Shown one piece after another: positions 1-64,000 of a stretch of 64,000 nucleotides of DNA (positions are counted from its first letter, which is position 1; each line of letters starts with the position of its first letter). A program made the translations under genes and the position numbers. The notes under the pieces were generated by a model. The model was not told the DNA's origin and did no database searches. It worked only from the letters and a program-made list of their open reading frames with translations. The stretch lies in assembly GCA_963281155.1 (NCBI GenBank), contig CAUJLY010000003.1:4650001-4714000 (forward strand), written 5' to 3'. This DNA comes from Rhabditophanes sp. KR3021 (lineage: Eukaryota > Nematoda > Chromadorea > Rhabditida > Alloionematidae).

Positions 1-1087
1 TTGTTTAATATTTAATAAATAAATTAATAAGATAGTCTCTCCTTATTAATAAGCGTAGCCTTTAAGCTATAAACAGACGTTACTTTATTTTTAAAATAAG
101 CAGCAACCTCTTTTTCTCCTAACATTTCCTGATTCTTTTTTACTTAAAAATGTTACCATTCAGTCGGCTCTTTTGTTTTATTTTTAACAAACCATAAAAA
201 GCATGTAAGGCTTATTACATAATAATTGTTAAGACAAAATCATGTATTGGCATATTGAGTACAAGAAATAGGGAAACGACATATGCTAAAATGGTCGGGC
301 CTCACCTGTTGCGGCACGAATTGTTAGAAGTTGTATTGTAGTTAATGCATTTGTTGTTTCTTTAATTATTTCGACCGCTTTAAATAATATACTAAATAAG
401 TCCTTGACTCAATTTCTTATTTCCTGCGTATTCTTTAGTAGTAATTTCTCATTTAAAAATTTGCAATTGGCACCTATTACTGATATTTTACCAATCAACC
501 AGTCGAATAATGAGTTCAAAAGAATATCTGTTTCAACTTGTCCTTGTAAACTATTTCCCCTTTGACATTAATCAGTCACTGATCGCTCACAAAGTATATT
601 ATTGTATGCATTTATTACCAAAGAATATATTAACACCACTATGCCATCTTCCTCTACACAACACCTTCTCCCAAAATGACTCCCTTTAATCGGGTGTAAT
701 TAAGGTTTGGGCGTAACTATACAATAAAGGCATTATCAGTGTCTTTGCAACCATTTTTTGGTAATTGGCATAACTAGTGTTGCCAAATAAGATGAAGAAT
801 TAACTGGCTAAATTAAGTTAGAAATGCCAATTATCGTATATTATTTTAATTATTATTCGTTTCCCAAGTTCGCCTTATTTTTTGTTGTTTTTGTTGTTCG
901 TTTTCTTATAATTGCTGTTACTATGTCAGCCTTATAATTGGCTTTGGTTAAACGGACGTTTGGACTAACTTTTTCTTTTCTTTACAGAAATAAAGAAAAG
1001 CCTGTGTGCAAGTGAAGTGAGGAAACCTGCCGATACTTGAAACCTTTCTTTAACTTATATTATCAGTTTTATCAATATATTCAAAAC
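1..1087. other. Upstream region without a recognised gene
   Basis: AT-rich sequence with no open frame of coding quality on either strand. It ends directly upstream of the LRR gene start at 1088 and probably holds its promoter and 5' UTR. A pyrimidine-rich stretch followed by a possible splice acceptor lies at about 970-990 (ctttacag), so a 5' UTR exon boundary or trans-splice site there is possible. No RNA gene recognised. Confidence 0.4.
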
Positions 1088-3233
1088 ATGATAAGTCTAG
1101 CTTACTATTTGGCTCTATTTTTATTAATAATACCAATTGTTAATGGCCAATCATTTTTGTGTCCAAACAGATGTGTATGTGATGACGCAAGTGGTAATGT
1201 AAATTGTGACAATGCCAATCTCAAATTCTTTCCAATTCAACTTAGTCCGATGACCAAAAAATTATCGCTAGCCAACAATAACATTCAAAAAATAAATCCT
1301 TCCGATTTGGATGTGTATAGCCGTATGTTAATAATTACGTTATACTGTTAATATTAATTAATTTTTTAGAATTGGAATTTCTTGATTTATCTAATTGCAA
1401 CATCAACCAAATTAGCTTTGATAAGATTCAACCCTTAAAGCATTTGAAAGAACTTCGTTTAGCTTCAAATAATTTGGCTAATATCACAGACAATTCATTT
1501 AGAAAACTCAAACATCTCGAGGTAAGTGGTTCTTCATTTTTACACTTATCTTCCTTAGCTTAAATGATTGGTTCGCTTAATGAGCTTAGCTCCTTTACCG
1601 AAAACCTTATCGAGGTAAACACTCGCAGTGACAGACTCTTCAGTTTAGGAACCATAACGTTTTAGGTCAACTTATCTATAAGTTTGGTTGACGTAAATTA
1701 AGCAAGACAAAAAACAGAAGGCTTAATGCTTTTTGAGTTTGTTTGTTAATCGCCATAATTTGGCCTGACAAATATGACACCTTTGATTGGTAGTCTGATT
1801 AGCTCAAAAAACAAACATATCACGTTAATGCCAGCTTACTAAATTTATTTGTTTAGATATTGGATCTTTCAAATAACGCAATTGAAAGGCTTTTGCCACA
1901 CTCGCTAAAGGGATTAAACAAGTTGTTAAGCTTGAATTTGTCATCAAACTCAATCAATTTTATCTCCAATACATTTGAAGATTTAAAGGAGTTAATTACA
2001 CTAGACTTATCATACAATCGGTTGACTTCCGCTGTATTTTCTGATCTCAATCAACTAAATACTCTTCTGTTAAGACATAATTTGATCTCTGAAATACCAG
2101 GCGCAGCATTTTCTTCGTTGCATGCGTTGGTTGAACTAGACATTTCCCAAAATGTGATGACACAAATACCCGATTTCCATGGTTTGGAACAATTGAAGTT
2201 TTTGAATTTATCTACCAATTCAATTCTATCTATTCCACAACGAGTTTGGTCCAAAATCGAAGGTGTAGCAGAATTAGACTTGTCATTCAATGCAATTGCC
2301 GTTCTCGAGCCAAATTCATTTCACAAATTGACCAATCTAAGAGTTTTGACTTTGTCTTATTTGCCGAACTTGAGACAAATTAAGGACAAAGCTTTTGAAT
2401 CTCTTCAAGCCTTATCAAACCTTCAGCTACACAACAATCCGCTACTGTCAAAAATAGGGGAAAATGTATTCCACGATTTAGTATTACTAAGCCAATTATC
2501 CCTTCACTCAAACGATCTATCAATTTTAAGTGAAAAACAACTTAAATTTAATCAATTAGCTCATCTCGAATTAGACAATAATCCTTGGAACTGCACATGC
2601 GAATTTTTGAATATCATTAAAGATAATCACGATCGCCTCCAACTTGACAAAATTTACTGTGTTAATCCGGAAAGGCTTCAGAATAGACAGGCTTTAGCTT
2701 TGAACGGCGAATGCTCTATTTTCTCTGAATTGGATGGAAACCAAATACTTATCTATTCTATTATTGGGTTATTAATAGCATTTACCCTAGTCATTGGGAT
2801 AATTACCTTTTTCAAATGCAAATTCGGAGGAAGAAAGGAGTCAGACAGATCAACTTCCTCTCAAAATAGTTCCAGAGCTCCATTATACCAAACAAGAGAA
2901 TATTTCCAAGGAATTCCGTATACCAACGAAATCATTTGCAATGGAAAATTATTGCCGCCAAAGTTCGCTTCTCCCTACGCTACAACAAACATTCAAGATG
3001 AAGGGTACTATACTCAATTATCTCTAGACAAAAATACTTATTATGCTGCTCCTTCAACTGGAGCATACTCACCTCCAAACCACTATGCTGTATTAATCGA
3101 CGACAGACGTCCAATCATAACTCCTCCGATGGTGCCTGCGCCTCCACCAAGGAATTCCGAAACAATGCGTCATTACCCACAAGCATGGAATAGTCACCAA
3201 TCTTTCAGCAACTTTCCACACAGCGAAATTTAA
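1088..3233 (+). CDS. Leucine-rich-repeat single-pass membrane protein
   Basis: Three exons: 1088-1322, 1370-1521 and 1857-3233, with GT-AG introns whose phases fit, giving about 587 residues. The start is the ATG at 1088. It is followed by a hydrophobic signal peptide (MISLAYYLALFLL) and an LRRNT cap with CPNRCVC spacing. About a dozen 24-residue LRRs follow, then an LRRCT cap starting NPWNCTC near residue 370. One transmembrane helix (IIGLLIAFTLVIGIITFF) lies near residue 430. The cytoplasmic tail of about 140 residues is rich in Pro, Tyr and Ser. This is the layout of LRR adhesion or receptor proteins acting at the cell surface; no Ig or FN3 domain is visible, so it is not a kekkon- or LINGO-type molecule. 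The ligand cannot be inferred. The family assignment is firm, orthology is not. A polyadenylation-like AATAAA lies near 3530. Confidence 0.9.
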
Positions 3234-5672
3234 TTCTAAATTAAATGGCATGCCAACAATTCGGGTGAACAAAGTTAGCATAGGGTATTGTACATAGACT
3301 TTTTATTACTTCTCTTTTATACGATGAACGCATTCAATAAAATTATTAAAAAATTTATTCACGCGCAATTTGATTGTATTCAAAAATTTAATGAACCATC
3401 TTTCCTCTTAATTATCAAAACAATAGGGTTGGTTAAGACAAACAAAATGGCAGATGAATGCATTGTTTAAATTAATTACTTGCCAAGTACGAGCGACTAT
3501 GATCGTGTGTGTAACTTTGGTTATTTACAATAAAAATACATAATCAAATAGTCAAGTATATTCACAGCTGGGATGCTTTCCTAATCATATACATGGTATC
3601 ACTTAGTAACATATACATGGCATCATTTAGTAATACATCATTTATTATTAATGTTGTGGAATATCATGTTTTGTAGTGATAAAAGATTAATATTTGAATC
3701 ATTCACTGGCAACATATTTTTATTGGCATTGCTTTTACTGACATACTTAAGCTTTTTCTCAATCACTTTTCAAAGACAATGGGATAAAGGTCATTTATAA
3801 AGTCCATCACTTTATGGATAATAATGTTATTGTAGTCATATTGAATTTATTGTAAGCTCAAATGGAGTAGTTTAATAAATCCCTGCTTCAAATGTATAAA
3901 TGCATAAATGTATTAAGACAATACATCTTTATCTAACTGCAATTGAAAATGTATTGAAGTAAATCAAGTATGAGATAAATAATCAAGTTGTTGCTATATA
4001 TTTAACATCTCAGAGATATGAATACTTCAAAATTGTTGTAACATCTGCTTGAGTCATTTTCAATTACCTATCCATAAAAGCCTTCAAATAGAGAAGACAC
4101 CATTAAATTGATACTGATCGCGATCTTCCTTAATAGCAGATACTAAAAAATAATTGGCTAACATTAAAAGACATTTCAAAACGACGCCGCTTATACTTAT
4201 ATTGTTGGGAGGTAGCACAAATAACATATATCATCACCATAAAATCCATCCCATTAAAGGATAAGAGGTCATATAGCGTATTTTTATCTTTAACCCTAAT
4301 AATAGTAGCCGCTAATTTATGAAGATTCAAAACAAATATGTGAACATGTCTTTCCTAACACACCATCTGTTTTAAATTATCGGCTAAGATTAATAAAAGA
4401 CATTTTTGCCAGTATCGTGTTTGATGATATCTTGTAAAATGAAATATTCCTCATAATAATCACAGTATTATCAGTAAACTTAATCAACAGAGCTATAAAC
4501 TCTTTAAATACTCATAAATCACATTTAGATTAAGTCCGACAAAGGTTATAATGTTTTAAAATTACGTAAGGTATTCCTATAAATATACTTTATGATCTCA
4601 CTCCGATGCATAAAAGAATTGAAGAGTTCAAAAGGAACAAAGGAAAAAGAGGGAAGCAAAACTTCTCACCTTTTTAATTCAATTTAAACGAATAATTTTC
4701 ATCTAATTGTTGCGATCAGCATGTGCTCTTGTTCGTGTTTTTATCAAATACTTGAAGTGTGATAATTTTGGACAATAAGACAATAATAAAATGATAATAA
4801 GAGAATGAGAAAATTAATTGGAACATTTGCCACATTTGTATCACCAGGAAATAATATTAAGTTCTTGAGGTCGCATAGAGTATTTAATTAATACTCTTGA
4901 ATGAATTTTGTCTCGTAATTAAGGATATAAGTATGTGTTATTAATTTCAAATATAAATTGAACTAGATGTTTGAATTGTAATGATGTGTTTGTATAATTG
5001 TATCATAATAAAGAATGGGTAGTTGCAAAAATGTGTAGTATTAATTGCAATAAAGTGTGCATTAATTGCAATTATATTTTCTTATTATGTATATCACTTA
5101 CTTGCAACAAATTAGGGGTATTAAAAAATATGTGCTCGTTCAAAAATAGAATCAAGTTAAGTAAATATTGAGTATTTCTTCAGCAAGTGATTAAGAATAT
5201 GATAATCCTTAAGAAAAACACTCTCGTTGCCTTGTCACCGCGTTCAATCAAATATTGCTAGTTTATATATCTTGACTGATGATTGTCAATACGTCAGAGA
5301 AACTAAAACTTTAAGAAGAAGCATTAATCATCGCAACTCTTCATCGCTTTACCATTGCTTATAACAGGAAAAGATCACATCTATACTATTAGTTCCCTCA
5401 CTCTCAACTGATCAATTGTTGAAGGCAAATTTCAAATACTAGCAAAAAAGATTGTTGCATCACTACACCACCAGCTTACCCTATATTACAACAAAATCTC
5501 TCTCTTTTATTTGCAAACTATTCTCATTTATTTATCAAAAATTTGGGAGTAATAATATATTTGTAATATATTTATAATATATTTATTTAAACCCTCTAAT
5601 AAAAATCAACTTAATGTGAGAAAAATTGGCAAAATTATTTTACTATCAATGTGTACTATTTCTTATTGTTGA
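3234..5672. other. Intergenic region, 2.4 kb
   Basis: Between the LR R gene and the TNNI3K-like gene. Very AT-rich, with no open frame showing coding character or splice-linked exons on either strand. It contains a short tandem duplication at 3586-3633 and otherwise probably holds the 3' UTR of the LRR gene and the kinase promoter. No tRNA-like fold was recognised by eye. Confidence 0.5.
3586..3633. repeat. 24-bp tandem duplication
   Basis: Two adjacent 24-bp copies beginning catatacatgg, differing at two positions (3586-3609 and 3610-3633). Simple local duplication in intergenic DNA; no function inferred. Confidence 0.8.
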
Positions 5673-8600
5673 ATGGGTAATTACAAATCAAGACCGCATT
5701 TATCATGCACTGATGAGCTTAAAAAAAGAATTTCCGAAAGTTATGCTATTGTAAGATCCAAATTAAATGAAGATTCGAAGGCGAGGATATGTTTGTGGAA
5801 TCCATTGCAAATAGCTTGTTATCAGGGAACACTGAAAGAAGTAGAAGATTTATTGGTAGATTTAAAGGGTCTAGAAGATATTTGCCCGTCTAGAGAATTA
5901 TCTTTATTGCATATTTGTGCGATTGGTTCAAGTCCAGTTCAAAATGATAAGATCCAATTAATATTTAGTAAAGCAGAGAGTGAAGACTCCTTAATTCGTC
6001 ATTTACTTTCTAAGAAGACTAAAAATGGCTTCTCAGCTCTTCATTTAGGTGGATCACTTACTCTCCTTTATTTAATATTTATTTTTCTAATTTTAGGTAA
6101 ACAAAACAACAAAATTAAAAAGAAATGGCATTAGAAGATACTTTCGCAAAAGTTATTTAAGAGCAATATCACTGATTCTTTCAACGATGTCAGGATGTTT
6201 AAGATACATCACTTGATTTGATTGTCCTGAATCGTCGACATTAGTTAGCTCACGTCGTATATCAAACATCATAGCGTACTCTAAGCCAAGTGCTTGATTT
6301 ATGCGGAGATCATCAGGATGGATGGCAACTACTTCTCTTTGGTCTTTCCAAATAGCCCTAACTTTTTTTTCTTTGTATCTAGCGGAATGTGGCGTTTCAT
6401 GTCCCGTCTAATTTTGGAGACATGAGCTTGCAATCTTATTTTAATATTACTAGAAACTCCGACATAAAAATTAACTTCTTGAATTCAGTGAAGGATAGTT
6501 GATCCAATTCAACACCAGTAGGAACGTCTAATAAGATGTATGTGGGATTCTTCTGTTTTTCAAGTTTCGCCATCAGATGTTTCCCTAATTTGCCGTCTTT
6601 GTCCAACTTTTGATCCTTTTCAAACTGCTCCTTGCATTTCTTCTTCAATTTATCACAAGCATGAGACTTACAATGGAGTACCAGATTAGGATAAGAATTA
6701 GCTCTGTACTTGCATCCTTTTGCAGGACATTTACTCAGTATTTTCATTGACGTATCATCTCCATGTAATTTAAATCTTGCAAAGGCGTTTTTCCTTCATC
6801 ATGATAGTTGGTTGTACTTCTAGTTAGAGTTGGTGTCACGTCTAAGTTTGGCCTTTTTTAGGTTTTTCATCATAACTGTTGTTATCTTTCCTGAACATTG
6901 CGATTGTAACTGTAAAGAAAAAAATATTTAATGCCATAAAACATCTAAGTCAGACTCGTTTTTCTTAAACGTTGTTTCTAATTAAGACATCATACAAGCT
7001 TGTGTAGTAGTGAAGCAATTAAAAATATAAAATTTATGTGACTTAAATTACCTATTCAATCAAAAAGGTACAATCTAACTCCCCCTATTTCATACAGCTA
7101 TTAAAAGTGGCGATATTGGGGTTATAAGAAAACTGTTGAAATGCGGATTCAATGTAAATGAAATTAATGAAAATGTTCCCCCAGCATTGCATTTAGCTGC
7201 AATTTTTGGTAGTGTAGATATTGTTGAATTACTTATCACAAACGGCGCTAATATTCATTTTGCTGCAGATTTTGTTCAATTTACTCCCTTGCTATGTGCA
7301 ACTTTTTTTAATGATGAAAAAGTAGTTAAAACACTGCTTAAATATGGAGCAGATCCTAATTATTCAGGGGGCATTCGCGACACACCACTACATATCGCTG
7401 CATCTAAAAGCAATTTAGCAATTACAAAACTTTTGATATCTGCTGGAGCCGATCCTTTTTTGGCAGACGACGAAGCAAACCATGCTCTTATATTTTCCGT
7501 AAAATCTGGAAATTTAAATTTGGTAGATGAAATATTGCAAAAAGTCTCACCTTGTCAACAACAAGACTTAATTATGAACTCCAATGTGTATGGGGACACT
7601 TCTTTGCACGTTTCTTGCTACTCAGGGAAGCTAGATATAGCAAAGAAGTTGCTTAAAATAGCCGGAAGTACAATCTTGACAATGGAAAACAATTTTTCTG
7701 AAACTCCACTATTAGCTGCTTGTACTTCAGGCAAAAGCTTAGAATTAATTGCGTTTCTGTTGAGACAGCCCGCAGTTGATGTGAATTATCAAGGTAAGTA
7801 CTCAATTGCCTGGCATTACCTAAATTAAAGAAGCCATAATGAATATAATTACTTTACTAAGTCTAAAAATGAGATTGACTTTGGATACCAAATCATGTAA
7901 AAAGCATATATACTCGGAATATTCAAATAAGACCCTACATTTTAATTATATTACAGGTAAAGACGGGCATACTGCCTTACATTCTGCATCTTGGAATGGT
8001 CATCTGCACATAGTTCAATATTTGCTGGATAACGGGGCAGATCAATTTTTGACTGCTAAAGCGTTTGATGTATCATCATCCTCAACTACTTCCTCAGCTG
8101 TTTTTGCCTTATCCCGCTTAGATTCCTCCAATAGTTTAGCTCATTCGTCCAAATCTTCTTCAATATCAACATTCGAAGATTCTGGGTATATTCCATCCTC
8201 TTCTCAAACTCCTATTATTTGGGCATACGAAAAAGGACATGACCAAATAGTCGCACTGTTAAAATATTATGCCAGCAAAAAATTCGAATCGGATGTTTGC
8301 TCCGAATATTCATCAGGAAGTTCTAGTTATACTCCGCTGCCGTCCCCTATGGGGAGACTAAGGTCCATGACAAAAGAAAAAACTGAAATACTCCAGTTAA
8401 GGTCTCAACTACCAAATGCCTTTCAGTTATATTTATTAGATGTTGAGCTCCTAGAGGCGATTGGGACGTAAGTTTACCTTCACCAATATAAAACATTAAA
8501 TACGATACCAACGACGAAGACATTAAAAAATGGTTTAGTTGAAAGACAAAAAAGTAATTAACAGCGAATTCACCTAAATCCTGCATAAATATTTTGTTTA

Positions 8601-11600
8601 CATAAGCAACACCTACAGATTTTAGGTGCATGGTTTAAGTAATTTCCAGCCAATGCTCTTTCGGCATTAGCTATAGATGAATAAACACCTAATACTTCCC
8701 AGGACAAGTTGCACCGATAGACCTGTTTCCTTGAGCGTAGGTTGATTCTCAACCCCTGTTGCCCATCGTGATTGTCCCACCCTGTTGTCAGATCAGTTTC
8801 CAAGTATGTGGTCAACTTGGTTCCATTTTCTGGGTTGAGGATAAAAGCACAGCAACCATTCGATAAACATAGAATTTTTTTTAGCTTTGACTCATCCATT
8901 TGAAATTGATTGCATGTGTATTTCTTTGTGCACCTTCTGAGATCAAAACTCTTGCATAACGATACGCAGTTGTATAATTTGTCTGGGGCTTATCTCCAAG
9001 TAGCTTTATAAGCAACTTTAAGTCACATAAAATATAAGCACGATATCAAATTTCCACCGATTCAGTCTCTTGAGTAGTATGGGGAGGCCATTCCTGGACA
9101 GTTTCTGGTTTGAAGGACTTAACATGTACGCTACTTTCGCAGAACCTTACACAATGATAAGCATGAATTTGGAGGCTGACTTTAGTTTTGACAATCTTAG
9201 CAACACATTCCGTATTCACTTCATACTTCGAGTAACAGGATCCAGTGGAAATTCAACATTAAAATGACTGTCGGCAGAAAATGTTCATAGACCAAACTCA
9301 ATACTGCTTTCCGTGTTCTTCTTCGTCGAGAATCCGTAACACACATTACGTCATCATCCAAATTAGTTGATTTTTAAAAGATATTATAAAATAGTCAGGA
9401 TTTGGCATTTCTTTATTCTAGTTGTGGCATTGTATGTCTGCCCTTCACAATTGACGAAAAGTCATGGTAAATTAGGAATCTCTTCATAGCTGAAACAAAT
9501 TATTCGTTTTTAAAACACTCGATGTGTATCAATGTATTTATCTCTGACTTCCTTCAAATCAGCAAAATCTATAACCACTTCCCAAGCATCGGAATTAATG
9601 TGATGGCAATTCAATGTATCACAAGTTAAGAACAAATTTAGATCATCTCCTTCAAAGTTTAGGCGCTCGTGAGCAAAATGTTCTGAGGTTAATACTCTTC
9701 TATTGACGAATGTTTCTTCCAAAATGAGTAGCAACGAATCAATTACATCCACCGGATTTTGAGACAGGACACCTAAAATAATTACACTATTTACACGCTG
9801 TGATTTGTTTTAAACTTACTAAACCCATGTTGACAATCAATAGACTCAACAATCGCTTTCCCAGCCAACGTATTTGCACTAGTTTTAAAATTGAACTTAT
9901 CTAAACATACGAGTATCCGCCGACCATTCTTTCTCCAGGCACATTTGATAATGGAAATTTGTAATTGACGTAGAAGTCAACACCACTTCGTATTCCTATT
10001 AGGATAAAAAGTTGATTCATTCGAACAGGTTTTCTTTATATAATATAATAAGCAAAATGTTTCGAGGTAAAATGTAAAAAAATTATTTATATTTGGTTGA
10101 TTAATATTAAGTGTGATAGTGGATCGTTTGGGAAAGTTTACAAAGGATTGCTGAAGGGCCATCCTGTTGCCATTAAGAAATATAAAGCAATATCTTTTGG
10201 AGCAAAAACGGAAGTTGATATGTTTTGTAGGGAAGTTACAATCCTGCATAAAATGAAACATCCTAATATCGTTGGATTTATTGGAGCTTGCTTAGACGAT
10301 CCAAGTCAATTTGCAATTGTAACTGAGTTTGTTGCTGGAGGATCTTTGTTTTGTTTGTTGCATAAGGAAAAAAGAATATTTGAAATGCCTATAAAATTGA
10401 GTATTGGCTTAGATATAGCTAAAGGGATGTGCTATTTACATGAGAAAACATTAAATCCAGTCCTTCATAGGGATCTCAATAGTCATAACATTCTGCTTCA
10501 CGATAATGGAAGAGCAGTAATTGCGGACTTTGGTGAATCTCGCTTTGCAACTCAACGTGACGATGACAGCATGACAAAACAGCCTGGTGTAAGTTGTTTT
10601 AAAGATATAAAATAAATTAATTTGGGCTTTAGTGTGAACTATTTACATCTCTATTTGCATGTCATTGACGTCATTACTTATTTATACAATTTACTGCTTC
10701 CTTTTTATATTTACCTACTTTTATTGCTTCGCCCATGCTTCCTTATTAAAATAATCATTTCTACAAATTAGAATAATTTTTTTATAGAATTTACGATGGA
10801 TGGCTCCTGAAATATTTACTCAATCATGCCGATATGACCAAAAAGTAGATGTATTTTCATATGCACTCGTACTTTGGGAAACCCACTCTTCAGAGTTACC
10901 TTTTTCACACTTGAAACCTGCAGCTGCGGCAGCTGAAATGGCATATAAAAGAACTCGGCCAGCACTTCCAGCATACCCAACAAATAACTTCCCGGAACAT
11001 ATAGTATCACTCATTTCGATGGCATGGAATCAAGAACCCACTCAAAGACCATCATTCCCAGAAATTGTAAGTATGATAGAAAAACATGTTGACAAAGATG
11101 CAAAGAACAACTTTAGTATTGGGAATATTTCATCAGCTTTCGAAGGATTTGGATTAAATAATGATATGATCTCCGAAATGGATTCAATAAAGAGTGTTTG
11201 TCAGTTAAGAACACAGTGGGAAAATCGGATGAGATGCAAAAAATCTTCTTTATCCGGTACCAGCACATCACAAAATTTAGAAATTGAAAGCGATAATCAT
11301 AATCAAGTTCATTTAAATAATGCATCTTCAAAGACGATTGAGGCATTAAGATTAAGATTAGACTCAAATGGATATGTTTCGCAGGCAGCTAAGGCAATTT
11401 CGGCTGCCAAAAACGCTTCGGCTTTACGGGATAGTTTTATTTTGGCTCGATCAGATTCCGTAGCAAAGAGACAAACAAACTTTGCTACTAAGGAAGATGA
11501 TTACATTCACTCCGAATTTGTAATTTGCTGTCCGACTAAGACAGGAAGTCAAGAAACATTGAAATATGAGTCTGCATCTAATTCAGATGTTAACACGTGA
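5673..11600 (+). CDS. TNNI3K: TNNI3K-type ankyrin-repeat protein kinase
   Basis: Five exons: 5673-6048, 7098-7793, 7957-8467, 10120-10588 and 10788-11600. All GT-AG phases agree, giving about 954 residues. The N-terminus MGNYKSRP is the same as that of vertebrate TNNI3K, including a Gly2 that could be myristoylated. Ankyrin repeats fill roughly residues 80-450 (for example [18 protein letters not shown]). The kinase domain starts near 525: glycine loop GSFGKVYKG, lysine motif VAIKKY, catalytic loop HRDLNSHN near 644, DFG in ADFGESRF, and MAPEIF. The HRDLNSHN loop and DFGESRF are typical of the tyrosine-kinase-like group to which TNNI3K belongs. The last 160 residues are a Ser-rich tail, as in the vertebrate protein. 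All key catalytic residues are present, so it should be active. In mammals this is a cardiac kinase; its role in worms is unknown to me. Introns 1 and 3 carry antisense foreign coding sequence, listed separately. Confidence 0.95.
6160..6900 (-). pseudogene. Intronic LEM-3-like GIY-YIG element, copy A (antisense in TNNI3K intron 1)
   Basis: On the minus strand an open frame of 103 codons (6747-6436) encodes a C2H2-like finger ([12 protein letters not shown], then HCKSH) and a YILLDV segment, as at the start of the LEM-3/ANKLE1 nuclease domain. One frame shift later it continues [20 protein letters not shown], the YIG-type strand with its Arg and His. After a second shift in an A-run it continues [13 protein letters not shown] and [14 protein letters not shown] (the Glu is the expected metal ligand), then LTN, ending at about 6160. 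A likely start lies near 6900. Two shifts make it a probable pseudogene. The host gene is on the other strand. The domain match is strong by motif order; the family's mobility is inference. Confidence 0.7.
8570..9958 (-). pseudogene. Antisense coding-like block in TNNI3K intron 3, unidentified
   Basis: The minus strand holds a chain of coding-like segments. At 9958-9843 the frame reads [13 protein letters not shown] and ends at a clean donor (A/GTAAGT). A short intron with a TTTTAG acceptor near 9772 leads in frame into an open frame ending at 9510. Further segments lie at about 9260-9060 ([19 protein letters not shown]), 9050-8885 and 8888-8570 (the last with the Cys-rich end CRCCLCKQ). The pieces are in different frames and not all joins look spliceable, so the gene is probably decayed. 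I do not recognise the family. A weak resemblance of [13 protein letters not shown] to the end of the GIY-YIG copies may be chance. Like those copies it is antisense to its host. Confidence 0.4.
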
Positions 11601-11717
11601 AAATACTTTCTCTCATTTAAAGACAAAGTTCGAATATGATAGTACGGTTGTATAAAGATAATTTATAGTCATGCATAACATATATAAACTAATTAACATT
11701 AATATATAAATTTTAAA

Positions 11718-11795
11718 CTTTATATAAACTTATTAACATTTATATAAACTAATTAACTTTATATAAGCTTATTGACATTTATATAAACTAATTAC
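11718..11795. repeat. 39-bp tandem duplication downstream of TNNI3K
   Basis: Two adjacent 39-bp A/T-only-like units (11718-11756, 11757-11795) differing at a few positions, inside a wider AT-rich stretch (about 11680-11830) made of variants of tatataaactaatta. It lies between the convergent TNNI3K gene and the next minus-strand gene. Confidence 0.8.
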
Positions 11796-11846
11796 TTTTT
11801 ATAAATTTATTCATATTCCTTCTTTTATATTTTTGTATTTGTGTTA

Positions 11847-13167
11847 TTAAAATGAAATCTTAAGTTGAAGATCATGCTTCAGAACTTTGTTCATTCTCTT
11901 ATGGTTCGCTACTGCAGGGTATTGGCGGGCAATCTCTTTCACAGTGTCTTCAAATGTTTCGGGCATAAAGATGTGTTTATTAACGATGCCCTGAGACTTT
12001 TTGAGAGCATAATTGTATTGAATAAGAGCTTCGAAAAAATTATTTTGAATATCCTGATAATCATCATGAAATCTTGGTGTAATTTCAAGCCAGAGTGCAC
12101 TTACTGAAACGGCCAAAAAATATTTGCACGGAGACAGAACGCAATTAGAGACGTCATTAAAATCATCTAAAAAATTGTTATTTATGATATGGCTAATTAT
12201 TGTTGTTAAAGAAGGCTAATTGAGTACAAACTAACTATACTTAGAGTAGGCTTTTCGGGTCTTTTTAGACTTACCACTAGTTTCTTTAATTTTAATGAGA
12301 ATGTCAAAAAGTTCGCTGCATTCAATACGAACATCCTCAAGCAAAGCATTTACCAATTCGTTAGCGACCGTTCTATCAGAATCTTCCACTTTGTAATTAT
12401 CAGCTCCTTTCCGTAATTTAGTGTAAAATTCATATAATTGGTCAATCTTCTTGACGTAAACATCCATTATTAAACTATTCTCATGCTTTGATAATAATCC
12501 ATCTGTAGCTATCAAAAGTTGACAGATAACGTCAATACAATCACCTATATTTCCCTTCTTCAAATCTTTTTTTATTCGGCAATAAAGATTCTTTCGCAAA
12601 CTGAAACCCATCTTTCCATTATTAAGGGCCAACTTTTTGACACTGACATCAATTAAGTCTTTACATGACTTTAGATATTCATCGCAATTCTCAACCTTCT
12701 CAGTTATCAAATTATGTAATAAACGACTGTTCTCAATATTTGACTGAATTGGGAGAAAGGTTTCTGGCAGCCTTGTTCTGGGAATAGCCGGATTTATATT
12801 CATACTCACACTTTCAATATTTGTTACATACTCTGTTAGTTGTTTTCGGGATTCAAACAGCGTCGTCTGAACAATTTGTAAAGTCAATTAGCTAATGGTA
12901 AAAACAAACCTGATAATCAGCTAACAAAATATCAACATTAGCTTTTAATTGATTTGACAACATTTCCACATATGAATTCATATTAGATAACTCTCCGAAT
13001 CTATCAGCACAAATTGATGTCATATGTTTAACCATAGTAGCATGCGATAGACAATCTCCATCCTCATTAATGCTCATCAAAGACACCTTTTCTTCTGCTT
13101 TTTTCTTGTTTTTCATTAACTTGTTTCGGATTAACTTTTTGTAAACTTTTGAAGTTTGGGAACCCAT
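11847..13167 (-). CDS. Helical, possibly BAR-like protein with a myristoylation-type N-terminus
   Basis: Three exons on the minus strand, 13167-12910, 12866-12275 and 12103-11847, with matching phases, giving about 368 residues. It starts MGSQTSK followed by a Lys-rich stretch, the form of an N-myristoylation plus basic membrane-binding signal. The rest is almost entirely predicted helix with heptad-like Leu/Ile spacing. The C-terminal part contains ITPRFHDDYQDIQNNFFEAL, which resembles the last helices of BAR-type proteins; that is a weak analogy. There are no enzymatic motifs. I would expect a peripheral membrane, curvature-associated or scaffold protein, but the family was not identified. 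The 5' neighbour region (13168-14478) is free of genes. Confidence 0.75.
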
Positions 13168-14478
13168 TTTAATTATACAAATTATTTAGTTTGTGTATTA
13201 TATTAAAATGGTGGAAAGTCTAAAATAATAAAATTAACACAAATCTTTCCTCATCAACAATAAGAAATTTTAACGAGAATCATTAAAAAATAGTGCCCAA
13301 TGAAGCGCAATTTATATTTATAAATGTATAGTTGAGCCTTTTTCCTCAAAGGCGGCGTAACATGTATTTTTATAATATTTTGATGTGTTGGTGGTACTAA
13401 AGATACGAAAAGGGCTTTACCTTGAAATGGAAATTTATTAATTATTTTTAAAGCATTAAAAGGTGGATGTCGTTAAGACGGGAGGAGATTATTAAACACC
13501 GTTATACACAAAAACAAAGATTACATTAAAAGTTTGGACGAATATCGAGTATGAATGTGTTTATCTATATAAAGAATGAGACTGCATCTATTAAAATAAT
13601 TGTCAGCTTTTGTTATATATTACATTACTTGATAGATGAATTATTTCATCAAAATCAACGATGACAAAAAATAAGTTCCCAAAAAATGGACGAAGAGAGA
13701 AATGAGCGTTCACTTGAAAAGTGCACATATAATTTAAAAATTAGATGGACCCCTTCTAGCGAAATTCGGAAATATAGAGAAGTAGTAAAAGTAATTATCA
13801 TAAATTGCTTAAATAGATGTCTCCCTTTCAAGTATGAAATTAAAGAAGTATCTATAGATATTTAAATATTAACTTTTGTGGCACATTCGTTTGTTGTCAA
13901 GTTAATTGAAATTGTTTGGTTGTAGAGGTCTTAATTGATAGTCGAGAGAAGGAAGGATTAAATGAATATTTAAGGGGGCTGGTGTTATTATTTAAATAGT
14001 CCCTGTTTGGCACTAGTAAAAAGTAACGGCTATTTTTACAACCCTCAAAGTACCTCATATTATGTATGTGGTAAATAGTTAAACGATGAATTAATGAGTA
14101 AAAGAGAAAAACGAGATAAGACAAATTTTAATTTTGATAATTCATTTCTTTGATAAATATGATAAGCCAGTATTATTTTTTGGGCTCTTTGCGTGGGTAT
14201 ACAGATTGAAATTGGAGGACATTTATCGATACAAAGATATCAAATAAAAATCATTTTTATGCAAAAAGGTTGTACAATTGTGAAATACACCAAATAAAAG
14301 ATGTACAAAGTGTCAACAATAGAATATTAAATAGTATGTGTTGATACATTTCTTTTGGCGAAGTATATCTGCATATGTGTATTTATTTATACACCCTTCA
14401 TGTAGTCAACTTTCTCCATTTCTACCAATCTGAAATTAAAAAATTACTTTTCTTGTTTCATTATGTGAGGGCATGCTC
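13168..14478. other. Intergenic region, 1.3 kb
   Basis: Between the start of the myristoylated helical protein gene and the stop codon of MED18, both on the minus strand. No coding-quality frame is seen on either strand; the longest minus frame (13897-14124) lacks codon bias and splice partners. It probably contains the promoter of the helical-protein gene and the MED18 3' UTR. Confidence 0.5.
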
Positions 14479-15379
14479 TCAAATGAGACTAATTTGTGCC
14501 ACATCGATGGAGATGTAAGGATGTTTAGTGTTATCCTGAGGGCATATGCAATAAAAACGAAAGCAAAGCATAAAAACGTACGGATGAAATTGATCTGCAA
14601 AATCACGAAGCATTTTGGCTGATGCAATATGGTCGTTTAGATATGGCATCATAATTGACATTTCGATAATATGACAATCTCCGAATGGTTTTATATTTGT
14701 TTGTTGATAATTTCCTAGTTCGATTATTTTGGAAATTTGATAAACTGTTACCTATAAAGGATAAATAATTAATGGCTCTCCTAAATGAACATACGACAAT
14801 TGTTCCTCTTGTTCTGGCAAAACCATTTGCGATATATTCGAAATCTACACGCAATCCCAACCGTCTCATAAAGTCCATATATTCGCCTGATTTGGAAACA
14901 GAATCAATTCTACTTCTAACGATGCAAGGACATTTATTATCAATTTCCGGATTTCCAATATATTTCATATGCATAAAGCTGTCAACTCCCGGGAACTTTC
15001 TCCTGAATCTAATTGTCAATGATTTTTCCTTTCCGTTTGGGCCTAAATTGAATGTTAGTAAAATGAATTAAGAAGGTAAGTAAGTTTAAATAAATTAAAT
15101 AAGTCAAATTGAATTAAAACTAAGCTGTAATTGTTGCCACTTACGAAAATAGGCGACCATTTCGTGTTCTGAAAAAGGGACTTCTCCTGGATCACACAAC
15201 CCATCTAGTCTTTGTTTCAGCATTTGTAATGAATCTTTGTGAATGCATCCATACAAAATTATTTCTTTCTTTTGATAAGCTGCACGCCTGACTTGGTCAG
15301 AAAAATCTTCAAATACACTTTTATCCGACAAAGGATTATATTTGGTTTCTTTTTGTTGATGTGAAGGAATACTAGCCAT
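14479..15379 (-). CDS. MED18: Mediator complex subunit 18
   Basis: Minus-strand exons 15379-15145, 15042-14795 and 14751-14479, phases consistent, about 251 residues. The second intron is only 43 bp. The protein follows the MED18 pattern through its length: ILYGCIHKDSLQMLKQRLDG then LCD and SEHEMVAYF at the N-terminus, a central HMKYIGNPE block, LGLRVDFEYIANG, and RGTIVVTVYQI across the 43-bp intron. The last part has MLRDFADQFHPY. Mediator subunit 18 belongs to the head module and bridges Mediator to RNA polymerase II. A further 42-bp GT-AG intron may remove the Cys/Phe-rich stretch just before the end (within about 14585-14540), giving a protein closer to the usual 208 residues. It diverges from GTPBP10 with 169 bp between start codons. 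Confidence 0.9.
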
Positions 15380-15548
15380 AGTGCCAAAGGACTTTTAAAA
15401 CGGTTCCTCAATAAAGTGAAATTAATGTAAGTGCAGCTAAAAATAGATCGAAATAAGTATATAGCAAGCACGATACTTTTATCTTTCGACAATCTTAAGA
15501 GGAAGTACATTGGAAAGATGACACATTTTGAATTAAAGTATTTACAAA
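15380..15548. promoter_or_regulatory. Compact bidirectional promoter region, MED18 / GTPBP10
   Basis: 169 bp separate the start codons of MED18 (minus) and GTPBP10 (plus). No other coding sequence fits here, so the two genes must share this interval for their 5' ends and core promoters, unless one is trans-spliced from further away. No specific factor site is claimed. Confidence 0.5.
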
Positions 15549-16735
15549 ATGCGCCTATCTTGGTTTCGTTGCGCTTCTGCTATTGAAAAGGCCGGAATTA
15601 TTACGCATGACCGGATTAGACTGTCAGTCAAAGCAGGTAATGGAGGAAATGGTCTGGCCAGATACAATGGCATTGGCGGAAATGGCGGAGATGTGTTTGT
15701 CGTTCCTAAGTCCGGAGTTACTTTTGATAATTTTATGAAGAAGTTTAAAGATACTGAAAATATTGTAAGGGCAGTTAATGGCGATAATGCAACTATAATT
15801 AAGTTAATAGGGGAACACGGAAAAAGAATTGTACGTTCTATTCGGAAGTATTTATTTATTATTGTTCCAGGTTTTAGAAGTGCCTGTAGGAGTTGAATGT
15901 GTAAATGAAGACAGTCATTTACTTGTTCACCGTTTGAATGTCCCCAATAAGAAATATTTATTGGCAACTGGTGGATTAGGCGGATGTGCGTCAAACAATT
16001 TCCAAGGAAGAAAGGGAGAATCTTCCATTTTAAGTATCCATCTAAAGCTACGAGCAAATGTCGGAATAGTTGGATTTCCAAATGCCGGCAAAAGCACATT
16101 ACTTAAGGCCCTGATACCAAAAATGCCCGTAAAAATTGCAAGTTACCCATTTACTACAGTCAAACCACAAATTGGGAAATATCAATTTGAAAAATAGTCC
16201 AGACGTTGACTATCCCTTCTCCCTAAGTTTCGCTGATTTGCCTGGGTTAATTGAAGGGGCGCATATGAATAGAGGAAAGGGGCATTCTTTTTTGAAACAT
16301 TTGGAGCATAGTGATATTATTTGCATGGTAATAGATATCAAGGGATTTCAACTAGGAAATAACACAAACGATGAATATAGAAATGCACTCGAAAGTATTG
16401 CCATATTGAACTCTGAGTTGGAAAAATACGACCAGCGGTTAGTTAAGAAGCCTATGATTTTAGCTCTAAATAAGATGGACTTACCAGAAGCCGAGGAGGA
16501 GGCAAATAGTCTATTGGCTATTTTGAAACAAGACAATTGGCAAACAAATGTTGACGAAAAGATTAGGCCGCAATTACCTACTAAATTTAGTAATGTTATT
16601 AAGATGAGTGCCAAAAATAGAGAGTTGTCAAATTTCAAGGAAGTTGCTAAGAAACTTCATGACAAATGTTATCCTCTACGAACACTTCAAGATATATCTT
16701 TTGAACCACCAGAAAAACATATTAAAGTATTGTAA
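15549..16735 (+). CDS. GTPBP10: Obg-family mitochondrial GTPase, with a single-base frame shift
   Basis: Exon 1 is 15549-15830; a 40-bp GT-AG intron follows; coding resumes at 15871 and ends at 16735, about 381 residues if the shift is bridged. The Obg fold is seen first (LSVKAGNGGNG, GGNGGDVFV). The GTPase motifs follow: G1 GFPNAGKST, switch region YPFTT, G3 DLPG, G4 NKMD and G5 SAK. The order and length fit GTPBP10 (387 residues in human), which assists maturation of the mitochondrial large ribosomal subunit. At 16190-16194 (a run of five A) the frame ends in TAG, and the conserved sequence continues in the +1 frame (SPDVDYPF, then ADLPGLIEG). No intron can bridge this without removing conserved residues. 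It may be an assembly error, a true mutation or a recoding site. Confidence 0.88.
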
Positions 16736-17149
16736 ATTTTTGTGTATATTGTGTGCACCAAAGTGAAAAGACATTATACATAATAATAGTAATAAACAAC
16801 TTCTATTAGCTTACCTTTTGAGACCAACAGTAAAATTGTATTCATTTAATCTTTAGAGAAATTTAGGATGATTTAATTGAAATCACTAGTTGTGTTTCAC
16901 AATTTTCGATGGCGCTTTTATCAATTTTATGAGTAACACACCATTAGCCTTTTAAAATTATTTTATGTACTTGAAGATCTGATTTTTAAAAAGTGATTAA
17001 AAGTGATTGGTTGTTTAGATAAACTTTAAAAATATATTCATTTTAAGAAAAAACTCATTTAACGATTTTAATGATAACCTAAATATAGTTAATAACTGTC
17101 TTAATCGAAAGATTCAAATAAACACACAAACAATAATATCAATGATTTC
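16736..17149. other. Intergenic region between convergent genes
   Basis: About 400 bp of AT-rich sequence after the GTPBP10 stop and before the stop of the small minus-strand exon at 17150. No coding frame. Presumed 3' UTRs of both. Confidence 0.5.
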
Positions 17150-17441
17150 TTAGTCTAAGTACATCCTTATACCTAGATTGGAGAATAGCTGTGGCTTCAC
17201 ACGAACTTCTTTATCATGGCTAATAATACCTTCGGTATTTTTTAAAATGCTTAGTTTATCTGTCAAATTATTTTCCTTGCTACTACTATAATCTCCAGCA
17301 ATTAACTCACTCAAATAATTTCGAATTTGTTCTGACATTAAACACTCGCCGATTTCCTTTAAATGTTCACATTTGTAAAATTCAAAACCAAGGGTTTTAC
17401 GTAATACTAAATTCTCCCGAGACTGTTGTTATCATTTTATT
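17150..17441 (-). CDS. Terminal exon of an unidentified protein
   Basis: The minus-strand frame from about 17441 to the stop at 17150 reads as real coding sequence, beginning SRENLVLRKTLGFEFYKCEH after a CAG acceptor and ending RVKPQLFSNLGIRMYLD, about 97 residues. There is an internal Met at 17338 (MSEQIRNYL). Its acidic, helical composition and clean stop suggest the last exon of a small protein or of a larger gene whose upstream exons I could not place. The next sequence upstream is a MULE transposase relic, so the gene may be interrupted. Function unknown; it does not resemble the first exon of the intact MULE in this window. Confidence 0.35.
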
Positions 17442-17538
17442 TTTAATACAATTCCATTGATCGAACATTTTTTAGCAGGTAAGAGCAATAAATTCGAGAA
17501 TAATTTGTAAGGCTGTGTAGAAGATGCTATACCTATTT

Positions 17539-17720
17539 TCATTTTGCATAAGCTTCCAAAACATTTCTATTCGCGAAAATGACATTTGAATCACTTTCCT
17601 TTTTACAAACTCTAAATGTTAATGGAGCATCACCGCCATCAAATTTCTTACATATTTAATATTTTTCACGATAATCGTTGCCATTACAAAATTCGGCATG
17701 AGAACGGTAAGATTTATTTC
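17539..17720 (-). mobile_element. Relic of a MULE transposase
   Basis: The minus-strand frame at 17649-17539 reads FDGGDAPLTFRVCKKESDSN followed by VIFANRNVLEAYAK and a stop. It aligns without gaps to the stretch LPMSFRVVGKDGDS to VLELYAK of the intact MULE transposase at 31715-34107. Just upstream (to about 17720) NGNDYREKY matches its NENNDYAEEVY in an adjacent frame. About 60 codons remain and no transposon ends were found, so this is an old fragment of the same family, on the minus strand. Confidence 0.7.
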
Positions 17721-18159
17721 TCAGATATTTACCTCTTTACAATATTGACCTAACTCAATTTTTGAATCACCAACAGTTATTCCAATGTTTGAACAAATTA
17801 GTTCAACATTCTTTACACCATATAAAAAAGAATCTATTCTTATAATAAGAGAAGAGAAAGATGAATGTTGTGTTTAGATTAGCATAAAATAGAGTTACGT
17901 TTAAGTCTCTACCTCACGGCATATATGAAAATCTTGATATATTCGAATATTATTACATATTTTTCATTGACATAGGGTACTTTTAAATAAATGTGGCATT
18001 TCATCAGGAAATATGCAAAACATTTTGATACAAACTTGATGTTAGCATCGACGATAGTATTCATTTGATATTAAAAAATTTACTAACAATATTTCAATCA
18101 TAAAATAGAAGTGGTGCAATTTGATTTTAAAACAGTTTATTTATCTTGAATCGAAAATA

Positions 18160-21100
18160 TTATACTTCAGTCGTAAGATCTTCATGGTCCTCTAATATTT
18201 TAACTCTTACTATTGGAAAGAAACTGATAGCTTCTTTTCGAACTGGTGAACGTTTATGAGATTTGATTTTAAATCTTAATAAACTAAAAAACTCCTTCCT
18301 TATCGGGGCATTCATAATAATGACAATGGGTGCATTTGTCGAGCAAAGAATGTCGTTTGCAATGAACCAAATTGTTCGGTACATCCAAGGATCTGTTGGG
18401 GGTGCTAAAGCCGATAATAATGAGAATATTCCCAACGCCAAATAGCATACAAATATTAAGAATCCTGATGTTGCTAATCGTAAAGCTACGCCCTTTAAAT
18501 AGATGATTAATATAACGAAAGCATATTTAATAATATAAATTTGTGAGTTAATTATGCTTTAAGGAGACAGTGGTTCATAAAATCTTTTTGTTTTACATTC
18601 AAATTTATTTCACTTATAAAGGTGTTTTATGTCTCACTCAAGTTGATATTTTGATCTTGAAGCGACAATTACCAAATACGGGAAGTCAAGAACGACCTCG
18701 CAAAATCAGCAATAGTTATGCAAGTACCCGTTAATAAGAAGTCCAACAATAAGAGAAGATGTCAGTTATCAACCACAATAATCAAATTTGCAGTGATGGA
18801 AGTGTCGAGTCAATCGTCGCAAAGAGTTTCAACTAATAAATTGTGTGGGATTGAGGAGCCAACGGAAGTGGACGAAACTGGATTGACTCTACAGATAGAG
18901 TGTATGTTGATAGTGGAGCATTTTAAAGATGACTTGAGGGGAAATGCGGTTGAGATCTCTGAGAGTTATAATGACGCCAGCAATAGAGTCACATAATTTT
19001 CTTGTTAAAAGAATTAAAGAATATGGCGTGGGCTTATCCCTTTATAGTAAAACGTTTTTCGAAAATCATATAGTAGTCTTTCTTAAACACAAGAAGTTTG
19101 GAAAATCGACAATCTACGGATCTACATCAGTTTCTAGGCATCATGGGGTGATTAAGCGATATTTCAAAGAGGAGCCGTTTAGGAACCTGGTTGATGAAAA
19201 GTTGGAAGAATGGATAAACTTGTTTCTTATCAAAGTTCTTGTGAAACCTGTGCGAGGAGAGAAAAATTACAGGGATGAAATAGCAAGATATGAAATCCTT
19301 TCCCAAGTAGGAAGATGTACAAGAATACCTGTTGGATCAAACTTCAATGATGACTATGAGAAAGTTAAAGATTTAGGCAACCTCAACATGTTGTCAAATC
19401 TGTTGTTCTATGAAGGCAATACTCTATCTTATTTTGCCTCAAATCAAAAAATAATTAATGCCAGCACCCCTTACAGTGAAACAGACTACAGAAGCCGACT
19501 CAAGCTAAAGTTAGTTGTAGATATTGGACAAGATGAAGAATTTGGGGAGTTCGTTATGAACGTATTGAGACAGAAGAAAGATGGAAGAACGGAGGACATT
19601 ACTTACCCTCTCACATGTCCTTATTGTGAACGTGGCTGTTATTCTTCCATTCATTGGCTTAAGAGATCGTGTAGAGGAACAAGAACGACTGCTGCTAAGT
19701 TGAATGAAGATAAGGAATTTATTGGTAAAAGATTCTGGGAAGAATCAGTAAGTTTAATTAATCAAATAAGTTATTTCTTTTCAGGCATTGGATAATTCTG
19801 CTAAATGTAGTCATATTTATCTTGCAAGAGATATTGAAAGGGTAACTAAATACACCGGTGTCTCTGCACCACCAGAACAACAAAAAAATGAAGGGCCTGT
19901 CACAAGATTCTAAAAGCATCGTAAAGATGTTTGTCAGGCTATGGAAAATATTAGTCCAATGACAAGAAAGGAAACGGTGTTTGCTTAAAAGAATGGTTTC
20001 ATTGAAATGATCTATTCACTGGACAAGTTTACAATGGATGTTGCTTTTGCAATTGAGCATGCATTGAACTACCTCCTTACAACTTTGTCCAACTGCTCAA
20101 CTAACCAGGCCATGCTATTTGTTGCCCTACTCTATCCTGAGACACTAAGAAAGTTAGGAGAGTATTTGTATGAACATTTACTCAAGGATCATGGTGTCTA
20201 TCAAATGAAGCCAATCCTTGATCCAAACACTTAACCAAAGAATTTTAAAGGATTGGAATTCAATAGCTGCAAAGCAACTTTCTATGATGTCATTCAGTTA
20301 ACATACCATTAAAGAAAAGAGTTTGTGCGAAGTTAAGAGCTGAAATTGATGAGACTATCAAAGTAGAAAGACAGTTATATGATGTTGCTGCTACATCAGT
20401 GTTTTTAATGCTTTTAAGAATGGAATTGTTTATGCCGGTGTAGCAGGCAAGGTTAGAACAAGACTTCTCAATTGCATTTCAAGTAGCAGACTTTACTTCG
20501 GAGATTCATCTTCTTGAATGAAAAAGAAACGAGAATTATGGAGATTTCGGACATAAAAGACAAATTGTTGCCTTTTACTGTGATGAGTTGACTGCAAATG
20601 AAGCTCTAGCATTTGAGTATGACATCACATTAAACCTTCAGAATGTGATAAGCAACATGGATGCGTCAGAGCAGTCCAACGATGTCGTGTTTAGAAGCAT
20701 CCCGAAACAGTAAAAAGAATTTCTGAATTAGCCCTAGACAAAATGTATTTATCTTCTAAAGATATTTCTTAATAATATTCCGCGAATTTAATATTTTTTG
20801 TCTCTTTTATAAAAGTTTTGATCGCATGTCATTTTGTATACATTTTCGATTGTTTTTTATTTACCTAAAAGCAAAATTAAAATTAAACTAATATTAGTTC
20901 CTTACCTGAGGTTTCTTTATAATTTTGTGCAGTTTTATCTGATAGAATATGCTGCCATAAAGAATTGAAACAAATGCATTTATTATGCCTCCGTCTAAAA
21001 TAGACATCCCGAGAAAATACACACGATGAAATGTATGATCGGAGGCATAAAATAAAACTCCTCCAGTATGGTTGTTTTTCACCACTTTGAATTCAGCAAA

Positions 21101-21751
21101 AAATAGTGGGGCAATGCAAAATAAAGGTAATAACCACTGCAGAAGTAGAAGAATATTAATATGACTTTTTTTCCACCAAAAATCTCGATGGCGATGCGGG
21201 GAATTTACTGCTGTATATCTGCAAAAAGTTATTAAAATTTGTCTATCTTAAAAGATCATAAGCTGATTTTTGAAAATACCTGTCAATTATTTTAAAGGTA
21301 TCATTGTTTAAAGGCGATCACCTAATCATCTTAAAGGTATCAATTTGCAAAGATAATAATTTTAAAAGGAGTCGTTTTGTGATTTTTTAAAAGATAATTG
21401 TTAATTGACTTGCCTATTTAAAGCAATTCCTATAATACCCATAGCTTGAGCATGACCAAAGTATTGAACTCCCAAAACAGGTAACACACTCCATGATTGT
21501 AATTCCCACAAGAAATTAGAAGGAATCCAACCGAAAATTGGGAATTTAAATAAAATAGTTGAATAGAGCATCATTAAAATGTCTGCAGCAGTTAAGTGCC
21601 TGCAGAGTACAAAAAAACTACTAGCTAATGCAGGCTTGTCACTTCTCTTATATAACATCACCAAGAATATAATATTTACAGGAAGGCATATGATTGAGCA
21701 AAATGTAGTTAGGTACTCTATAGTTGTTATGATTTTCAAGCCATCAATCAT
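18160..21751 (-). CDS. Nematode serpentine-type 7TM chemoreceptor
   Basis: Three minus-strand exons: 21751-21414, 21218-20906 and 18492-18160, about 327 residues. Exon 1 encodes TM1-TM3 and ends IGIALNR. The first intron has a GC donor (AG/GCAAGT), and exon 2 completes NRYTAV, the motif after TM3 in srv/srx/srg-type receptors. Exon 2 holds TM4-TM5 (INILLLLQWLLPLFCIAPLF). Exon 3 holds TM6-TM7 and ends with NAPIVIIMNAPIRKEFF and a basic tail, typical of nematode chemosensory GPCRs. The start is the ATG at 21751. The exon 3 acceptor is a weak AAAG. Intron 2 is 2.4 kb, far longer than its neighbours, because it carries an antisense GIY-YIG element. Superfamily assignment is firm; the exact class (srv-like) is tentative. 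The ligand is unknown. Confidence 0.82.
18718..20715 (+). pseudogene. Intronic LEM-3-like GIY-YIG element, copy B (antisense in the GPCR intron)
   Basis: The longest member of the family, on the plus strand. A frame from ATG 18718 is followed, with one shift, by a frame of about 280 codons (18944-19795). This contains a CCHC-like finger (TCPYCERGC, HWLKRSC) and ends at a good 39-bp intron (GTAAGT near 19750, TTTTCAG before 19786). Coding resumes with ALDNSAKCSHIYLARDIE and decays through several stops. At 20405-20510 it reads GIVYAGVAGKVRTRLLN, the YIG strand with its Arg. At about 20560-20690 it reads RQIVAFYCDELTANEALAFE, carrying the expected Glu. The rest of the long N-terminal region matches nothing I know. 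Many disruptions make it inactive. Confidence 0.65.
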
Positions 21752-22594
21752 GGTGGCAGATAAATTTGGAAGTTTGCAAATGAAATTTTTGGGTTATACT
21801 GCTAGCTCATTCGTTGAATATAGAAAAGAATGCTGATATTGGGAGTACTTGCAAATGTAGTTGTTGCTGATTTAGATTGTTGTATTGGAATATTTTTAGA
21901 AGAACAAAAAAGTAATTATGTCTTCTAATTAATTCTTTGCACATATCGCAAAATAAATTAGGCTTAAATATGGGAGAAACAGATCTTAACATCCATCAAT
22001 TTTATTTTTTGGTGGTGAAGATTTTTAATAGACGCCCAACAGATTCTCTTGATGATGTCTTAAGATACAAAATCAAATTAGACTGGGGTTTAATCAATTT
22101 TAAAAAGGTCTCCGTTGAAAGATCAATTATAATTCAGTGTCGTCATTTTTCACTGGCTTCTTATCTGGAAGTGATAAGGACAGGAATGTTATTTTTACCT
22201 GATTCAAGCAGAATCAATTTAATGAATTTATTTTTTATTATATTAATCTTGCACTTCACTATTTTAAAGTTGTTTATGTGCTAAAATGATTACAATTATG
22301 CTTACGCATATTTTACGCTGTGCATATACTTCATGTTAATTTAACAACCATTTCACACTCATTATAGAGAGACGACATGGCACAAGGTGGAACCTATATG
22401 TCATAACTAAAACAAGGAAACCTTATTAAGCGTATCACACACCTAAAAGATAGGCATATGCTATGCCAAAATTAATTACATACGTGGTTGTCATGGATGT
22501 ACGTTCGAGGTATGAGAGTGTGTTGAAAATTTAGCTAACTTATTATTGATATCATATATCTGCTGCGAGGTTGCTATTTCTAAAGTGTCTAAAA
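21752..22594. other. Divergent intergenic region, GPCR / alpha-tubulin
   Basis: 843 bp between the GPCR start (minus) and the tubulin start (plus). Open frames here (21937-22284 and similar) lack coding character and splice partners. Presumed promoters of both genes. Confidence 0.5.
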
Positions 22595-24635
<2,041 letters not shown>

Positions 24636-24916
24636 CGCTTGGAAGTAAAACGATCAAACCAGCACTTTAAAATCAATTAAAATCATATATTAACCAAAGC
24701 TTGAGACGTAGAATCATATTTTAAAGAAACTTGAAAGATCTAAACATATGCTAATCACCATTTTAACATCTAATCATAAAAAATATTTGTCAATTTTTTA
24801 TACCATATAATAAAGTGAATGATGTTATCAGTTACCTTCTTGTTTAGTTTATTATAAAAGTGTTATCTAGAAAACATTTATTCAAAAGCTATTGGTACTA
24901 GTATCGACATATAATA

Positions 24917-25955
24917 ATGAGAGTAGCCGTTATTGGTGAAGGGGTAATTGGGTGTTCATCAGCTTTAGCTATTAAAAGGAGATTTCCATCTGCTGAAGTG
25001 AGTCAACATTTTTATATACCACATATTTATAGTTCTTCTTTAGATAGTAGTTTATAGTGATTTGCCGTTTCAAGAATCTTGTTCTTTTGGACCCGCAGGA
25101 TTATTTAGAGTTGATAAGTTATGTTACAGAGATTTTGCAAAGGCAACTTTTGATCACTTTGCTGTTTTACACAAGTCAGTCGGTCCAGCAAGTGGGGTAA
25201 AGCTATTAAGTGGGTACATTCAATCTGAAGACAAGGAAAAGCTCGAGGCACAAGAAGAAATTTATGGCGACATCGTCTATAACTTTAAATGGCTCAATGA
25301 ACGAGAGAAGATGGGATTACTCGTTAATCCAAAAAACGAGTGCATTCATTTTACTTCTTATGCCTCTGAAGGAAATATCTATGTACCGTATTTGAAAAAC
25401 GAATTATTAAAAGTCGGAGTAGCTTTTAGAAGGCAAAGAATTGAAGATATTGATGATTTAGGTCGCCACGTTGATGTAATCGTAAACTGTGCTGGCTTGA
25501 ACGGAGGTATCGTAGCTGGAGATGGAGATATTGTAACTCCAATTAGGGGTGTTGCAATTGAAGTTGAAACTCCTTGGCACAAGCACTTCTTTTATGAAAA
25601 TTTCTGTAATTTCACCATCCCAAAGGCAAATAGTGTTGTTTTGGGCTCAGTCAAACAAATCGGAAGAACAGACACAATTGTAACTGACGAAGACCGAAAG
25701 GAAATCTGGGAAAATTATCTTCGTATTCAACCAACTTTCAAAGATGCCAAAGTTTTGAGAGAATGGTGTCATCTAAGACCCGAAAGAAAAGAAATCAGGC
25801 TGGAATGCATTGAAAAAAAACTTGCCGATGGGAAAAAGTACTTATTGGTGCATAATTACGGACACGGTGCCAACGGATTTACCTTGCATATGGGATGTGC
25901 CTTAAAAGTGATTGATTTAATCGAAAAGAACACTCATTGTTCATCGAAATTATAA
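24917..25955 (+). CDS. D-aspartate/D-amino-acid oxidase, peroxisomal
   Basis: Two exons, 24917-24997 and 25044-25955, about 330 residues. The N-terminal Rossmann motif VIGEGVIGCS binds FAD. Further signatures are NCAGLNG, the Arg-containing segment CHLRPERKEIRLE, and the C-terminal VHNYGHGANGFTL typical of the DAO/DDO family. These enzymes oxidatively deaminate D-amino acids to 2-oxo acids, ammonia and hydrogen peroxide. The last three residues are SKL, a canonical peroxisomal import signal. The length fits the DDO family; I prefer the D-aspartate oxidase branch, common in nematodes, but the substrate cannot be fixed from sequence alone. It starts 281 bp after alpha-tubulin and ends 279 bp before the MPPED gene on the same strand, spacing that would suit an operon. 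Confidence 0.9.
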
Positions 25956-26234
25956 TATTACAAAATTTAAAGCAAAATAATTCGTTCATAACACTACATT
26001 TTTATGCAATAAAGTTCATAACAAACGACTCATTTTAATGCATCAACTCTTAGCTAATCATAGACTAAACATGAAACGCTGTAGTGTATCGGCATTTACC
26101 AAGCAAATAAATCATCTGATCAAGTAAACAAAACCCTTATCACCTATGGAAAAACGTTTATTCTAAAAAATATATATTTGCATTCAATAATTTATTCGCA
26201 TGTATTTTAATTTACTGAAATTTATTTGGCTGCT

Positions 26235-29200
26235 ATGAACGATATAATCCTAGATCCTAAAACTGAAACTTTAGATCCAGAGATATTATGGAATCAGTTT
26301 TATTCTAAAACATGCAAGGTTCAGCCTATCGAAAAATTGGCAGATCCCGATTCTAAAAAAGATCCTGATTGTGTTCGATTCGTCTGCATTTCTGATACTC
26401 ATGAAAAACTAGGAAACATGTTATCCATTATTCCTGACGGCGATATATTAATTCAGTAAATTTGTGTTGTATTGCTTCTTTTAAATTGTTTGTACATTTA
26501 ATAGTGCTGGCGATTTTACTAACTTCGGTGATCGAGAAGAGATCATCAAGTTTAATGATCAAATGGCTACATTGCATCACAAATACAAAATCGTCATTGC
26601 AGGAAATCACGAATTAGGTTTTGAGGATGGTGAAGACAAATCCTTGCGATTGCCAAAGTACAAAGATAGAGGAACTGATAAAGGATATGAATTATTAAAG
26701 GACTGCATTTATTTACAAGACAAAGCCATAACTGTTAGTTTAAAATATTTATGACTATAAAAATAATTTTCAATTAATTGACTCATATATTTGATTTGAA
26801 AAAGCTTCTGCACTTTCTTTGAGAGCTTCTTTTATAGTGGTGTCTAAATTGTAAGCAACAAAAACATGAGCGTCGATGAAGCCTCCTGGTAGTTGAGTTT
26901 GATTGTAGGGATCACGGGACTTAATAAACTGATAATCTTTGTCATATAGTAAGATATTTGCATTTGGATTTTTGGTCAGTCCTTTGCCTCCATGAAGGTG
27001 TCGAATTTTAACGAAAAAGTTATCTTTAGTAGTTTTGACCTTACAATTAGTCTTGATAATTTCTTCGATTTCACTTTCACTATAATTTATTAAATTCGAT
27101 CCATTTAATTTACTGATTCTTTTGGGCAGATGGCGGTTGCTAAGTTCGTCTAAAATATTACGGCTTTCCTCTAATTCAGGTGAGATAGACATTGTAATCT
27201 GAGAAAGTACAACTTCTTCAGTTATCTTAGAATACAACTCCCAATCTTTATAAAGTTCACTTAATTTGAATGCTTCTCCTTTTTCGTTAAAAAACTTGAG
27301 ATGATCATTCGCAAGAATTAACGCATCCACAAATACTTTTTCATAACTAAGGCACGTTTTGTGTTTATACATAATAGTATGCATTTTTCTACGGGCATCA
27401 TAAACACCCTCAAGATCCGCTTGTACTTTTTCGGCATAACATAGACGCAGATATTGCAATTTAGGATCTCTGATTGCTCTTGTATTTTCAAAAATGCGAG
27501 CTATGTTATCCTGAAAAGTGACTTAATTTGTAGTGTTTAATGGATACATACTTTACTGAAATGTTTGCTGTCAATTCCTGCCATTAGTGCATCTCTGCAA
27601 TATATTTAGAAATAAGATTATGGTAAAAATATTACCTGAGCAAGTAGTCAAATTTATCAACATCTAAACCAGTATGATTGTTAGAGACAATATCATACAA
27701 AAACGATTTTTCAATTGGTCTTCCTTTTAGCTCCCAATTATTGTTTTTAATAAAAGTTTCTGGAGGATCAATACACTCATTGATAAAGATGTAGTCTTCT
27801 ACATCAAATATTTCATCGAATTGTCTTTTAATGTCAGGATAGTTTTTAAAAATTAATTGAATCAATCTTATTGACGCTTCTTCATGTCTAAAAGTATTGT
27901 CTTTATCAACTACATTTAGGAAATACTCATATCTATAAATACAAATAAATATAAAAAACAAATTTCGAAAATTACGTATGAGACGCTAAACCGTGGCCTA
28001 TATCATGTAAGAGTCCAGCAATACTAACACATAGAATATCCTTGTCTGTAATATCCAATTCGGGCTGATTCTCTCGCAATTTAGTTAAGTATTGAACAGC
28101 CAAATAGTATGATCCAAGCATGTGTGGTTTCCTTGAATGCTCGGCTCCAGGATACACCTGCTTTACGATTCCCACTTGTAATATTTTACTTGTTCTAGCA
28201 AAATATTTTGTATCAATCAGCAAGTTGGCATAGTATGAGATATCGATAAGACCATGAACACAATCACAGATTAAACGACTTTTTTCGAGTAATCCTGGCA
28301 TGCTGAAATGAATAAATATGCAAAAACATCCATAAATTATCACATATAAAATCAGATTAGAACGTAATATATTCACATATAGAAAGTCATTTATTCATGA
28401 ATAAATTAGCACAGACACGCTTAGCTACTAGATTAACATAATTATTAGTAAAAAAGACTGGTATACTTACTCAGCTTTCTTAATTTAAGGGAAATGCTGA
28501 GTTGAATAGTGTTCATTCACACTCTAAAAGTCAAAAATTTCCCAGAGGAACAGGTTTATATAGATAGTATAATTAGACACGCTTGTGCTGTATAATAATA
28601 TGATAAATACATTAAGAGTGATTGATATGTACAATTATTAATTTCGTTTGTTTTAAAAACGTACATCACTCGATAGCAATTGATATAAAATATAACATTT
28701 ATAATGTAAACGATCAAAACAAATATATAGATACAAATATTAAAGACTTTTAGCGATAAATATGTTTTAATGGGGCTGCTTGCAAAACAAAAATGTTTGT
28801 TGGACAAGTTAACTTTTTGATATTGCTTTCAGTTGCATGGAATAAAACTATATGGAAGTAGTTGGCATCCCCTTGATGGCTACTCGTTCTCTTGTAAACG
28901 AGGTCGACAGTTAGCAGAAAAATGGTCACTTATTCCAACTGATACTGAAATTCTTATAACGCATACTCCGGTCTTAGGTATAGATTCAAATAACAAATAT
29001 AGAACGTCAATTGTATCATTCGGAATATTCAAATTTACCTAAAATTAACTACAAAGTGATTTGCTTAACCTTATGCTTTTAGGACATTTGGATGATTTCA
29101 AAGACAAGCTAGGACGGAGGACTAAATGGGGTTGCGGCGATTTATTAAATGCAGTAGAACAGAGGTAAACGCGGGTGATTTAAAAAATTTAGTGCGAGTA

Positions 29201-29923
29201 TAGGTAGTATTTTATAAATACAGCTTAACAGGTTGAAATAATTTCATTTGGCCTAGATATAGTTAAGTAATTAAACTACTTTTTATTATTGCTATTCTTA
29301 AATATTTTGTGGCAAGTTAGTATAAAAACAGATTGGAAGTAAGATACAATTGAGAATAAATGTTTAAAATATTGAACAGATTGTTTTATAATATGTGCAA
29401 AATCTTCATATACTTTTTGCAAAATTAATTCATTATTGTTTTAACCAAATTTATGGAAAATATAATTTAAAGTAGTTATGCAAATAATACTCTAAAGTAG
29501 TATGGATACATATAAAATATGTACGAAAAAAATCTTTATAGTTTGGCAATATCGTACTTTCAATTTCTCAGATAGATGGTAGTAATTGCTTCTTTTAAAT
29601 TCTACTATGACTTTAAACTTCTACACAAATTGTATTCATGGTTAGAATTTGCGATAAAAAGACACCTTATAAAAATATAACTACTAAACATTAATTTAGT
29701 CGTAATTTTTTATTTCAAATAATGCTAATTATATTCTAGAATCAAGCCTAAAGTTCACGTGTATGGCCATGTACATGAGAATCATGGTCTCTCTACAAAT
29801 TCTCAGACAATTTTTATCAATGCTAGCATATGTAACCATGATTTACAAACTGTGAATATGCCTATAGTTTTTGATTATTCATTAAAGGAAAAAAGAATCA
29901 AACGTAACGATGAATACAAATAA
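26235..29923 (+). CDS. MPPED1/2-type metallophosphoesterase
   Basis: Exons 26235-26455, 26505-26733, 28833-28977, 29083-29164 and 29740-29923, phases consistent, about 286 residues. All metal-site blocks are present: CISDTHEK, AGDFTNFGD, IAGNHELGFEDG, THTPVLG and YGHVHENHG. These define the class III nucleotide phosphodiesterase/metallophosphoesterase fold, and the overall pattern (KFNDQMATLHHKYKIVIAGN) is that of MPPED1/2. As I recall, mammalian MPPED2 has Gly in place of the last metal-binding His; this protein keeps GHVH, so it should be catalytically competent. Substrate unknown, possibly a cyclic nucleotide. Intron 2 is 2.1 kb and contains the SAMHD1-like gene on the other strand. Its stop lies 72 bp from the convergent stop of the SGSM gene. 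Confidence 0.92.
26770..28301 (-). CDS. SAMHD1: SAMHD1-like HD-domain dNTP triphosphohydrolase, nested gene
   Basis: Minus-strand exons 28301-27976, 27932-27636, 27594-27552 and 27510-26770, about 468 residues. The HD metal site is intact: GAEHSRKPHMLGSYYL supplies the first His, LLHDIGHG the His-Asp pair, and GLDVDKFDYL the last Asp. KGRPIEKSFLYDIVSN also matches SAMHD1 closely. The family cleaves dNTPs to deoxynucleosides and triphosphate, controlling nucleotide pools. There is no SAM domain, so it corresponds to the HD core plus C-terminal lobe. A strong splice donor at about 28474 (GA/GTAAGT), with no in-frame ATG before it, indicates a noncoding first exon, making the ATG at 28301 the likely start. 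The whole gene lies inside intron 2 of the MPPED gene. Confidence 0.9.
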
Positions 29924-29995
29924 CATTATTTATTCTTTGATTGTAATGTCATTTATATGTTTAAATGTGACAAAATAAATTTTTAAATAGTATTT

Positions 29996-32900
29996 TCAAT
30001 CTTCTGTGCCTGATTTAAGCACAGCTGATTCAACAAAAAAACGACGGAAATCTTGAAGATGATCCCTAGCACTTTCGATCAGTTTTAATCCATCGTGTTT
30101 TTCAGCCATTTCATTGAAAAACTTGATAACATCTGTAAAGTCCATTGAATTCTCCAATATGATGTATCTATAAGTTGTCAAAAGAGAAAGGGCAAAGAAT
30201 AATTGGAAATGGTTTGACAAAGTTAGATTTGATGCCCAAATAGTTTCCCACAGACTGTAAACTTCTTCGTACGGCAATTCACGTTTAAAATCAAGCAAAA
30301 ACCAGCGGTAACTGAAGTATAAGTGAGTAAAATCTCCTTCAGCCATTATTGTTTGGAATAGTTCTGGGTCAGTGATTTGGATTAAATGCCGGAAGTTGGC
30401 AAAGTTTATATCCATACCAATTTCTTGGGGAAAGTTTAAATGCATCCTTTCCATTAATTTACTGAATATTTCTAATACAATAACTTCTAGAATAAAAATA
30501 TCAATTAAACAATTATTTGGATTAAAAGAGGCAATTACCATCTTCGAAAATGACTAATAAGGGTGCAGCAATATCACACATTCCTTGAACATATCCTTCA
30601 TTCAGGTTTCTCCAAACATATGTACACATAACCCTTTTTAATTTATCTAAGTTGGATTGGCTCTTGAAAAATGTATGATTTCTATCGCATCTTTCTACAT
30701 CTTTTTCAACTCTATGTAAATTGGCTCCAAAGTTGTTGATAAGAGCTTCTTCTTCTTCATTAGTTGCATTATGACAATTGTCCTCAAACACTGTATCTTT
30801 TTTTGCGTCATAATCATCATTAAATAGTTCAGAAAAGACTGATCCATCATTTTTGAAACTACTAACAGATTGAGTTTCTGAATCACAACATTCAGAGTTA
30901 GTTGTAGCTGCGGATGTATGTTTCAATCTTGCTGCCAAAAAAGCTTCCTTGTCCCTCTGAACAACCACACTTTCAATTTCCTGCCACGAGTCAACATGTT
31001 TGTTATATTTGTTGTTAATTTCTTGTATAACATCTTCAATCTCGTCTTCCCATTCAATTATTTGTAATAAATATGGCCATGCTTTGGCACGTACAGATTG
31101 GGATATACCATCGTAATATACTCGCTTTAAAAATTGGGACCAAAGATTTTTGTTTTGTTTATTTTGCCTAATGTAATTAAAGTATTCTTCATCAACTACT
31201 CCTCTCACCAGACTATCCTTTTGAAAGCACTCAATGGGTTCTGGATTGATCACACCCGATAAATGATTCCTAACAGTTTTAACCTGTTTACAGTGATTTT
31301 ATTAATATATTTAAATGTGTTTTTTAATCATTTTTTGGAGTAACATATCATTCGCCTCCCAGGCAAATGATTATACTATAGTATAACTATTAGCCCCCAG
31401 GCGAATGATAATGCTATAGTATAATCATTCGCCCTATTTTTATTTTATAAGGCTAATGATTATACTATAGCATAATCATTTGCCTGGGCAGGCTAATGGT
31501 AACTAAAGTAACCATTCGCCCTATAAATAATTTTTATGGTCTATATTTAAGTGAAATATAATTGCTTTAAACAAATTCCTAATCGTTTTGACAATTTAAC
31601 CCTCATTCAATGAAATTTAATTAACGGTTTATAAAAAATGAACATAAAAAATATTTTTAAACTATCAGAAATTCAAAAGAAACAGATGTACTGATTAACC
31701 CTACTAACATAGAACTAATTTCGCCTACTTCTAAGAACTCGTGCATTTAAAGAAGGCTTAAAGACAACCTTTTCCACAATACTTTCAACTTCTGATTCCT
31801 CCTGTTTAAGGGTATCATTTTCTTTTTCATCTTCACTATTTCTTTCTTCGTCATCTTGGAGCTCGCTTACATATTTTTGAAAATTTTCAGGAATTAAATA
31901 TTCACTGATTGTATTTAAGTATGTGTTTACATTGAGAAAGTTGTTATCACTAAATTCTTTTTGTAATAAAGCAATTTTTTCCTCTCTATCCTTTGACTTT
32001 TTAACTTGCTTGGAAATGGCAAATTCAGGTGAGTGTTTAAATTTATTCAATTTGTAAATTGTAAGCCGGACATCCTCATTTGCAGCTTTCAATAAATTCA
32101 GACATTTCAAGTAAGTACCATGGTGTGTAGCTAATGGATTAGTTTTAAGCCATCTATTGAATGATTCACATGAGTTAGTGCTTTTAACACGTTGTTGAAA
32201 CTTGCATAATTTGGTTGCATGCTTTTCATTCTTAAACCAATTTTTATCAACATAGTTGATCCATTTGGTTAGCTGGTTTATTTCAAAAGGAGTAAAATCT
32301 TCATTGGCTGTCATAATCATCTTATTTTTAATGATAGTCCATTGTTGAATCATTTGCCCGACTGGCACGTGGGGGAGAGCAATAACCATACGAAACTTCT
32401 TATAAAAATCTGCAGACACGAGACTTCTATCGTCATTTCCATTAAAAGATGTTAACAAATGCTTAAGCCCAAGCTGATTCAATTTTTTTACCAAATTTTG
32501 GGCGTAGTGGAAATAGCAGTGTTTATGTAAAGTAGGATAATGTTTTTCAATAATTTTTATTGCAGCAGGTTCTTTATCAGTCATAAATACCTCTGGAAGT
32601 TCTTCACTAATTCCGAAACGTTGTAAGCACTTTTTAATTTCATTAAAAACGAAATCATAATCTTCGGTCTTACGGTGCTTCATCAAAGCATAAAATGCTG
32701 GTATAAATGTATTTCTCATTTCCCCTTCTTTATTTTCAATAATTTGAAACATAACGACGTAGAGTTGGGTGTATTTGTCAGGGGCCACAAAGAAAGTTCC
32801 ATCAGCAAGTCTTAATTTTGATTTGGCATACAATTCGAGTACATCTCTTGAACCAAAAATAACAATTGAATCCCCATCTTTTCCAACAACACGGAATGAC

Positions 32901-35900
32901 ATAGGTAACTGCTTATCATCTAAATAACCACATTCGTAAACTTCCTCGGCGTAATCATTATTTTCATTTTTTTTTTCGTTTGATCTAGATGAAGCAACTC
33001 TAAGATACCTTCCCTTATCTTTATACTGTCCTAACTTTATCTTCGAATCTGCTGTACCGAGTTCAAGCCCATTGCATATGGTATCGACATTTTTAATCCC
33101 AATGGCATGTGCTATACGAGGCTTAATGAGGGGATTTGTGGCGTCACGGCAAACACGCTTGTATTCATTATCGCCTATTTTTTCTTTGAATGTTATTGGC
33201 AAGCAACCATCAAAATGAACACCTTCTTGGCGAACCAAATTATATCCTTTCATCTTTAATAGTGGAATATTCGATTCGGGTTGCTTCTTCTTTTTACAAA
33301 TTGAGCGACACTCTTTGCAGTACATAGTGGTTGTTGTTGTTGCATCTGGAGACAATTCAGTTCCTCTTCTAAAATAATTTGTATAAATTTAGTGAATATA
33401 CGAAAATTTGTATATTGTATATTTAGTATTTGAATATTATTTATGTATAATTTGCTTGAATTATTGTATTTATAATATGTGCTATTTTATTATTATATCA
33501 TTTTATCTAGGATCCTCATTTGTACCACTTTGCCTATTTTAAATCTACTTCATTTTAGTTTAGCTCCTTTCAGCTCTCATCCCAAAATCGTAAGTAGTGT
33601 ATATATTATTATTGGCATTAGATGACCACGATTTTTTTGTAGATTAATAAAGATCCTTTTGAATCCTGTTGTGTAACCCCTACTAGAAGCTTATTCAGGC
33701 TTTGAAACCAGTCAATTTTACTTTTTACTATTTATAGGCAGATAAAAAACATACTTCTTGGTAAACACATATCCCAATGGGTTAGCATAATTCGTTTGAT
33801 CAGGAACGTATAAGAAAACATCCTTACAAAACTTTTCAGTTTTCATTCCAACTATAAATTGAGACTTAAATTGGACCTCCGAGTCAACATTTTTATAAGC
33901 TTCTTGTGCAAATAAAAGAAATTCCTCCTTTGTTCTTGTTAAAGGAACTGATGCAGGAACAGTTGGTAAAGAATGGTGAGATGGAATGTTTTGACTTAAA
34001 ATATTGCTTGAGCTTGGCTGTGGAAGAAGTGTCTCTCGAACTTGCTCCAACAATGAAGGATTATTCCAAAGAGCTTCTAATATTTGACTGTCGGTAAAAG
34101 ATGACATTTTAAAAGCAACCAACCACGATAATAGCAATTAAAGAAATGATTTTAAAATTAAAGTATAAGTGTAGAAGGGGATTCTTATTATGAATTATTA
34201 TACTATGAGGGATATAGATAGCCTCAATTACGCCTTAAAGATAAAAGTGTAACGATGACATTAACCACTTAAGGTATCTTATTTTATTAAATTGAATAGA
34301 CTTCAATTACGCTTTAGAATAAAAGTGCGACGTTAGAATAAAACACTGGAGGTGCACTTATTTAATTAATTTTTAGAGTATTAAAACACAGTCATCAACC
34401 TTAGAAATAACCGCTCATATTCGAACCAAATAATTGAAACATTTGATGATTTTCTTTATAAGGGCGAATGATTATATTATAGTATTATCATCTGCCTGGG
34501 CGAATTTTTTACTTAAAATAATGATTGGCCTGGGCGAATGATAATGCTATAGTATAATCATTCGCCTGGGAGGCCAATGATTATTTTTTTGACATATTAG
34601 CCTCCCAGGCGAGTGATAATACTATAGTATAATTATTCGCCCTACCCAGGCGAGTGATAATATACCCTTTAATATTTGCTGTAAGGCCTTTTAAATTTAG
34701 ATATTAGTTAAAATTATGACATAATAAACTTTTCCCAATGCTGTTTTATAATTACTTAAAATTAAAGGAAGTTGGAAATTTATATTAACAGTATCATTAT
34801 CCACACATATAAATGAAGATTATATTTTTACATCTTTGTAGTGAAGTGCATTTGGAAAATAAAAAGCATGATAACTGCAGAATTTCAGTATTAATTGTGA
34901 TAGAATTAATTAATGTATCTACAATATCCATAAAAACAACTGTTATGTGCAATTGTCAAAAGCACCTGAAGAAACTATTGGTCTTTCTAGAAGAGATAAA
35001 CAAAAAAACTGAAGGCAGCAAGAAAAATAAAAAAGTATTTTGGTGGTGCGGAATTAAATATGAGTCAAAATAATCATTATTTGGTTGTGTATGGTTCAGC
35101 AAGCAATAATCTTGGACAAATCATTAAGCAGCACAAAAACGGATGTACCTTAAGGAGCAATCTGTTATGCGGGGAATCTGAGAGAGACCAAATGACACTG
35201 TAGCAAGTTAAATTAGAGAAAGGCGATCTATTTGACAGCAAAGAGAATAGAATTAATCAAGTTAAAAATGCTGGTTTAGAGATGATTGTCGTGATGTTAC
35301 CTGCTAGTTCAAAAGAGATTGCTGAAAATCTTGAATATATTCTCATGGAACACTACAAATGGCAAATTACCAACTGTGATCACGGAAAGTGCTCCATGCA
35401 GGAAACTTACCTTTTTAACACAAAAAATGCTATGCAATTGGAGATATCTTATCTAGAATGATCTTTGATGGAAAACTATTGCTTAAACTAAATCTTAATT
35501 TCTTCCTTCACTGTATTTTTAGTTGTTTTTTACAATAAACTTTTCCAATTGTCTCCCTTATTTTACCTAAAACAAAAAAGGTTAATTAAAGTCACTAAGG
35601 TTGACACCGACCTGTTTACAATGATTGAACCATCCTGAAAATGCTCTAGAAAGAATCTTTTGCTTCATAAAGGAATACGCATTATTTATATTAGTATTCA
35701 TGTTTTCGTTTATTGAGTCTGAATCGGTTGAACAGTTTAGTTTTTTGATGTTGAAAATCGCTGGAGCTGATTTAGGACCTTCATGATTGTTATTAGTGGC
35801 AAATCCACCTTCTTCGGCCTTCTTGCCACTCTCATCAAACTTTTTTCGTCTAGCGTAAGAAGTTGTTTCCACTCTAAAGACATAATCATTCACGGGAAGA

Positions 35901-38900
35901 CCTTCTGTTTCACTTGAAGACAAAGACCCTAGACTCAATCTAATTGCGACAGTACTGATTTTTTTCTTAAGTTTGGGCAATGTTTTTTCAAATGAATTTT
36001 TGTCATTTCCTAAAAGAGGATTAATTTTTGCATATAAGTGTTTTGCTAAGAAAAGATGTTTTGGAAAAAAAGTCTTCTATGACTGTCTAATGGCATTAGA
36101 TTTTTTAAAATTATAATTGCAATTACAAAATATGGGAGCATTTGACGGATAAATTCAAGAAGGCCATTGCTCGAAAAACGTCTCAGAAGAAGAACTCAAG
36201 CTACGCATTGCTAGACGTTTCTGTTGTTGTTGAATTGGATCAACTCTCTTTCACTTAATTCAAGAAGCTCATCTTTTATGTAGAAGTATCATGCACAATA
36301 TCAAAAAAAGATTATGCCTCCAAAACTAGACGGGTATGGCTTGTTATATTCCATTAGGTCCAAAAGAAAAGTTATTGCCATCCATCTTGATGATCTCCAC
36401 ACAAATTAAGCTCTTGGTATCGAGTATTCTACCATATTCGACATGCGACGTGAACTAACTAATGTCGACAATTCTGGACAGTCAAATAAGCTATGTATGT
36501 ATTTAAAGTATCCTGACATTGTCAAAAGAATTAGGGATCCTGCTTTAAAACAAATTCTCTCCCAAATATCTTCTAATGTGAATTCCTTTTAATTTTAGTA
36601 TAATAAATTTTGATTCTTCCTTTAACTTTACCTGAAATAAAAAGAACATTAGATAAGAAGTGGAGCAATAGACCGACCTGACAATGGAGGATTCAACTTT
36701 TGATATGGATCAATTGCTCCTTCCAAAGCTGCCATGAAATTAACCAAGTACATGCTCGAACAAAAAGCAAAACTAGCTAGTTGTGTCCCATCGATATCAA
36801 CAAAATCTAGGGTAAATAAACTCGATTCATCATTATGATGAACATGAATGTAAGAAATAGTTTTCATATGAAAGGATATAATATGCTTAGCCATGCATAA
36901 AATGTCCATAGGTGTGGCAGTGAATGGGAATGCCGTGTTTGTATTATGTTTGGACGCTTTAGGCCTGAAAGTGACGTTTGTTGTTACCTATCTTATCCAT
37001 TTACTTACGTCAGATTCATTAATTCGTTTGGAGTCCACTTAACAATTACATTTCCTTGACTTTCTTGTAGTAATGACAAGTATCCTTAATTTTATGTAAA
37101 TATTACTCATTATATCATTTTGGTTAACAAACTGTATGGTAATTTATTTATGTGTCTATATTAGGATAAAATGTGACGTATATTAACCATTCTAGTTATT
37201 TTAGTGCCAAACGATCGCCTCGACTAGGTGTTTATTCTAACAATGGAAGAAAAGAGACCTAACGAAAAAAAGAAAGGTCGCAACTATCTCAAATTAAGAT
37301 TTGGATGGCCTAGTAGAATTAGTAAAAACTACAACCATAGAGGCTGTAGAAGTAAAGAAAACTCCCAATAATAGTAAGAGTTTAACATCTGGTAAAAATG
37401 AAAAGGATGCAGTTGGTGGTTAGTTTCAATTAATATTAGTGTATCTTATTTACTTTAGTAAACTCGTCTTCAATTTTGCAGTTAAATTGAGTTATGTCCC
37501 TAATATAAAAGAAGGTTTCATAAGTTGTTCAAAGGTGATAAAAAGTTAACCATCATCAAGAAGACTTATGCCTCTAAAAAGATTGCCGAAAACATTGAAT
37601 ACACCATGATTAGTGCTGTTCGTGATAAGATTACTAATTACAATTTAGGCGAGCTTCCTACAGTCTGTTAGCTACATGGATCCAGAGAAAAACAGACAAG
37701 TTGCTAAAATGATCTTGAATGACTCTTCTGCATGTAAATCTCTTGAATATGTTACAAAGCACTGGTTCTTTTTATATTTTTGATTAATAAAATTGTTTTT
37801 ATCTGTTTCAGCTCTTCTTTAAACTAACTGAAATAAGTTGTAATTAGATGAAGTCATGAATGGGAAAAACTCACCCCTTCATCATCCGTTTCCCATCGAA
37901 ATTAGAAATCGAAACATTGTTCTTACCATAAATTAGGATGGACTTATTATTTTGATGCAATGTGTAGACGAACTCTTTGCCAGATGGAGATGAGGATGTC
38001 AAAAATGAATCTGCACTTTTTATAACACTCCCACGTGTCCTTATCATCTAATAAAAAAGTTATTAATAAAAATAGTAGTTTACTTTTACATGGCAAAGTA
38101 TTTACAAAAATTGTATTGATAGTACTATATGTACTGATAAATATATATTTATTTATGTTTATGTATATTTAGGCGGAAATATTTGATAAAAATTGTTTTC
38201 CAGCTCTCAAATTAACGAAAAACATGTTGAAATAAGCATAAGATAATATTAAAATATCCTTTATGAAATCTTTTGTGGTCGTGCTATATTCTGATATCAT
38301 AATGAACTGTTAAAAAATGCAATTTAAAAATAATAAAGGAATGAATATGGGATTGAGAAGTTTTTGTAGCTTGCTGAGGAGATTATAAGAGAATTAATGG
38401 GATATCTTTGATATATCTACAACCTTACTTGTTTAGGAATGTAAAGTCATGTTGAGGATTATAGATATTTTGTCATGTTGCCATAAGAATAAATTATATG
38501 TAGATAAAAGGGAATGAATAAATATAAACATGGTATATGTCGATGAAAGCACAAAAAAGAAAGAATTGGCACGGATAAAAGGTCCTATATATATGGCATG
38601 TTACGTCAAGGAGACTAATTTTTATGTACATTTTAATTTTCCACAAAATGGTATAATAACTTTGTACTTATTGACTTTAGGCTTTAAAACATGGCTGCTA
38701 TTTGATTCTATTATTTTAAATTGAAAAATAAATAAAAGGGTGATATGCATTATATGGCGTGTATGAGAGTGCAAAAGTGTTCCTATAATACACAACTACT
38801 CATTAAGTGAGTAAATGCTTCATAGCATTTATCTACTTTACCAACAAATGCTATGACGTTTTGTGAAGAATAGCATCAAAAAAAGAAACACTTACCGATA

Positions 38901-39096
38901 ACAATGGTTTTCTCGTTGACTTGGGAGTCTTATTTGATGGAGATTGTAGATTGGAATTAGGAATATTTTTTATTTCAATTAAATCTGGATGTATCGTTTC
39001 CTTCAATTCTTCCTCAATATTTTCATCTAATTTGGTGTATAATTTAGTATGTTGGTCGATAGATGAAGCAGCTAAAACTGTGCACGAATTCATCAT
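29996..39096 (-). CDS. tbc-8: SGSM1/2-type Rab GAP (TBC-8 homologue), RUN domain not seen
   Basis: Six exons on the minus strand: 39096-38896, 38047-37875, 36964-36678, 36009-35612, 31283-30539 and 30486-29996, about 764 residues. The PH-like part is recognised by EFVYTLHQNNKSILIYGKNN and ALEGAIDPYQKLNPPLS. The linker has KQKILSRAFSGWFNHC. The TBC domain has LHRVEKDVERCDRNHTFF with the Arg finger, YVQGMCDIAAPLL with the Gln finger, YRWFLLDFKRELPYEEV and ENSMDFTDVIKFFNEMAE. SGSM proteins and worm TBC-8 are GAPs for RAB-2-type GTPases in secretory granule maturation. The usual N-terminal RUN domain is absent: exon 1 starts MMNSC right after an in-frame stop, and nothing upstream to 40624 fits. 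Introns 2, 3 and 4 carry antisense GIY-YIG copies, and intron 4 a whole MULE. Two donors are unusual (GTCGGT). Confidence 0.9.
31351..31520. repeat. Left terminal palindrome array of the MULE
   Basis: Four palindromes: 31362-31395, 31400-31433, 31451-31484 (34 bp each) and a shorter 31491-31520 (30 bp). The consensus arm is ggcgaatgattatacta, reading the same on both strands. The copy at 31400-31433 is identical to the one at 34533-34566 at the other end. Confidence 0.9.
31715..34107 (-). CDS. MULE-family transposase
   Basis: Two exons on the minus strand, 34107-33722 and 33368-31715, joined by a 353-bp intron (AA/GTAAAA donor, TTTTAG acceptor) that keeps the frame, about 679 residues. The first Asp of the DDE triad is in LADGTFFVAPDKYTQLYVV, the second in EVFMTDKEPAAI, followed by the MULE signature HKHCYFHYAQNLVKKL, and the Glu is in KSTNSCESFNRWLK. 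The N-terminal part has a CKECRSICKKKK zinc-ligand-like segment. The start codon is the ATG at 34107 (MSSFTDSQILEAL); an upstream in-frame TTG/ATG extension to 34137 is less likely. No internal stops, so it could be functional. It cuts and pastes DNA by recognising the element's ends. The host intron is spliced around it. Confidence 0.88.
34461..34660. repeat. Right terminal palindrome array of the MULE
   Basis: Three 34-bp palindromes, at 34463-34496, 34533-34566 and 34608-34641, plus a half unit ending near 34662. Same consensus as the left array, with cctgggcg or cctcccagg linkers between units. Each can fold into a perfect or near-perfect hairpin. Confidence 0.9.
34813..35470 (+). pseudogene. 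Intronic LEM-3-like GIY-YIG element, copy C (antisense in SGSM intron 4)
   Basis: A plus-strand frame of 86 codons (34813-35073) leads, with a frame change, into NNHYLVVYGSASNNLGQIIK then QH at about 35075-35130, equivalent to the YVG strand with its His. Further on come MIVVMLPASSKEIAENLEYI and WQITNCDHG (35295-35390), the segment with the catalytic Glu and the conserved TN-x-x-x-G. One stop (TAG) interrupts the middle. It lies 120 bp beyond the right end of the MULE, in the same SGSM intron, on the strand opposite to SGSM. Confidence 0.6.
35471..35580 (+). other. Possible 3' end of copy C
   Basis: The copy C frame ends near 35462. It is followed by an AATAAA at about 35532 in AT-rich DNA, which could have served as its polyadenylation signal before the next SGSM exon. 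Weak inference. Confidence 0.25.
36130..36590 (+). pseudogene. Intronic LEM-3-like GIY-YIG element, copy D (antisense in SGSM intron 3)
   Basis: Close relative of copy A. It reads [20 protein letters not shown], then a stop, then FKKLIFYVEVSCTI (36200-36300), where copy A has [18 protein letters not shown] and KKLIFYVGVSS. It then reads KRKVIAIHLDDL and [20 protein letters not shown] (36365-36480), where copy A has [19 protein letters not shown]. The tail YPDIVKRIRDPALK also matches. Several stops and shifts; the YVG Gly is Glu here. Clearly inactive and a sister copy of A, though A is 30 kb away in a different gene. Confidence 0.7.
37190..37790 (+). pseudogene. Intronic LEM-3-like GIY-YIG element, copy E (antisense in SGSM intron 2)
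   Basis: After a leader shared with copy F (about 37190-37245), an ATG at 37243 opens a short frame. After shifts, EAVEVKKTPNNSKSL matches a Thr/Ser-rich part of copy F (SITKTPRNEDSL). A likely intron ends TTTTGCAG near 37482. The domain end survives as LTIIKKTYASKKIAENIEYT then DKITNYNLG (37545-37650), with Glu and TN-x-x-G as in C and F. The YIG strand itself is not readable, so this is a remnant. Confidence 0.55.
38530..38724 (+). other. Short open frame in SGSM intron 1, unlikely gene
   Basis: A 64-codon plus-strand frame starting ATG (MVYVDESTKKKELARIK) within SGSM intron 1. Its end is hydrophobic and biased by AT content. No relation to the GIY-YIG copies or other family was seen. Recorded because its beginning looks protein-like and because introns 2-4 carry foreign genes on this strand. 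Confidence 0.15.
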
Positions 39097-40624
39097 ATTC
39101 TAGATATCTTTTGAGAAGGAAAATCTAGAAAAGAATAGTAATTAGAATTCCTAATTAGGTATAATTATTTTTAACTTCCGCACATAAACAACAAAATTGT
39201 ATAAGAGAATCAAAATTGGATAAGAGAATCAAAATTGGATAAACGAACCAAAATTAGATGGCATATTAGTTTTGAGATAAATAAAAACAAAAGGACAGAG
39301 GTTGTACTTTAATAAAAATTATGAACAACATGGAATGAATTGTCGTTGTAAATGGATATAATAGAGTCCAATGATTGCCATTGCAAATATTATACACATG
39401 CCCTCGAAATAATTGGCTTCCAGGGGAGGAATAAAGATTGGTATGTCCAATTTACATTTTTTAGATTATGTGTAAAAAATACATTTCACTTAATATTTTA
39501 ATTACAGCTTGAAGCCAATTTTTTGATTAAACATTAAAAATGTTGATAAGAGCTTTTGAATGATACAAAATATAACCCTGATTAGCTTAAAATAAAGACA
39601 AATTAGTATATTTTGATAACACTACTCCAAGCATTTGAACCCATTTGTGTGGTATAAGGACAAATAATATAGTGGCAATGTATATTAAAGCATGGGACGT
39701 TAAAGAATGAGGAAAATGTTTTTTATCCTCTTTGGGGGTGCATTTAAATGTGGGCTATTCCTTTTTTTGAAATTCCAAAGAGTAAACAAGTTCAAAAGAT
39801 AATTAATAAATAAACAATGCCTATAATAGTTTTAAAATTACTGAGAATATTATACCATCTTAAATGTATAGTGAAAAGAATCAGCTTTAATGTTCTCACA
39901 ACTGCGTTGAGGTTGCTGTAAGGTTCTCAGGCCATAAAATGACGTAAACACACTACGGCAATACAAATGATATTGCTGAGTTATCGGTTAAATTATTGGC
40001 AGAATTATTGACATAATTATTTGTTTTTCCAATAAATTTGTATCAAAATGTATTCAAAACAACGTTATTTGCCATGATATTCTTGCAGAAGACGTACATT
40101 ATTAAATATCTAATTAAAGAGACAATTTATTAACAGAAGAAATACGCACAAAAAAGAATTGTGTAGTAATAATTTGATGTATATATTAAAATGTTGCTAC
40201 AACAACTATATGTATCTTGTTTCAGGCCTACGGCTTTTCATGAATTTGTATTGAAATTGAATTTGAATTAAAGGGGGCTCAGGGCGATATGTCATAAAAT
40301 GTTAGCCCACATAGTCTGAAATATAATATTTTGTCTGTTTAATTTCTCTTAGTTTAAGTTAATTTTTTAGTTATGTAGTATTCAAAACATTTATTGTTCA
40401 CACACAAAACGATAGAAACATATACAAGGCTTATGATAATAAAATTGGTAATTTAGAAAAAAATAATTAAATAAACCCGAAAGTTGATGAGAATTGGCAA
40501 CAATTTAAAAATTAATTGTTAATAATTAAAATTGTTTAAGGAACAACAAAGATTGTCGTCCTTTCAATTGTTTTGAAAAGAATTTGAGATGATTGGTAGG
40601 AGAATTGATAGTTTGACCTCACAA
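39097..40624. other. Intergenic region, SGSM start to CHIC stop
   Basis: 1.5 kb, AT-rich. I looked for an SGSM RUN domain on the minus strand and found no frame that could encode it. A three-copy 19-bp tandem repeat lies at 39192-39260. Presumed promoter of SGSM and 3' UTR of CHIC. Confidence 0.5.
39192..39260. repeat. 19-bp tandem repeat, three copies plus a partial
   Basis: Units of caaaattggataagagaat at 39192-39210, 39211-39229 and 39230-39248, then a partial copy. One or a few substitutions between copies. Upstream of the SGSM start on the minus strand. Confidence 0.85.
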
Positions 40625-42362
40625 TTAATCAGGGATTAGTAATGGAATTTTCGGAATAGCTTCTAGGAGCAAAACATATTCGCTTAAATGAGAACTGCTG
40701 TCTAGGGGCTGTTTTTCAAGTTTCCAATGAAGACCTAGCTTGTGGTACAGCCGACTGTTTTCAAGTTCGAGAGTCTTTTGAAGTGAGTTTATTGTCTAAA
40801 ATGAGTTTGATTAAAAGATGCTAATTGAATGAAATATACTCTTCGGTTTAAACAAATAACAGGCCAAAGTGAGCATCCAATTGTACAACAGCAGAAAACC
40901 AAACCACAAAGAAACCATCTGAAATTCCAGGGTACAGATCGTTTCAAAACTTTATTAATCATCCGTAATGTTGCCTGTAAGTTCATATTGGTATTAGCGT
41001 ATTCATTATATTTTTAAATTTAAGTATTTATCAGTCGCAGAAGTTTTATACAAGCATTACAGTGACACCTCATACATTTGAAACTTAGCTGAAAGCTATT
41101 CACATTTATGATCGAATTATGCTTTATTATTATCATTTGTTTTTTAGTGTATAACATCGCCTCAATTTGGTGTTTTAACTATCATGGCTAAAAACGGGGT
41201 ATTGTTTATGATTTAAGTGATACACTAGCAAGTCTGGAAGAAAGGTCTATAACTAAAACACCTAGAAATGAAGATAGTTTGCCTGTTGTGAGGAGTACAT
41301 CTTTTAGAGAAAATGGTAAATTATGTTATCATTAATCTGTTTTAGATCAACCTGAAAGTGCCTCTTCCGTCACTCAACCACAACAAATTAAAGAAGGTAT
41401 AGAAAATAGAACGGAGATTTATGTAAAAATTATCAAAGCTTGTTTAATTGTCTATTAGAAATCCGCTACTAATTTATCGAAAGGTGTATTCTCTCAAATC
41501 AAAATGATGGAAAAATTCTTTATGGAAGAATTACTTACTAAAAGAGAAGATAGTTGCATTTTGAAAAAAGTCATCAAGAGCAAAGATAAGGAAAAAAGAC
41601 TTCCATGTTTACTTAATGCTGAACCCGAAAAAACGGTGAAAGTTGGTCTGTAGATAATGTAAGGGATACAATTAAATACATTGGCAAGATTGTACAATTT
41701 GGAAAAAGAATGACTATGCATAGTACAGACTTTAAATTGAGTTTAATCTAAAGAAGATGTTTGACAGAAAGGAGGACTTCATTAATGCTGTCATTCGGGA
41801 TGAGTCTTATGGAAATAATGAAATCACAGTCTTGGGGTACCAATCAGAGGAAGTGATTTTAAACATAGAAGCCATCCTGACCAGAGCATTCAGACCTCAA
41901 ATCACAAACTCCGATTCTCGTAGCCATTCTTTTGAAGATGCCCTCAAAATAAGCTCGGGACTTAATGGACAAGTAGCTAATCTCATTATCAACGAGTTTG
42001 TTGATACTTCTGATTTTTCGGATGTGGTATTTTATAAATAATACGTTAATAACATGTCTAATTATAATACAACACATCCTAGTATGTTTTAATTTAAATA
42101 GACTCTTACCTCTAATTCTTCAGGTGCAACCTTGCCCGTCAAGTTAAGCGGAAATTCTTCTTCATCAAAATGGGAGTTGAGACCGAATCTAAAAATAGTT
42201 GTATGGTTAGTCTCAATTAATCATGGAATCAACTAACATCGTGACATTCCCGTGCCCTTTAATCAAAACAGGTTTTATCTTCGGAAGTTCAGCTTTGTAA
42301 TCAGGCAGCATTTCAATACTGTCCCCATCCTCATTCAACACGTAAATTTCTTCCTCTTCCAT
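40625..42362 (-). CDS. CHIC2: CHIC1/CHIC2 family cysteine-rich hydrophobic protein
   Basis: Four minus-strand exons: 42362-42238, 42188-42110, 40974-40840 and 40795-40625, 169 residues against 165 in human CHIC2. An acidic start (MEEEEIYVLNED) is followed by KGHGNVTIFGLNSHFDEEEF and LTGKVAPEEL. The hallmark hydrophobic Cys string is WFLCGLVFCCCTIGCSLWPV. It ends ENSRLYHKLGLHW and SEYVLLLEAIPKIPLLIPD. CHIC proteins are palmitoylated on the Cys string and associate with the plasma membrane and vesicles; they are thought to act in vesicle trafficking. Every conserved block is present. Introns 1 and 3 are about 45-50 bp, whereas intron 2 is 1.1 kb because it contains an antisense GIY-YIG copy. 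The symbol covers the CHIC1/2 pair, which cannot be separated here. Confidence 0.93.
41150..42041 (+). pseudogene. Intronic LEM-3-like GIY-YIG element, copy F (antisense in CHIC intron 2)
   Basis: It begins with the leader shared with copy E. A spliced beginning reads SDTLASLEERSITKTPRNED and joins over a 40-bp intron (GTAAAT to TTTTAG, about 41315-41353) to QPESASSVTQPQQIKEG. Later frames give SKGVFSQIKMMEKFFMEEL, then DTIKYIGKIVQFGKRMTMH (41665-41725), the YIG strand with Arg and His. A 94-codon frame (41757-42041) has NEITVLGYQSEEVILNIEAI and RPQITNSDSR, carrying the Glu and TN. At least two frame changes and stops separate the parts. It nearly fills the intron, ending 68 bp before CHIC exon 2. 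Confidence 0.65.
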
Positions 42363-44973
42363 TTATCAATAGGTGATGAATGAATTATGTGTCAAATTTT
42401 AATGGCTGCAAAAAATGTAGGAAATTAGTATAATAAAATTAGTTCAAATCAAGTCAAATTAAATTAAATTAAAACAAATTAAATAAGATAAAGACGGAAA
42501 GTGTTCGATTGTCATTAACCTTGAATATATTCGAAATATTTGATATATTCTTGATATGTACTTATATTTATTTAGGATATTTTAACCACTTCACAATGAA
42601 AGATATGCATTTGATTAAAAATTGAAAGAATCAAAATATGTTAAAAACTCACAAATACATCCTATAACAAAAATGTCACGGGGTAATAATAAAATGAATG
42701 TGGGGGTGTTAAATCTTTTGTAATAGTGATAGTACGATTTGTTGAACAAATCAATTTGCAAAGAGTTAATGGGGAGAATAAGTGAACCTTTTTGCCTTTC
42801 ATTAACCTTTTTAGCCTCTCTCTAGTTAAATGCATCAGATATTTTAAACAAAACAACGTATTTTTTGAAGCTGATTGGGTAAATAATAAAAAGTTGTTGT
42901 GAATATTTTGATAAATAGTCTTAAAAACTTTAACAAAAATATTTGTCTTTGCCACATAAACAATGACACATTGATAAATTATTAAAATCTTAGTGAGATA
43001 TTAAAAATCGAATATCTATTAAGAGGATTATTTAGAAAATTTCATCGTAAAACTGTTAGTGACTATATACATTTTCATAATTACGGTCAGCTGATTATGA
43101 TATAACAAAACAGTTTTGTGCTTACTTTGTTGTCAAAAAAACAGCTGTAACATTAGGTATTAAATGTCTTTTGATAATAAGTAGTACTTCTTTTCTATTT
43201 TTACCCAATGAATAATATGACCAAATTAAGTATTCACCATGAGTCTTAGATGTAATGATAATCAATATGAATAAGAGGAAAGCAAAAGCGTTGGGTGTGT
43301 TTTGTTGTTAGATGAGTAGAAATAGCCAAATATATTTTGAAAATAAAAATTTACCACAAAAAGTTGTGTTAGTGGTCAATACCAGTCAATATGTAATATC
43401 ATTTAGCGGCAGTACACTATTGTATTTATATGTAATTAGGTAGACAAATTTATCTAGGATGTGTTAATGTGTGGTTTGCGCATCTGATGCTAATTAAAAC
43501 ATTTACTTTCGATCGTTTATGATAGGCCATATCAAATAACAGACATAAAAGTAATTACATATTTTTTAAAAACGCATTGACGTGGCATACACAACTCTGT
43601 TAAATAGTAAAACAAACAAAAAGTTTAGCATGTGCACATTTTAAGTTTATGGACGAGGATGTTATTATACATTCTTCTTCTAATTTACTATTTTTAAATA
43701 TTTTGATGTATTGCACATTAAATGGTACAATTAGTAAGTTAATTAAAAAAAACATGATCCATCTGTAAGGGGGGAAGAGAATTAATTTAAGTTACCTATT
43801 GTTTGCACAAACAATCAAGGGCAAGATAAAAAGGTAAAGAATAAGTAAAAATGAGTAGTATGAGTAGCTCTTTTACCACCATTTATCTGAACGGATCGTT
43901 ACAAGACAGTCTTTCAACTTCCGGAGGATGATTTTGTAAAGCTATTGTTAATAGGTAGTTTCGGGTTTGCATTTTTAGTATCTCAAGTTAAAGTGTAAAA
44001 AATGTGCTACATCAAATAAAAGGCTAAAGATAAGTAAAAATGGAAGATTTTGTCAAATTGATAAGTGGATGATGGGTGATAACGTTACGACTCAGCCAGT
44101 ATCATATTATAAAAGTGTAATTGAGTATAGGTTAATTTAAGCGAAATTTCATTTATTAAAAATATTGTTTTTTATAATGCCTCTTGTTCCCTTTTAGTGT
44201 GTAAATATAATTTATGAAAATAAATACATAAGTATATTAGAGGAATGAAGAAATTACCAATTATTACACTATAATCATAAAAAATCTTTTTATCTCACCT
44301 TGTTTAAGTAAATATTTGGTTGGTATGAACGTGTAGATATAAACTCATATATGAATTCCCAAATTCACGATGATGCGTATAGTTCCAGGAATTGTGTACC
44401 AAATTTATGTTCCACTAGAAAAAGTGAAAATCTAACTGGTGTTAAAATGCTTCCTGAGAACACATCCCTTTTTAAACACATAAATAGTATTTAAAAAGAA
44501 TTAGATAGTTTCACATGCCTTAGATTGAATGACTATTTAAATATGAATTTATATAAAAGGGCATAAAAATGAACGTGCCGATGCCAACCTATCTAAATGA
44601 CTTTTTTTATTTGCCAAATACACTTATTTAAAATGTAAGAAATTTTTAGTTAAGTAGGAAAGGACAATTTAATGATAAATGTTAAAGTTAAATACGAACT
44701 CTATTCAGGATTAGAAAAGAAAGCTAATGCATTCATTTGCATTCATGTACATACATTCATTTATGATAGGGTATTGTCTTTTTTAAGTAAATAAATATGA
44801 ACAAGTCGTTCTATTTTCGTTTGATATAAAAAATAGGAGCATATGTCGAATCATTTTTTGAGTATGGTGAAGTACTTATTCAGAACTACGGATAATGGAA
44901 AGATGCTCTATAAAAGTATATTTATTTACAAATTAAAAGACTCAACAAATATTAATATGTGGTTTAGTTAGGT
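42363..44973. other. Intergenic region, 2.6 kb
   Basis: Between the CHIC start and the stop of the ZP-domain gene, both minus strand. Frames such as 42662-42955 are AT-driven and show no splice-linked partners or known motifs. No RNA gene recognised. Likely CHIC promoter and ZP gene 3' region. Confidence 0.5.
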
Positions 44974-46906
44974 TTATGATCTGCATAAAGCATTTATATC
45001 TTTCATAGGTGATTTCTTTAACAATTTTGTTCTTTCTAGCTCTGATCGATGAAGACGGAGTTGTTGATGAATTATTACAAATATAAATAACAAAGCAATA
45101 ACAGTTGCAACTAAACCCAAAGTTGATAAGCTTGCACTTGAAACTACACAAACATCCAATTCTGCTCTGGTGTCTTGTGACAATACGGGTGAAACTTTTG
45201 GTTCTTCGTCCAAATCGTAAACAAGTAGTTGACCACTAATTTCAGGTACATCATCTTCATCTTTCGAAAAACTTTTTAGAGCTGAAGATTCCATCTTTAA
45301 AGGAGAGTCTCGTGCTAATCTAGAATTCATATCATCATCGCTTAAAGTATTTGTCAATAAAGGATTTGTCTGCTTCCTTCCCAGTCTTTTCCTTTTAAAT
45401 AATTTTATAGCATTGCTTACTTCCGAATTATTTTCTTTAGATTCAACTGATTTATCTTCCTGTATTTTTGTTAAAACACCTCGCATTTTTTTAAGCAATG
45501 CATCTTTGTCGTTATATGAATTTTGGAAAGATATGTTGAAGGTTCTCAGGGTCAATATCATTAGATAATTTTTTAATTAAATCTCTTACGTGTGTTGGAA
45601 CTCCCATAGCGACCATTTTATCATTGTTACTTTCTGTAACTTCGGCGGATTTATATGAAGATAGTCTTTCACCGTGAATAGATGTTAATGGACCGAATTC
45701 TTGATCGTTCGGTGGAAGATCGTTACGGGTTTCATATTTAGCGGTAACTTCTTTTTGTCTAACCACAGCTCCTCGCATTACTTGAGGTGGTGTACCTTCA
45801 ATTTTGGGGTTATTAGCAGGTTGCCGTAATAAATCTTCATCAAACTCGGTTAAGACAGTTGGCGTAGGTGGTGCATCAAATATTGCTTTTTTATTATTTT
45901 TTAAGTTGGCTGCATCGTAGTCATATGTGGGATCTTGATAATCGGAGGATTGTTTTCGTAAATTATTCAGCTTATTAATTACCAAATCAGAATTCTTTTT
46001 ATAAGTGGGATATTGATCTGAGGATTTATCTTCTAATGGGGTTTTGCTTCCACAAACAGGAGGAGTAATTCCAGCACAATGCCCATTATTCTTGATGCAA
46101 GATTGAATGCGGCAATTGAACCACACAGCCGGTGAATCAGCAAATTTAAATGTCTGCGTTTCTGCGTATGCTCGTTGAAGATCCTCCGAATATTTAATTC
46201 CACTAACAATTAGTGGATCTAAAGGACAGCCGGACTCATCTATTACGTCAATTCGATGTTTTATCCCATCTGTGACATAACAATTATGCAATAGCATACC
46301 AAATATTTGGTCATCACAATGCCACTGATGCAATACCTTTTGACCTATCCGCGCATGTTGAATTGCTGGACCAACCGGTTTTCCTGACTCTATTTGGTCA
46401 ATGGAACTACTATGCATTGAATAGGTGCACCCAGCAATGCCATGTCTTGCCTCGATTTCAGATATCGCCATCTCAGAGACACCTAATTCAGCATTAACCG
46501 AAGTCGACGCTTCCTCAAAGAAGCACTTAGCGTGGTAAGCTTGATCGACACTAGTTACAAGAATTGGATGAAACGAAACAATAACAGTGATTCCGTAATA
46601 CATTCCGCGTGGTTGAGTGGATCTAAAATTTTGCATTCCACAACTTCCAAAAGAAAGGGAAAAGTGAGGTTTTTTAGTCTTAGCGGATGTAAAGTCTTCC
46701 TTGATGCATTCAGGGAGTTCAGAGTTCCCTTTGGCGTAGATTCTTCCGGTAAATGGCTTTCTGGTCTTGACCCACACTTTGATTTCATCTTGTAAACATT
46801 CAATATCAGGTTCTCCAATTATTTCATTATCAATAGAAGTTGCCAAGAAGCAATTTATTAGGGTGAATAGAATAAATAATACCTTTAGATTCATATTTAT
46901 TAACAT
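44974..46906 (-). CDS. Cuticlin-like ZP-domain membrane protein, with a single-base frame shift
   Basis: One long exon on the minus strand. The start is at 46906 or, four codons later, at 46894 (MNLKVLFILFTLINCFLA, a signal peptide). The ZP domain opens IIGEPDIECLQDEIKVWVKT and has the Cys pattern and blocks of nematode cuticlins (GSCGMQ, HQWHCDD, LLHNCYVTDG, DESGCPLDPLI, CRIQSC). The first frame stops at 45512 (FPKFI). The adjacent frame runs on to 44974 and supplies what a cuticlin precursor should have: a linker, then one transmembrane helix (SLSTLGLVATVIALLFIFVI) and a basic tail. Skipping one A in the run 45521-45524 joins them into about 643 residues. I therefore treat them as one gene broken by a base error, mutation or recoding. 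Cuticlins polymerise in the cuticle and seam cells. Confidence 0.82.
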
Positions 46907-47802
46907 TTATTTATCTATAAGTGTACATATTAGAGTGTGAATATTAAAAAGTGAAATAAATTGAAAATGCGACAGATGATAAAGAAACATTTTGAGGGTG
47001 GCAGAATATTTTATTCCTTGTGAATAGATGGTTGTCCGAAATTTTTTTCTGTTAATTTAGTCGCATTGAAAGACATACCTTAAATTGAGTAAATTTTGAT
47101 TGGAAGGAAAAGTTAATTGGATAGACACGAAATGAGGTCAGGCAATGTGATTATGAAGTCTTGATGTTCCCATATAAAAAGAGGATATAAAAATACAGAT
47201 GAATGTAGGTAGTTATTTTGAGATAAATAGAGTTTATAGTGTATACTTTTTTGCAACAATTATGGTTGAAAGAGACTAATTATCAATGAAATCAAATAAG
47301 ACTCCATATAATTGGTTTAGTATGAATGTGAGATAGTGAGTTTGTTTAAATATCATAAATGGGTTTTATTAAGGTTTATAATGTTGGGAGAACACATAAA
47401 AATGAATAATTTGAAGAGTTCTGGTTCAAGAATATATTTGGTACCTCATATTAAATTGGATTTAATAGGTGAATAGGTATACTATTTAGTAGTATTTGTA
47501 TGAGATAACACCAATCATTGATAAATGGGACAATTTTAAAATACAATTGATGGATCTCTTTAATAAAATTTGTAAAAAGAATGGATTATTATTGTCTAAT
47601 GGACTTTTGATGAGTCAACAGATAAGGTATTTGAGGCGAAATAATAGAGAACAAGATTGATATGGTCAGATGTTGAGTAATGGCAGGGATCAATGATTTC
47701 TATTTCATTTGGACAATGCTTTGTCGGACGGTAATTATTTATGAATGAATAAAGACACAATTAAAGAGACAGTTTTATTATGTTACAAAACAATTAACAA
47801 AA
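46907..47802. other. Intergenic region, 0.9 kb
   Basis: Upstream of the ZP-domain gene and downstream of the secreted Cys-rich gene, both minus strand. No coding frame of quality. Presumed ZP gene promoter. Confidence 0.5.
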
Positions 47803-48351
47803 TCAACAGAAAGTTCTTTTTAAGTGGCGGGCAAATCTTTTCATATATCTAACTGCTTGCTCAGGGTCAATTTTGACAATACACTGACTAAATCCAGAAG
47901 AATCTTCTACTGGGTCAGGATAGGCGAAAGATGGACACTTTTTCCAACATTTATTAAATAAAAAATGGTATCCTCTATTACATACGCATTTGGATGGAGT
48001 CTGAGAATTGTCACAACGTGTAGATTCACAAACATTTCTACACTGATCGTTTATTACACAACCAGTTTCATTGGGTTTCAATGCCTTCAAACAACATCCT
48101 TTTAAATCATAAGTCGATTGGAAGCAAGATAGACCAGAAGAACAATCCATTGTAGTTGAACATTCTAAATTAATTTGGGAGTGAATAATTTTAAGCAACG
48201 TACCTTCATCGCATTTAATATCATTTACTGTAAGATTATTAGATATTACTTGCTCCACGGGGACAATATCTGGACGAGGCAAATACCATGGATCAGAAGA
48301 ACAGACAATTTGCAATTTTAAGAGAACAATAAAACAGCTAGCCAAAATCAT
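47803..48351 (-). CDS. Secreted cysteine-rich protein, EB-module-like
   Basis: A minus-strand frame of 182 residues with signal peptide MILASCFIVLLKLQIVCSSD. It has about 16 Cys, spaced like EB or EGF-related modules of nematode secreted proteins: TTMDCSSGLSCFQS, GCCLKALKPNETGCV, then NDQCRNVCES and CVCNRGYHFLFNKCWKKC. A 39-bp stretch with GTACGT at one end and TTTAG at the other (within about 48162-48205) could be an in-frame intron; splicing it would join CDE to ECSTTMDC. No catalytic motif. Probably an extracellular or cuticle-associated protein. Its start is 345 bp from the divergent YJU2 start. Confidence 0.75.
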   Translation of the reverse strand: MILASCFIVLLKLQIVCSSDPWYLPRPDIVPVEQVISNNLTVNDIKCDEGTLLKIIHSQINLECSTTMDCSSGLSCFQSTYDLKGCCLKALKPNETGCVINDQCRNVCESTRCDNSQTPSKCVCNRGYHFLFNKCWKKCPSFAYPDPVEDSSGFSQCIVKIDPEQAVRYMKRFARHLKRTFC

Positions 48352-48696
48352 TTTGGGTATGTAAATGATTTTATTTTAACAAAAGGGTGAAATATAAGAG
48401 CACGGAAAGATAGCACTTGAGATTCAATTAAAGTGACCATTATTCACCTTGGTAAAGGATGTTTAAACTTAACAAATTATAAAAAATCCCATTGAAATAA
48501 GCTTGTTTATTTAAAAATTTTTGATTCTCTTATGCGGTACTTCAACATTTTGTTAAGATTTGAATTTCCTTTGACCGCATTGTTTTAAAACGATAAAGAT
48601 TGGAATTAAGAACACGCAAGACACAACTTTTTATAGAATGAACTATATTGGTTTCAACATAACAGCTGTCTATATTTCACATCTATTGTATTAAAA
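48352..48696. promoter_or_regulatory. Divergent promoter region, Cys-rich secreted protein / YJU2
   Basis: 345 bp between two divergent start codons, no coding frame. It must contain both 5' ends; no specific motif is claimed. Confidence 0.4.
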
Positions 48697-49531
48697 ATGA
48701 CAGGAACAGAACGTAAAACTTTTCAAAAGTATTACCCTCCGGATTTTGATTCTAATAAGCTACCAAAGATCAAAAATAAGAGGGCCAATTTTTTTATTCA
48801 ACGTGTAATGACACCATATAATATGCAATGTAATGCATGTAAAGAATATATTTACCAGGGTAAAAAATTCAATATGAAGCGTGAAACGGTCCAAGGAGAA
48901 ACATATTTAGGCTTAGCGTTGTTTAGGTTCACATTCAAGTAAGTTAAATATGTAAACAACTTTATAATTACATTATTTTAGGTGTCCTAATTGTCTTGCA
49001 GAAATCAAGTTTAAAACTGATCTTGAAAATTGTAATTACGAAGCTGAGTCCGGAGCCACAAGATTATTTGAAGCGTACAAACTTTTCCAAGATCAGAAAA
49101 AAGCTGCCGAAGAGAAAGAAGAAGCCGATGCCGCAGATCCAATGAAAATGTTAGAGAAGAGAATTCAAGCCAGTAGAAATGAAATGGAAGCTGTAAATAA
49201 GTTGGAAGAACTAAAGGAAGTGAATCGTAGAAATATGATGCTTGACGTGGGAGAAATAGTTCGTACCAAGCAAATGAATGTAAATGAAGAACTTTCTCGA
49301 CAAGAGAAAGAAGATGATGAAGAAGCAAAACGCATGTTTGAAAAGCCTTCAACGTCGACTGTTTTTATTGCCGAGGAAATTATAGAAGAGGTCATTGAGG
49401 AAGAACTAAAGCCAGAAGTAATACTAGAGCCTGGACTCGATAAAAGTGTTGGACCTAAAAGAAAACGAGAGCCCAGTGCTCAGGCAAAGCTGTTGAAAGG
49501 AATAATCAAAAAAGCAAAGAATCCTTCTTAA
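48697..49531 (+). CDS. YJU2: Splicing factor YJU2 (CCDC94)
   Basis: Two exons, 48697-48938 and 48982-49531, separated by a 43-bp intron, 263 residues. The N-terminal YJU2/CWC16 domain is clear: KYYPPDFDSNKLPKIK, NMQCNACKEYIYQGKKFN, ETYLGLALFRFTFKCPNC and EIKFKTD. The two CxxC pairs form the zinc site. A helical Glu/Lys-rich region follows (ADPMKMLEKRIQASRNEME), and a basic nuclear-signal-like end (GPKRKRE). YJU2 enters the spliceosome near the branch helix and promotes the first transesterification step. It is shorter than the human protein (323 residues) because the C-terminal tail is reduced. Convergent with URI1, 88 bp between the stops. Confidence 0.95.
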
Positions 49532-49619
49532 TACAGTTAATTGTGTCAATTATGAATTTGATTTCATTTATTTTAAATAATAAAAAGCTGGACCACACAT
49601 TATTTTGAAAACAATATAA

Positions 49620-50822
49620 TTACTTATTCATTCTGCTTGCTTTGAATCTTGAAACTGGCTTAGTTGGAGCTACATTAACAGCACTAGTATCTTGAACTTG
49701 GAGCTTTTCATCAATAAAAATTTTTTCGACAAACTTGTGACTGAATACCTCTTCAGTAATTGGCTGGAAGTGAACTTTATTCTCTTCATTCATTCTTTTG
49801 ACAGCTTCATGATTAATCGGAGAAGGCTTTTTATTTGATAAAATACTTTTTAATTCAATAGTAGGGCTTTCAACCTTTTCGTAGTCTGCTTTTCTGTCCA
49901 TATTATCAGTATATTCAAAAGACTTTTCCTCATTCCATCTCAGCTTCTTCTTAGTTGAAACTTCGACAATGTTGGCTTCCACTATTTCAGGTTTTGGGGT
50001 ATTGCTTTCCCCGATATTAACTTCAGCCACATGTTTTTGTTTATCTCCGTTTAAAGTTTGTATATATTTGGCTATAACATCCGCTTTTGGATGGGCCGCA
50101 ACATAATTTGCCAAGTCATCGACTATCTCATTGTTCATAATTGTTTCATCCTCAGACATGTCGTCATCTGAATCCAAGTCTTGAGGTAACTGAGTTGTTA
50201 GAGCAGCATTATTCTTTGCTTCGCCATCATACTCCTCCTCACTTTCGTCTATCTCTTCGTCGGATGCTTCTTCCATCTTGTCCAAATATTCCATCAATTC
50301 TAAATACTTTTCTTGATTAACACTTTGAGGTTTATTTTCTAAGTATCTTTGCCTCTTGGTTTCCTCGGTATCTTCAACATACTCTTCAATGATATCAACA
50401 ACATCCTTTGATTTATTATAGAAATCATTGCCAAACGAAATTTCTTTCTCAATGTTTGTTATGCCTCCCTGGAATTGTTCGACCCTATTTCTAAGCAATT
50501 CTAATCTTCTTCCAATCATTGCACATGCATCATGGGCGCTAGCTTCAACAAAATAGTCTGCTCCCAGCATAACAGTATATTTATTGGTATTAACTAATTT
50601 GCCAGGGAAGAAGGCAACATTTCCTAGTGGTACCCAAATATCAGCTGATAATTTCTTTTGAAAACCTTCAATCTGCTTGATAACATTTTCCAGCTTTTTA
50701 ATTTGCTTATTTTCTTCCACTATTGTCTCATTTATAGCTTTTATTTTAGCATGAGCGTATTTTTGGAATATTTCATAATTTTTAGCTTCAGCTTCTTGAA
50801 AAATGGGCTTGGCAATCGACAT
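49620..50822 (-). CDS. URI1: Unconventional prefoldin RPB5 interactor (URI1)
   Basis: A single-exon gene of 400 residues on the minus strand. The N-terminal alpha-class prefoldin domain has two coiled coils around WVPLGNVAFFPGKLVNTNKY and VMLGADYF. An acidic middle (EEASDEEIDESEEEYDGEA) and a conserved C-terminal box, KPVSRFKASRMN, follow, as in human URI. URI is part of the R2TP/prefoldin-like complex that helps assemble RNA polymerases through RPB5. The repeated SxLSNK-type segment near residue 330 (ELKSILSNKK) is also found in the family. It lacks introns, unusual in this window. Downstream it faces YJU2. Confidence 0.92.
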   Translation of the reverse strand: MSIAKPIFQEAEAKNYEIFQKYAHAKIKAINETIVEENKQIKKLENVIKQIEGFQKKLSADIWVPLGNVAFFPGKLVNTNKYTVMLGADYFVEASAHDACAMIGRRLELLRNRVEQFQGGITNIEKEISFGNDFYNKSKDVVDIIEEYVEDTEETKRQRYLENKPQSVNQEKYLELMEYLDKMEEASDEEIDESEEEYDGEAKNNAALTTQLPQDLDSDDDMSEDETIMNNEIVDDLANYVAAHPKADVIAKYIQTLNGDKQKHVAEVNIGESNTPKPEIVEANIVEVSTKKKLRWNEEKSFEYTDNMDRKADYEKVESPTIELKSILSNKKPSPINHEAVKRMNEENKVHFQPITEEVFSHKFVEKIFIDEKLQVQDTSAVNVAPTKPVSRFKASRMNK

Positions 50823-51169
50823 AGTAGATAGAGTAAATGTAAGCAGAAAATTTGAAATAATATCAAGTTAGGAATCTGCTGCAGCAAAGAGTGGAATGTA
50901 GTCTCTTCTAAATAGCTGTGTAGTGCAATATAAAGATCTTTTCAAAAATGTTATGAAGTCAAAAGAATCACAAAATATGAATAAGATGGAATTATTTAAG
51001 TATGCTAAGTTGTATTGTTGGGTAAAATATCACTCAAATTGTTCAGAGTCTTTAACAATGATATAAGTATAGATTTTTTATACTAATTTATTTTTTTAAT
51101 ATTAATAGAAGAATTACAATTTTATAATAATCATTCATTTATAATTGATAGTTTTAGCATATTATTTGA
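50823..51169. other. Short intergenic region
   Basis: 347 bp between the URI1 start and the end of the next minus-strand gene. No coding frame. Presumed URI1 promoter. Confidence 0.45.
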
Positions 51170-52720
51170 TTAAACAGGGTGCAACCAAGTGTTCGTCATT
51201 TCAAAGACTATGAAACCACAAAAACTAATTACAAGTGTATCTGTAATAACTCCTATTAATGGTATGCTCCATTTGACCGCAGGTGTTTGTTCCTTGTAAT
51301 ACGTAGATGGCAAAGTAAGGTAATATCCTATTTCAAATTGGCTTTTGGAGAAATTATTATAGTATGGGCAAACATAGAGTCCATAATTCATCGGCCTTAT
51401 CTTATTGATAATGACGCCACGAGGATTTTGCATAATTTTCATATTGAAGAATTCATTGTTATATGTTAGGACTCGTCTTATCTACTTCCAAAGTGATTTC
51501 TGAAGTTGAATGAACTAGCTTTTTCATTGACAAATCAGCAAGTCCAGGATAGTTTGAACTACCGTACTGTCTTACAGAACAGTGTAACTCCAATTTTTTC
51601 ATTTTGCTGTCGATGGTGAGTACATCATTTGAAAATTGTCTCAACTTTCCATTATAAAATCAGCTAATCTCAATCCAGTGTTGAGAAGATTTCTTACCTT
51701 CAATAAGGTAATGATGATCGCTTTTGCTCGTCTTGTTTGTTTTCGGATCTGTATAAATACAACGTAAATTCCTTCTTTTTCAGGAGCAATGTTATCAATT
51801 GTGTACAAATTAATAAAATTCGTTCTCTGCACTCTATAGATAGCTTTTGAGACAACATGGCCCAAGTCTATTTTCTTTCCTGTTTCCTTGACCGGATCTT
51901 TTTGAGGATGAAAGACAAGTCTTACATTAAAATCCGACCCTTTCCATTTATCCACACAAACGAATGACGGCGATTCCATAGCTTTATACATCTCTACATC
52001 AACTCCTGTGCTAGTTGGAATATTCCAATATTGCTTTTTTTGAGTTGCAGTAAGTCTTCACCTGGTTTAGAAGAATGTGTCACGGGCAGAGTATACTCAA
52101 GCTCAACAAAGGTAGCTTGAAGATTTTGGTTATATGTTGGTATATGAAAAGCTGTATCATCAATTTTTTGTTCAATCCTTTAACAAATTTCTTAATTTTG
52201 TAGCGTAAAGCATGCTCTTTCCCATAGAAATGATGTTTTGGATGAAATATGGCAGTAATCTGAAAATCGAGTGCATTCTTAGTATCGGGTGGCAACTTTG
52301 CAAGATCAATGGTACATTTAGGAACGGCAGAGCCTTCAGACCCTTTGTTGCATTAGGAAATTGGAAGTTAATTGAGGAATCTTCTTCATAGCAATTCCAC
52401 TCCAACCAACTCTTAATACCGGTCTTCATTTTATCCAATTCGGATGTAGAAATTATCAAAGCAATCTGCAATAGCAGACACGATAGTTTGAATAAAGCAT
52501 ATTGAACTAAAACAATTATTAAGATATTAACTAAATATACAAAACATACCAGTTCAATGTGATATCGTAAATGAAGACAAGTTCTGGGTTTCAAAGTTTC
52601 AGCGAGAATGAAAATGAATTTCAGAAAATCAAAATGATGTAAGATTATGAAATGTGCAGTCTTGTATATATGAACTATATTGAACATTGAGTTCAAAATT
52701 TGCCTTGTAATATTATTCAA
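51170..52720 (-). CDS. Uncharacterised membrane glycoprotein with two similar domains; model incomplete
   Basis: The minus strand shows consecutive coding segments in changing frames: a hydrophobic leader and SWLEWNCYEEDSSINFQF (to about 52330), KCTIDLAKLPPDTKNALDFQ (about 52320-52180), TFVELEYTLPVTHSS (52175-52040), SFVCVDKWKGSDFNVRLVFH (51991-51690), DVLTIDSKMKKLELHCSV (51620-51460) and an end with one TM helix (PLIGVITDTLVISFCGFIVF, stop 51170). At least two changes fit short introns: 50 bp ending at about 52029 and 53 bp at about 51690-51638, both with AAAG acceptors. The others look like frame shifts. FQITAIFHPKHHFYGKE and FNVRLVFHPQKDPVKETGKK suggest two related beta-rich domains. Family not recognised. 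Confidence 0.5.
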
Positions 52721-52951
52721 ATTTTATGAACCCATTTACTTCAATTGGGAAATATAGTGCACTGGAGTGCTTTACGTACATGTATTAAGTACTTTTAAGA
52801 ATAATTATAGTACCTTTGAATCAGTTACTTTTATTAGTACTAGTCAACTATGATTCATCAAAAATAATTTACGGTGAAGGGTAAAAGAAGTCAATTATTA
52901 TTAATTTACTTTTTCAGACCTGTGAACAAGAAGGGCAACACAATTATTTAT

Positions 52952-56264
<3,313 letters not shown>

Positions 56265-56286
56265 TTTTAATTACAAGTCATTAGGG

Positions 56287-59200
56287 CTAAAAAACATTGG
56301 GTAAAGTAGCAGCATCATCTTTACTTTTTGCTATTAATCGCTTAATAACTTCATCCTGGTCTACAAAATCAAAGACATATGGGGCTGAAAATAAAATGCC
56401 TATAGTTCCTCCAAGCGTTATACCAAAAAATATCAGTAATAGTAGACGATCTATAACCATGCTGATATACTTAAAATCATCCTTGACTTTTTTGCTACCC
56501 ATTTCTGATTTCATATGTTCAGCTATAAAAGCAATAGATTCCACCGTTTCTTTCATATTTGCAGACAGGCCTGAAAGTTCGTCTCTCACTGAAATGTTTC
56601 TATTGAAGCATCCTTTGCCATTTGGACCGGAATTAGTAGCATAAGCGGTAGAAGGATGAGGTTCCCTTCCTCGTATAATTGAGTTGTTATTTAATGTTGG
56701 CGAATTGATGAAAGTAGATTCCTCTTCATTGCCATCATATTTGAATGAAAAGGACGGCGACGGTACAAATTTGTCATTAAATTCATTCATTGAAAATGAA
56801 ACATTCTTAAGAGATCCATTTTTAGGGAATTTATTGTCGAGACTAGTTAAAGGTTTTTTCATTGACATTGTTGTATTTCTCTTAAGCACTATATTGCCAA
56901 CTTTTTTCATAGATAAAGTCTTTCGTAGATTTCCAAAGGATGTTTTTCCTTTAAAGAATTTATTTTGACTAGAACTTTCGTTAGTTACTTTAGGGGATAT
57001 GTTTTTATTTATCCCCAAATTGCTAAAAGGGAGCATTGTTGCGGCAATAGATGGCATTAATAAGCTAGCATCAAATATTTCTTCGGCATTGTATTCTTCA
57101 ACAAAGAATCCATTAAACACTAAAAATATAAATACAAATAGTAAGAATAAGAAAGTGGGTATTTATTATTTACCAGGAATTCGGGCAGGCCTTTCCATTA
57201 ATAAAATCCGAGGAAGAAATTCTAGGAAAAGAGTTTTAGCATATTTAGGCAACTGGTGTGTTGTGTCAGACCGGAAATAAACGTTGATAACTATGACCGT
57301 TGACATAATTGTGATTATATTCAGAACAAAGGTAAATAAAAGATATTTGGCCATCAAGGGGATTTTGTCAGAGGTTGGAGGAAGTAGTTTGCTTACTAAA
57401 AGTAAGAATACAACAATAGCAAGTAGCAGCGAAGTTGTCAAGCTGATCTTTTCATTACACTCTGCTGGCAAGTAAAAAACACAGATGTTTAAAAAGCTCA
57501 TCAGAACTGTTGGGCAAATTAAAATCACTGAGTAAAAAAGACTCTTCCTCCTAATCACAATTTGAAAATGGACTCTTGATTGCTTATCTACTAGTTCACC
57601 TACAAAGGGAAACATATTATCAAAATAAAAGAGGAATGCTACCTGGAGCAGCGATCAAATCCCATATACTACTAGTTGAGTAATCATTAAGTTCCACGCT
57701 TCTTTTATTCCCATACCAATTAAATTTTATCTCGTCTTGATATGTCCAGCTGCCAAAAATTAGAGTGCATACCTAAATTATGTATTAAGAAACAATAAAA
57801 ATGTAATACCTGTTCATCGAATGGGAAAAACTCGACGTCAATTCTGCAGAAAGATTTGAAAATTGCCGGTGGTACCTGTTTGTATGATTAATAAGTGGTG
57901 ATATTAAATACAGAAAATCAAAATGGAATATATAATAACTTTTATATTTTGTTATTATCTTAAGCCGATCAAATTATCGTTTTTGATTCTCTGTATATAA
58001 ACAGCGCATCGTCCGATGCCTTATATAAATACATGACTCCAAGTAAAGATCTAATTTATTTAAAGATTACCCAAGTGATATCTCCTTTATAATCAACAAC
58101 TGCGTTTGAAAGATACGACGTTTCGTACATGCCATCACAATTGTTAAATAGAACCACATCCGGCTGCCAGATCCTGTCAATAGCTACTCTCAGACTTTCA
58201 ATTCCTCCATAATCACTTGGATTCCAATTGAATTGGCAGTCGTTCCAAGCCAATGTAAGCCAAACATTTGTCTACACAATTAATTTATTATCACAAGCTT
58301 ATTTTGTAGCACAAAAAGTGTATTTTATAGCAAAAATGGTTTTGCAACGCAATTATGTCTTCTTCTAGCGCTATAAGATTCTGCATACGCAAAAGTGAGT
58401 TTAAATTACAAAATTAGACTTGTGTGCATTTCCAAACAATCGTTATCTCCACATCACAATATTTTTAAAAATAAGGTCTTCAAAATGAATGTTTGTTAAA
58501 TTCTTTGAGCTAGTGATAAGTGAACACACTGCATAACATATTGTATTGGGGATAATACACGTATAACAGCCTTGACTGATAATAATCAACAAAGTTCTCA
58601 CACAACCCACGAATTTGATAAAGGCTCATGATTACGTGAATTACACCTATTTACTAAAATTCAGTTCTAGTTAGGGCTCATCAAACTCTCACCATATTAT
58701 AAAAAGCTACATAAGCTAAGGTAAAACTCACTTTGCGTTTGTATAAATTGTCATTTAGTGGTCACTCTTTTAGCCAAGGTACTAAAACTAATGTAGGCAG
58801 TTAACTGGCATCTTGGCATTAATGAAGAAAGAGTAGGTAGCAATGATGTATGCATCACCATTTTGCTGCTCAGATTCTTTCTTGTTAGACTTGAGTAAGA
58901 GCCTACAATTAAACACCACTACCCATCCTTTCCAAATTTAGTTATGGAGAGATAACGCAAAAGTATCAAAATATTAATGCATATGAAATTTACTCTTATT
59001 CTACAAATCTACTTTTACGCTAGGAATAATCATTTTTGGATATAAGTATATTATTTTGTGGAACGAAATAGAATTGGCATTACCTGCATAACCTGATTTT
59101 TCTCATCGATATTTATCAACAAAATTAAGGCAATTCCAAAATCCACAACTATGGATGTTTTATTCCCACAGGGTAATGGGTGAATTAGACGATTGTAATC

Positions 59201-59475
59201 CTTAAACATATCAATAGCCAGTCGTTCTTCATCATCATTGATGGCAAAAGCCACTGCAAGGAATTGTAATAAATAAATGTCAACAATGACTTACTTCTTT
59301 CATTATGAGCTTGTCTGCGAGATCGTGGCTTCTTTATTAACTGATACCTCTCATCAGGTTCTTTTTCATTCCGGATTTTTTCCATTGCCATTATATCTTT
59401 TATTGAAGCGTTTACATGCCCAAATATATTGCATAGCACAAAATAAACAAATATACTTGAACTTTTTGCAAGCAT
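56287..59475 (-). CDS. Nicotinic acetylcholine receptor subunit, non-alpha, with a large cytoplasmic loop
   Basis: Seven minus-strand exons: 59475-59295, 59253-59084, 58271-58071, 57875-57810, 57772-57643, 57599-57174 and 57119-56287, 668 residues. A signal peptide ([18 protein letters not shown]) is followed by an unusual 40-residue charged stretch with RSRRQ. Then come [32 protein letters not shown], the Cys-loop [15 protein letters not shown], and TM1-TM3 ([20 protein letters not shown] as TM2). A long Ser/Asn/Lys-rich loop of about 220 residues and TM4 ([20 protein letters not shown]) end it. No vicinal Cys pair in loop C, so it is non-alpha. Similar to its downstream neighbour, from which it probably arose by tandem duplication; loop sequence has diverged entirely. 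Stop codon 22 bp before the next gene's start. Confidence 0.92.
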
Positions 59476-61386
59476 TTATATCTAACACCAAATTTCAAAT
59501 ATTTATAAGGTCAAGCTGAGGAATTAATAATAATAGTTAGCTATACAACAAATATACAATCTATGTGAGTAGTACTTTGCAAACTCATCTGTCATCCTCG
59601 AACGGATGTTACTCAAAAAAGGAGCTGATAAATCTTGGGAATTGGCTGTATGGATATTTATGTGTCAAAAAGTTTTTATGAACATGATAAAGTTGAGTGA
59701 TAATATTTATGGGATGGAAAAGTAAAGAAAGGATAATATTTAATGCTTTTAAACTAATCTAACATACAAATATTTTCTCCACAACAACATAAAAGTGTAT
59801 AAAGTTAATTGGTGAAAGTCTTTTGGTTGAACATAATTTATCACATTTCCTTTTAACAATCTTCTGTTGATATAAATTATACGAATAATGAAGAGGAGGG
59901 ATAGGGAAATGTGGTTATGTCCTTAATTGACTAAAAATAGAAAAAGTAAGGACCTATAATTGGGGCTTTGTTTCTCTACTAATTAGATACAAATTACTCA
60001 AAAGTAAAGTGACTTTACTCTAAAATTAAAAATAAATATTGATACAATTCCAAATTAATACAAAAAACAAATGGCAAAGAAAGGTTTAGCGGCATTCTTT
60101 ACTAACTCTTGGCAGACCACAGCTGTCTTCCTTACATTAAAACAAATGAATTGACTTAAGGATGATACCAAATTTTTGTAGCATGTCAAGATATGTCACA
60201 AAATGCATTCATAAAAAGTGACGATTGATGGAGGAGGAATTTGCATAAAGATTTGTTTTTTAAACAGTAATGACTTGTAATTCTTGCTTATTTTTAAATA
60301 TTAATTTCGATTTATTTCTAACAACTTACATTTAACCAGCCTTGTAAAAAACATATTTTCAAATTAAATGACTAATTCACTGGAAATGATTGAACTTCAC
60401 AATTTCTTTAAGTATCATTTGAATATTAAAGTAATAATTGGTGGACTACAAAACTAACAAAGATAAGCAATATAAGTAAATTCGAGTGAAATAAGTTTGT
60501 TAAATAGTAATCTTAAAGAAAAAACGATATTTACATTTCAAATATCCTAGTATCACGCATACTTATCATGAACGCTTAACGTAATAAGGGGAAATATTTC
60601 GGTATGAATTATGGTTAAATTTCGTAGGGAATTGAAATTGTCTCACACTATTCTTTGAACCATCATTTTTTACTGTTTATGGGTGCATTTAAATAATAAT
60701 AATACTCAAAGATGAATATTTGATGTGCCTTCTTAGTATCTTTTTAAATAACGAGGATTTATTAAGCTTTTTGAGATAATAGACAGGAAATGGTAGCTCC
60801 TATTCAAATAAGGTAATAACAACCATAAATTATGGACCCTAAAATTATTCTTCTTATAAACACATCGCAATTATTAGCTCTGGCGATACTAAATTTAGCC
60901 TCTAAACAGTTTTCAAATATAAATTCTTGATCCACTTTAATTCTATATGGATTAAGAAGAATATATGCATAATAATAGGCAATAAGTATATTTGTATAAG
61001 ATAATTTTAAATATGAATGCGTTTATAAGGCTTGTAGGTTTATCTAATAATCTTCAAACTTGAAAAGGATGTAATTGATATTGGATGAGGGTAAATGATA
61101 AGAACATAACAACTTCTCGAATGATATTATTATTGGATGGAAATGAATAGTTATATAAGCCATTATTTTGAATTAAGAACATATTATAACCAAATTGGGA
61201 GTCATTAATTCTTTTGGAGTTCGCAATTGATACGATCGAAGATAAAAAATGTATTAAAATATAATCATTTGTTATATATTTTTATTATTAAAGTATTATA
61301 ACACAGATTACAAAAAGTATTGCATTGCAAAAGAAAGCATTCACTCGCACATAAATTATTATGCTTTACCCATATTATATCAATTT
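59476..61386. other. Intergenic region, 1.9 kb
   Basis: Between the alpha-type receptor gene stop and the start of the non-alpha gene pair. Very AT-rich with no coding frame on either strand; no RNA gene recognised. Presumed promoter of the downstream receptor pair. Confidence 0.5.
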
Positions 61387-63992
61387 TCATGCTAATGGTA
61401 TAGTTGTATCATAAATAGTTGGTGCTCTTAAAATAATCAAAATGATTCCCATGAAACAAGCCAATGTGAATATGATTAGAAAGACTCTATCCATCACTAC
61501 ACTGATATATTTCCAATCCTCTGTGATTTGTTGATCTTCTTCTTCGTTTTTCAAATGATCGGCGATATAGGTAACAGAATCTACTGCACTTTGAATTGGC
61601 GTATAAGGCTTTTCCGTGGCATTATGTGAAGTAGATGACGTTTGAGGATCATTGTCTATTTGTAACCCGAAGGGCAATTTACCCCTTTTGATAGTATTAT
61701 CTTCAGTTGCAGCATTTGCTATACTGCTACTAGACCCTGAATTAAGATTGGCTGATGTTGTATAATGTGGCGACAAATAATCCATTTGTTCAAATAAAGC
61801 AGATGTGTGATTGGATCTTGTGCTGTATTTACGATCATAAACACCGAAACTGGCTCTCGGTCGGCAAAATGATGGCTGAAAGGGTTTAAATGTTTAGGAT
61901 GATTGATAAGGGCTTAGGAAATGTTGGAATTGCAAAGTCATTGCTTTAATGCATAAAGATATGAAAAGATGTAACTTACTCTGGAATCGCTAGCTTTATT
62001 TGATCTATTATTATTTTTCTTTTTAATGGAAAAAGCTTGATGCAATATTGCTGAAACTTTGCGATTATCTCCATTAGTCGTTGTACCATCTTCACTTTTA
62101 TGTAGAGTTTTGACCTTTCTTTTCATACATAGTAATCGCGGTAAAAAATCAAGAAAGACTCGTCTAGTTAGTTTGGACATAGTATGAGTTGACGCTGACC
62201 GGTAGTGTACGTTCAAAGTAATAACAGTTACGATAACTGATAATGTTACCATAACCATAGTAAAAAGCAAATATTTTCCAATCAAGGGAATAACAAGGGA
62301 TGTCGACGGAATAATTTCGACAAGCAGCAAGAAGAATACAGTGAGAGAAATGAGAATTGAGATACATAAACTGATTTTCTCACCACCATCTGAAGGCAGG
62401 TAAAATACCAGGGCTGTTAGAAAACTAAAATGATATAAAATAAATATCTTACACTTAATCGTTTAATTGCAATTCTCATGTGCTTTCATGTGATTATTTT
62501 TTAAATCTGATTAAAGATAATGTTTGTAGTTTTGTGTGGCTATCTGATGCATATAAAATAATTTAAAATTTACCGATAGTATCTCAAAGGTGAAAATGTT
62601 TATTTTTCAGTTTAAATTTTCTTTTATGTCTTAAATTTTATGAAATTAGTCCATCCTGTAGTGCTACAATTTAAGCTATACAAACTTAAAGAAAGTTTTC
62701 TATAGATTTTTCATTAGTTTAAACCCTTCAAACTAATGTGTTTCATATATTTATCATGCAGCTTAACTATCTAATGATCAAAATTAAATTTAACTTCTGA
62801 GAATTAGTTAGGATATTTATTAAAAATGGGTTATATTAGGCAAAAAAGTATTTTTGATTTGTTAGACTACAAATTTCCTATTTTTAAACAATAATAATTT
62901 TACTGTACTTAAAATGATATTCTGCGTCTAATGACACCTATTGTAAGATCAGACAACGATTTTGTAAGTAATTTGTAAAATTGAGTTTTATATCGAATAA
63001 ACTTTATTAGGAAATTTGAGAATCATTTTTGGACATTTCAAAAATTATGTTTTACTAATATTGCTATATAAAAGCATCAAAGCTTATGATTCCAATTCGA
63101 ACGATAAATCTTAAGATACTATTTCTTTAAACTGCGCTAAAGTAAAAGCTATTCTCTTCTATTTAATGTTATTATAAGTTTCTATAAAAGTATTTTTGCA
63201 TGATTATACTGACTACACAAAATGTAAAAGAACATTTTCGAAGTGCAATGAGAATGTTTAATCAGATTTCAATAATAATCACCAAAACAACACTGAAAAT
63301 TGGAAATATTAAAAAATAACCCTAATTTTAAAAAGATTTAGCGTATTTTAATATTAAATGAAACAACTTGCCTGATACCAACGGATGGGATTATCAAGTT
63401 GATAAAGTAGAACAGATTCTTTCTACGTAAATGAATTTCGTAAGTCAAATCAACAAACGGAGATTCACAACAAGGATACAATTTTTCATGTCTTTTCCCA
63501 GGAACGCGTAAAATATCCCATTCAACGGAAGGATAATAATCACTTAAATCAATTCCTTTATCAACAATCCAGACTTTTTCAGCGTATTCTCCTTCATATC
63601 CCATAACTAATTCGGTGTCTTCTCTTTGCAAATGAGAATCTTTGTGTTTTAAGTCTACTTCCAAGCCTACAATGGTCCAAACATGAGAAAATTATATATA
63701 CGTGAATATTTAATTTGACATATTCTAAAATAGTATTCCGACAAAACTTATAAGACTACTCATAAACTTAATCTAAATCAAAGTATATATTTGATATAAA
63801 GTCAAAGACACTCCAATTAGATGATGTAATTATGAAAAATAATTATGTGCCAGGTCAATAAAATGTCTTGTAACTCGATTCTTATCTAAGCCATTTTTAT
63901 GGTTGTTATATTTTTTAGTGTTTGTGAATGTTACGCGCCTGAATATGTCCACGAGCCGAAGATAAGAGTACAAATCTGATCATCAAAAGGAA
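61387..63992 (-). CDS. Nicotinic acetylcholine receptor alpha subunit, UNC-38/UNC-63-like, 5' end cut by the window
   Basis: Minus-strand exons 63992-63939, 63666-63372, 62424-61980 and 61875-61387. Upstream exons (signal peptide, first half of the ligand-binding domain) lie beyond the window. The visible part begins in the Cys-loop ([19 protein letters not shown]). Loop C has the vicinal pair in [20 protein letters not shown], so this is an alpha subunit. TM2 is [20 protein letters not shown], followed by [10 protein letters not shown], a cytoplasmic loop, and TM4. The pattern is that of UNC-38, UNC-63 and ACR-6. Two introns have GC donors (one AG/GCAAGT, one atypical AG/GCGCGT at 63938). 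With the two non-alpha genes downstream, all on one strand, it could supply both subunit types of one pentameric channel. Confidence 0.92.
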
Positions 63993-64000
63993 CTGAAAAA

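Follow-up and report, generated by a model that had tools for sequence, protein, structure and literature searches.

How do several copies of what looks like one nuclease gene come to lie in the introns of unrelated nematode genes? The question is raised by a 64-kb stretch of the Rhabditophanes sp. KR3021 genome (hereafter the window), in which a sequence-only reading had recognized six diverged copies, A to F, of a dispersed family of LEM-3/ANKLE1-type GIY-YIG nuclease genes located inside introns. The origin of new spliceosomal introns is a long-standing question, and an enzyme gene inside an intron, in an animal and in many copies, makes nuclease-driven intron gain directly testable.

Two family profiles, for which 38 and 41 copies from the genome outside the window were used, recover copies A (E 6e-42), B (2e-16) and D (4e-32) where they were originally placed, strand included, and these three are firmly established as family members. 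Copies C (0.11) and E (0.23) score about as well as the best match in one shuffled window (0.27), and copy F was not found by the profiles. The proposed single family of six thus holds for A, B and D, whereas C and F fall into different families and E matches weakly. The family of A, B and D, here called A-type, is real and large: with copy A and one better-preserved copy as queries, GIY-YIG proteins of this type match at least 191 distinct places in the 44.8-Mb genome, which amounts to some two hundred or more introns in one animal genome. Mobility was to be judged by hundreds of copies with shared ends; the A-type family comes close to this, with at least 191 places and with left and right ends shared in the copies read. 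The loci examined below were the best-scoring matches and not a random sample.

The A-type copies keep the motif order YILLD ... FYVG ... R ... H ... E[YA] ... LTN and, N-terminal of it, the zinc-finger-like segment, both as originally described. In the P1 alignment, which counts copy A twice, the first Tyr is kept in 36/37 sequences, the second Tyr in 31/37, Arg in 31/39, His in 30/38, Glu in 36/41 and Asn in 39/42, and the Cys/His positions of the finger-like segment in 20/21 (C29), 23/26 (H42) and 26/26 (C48). The LEM-3 assignment comes from the best nuclease gene read, that of L027, whose ORF reaches 28.2 bits against the LEM-3 profile PF22945 (cut-off 27) and 13.8 bits, below its LEM-3 score, against the general GIY-YIG profile. 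The ORFs of three other copies (L013, L014 and L017) stay under the PF22945 cut-off with 16.1, 18.6 and 20.0 bits, and those of copies B and F have no match to it. Genome-wide, 16 of 38 places score above the cut-off, and the top three of these are not element genes. Strong LEM-3-like domains are found elsewhere in the genome, outside the elements (167, 140 and 125 bits). The likeness to LEM-3/ANKLE1 thus consists of the PF22945 match in one copy and of the two Tyr, Arg, His, Glu and Asn residues kept in most; the difference lies in the ankyrin and LEM domains, absent from the six element ORFs scanned, and the element nuclease is therefore not an ANKLE1 orthologue. Foldseek gave no significant match in PDB, and the A2 profile found no GIY-YIG entry among the sequences of solved structures.

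The nuclease has been under purifying selection in the past, with median dN/dS values of 0.39 and 0.43 and divergences of 0.224, 0.166 and 0.341 at codon positions 1, 2 and 3; recent copies of the A group show near-neutral change. The element genes range from fresh to decayed copies, and even in L027 an open C-terminal half of 232 aa is preceded by stops and frame changes.

The statement that the copies are inside introns proved correct and too weak. Judged from the sequence, the element is the whole predicted intron wherever its ends could be read. By eye, 12 of 14 distinct recognisable left ends carry GT and one GC, the exception being L053, which has no clear donor, and all seven distinct right ends carry AG. 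Similarity among the copies (14 left and 7 right ends) stops at these splice sites, short of the exons. Since the ends coincide with the splice sites, the elements seem to create introns instead of settling in existing ones. Ordinary GIY-YIG elements, such as remnants of Penelope-like elements, might nevertheless have inserted into pre-existing introns; Penelope-like elements have both GIY-YIG endonucleases and short target-site duplications, according to the available text of PMC3846280. We regard this as very improbable given the position of the ends, the preference of L027 for the LEM-3 profile over the general one, and the lack of any reverse transcriptase, as had been noted for the window, within 19 kb of any of the 191 loci (nearest RVT_1 match 19.3 kb off, 0/191 loci with one within 5 kb). 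No Rfam model matched the window at gathering score, and so nothing points to a self-splicing intron of group I or group II. The SL1 leader had no match at one mismatch or fewer, and no telomere repeat was seen by eye in the first 130 nt of contig starts C1, C3 and C6.

The layout of the elements relative to their hosts, missed in the sequence-only reading, is mostly antisense. Host coding evidence favours exons on the strand opposite to the nuclease in 42 of 46 loci, sense layout scoring clearly better at two (L054 and L055). Of 23 junctions chosen by hand, 22 have a host frame that, with the element removed, stays open over 12 residues or more to either side; some of the junctions fall within a Walker A, Hsp70 or ClpX motif. 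A Pfam alignment spans the junction in 8 of 10 such host proteins. The host genes are unrelated to each other. In the Hsp70 case the element splits the gene, and 17 of 27 other Hsp70-like matches are uninterrupted at that site, these empty sites being paralogues of 31-55% identity. Internally deleted derivatives also occur as introns, of 218 bp (L085) and 953 bp (L086).

Many copies begin with a common left-end module, a mini-intron followed by a second donor, which was found 33 times on the host strand vs. once on the other among 53 loci; four of the six module-like motifs in the window sit at copies A, B, C and D. The left ends vary, and four copies begin 0-18 nt past the inner donor. Exact loss of the mini-intron would be a sign of an RNA intermediate and is seen in L016 only; because L024, L064 and L075 begin some nucleotides further inward, this idea was dropped. 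The features of the window are collected in Table 1.

Table 1. Features of the six copies in the window (positions of the window; intron boundaries are predicted from sequence).
Feature	Position	Strand	Remarks
Copy A, complete intron	6049..7097	+	1049 bp, read as a whole mobile element; host is an ankyrin-repeat/kinase gene on +
Copy A, nuclease remnant	6138-6756	-	Profile E 6e-42
Copy A, left-end module	6049..6096	+	48-nt mini-intron GT..TTTTAG, then second donor GTAAAC at 6097
Copy B, intron	18493..20905	- (host strand)	2413 bp; module inner donor at 20864
Copy B, nuclease	20404-20760 (GIY-YIG matches); 18938-19795 (open frame upstream)	+	Profile match
Copy C, intron	31284..35611	- (host strand)	4328 bp; module inner donor at 35566; MULE nested inside
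Copy C, ORF remnant	~34813-35470	+	GIY-YIG by motif alone
Direct repeat, 3' end of intron C	31282..31298	+	ACCTGTTTACAGTGATT; family D10
Direct repeat, exon end before intron C	35610..35626	+	16/17 identical to 31282..31298; spacing equals intron length
MULE nested in intron C	31347..34662	-	Transposase ORF 31715-33388, PF10551 E 7e-11; palindromic terminal repeats
Copy D, intron	36046..36677	- (host strand)	~632 bp; module inner donor at 36631
Copy D, truncated GIY-YIG	36121-36589	+	Profile match
Copy E, intron	36965..37874	- (host strand)	910 bp; decayed module, inner donor lost
Copy E, doubtful nuclease remnant	37459-37644	+	Profile E 0.23, level of shuffled sequence
Copy F, intron	41426..42109	- (host strand)	Donor 42109; acceptor not pinned down
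Copy F, ORF	41736-42041	+	GIY-YIG by motif alone

Copy A has ends common to the copies at C3:4449 kb, 4591 kb and 4622 kb, and its host protein is in frame, an Ank_2 alignment beginning three residues before the junction and continuing through it. By eye, the host of copy B is 7TM receptor-like and that of copy C TBC-domain-like. The acceptor of copy B is the third of three ranked by the codon model and was picked for continuity of the receptor-like protein. For copy C the second-ranked acceptor was taken, the first-ranked one falling in the ORF of the MULE, and it was picked in the knowledge that the local sequence repeats the exon end. Copy D has a possible alternative acceptor at 36083. The membership of copy E, suggested by motif resemblance and position, is weak, and copy F shares sequence from 42085 to approximately 41426 with a copy at C3:4224 kb.

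Target-site duplications are a feature of introners. A minority of the copies has a direct repeat of 10-17 bp, once at the exon end and once at the intron end. In 24 pairs with hand-curated boundaries (acceptor 36083 for copy D) the repeat scores sum to 48.5, with 16.6 +/- 5.1 expected and 0 of 20000 permutations as high; without copy C, and with acceptor 36046 for copy D, the sum is 37.0 (expected 15.8 +/- 4.8; 1 of 20000). Once L024 and L027 are left out along with copy C, 440 of 20000 permutations score as high and the signal becomes weak. With boundaries set automatically, p was 0.008 (26 introns); a cruder test, in which the acceptor could be chosen freely, showed no significance (p 0.15, 29 loci). 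Strong repeats occur in 3 of the 24 pairs, and 19 pairs lie under the weak threshold of 4, a score reached by 8 of 552 mismatched pairs. Hence the duplications are significant as a set under hand-curated boundaries, but strong in three pairs only, and since the strong signal comes from curated boundaries and leans on these three pairs, we call the repeat a minority feature. A fixed footprint of 8 or 9 bp was rejected because the strong repeats vary from 10 to 17 bp. The repeats pair an exon end with an intron end and not two points inside an intron, which again argues against insertion into pre-existing introns.

The repeats also bear on the possibility that the introns are non-autonomous DNA transposons moved by a transposase encoded elsewhere, the GIY-YIG gene being cargo or a helper in processing of intermediates. 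Introners are described as derived from transposable elements, and transposase-encoding elements that would mobilise them were sought (PMC9860276, available text); transposases are indeed present in this genome, e.g., in the MULE nested in intron C. We nevertheless consider this explanation unlikely. No terminal inverted repeats of 12 nt or more were found at the ends of four copies, the length of the repeats in the three strong cases varies, unlike a fixed transposase footprint, and selection kept the nuclease gene through the spread of the family. The MULE itself is not part of the nuclease element and was rejected as its mover: it has its own palindromic ends, and the measured introns (643 to 1869 bp) are too small to hold it.

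Copies C and F are members of dispersed families of their own, both large. For an 85-aa piece of copy C, 493 candidates at first look came down to 150 genomic places; for the 101-aa ORF of copy F, 294 candidates came down to 151, with one match at 97% identity. Antisense layout was favoured by host coding evidence in all eight C-/F-type loci, two of them with low scores, and the module is present in 2 of 8. C-type and F-type loci lie near A-type loci in 6/143 and 6/140 cases. Pfam found no GIY-YIG match in nine C-/F-type ORFs, and the A-type profile gave weak matches, the best 0.008 in the register of a C-type ORF and the others 0.02-0.06, with one host-strand match in the same scan reaching 0.05. 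That these introns are proven carriers of GIY-YIG nucleases is thus unsupported by Pfam and the family profile. As their GIY-YIG nature is a matter of motifs only, we split the combined count of 453 places into 191 of A-type and about 260 of C-/F-type.

Taken together, the A-type elements (copies A, B and D with their relatives) are, we think, probably autonomous introners, that is, mobile elements that become an intron on insertion and carry a LEM-3-type GIY-YIG gene opposite to their splice signals. We propose that the nuclease, rather than another enzyme, drives insertion. An intact copy would yield the nuclease, which may cleave further genes at sites like proto-splice sites (in many cases AG|G); repair would then copy the element into the break, sometimes leaving the 10-17-bp repeat. 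Splicing from the host strand at the predicted GT and AG would take the insert out exactly and so leave the host protein unharmed, and antisense copies would survive because that strand carries the splice sites. In the new copy the nuclease gene would then decay. Some elements may still be active, and the C- and F-type introns may act in the same way. On the broadest reading, self-mobilising spliceosomal introns would have colonised an animal genome, their own LEM-3-derived nuclease opening proto-splice sites in unrelated genes. Selfish homing would then be one of the main sources of new introns in this lineage, accounting for some two hundred of them, and for well over four hundred should the C- and F-type introns be divergent members of the same kind; on this our opinion is evenly balanced.

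To our knowledge, most known introners are short and lack an enzyme gene, and their mover is therefore usually unknown. Like the A-type elements, introners, or introner-like elements, occur as sets of similar introns spread over unrelated genes, and the available text of PMC9860276 has a transposase as the mobilising enzyme sought; the long A-type copies hold instead their own nuclease gene or its remnant, and the ends of the four copies tested, without inverted repeats, form a further contrast. Among the open-licence papers listed in literature searches, we saw none on introners with a nuclease gene in an animal, and a study of nematode intron gains has, in its available part, no introner finding in nematodes (PMC9169325). 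Penelope-like elements (PMC3846280, available text) resemble the A-type elements in being dispersed and carrying a GIY-YIG nuclease; the A-type elements differ in having no reverse transcriptase nearby. The left-end module resembles the stwintrons (twin introns) of Hypoxylaceae. As far as the available text describes (PMC8469720), these hold a short intron inside an external one, at its donor or close to it, and likewise form families of similar copies. Whereas the short intron of the (D1,2) type splits the donor, that of the A-type module is followed immediately by a complete second donor (AG|GTAA), and a putative two-step splicing can be envisaged. The sequence-only reading knew of no described element with this make-up, which no longer holds: spliceosomal GT-AG introns of mirusviruses, named shintrons, were reported in 2025 to contain genes of GIY-YIG, HNH, Vsr-like or PD-(D/E)XK endonucleases (PMC12768974). 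Likened by the available description, they are the nearest published kin of the A-type elements, both being spliceosomal introns that hold a homing-type endonuclease gene. Shintrons reside in virus genomes with a preference for target genes that suggests homing into homologous genes (PMC12768974), whereas the A-type elements occupy some two hundred places in unrelated hosts of an animal nuclear genome, with a LEM-3-type nuclease in antisense. The best reading of their sequences is that they may also be named spliceosomal homing introns, in an animal, which joins two so far separate ideas, cellular introners and the homing spliceosomal introns of viruses.

Matches to the protein of copy A, one of the six nuclease-like copies of the window, occur at 150 or more places (the best 150 of 227 candidates) in the 44.8-Mb assembly of six contigs (C1 to C6). 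The window itself covers C3:4650001-4714000. P0001, the ORF of the better-preserved copy L027, gave at least 157 matches (the best 150 of 590 candidates scored). Merging the two lists gives at least 191 distinct places of the A-type (copies A, B, D and their kin), a lower bound with six rows of the copy A list left out. A piece of copy C matched at least 150 places (best 150 of 493 candidates) and the copy F ORF at least 151 (among 294 candidates); all four lists together comprise at least 453. The A-type density is 2.3 to 8.1 per Mb on C1 to C5 vs. 0.3 per Mb on C6 (among the 191 listed), and that of all 453 listed places 7.5–16.9 vs. 1.1 per Mb. The largest contig, C6 (11.2 Mb), holds 3 of the 191 A-type loci and 12 of the 453 places, against 113 expected by length; this scarcity might be explained if C6 is a sex chromosome or poor in introns. 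On C1 to C3 the places of the 453 set are concentrated toward the contig middle. The host genes met (proteins read by eye, ten of them by Pfam) are consistent with an animal.

The sequence-only reading had placed the copies in introns, which holds, and in the copies read the element ends are themselves predicted splice sites, the element making up the entire intron. Copy A and its relatives L010, L011 and L012 are 90–96% alike across 684–1056 bp and dissimilar beyond, and their common sequence starts at the 5' splice site and stops, where the right end is reached, at the 3' splice site. Among 14 distinct copies from a left-end search, read by eye, the junction is GT in 12 and GC in one, L053 being the single copy with no clear donor; all seven distinct copies from the right-end search, also read by eye, terminate in AG. 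A genome-wide scan with a partial left-end pattern found 13 places, and the reversed pattern none. Host coding sequence lies opposite the nuclease strand according to a codon model, for which 17 exons of the window were the training set: of 46 loci (68 minus 22 overlapping; L001, probably an ordinary Slx1-like gene, included), 42 gave the better score with the antisense layout; L054 and L055 clearly favored sense. Antisense also scored higher in all eight loci related to copies C and F (C-/F-type), with low scores for L087 and L091. The acceptors of B and C were selected against the model's top score. Across hand-chosen junctions, 22 of 23 loci keep an open host frame of 12 or more residues on either side, and Pfam alignments span the junction in eight of ten such proteins (E1-E2 ATPase, Hsp70, dynein AAA_5, BCS1 AAA, ClpX AAA_2, FYVE, GDSL and, by three residues on one side, ankyrin); Cdc20 matches in two separate stretches and the DHHC alignment ends ahead of the junction. 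L027 and L075, of one subfamily, occupy the same Walker A spot in unrelated ATPases (GPSGSG|K and GPPGSG|K), which may indicate that P-loop codons offer a preferred sequence.

In many copies the first part is a left module, a complete short intron (mostly 41–48 nt, 3' end TTT(T/C)AG) followed directly by a second donor, GTAA. Across 53 loci (168 kb) the host strand bears the module's motif 33 times (30 loci) and the nuclease strand once; of six occurrences in the 64-kb window, four are at A, B, C and D. Four module-less copies start 0–18 nt beyond the inner donor, and two of eight C-/F-type loci have the module. Stwintrons, as described in PMC8469720, are a candidate analogue should it be spliced in two steps.

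Exon ends resemble intron ends at 24 curated junctions (19 loci and copies A to E), with a summed similarity of 48.5 vs. 16.6 ± 5.1 permuted (0/20000 as high). Three strong repeat pairs (C, 15–17 bp; L024 and L027, 10 bp each) were equalled by none of 552 mismatched pairs; two further pairs reach a weak threshold of 4, also met by 8/552. The acceptor of C was picked with the repeat in view, and the sum is 37.0 vs. 15.8 ± 4.8 (1/20000) without C and 21.5 vs. 12.5 ± 4.0 (440/20000) without all three; automatic tests were weaker than curated ones (p 0.008 and 0.15). One reading of these repeats is that insertion duplicated the target and that the duplicates either have since worn away in most copies or were not made every time. 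In L016 the element interrupts an Hsp70 gene, and 17 of 27 other matches to that protein (31–55% identity) continue in one frame past the insertion point (residue 93) to at least residue 101, two of them with an internal stop. Intron gain would be favored at this site, since most paralogues lack the intron.

Median dN/dS is 0.39 (321 unsaturated pairs, 98% below 1) and 0.43 (230 pairs, all below 1), with pairs non-independent, copy A entered twice and the protein-based alignment biased toward conserved stretches. In DNA-based alignments (318 pairs), codon positions 1, 2 and 3 diverge by 0.224, 0.166 and 0.341. The low ratios and the third-position excess argue that the nuclease stayed functional while the family spread. 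Among five recent pairs, four A-group ratios are 0.9 to 1.6, as expected under decay, and the fifth, L056/L058, has 0.08, inconsistent with post-insertion decay. The latter are near-identical gene copies on two contigs that share an introner in identical position; their nuclease differences are almost all silent (pN 0.003, pS 0.04), odd for a decayed copy. Deletion derivatives also occur, namely L085, a 218-bp intron, and L086, 953 bp with most of the nuclease deleted.

The dispersed GIY-YIG family of six window copies proposed earlier stands genome-wide for the A-type, with A, B and D firm by the family profile and E weak; for C and F, neither Pfam nor the profile confirmed membership. Nine C-/F-type ORFs had no GIY-YIG match in Pfam, one giving a weak zinc-finger match below cut-off, and the profile gave 0.008, 0.02, 0.05 and 0.06 in register on the nuclease strand and one match at 0.05 on the host strand. 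Copy C is firm as an intron through its module, repeat and family matches, and not firm as a GIY-YIG gene; the acceptor of F is not pinned. Two other large families, each with at least about 140 distinct places, supply the short ORFs that lie antisense in the C-/F-type introns.

The absence of a reverse transcriptase, seen earlier, agrees with the nearest RVT_1 match to the 191 listed A-type loci lying 19.3 kb away. A search of four copies for terminal inverted repeats came up empty, and Rfam had no match in the window. Elsewhere the genome has three strong LEM-3-like domains; those on C1 and C6 are similar across most of their length, so that a recent duplication to near the C6 end is likely. 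Two more loci form a separate GIY-YIG group distinct from the intron family.

Locations of individual features (window positions unless a contig is named)
Feature	Location	Details
MULE-type transposon nested in intron C	31347-34662	557-aa transposase ORF, palindromic terminal repeats
C-/F-type antisense ORF	34813-35470	
C-/F-type antisense ORF	41736-42041	
C-/F-type antisense ORF	C3:5633 kb	
C-/F-type antisense ORF	C4:4049 kb	
C-/F-type antisense ORF	C2:5187 kb	
Relative of copy F	C3:4224 kb	97%
L056	C3:7498 kb	
L058	C2:6826 kb	
L076, LEM-3-like	C2:2186518	167 bits
L077, LEM-3-like	C1:2498294	140 bits
L078, LEM-3-like	C6:4280	125 bits
L079, separate GIY-YIG group	C6:74913	open frame 246 aa
L080, separate GIY-YIG group	C5:516310	open frame 379 aa

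Taken together, the A-type copies are quite probably autonomous introners, a claim limited to this type because C and F were not confirmed as GIY-YIG by Pfam or the family profile. The nearest published likeness found is the shintrons of mirusviruses, GT-AG introns that encode a GIY-YIG or HNH nuclease, an association previously unobserved according to their authors (PMC12768974); introners are the other parent concept (PMC9860276). The A-type introns stand apart by residing in an animal nucleus, in target genes unrelated to one another, and by the type of their nuclease and its antisense placement.
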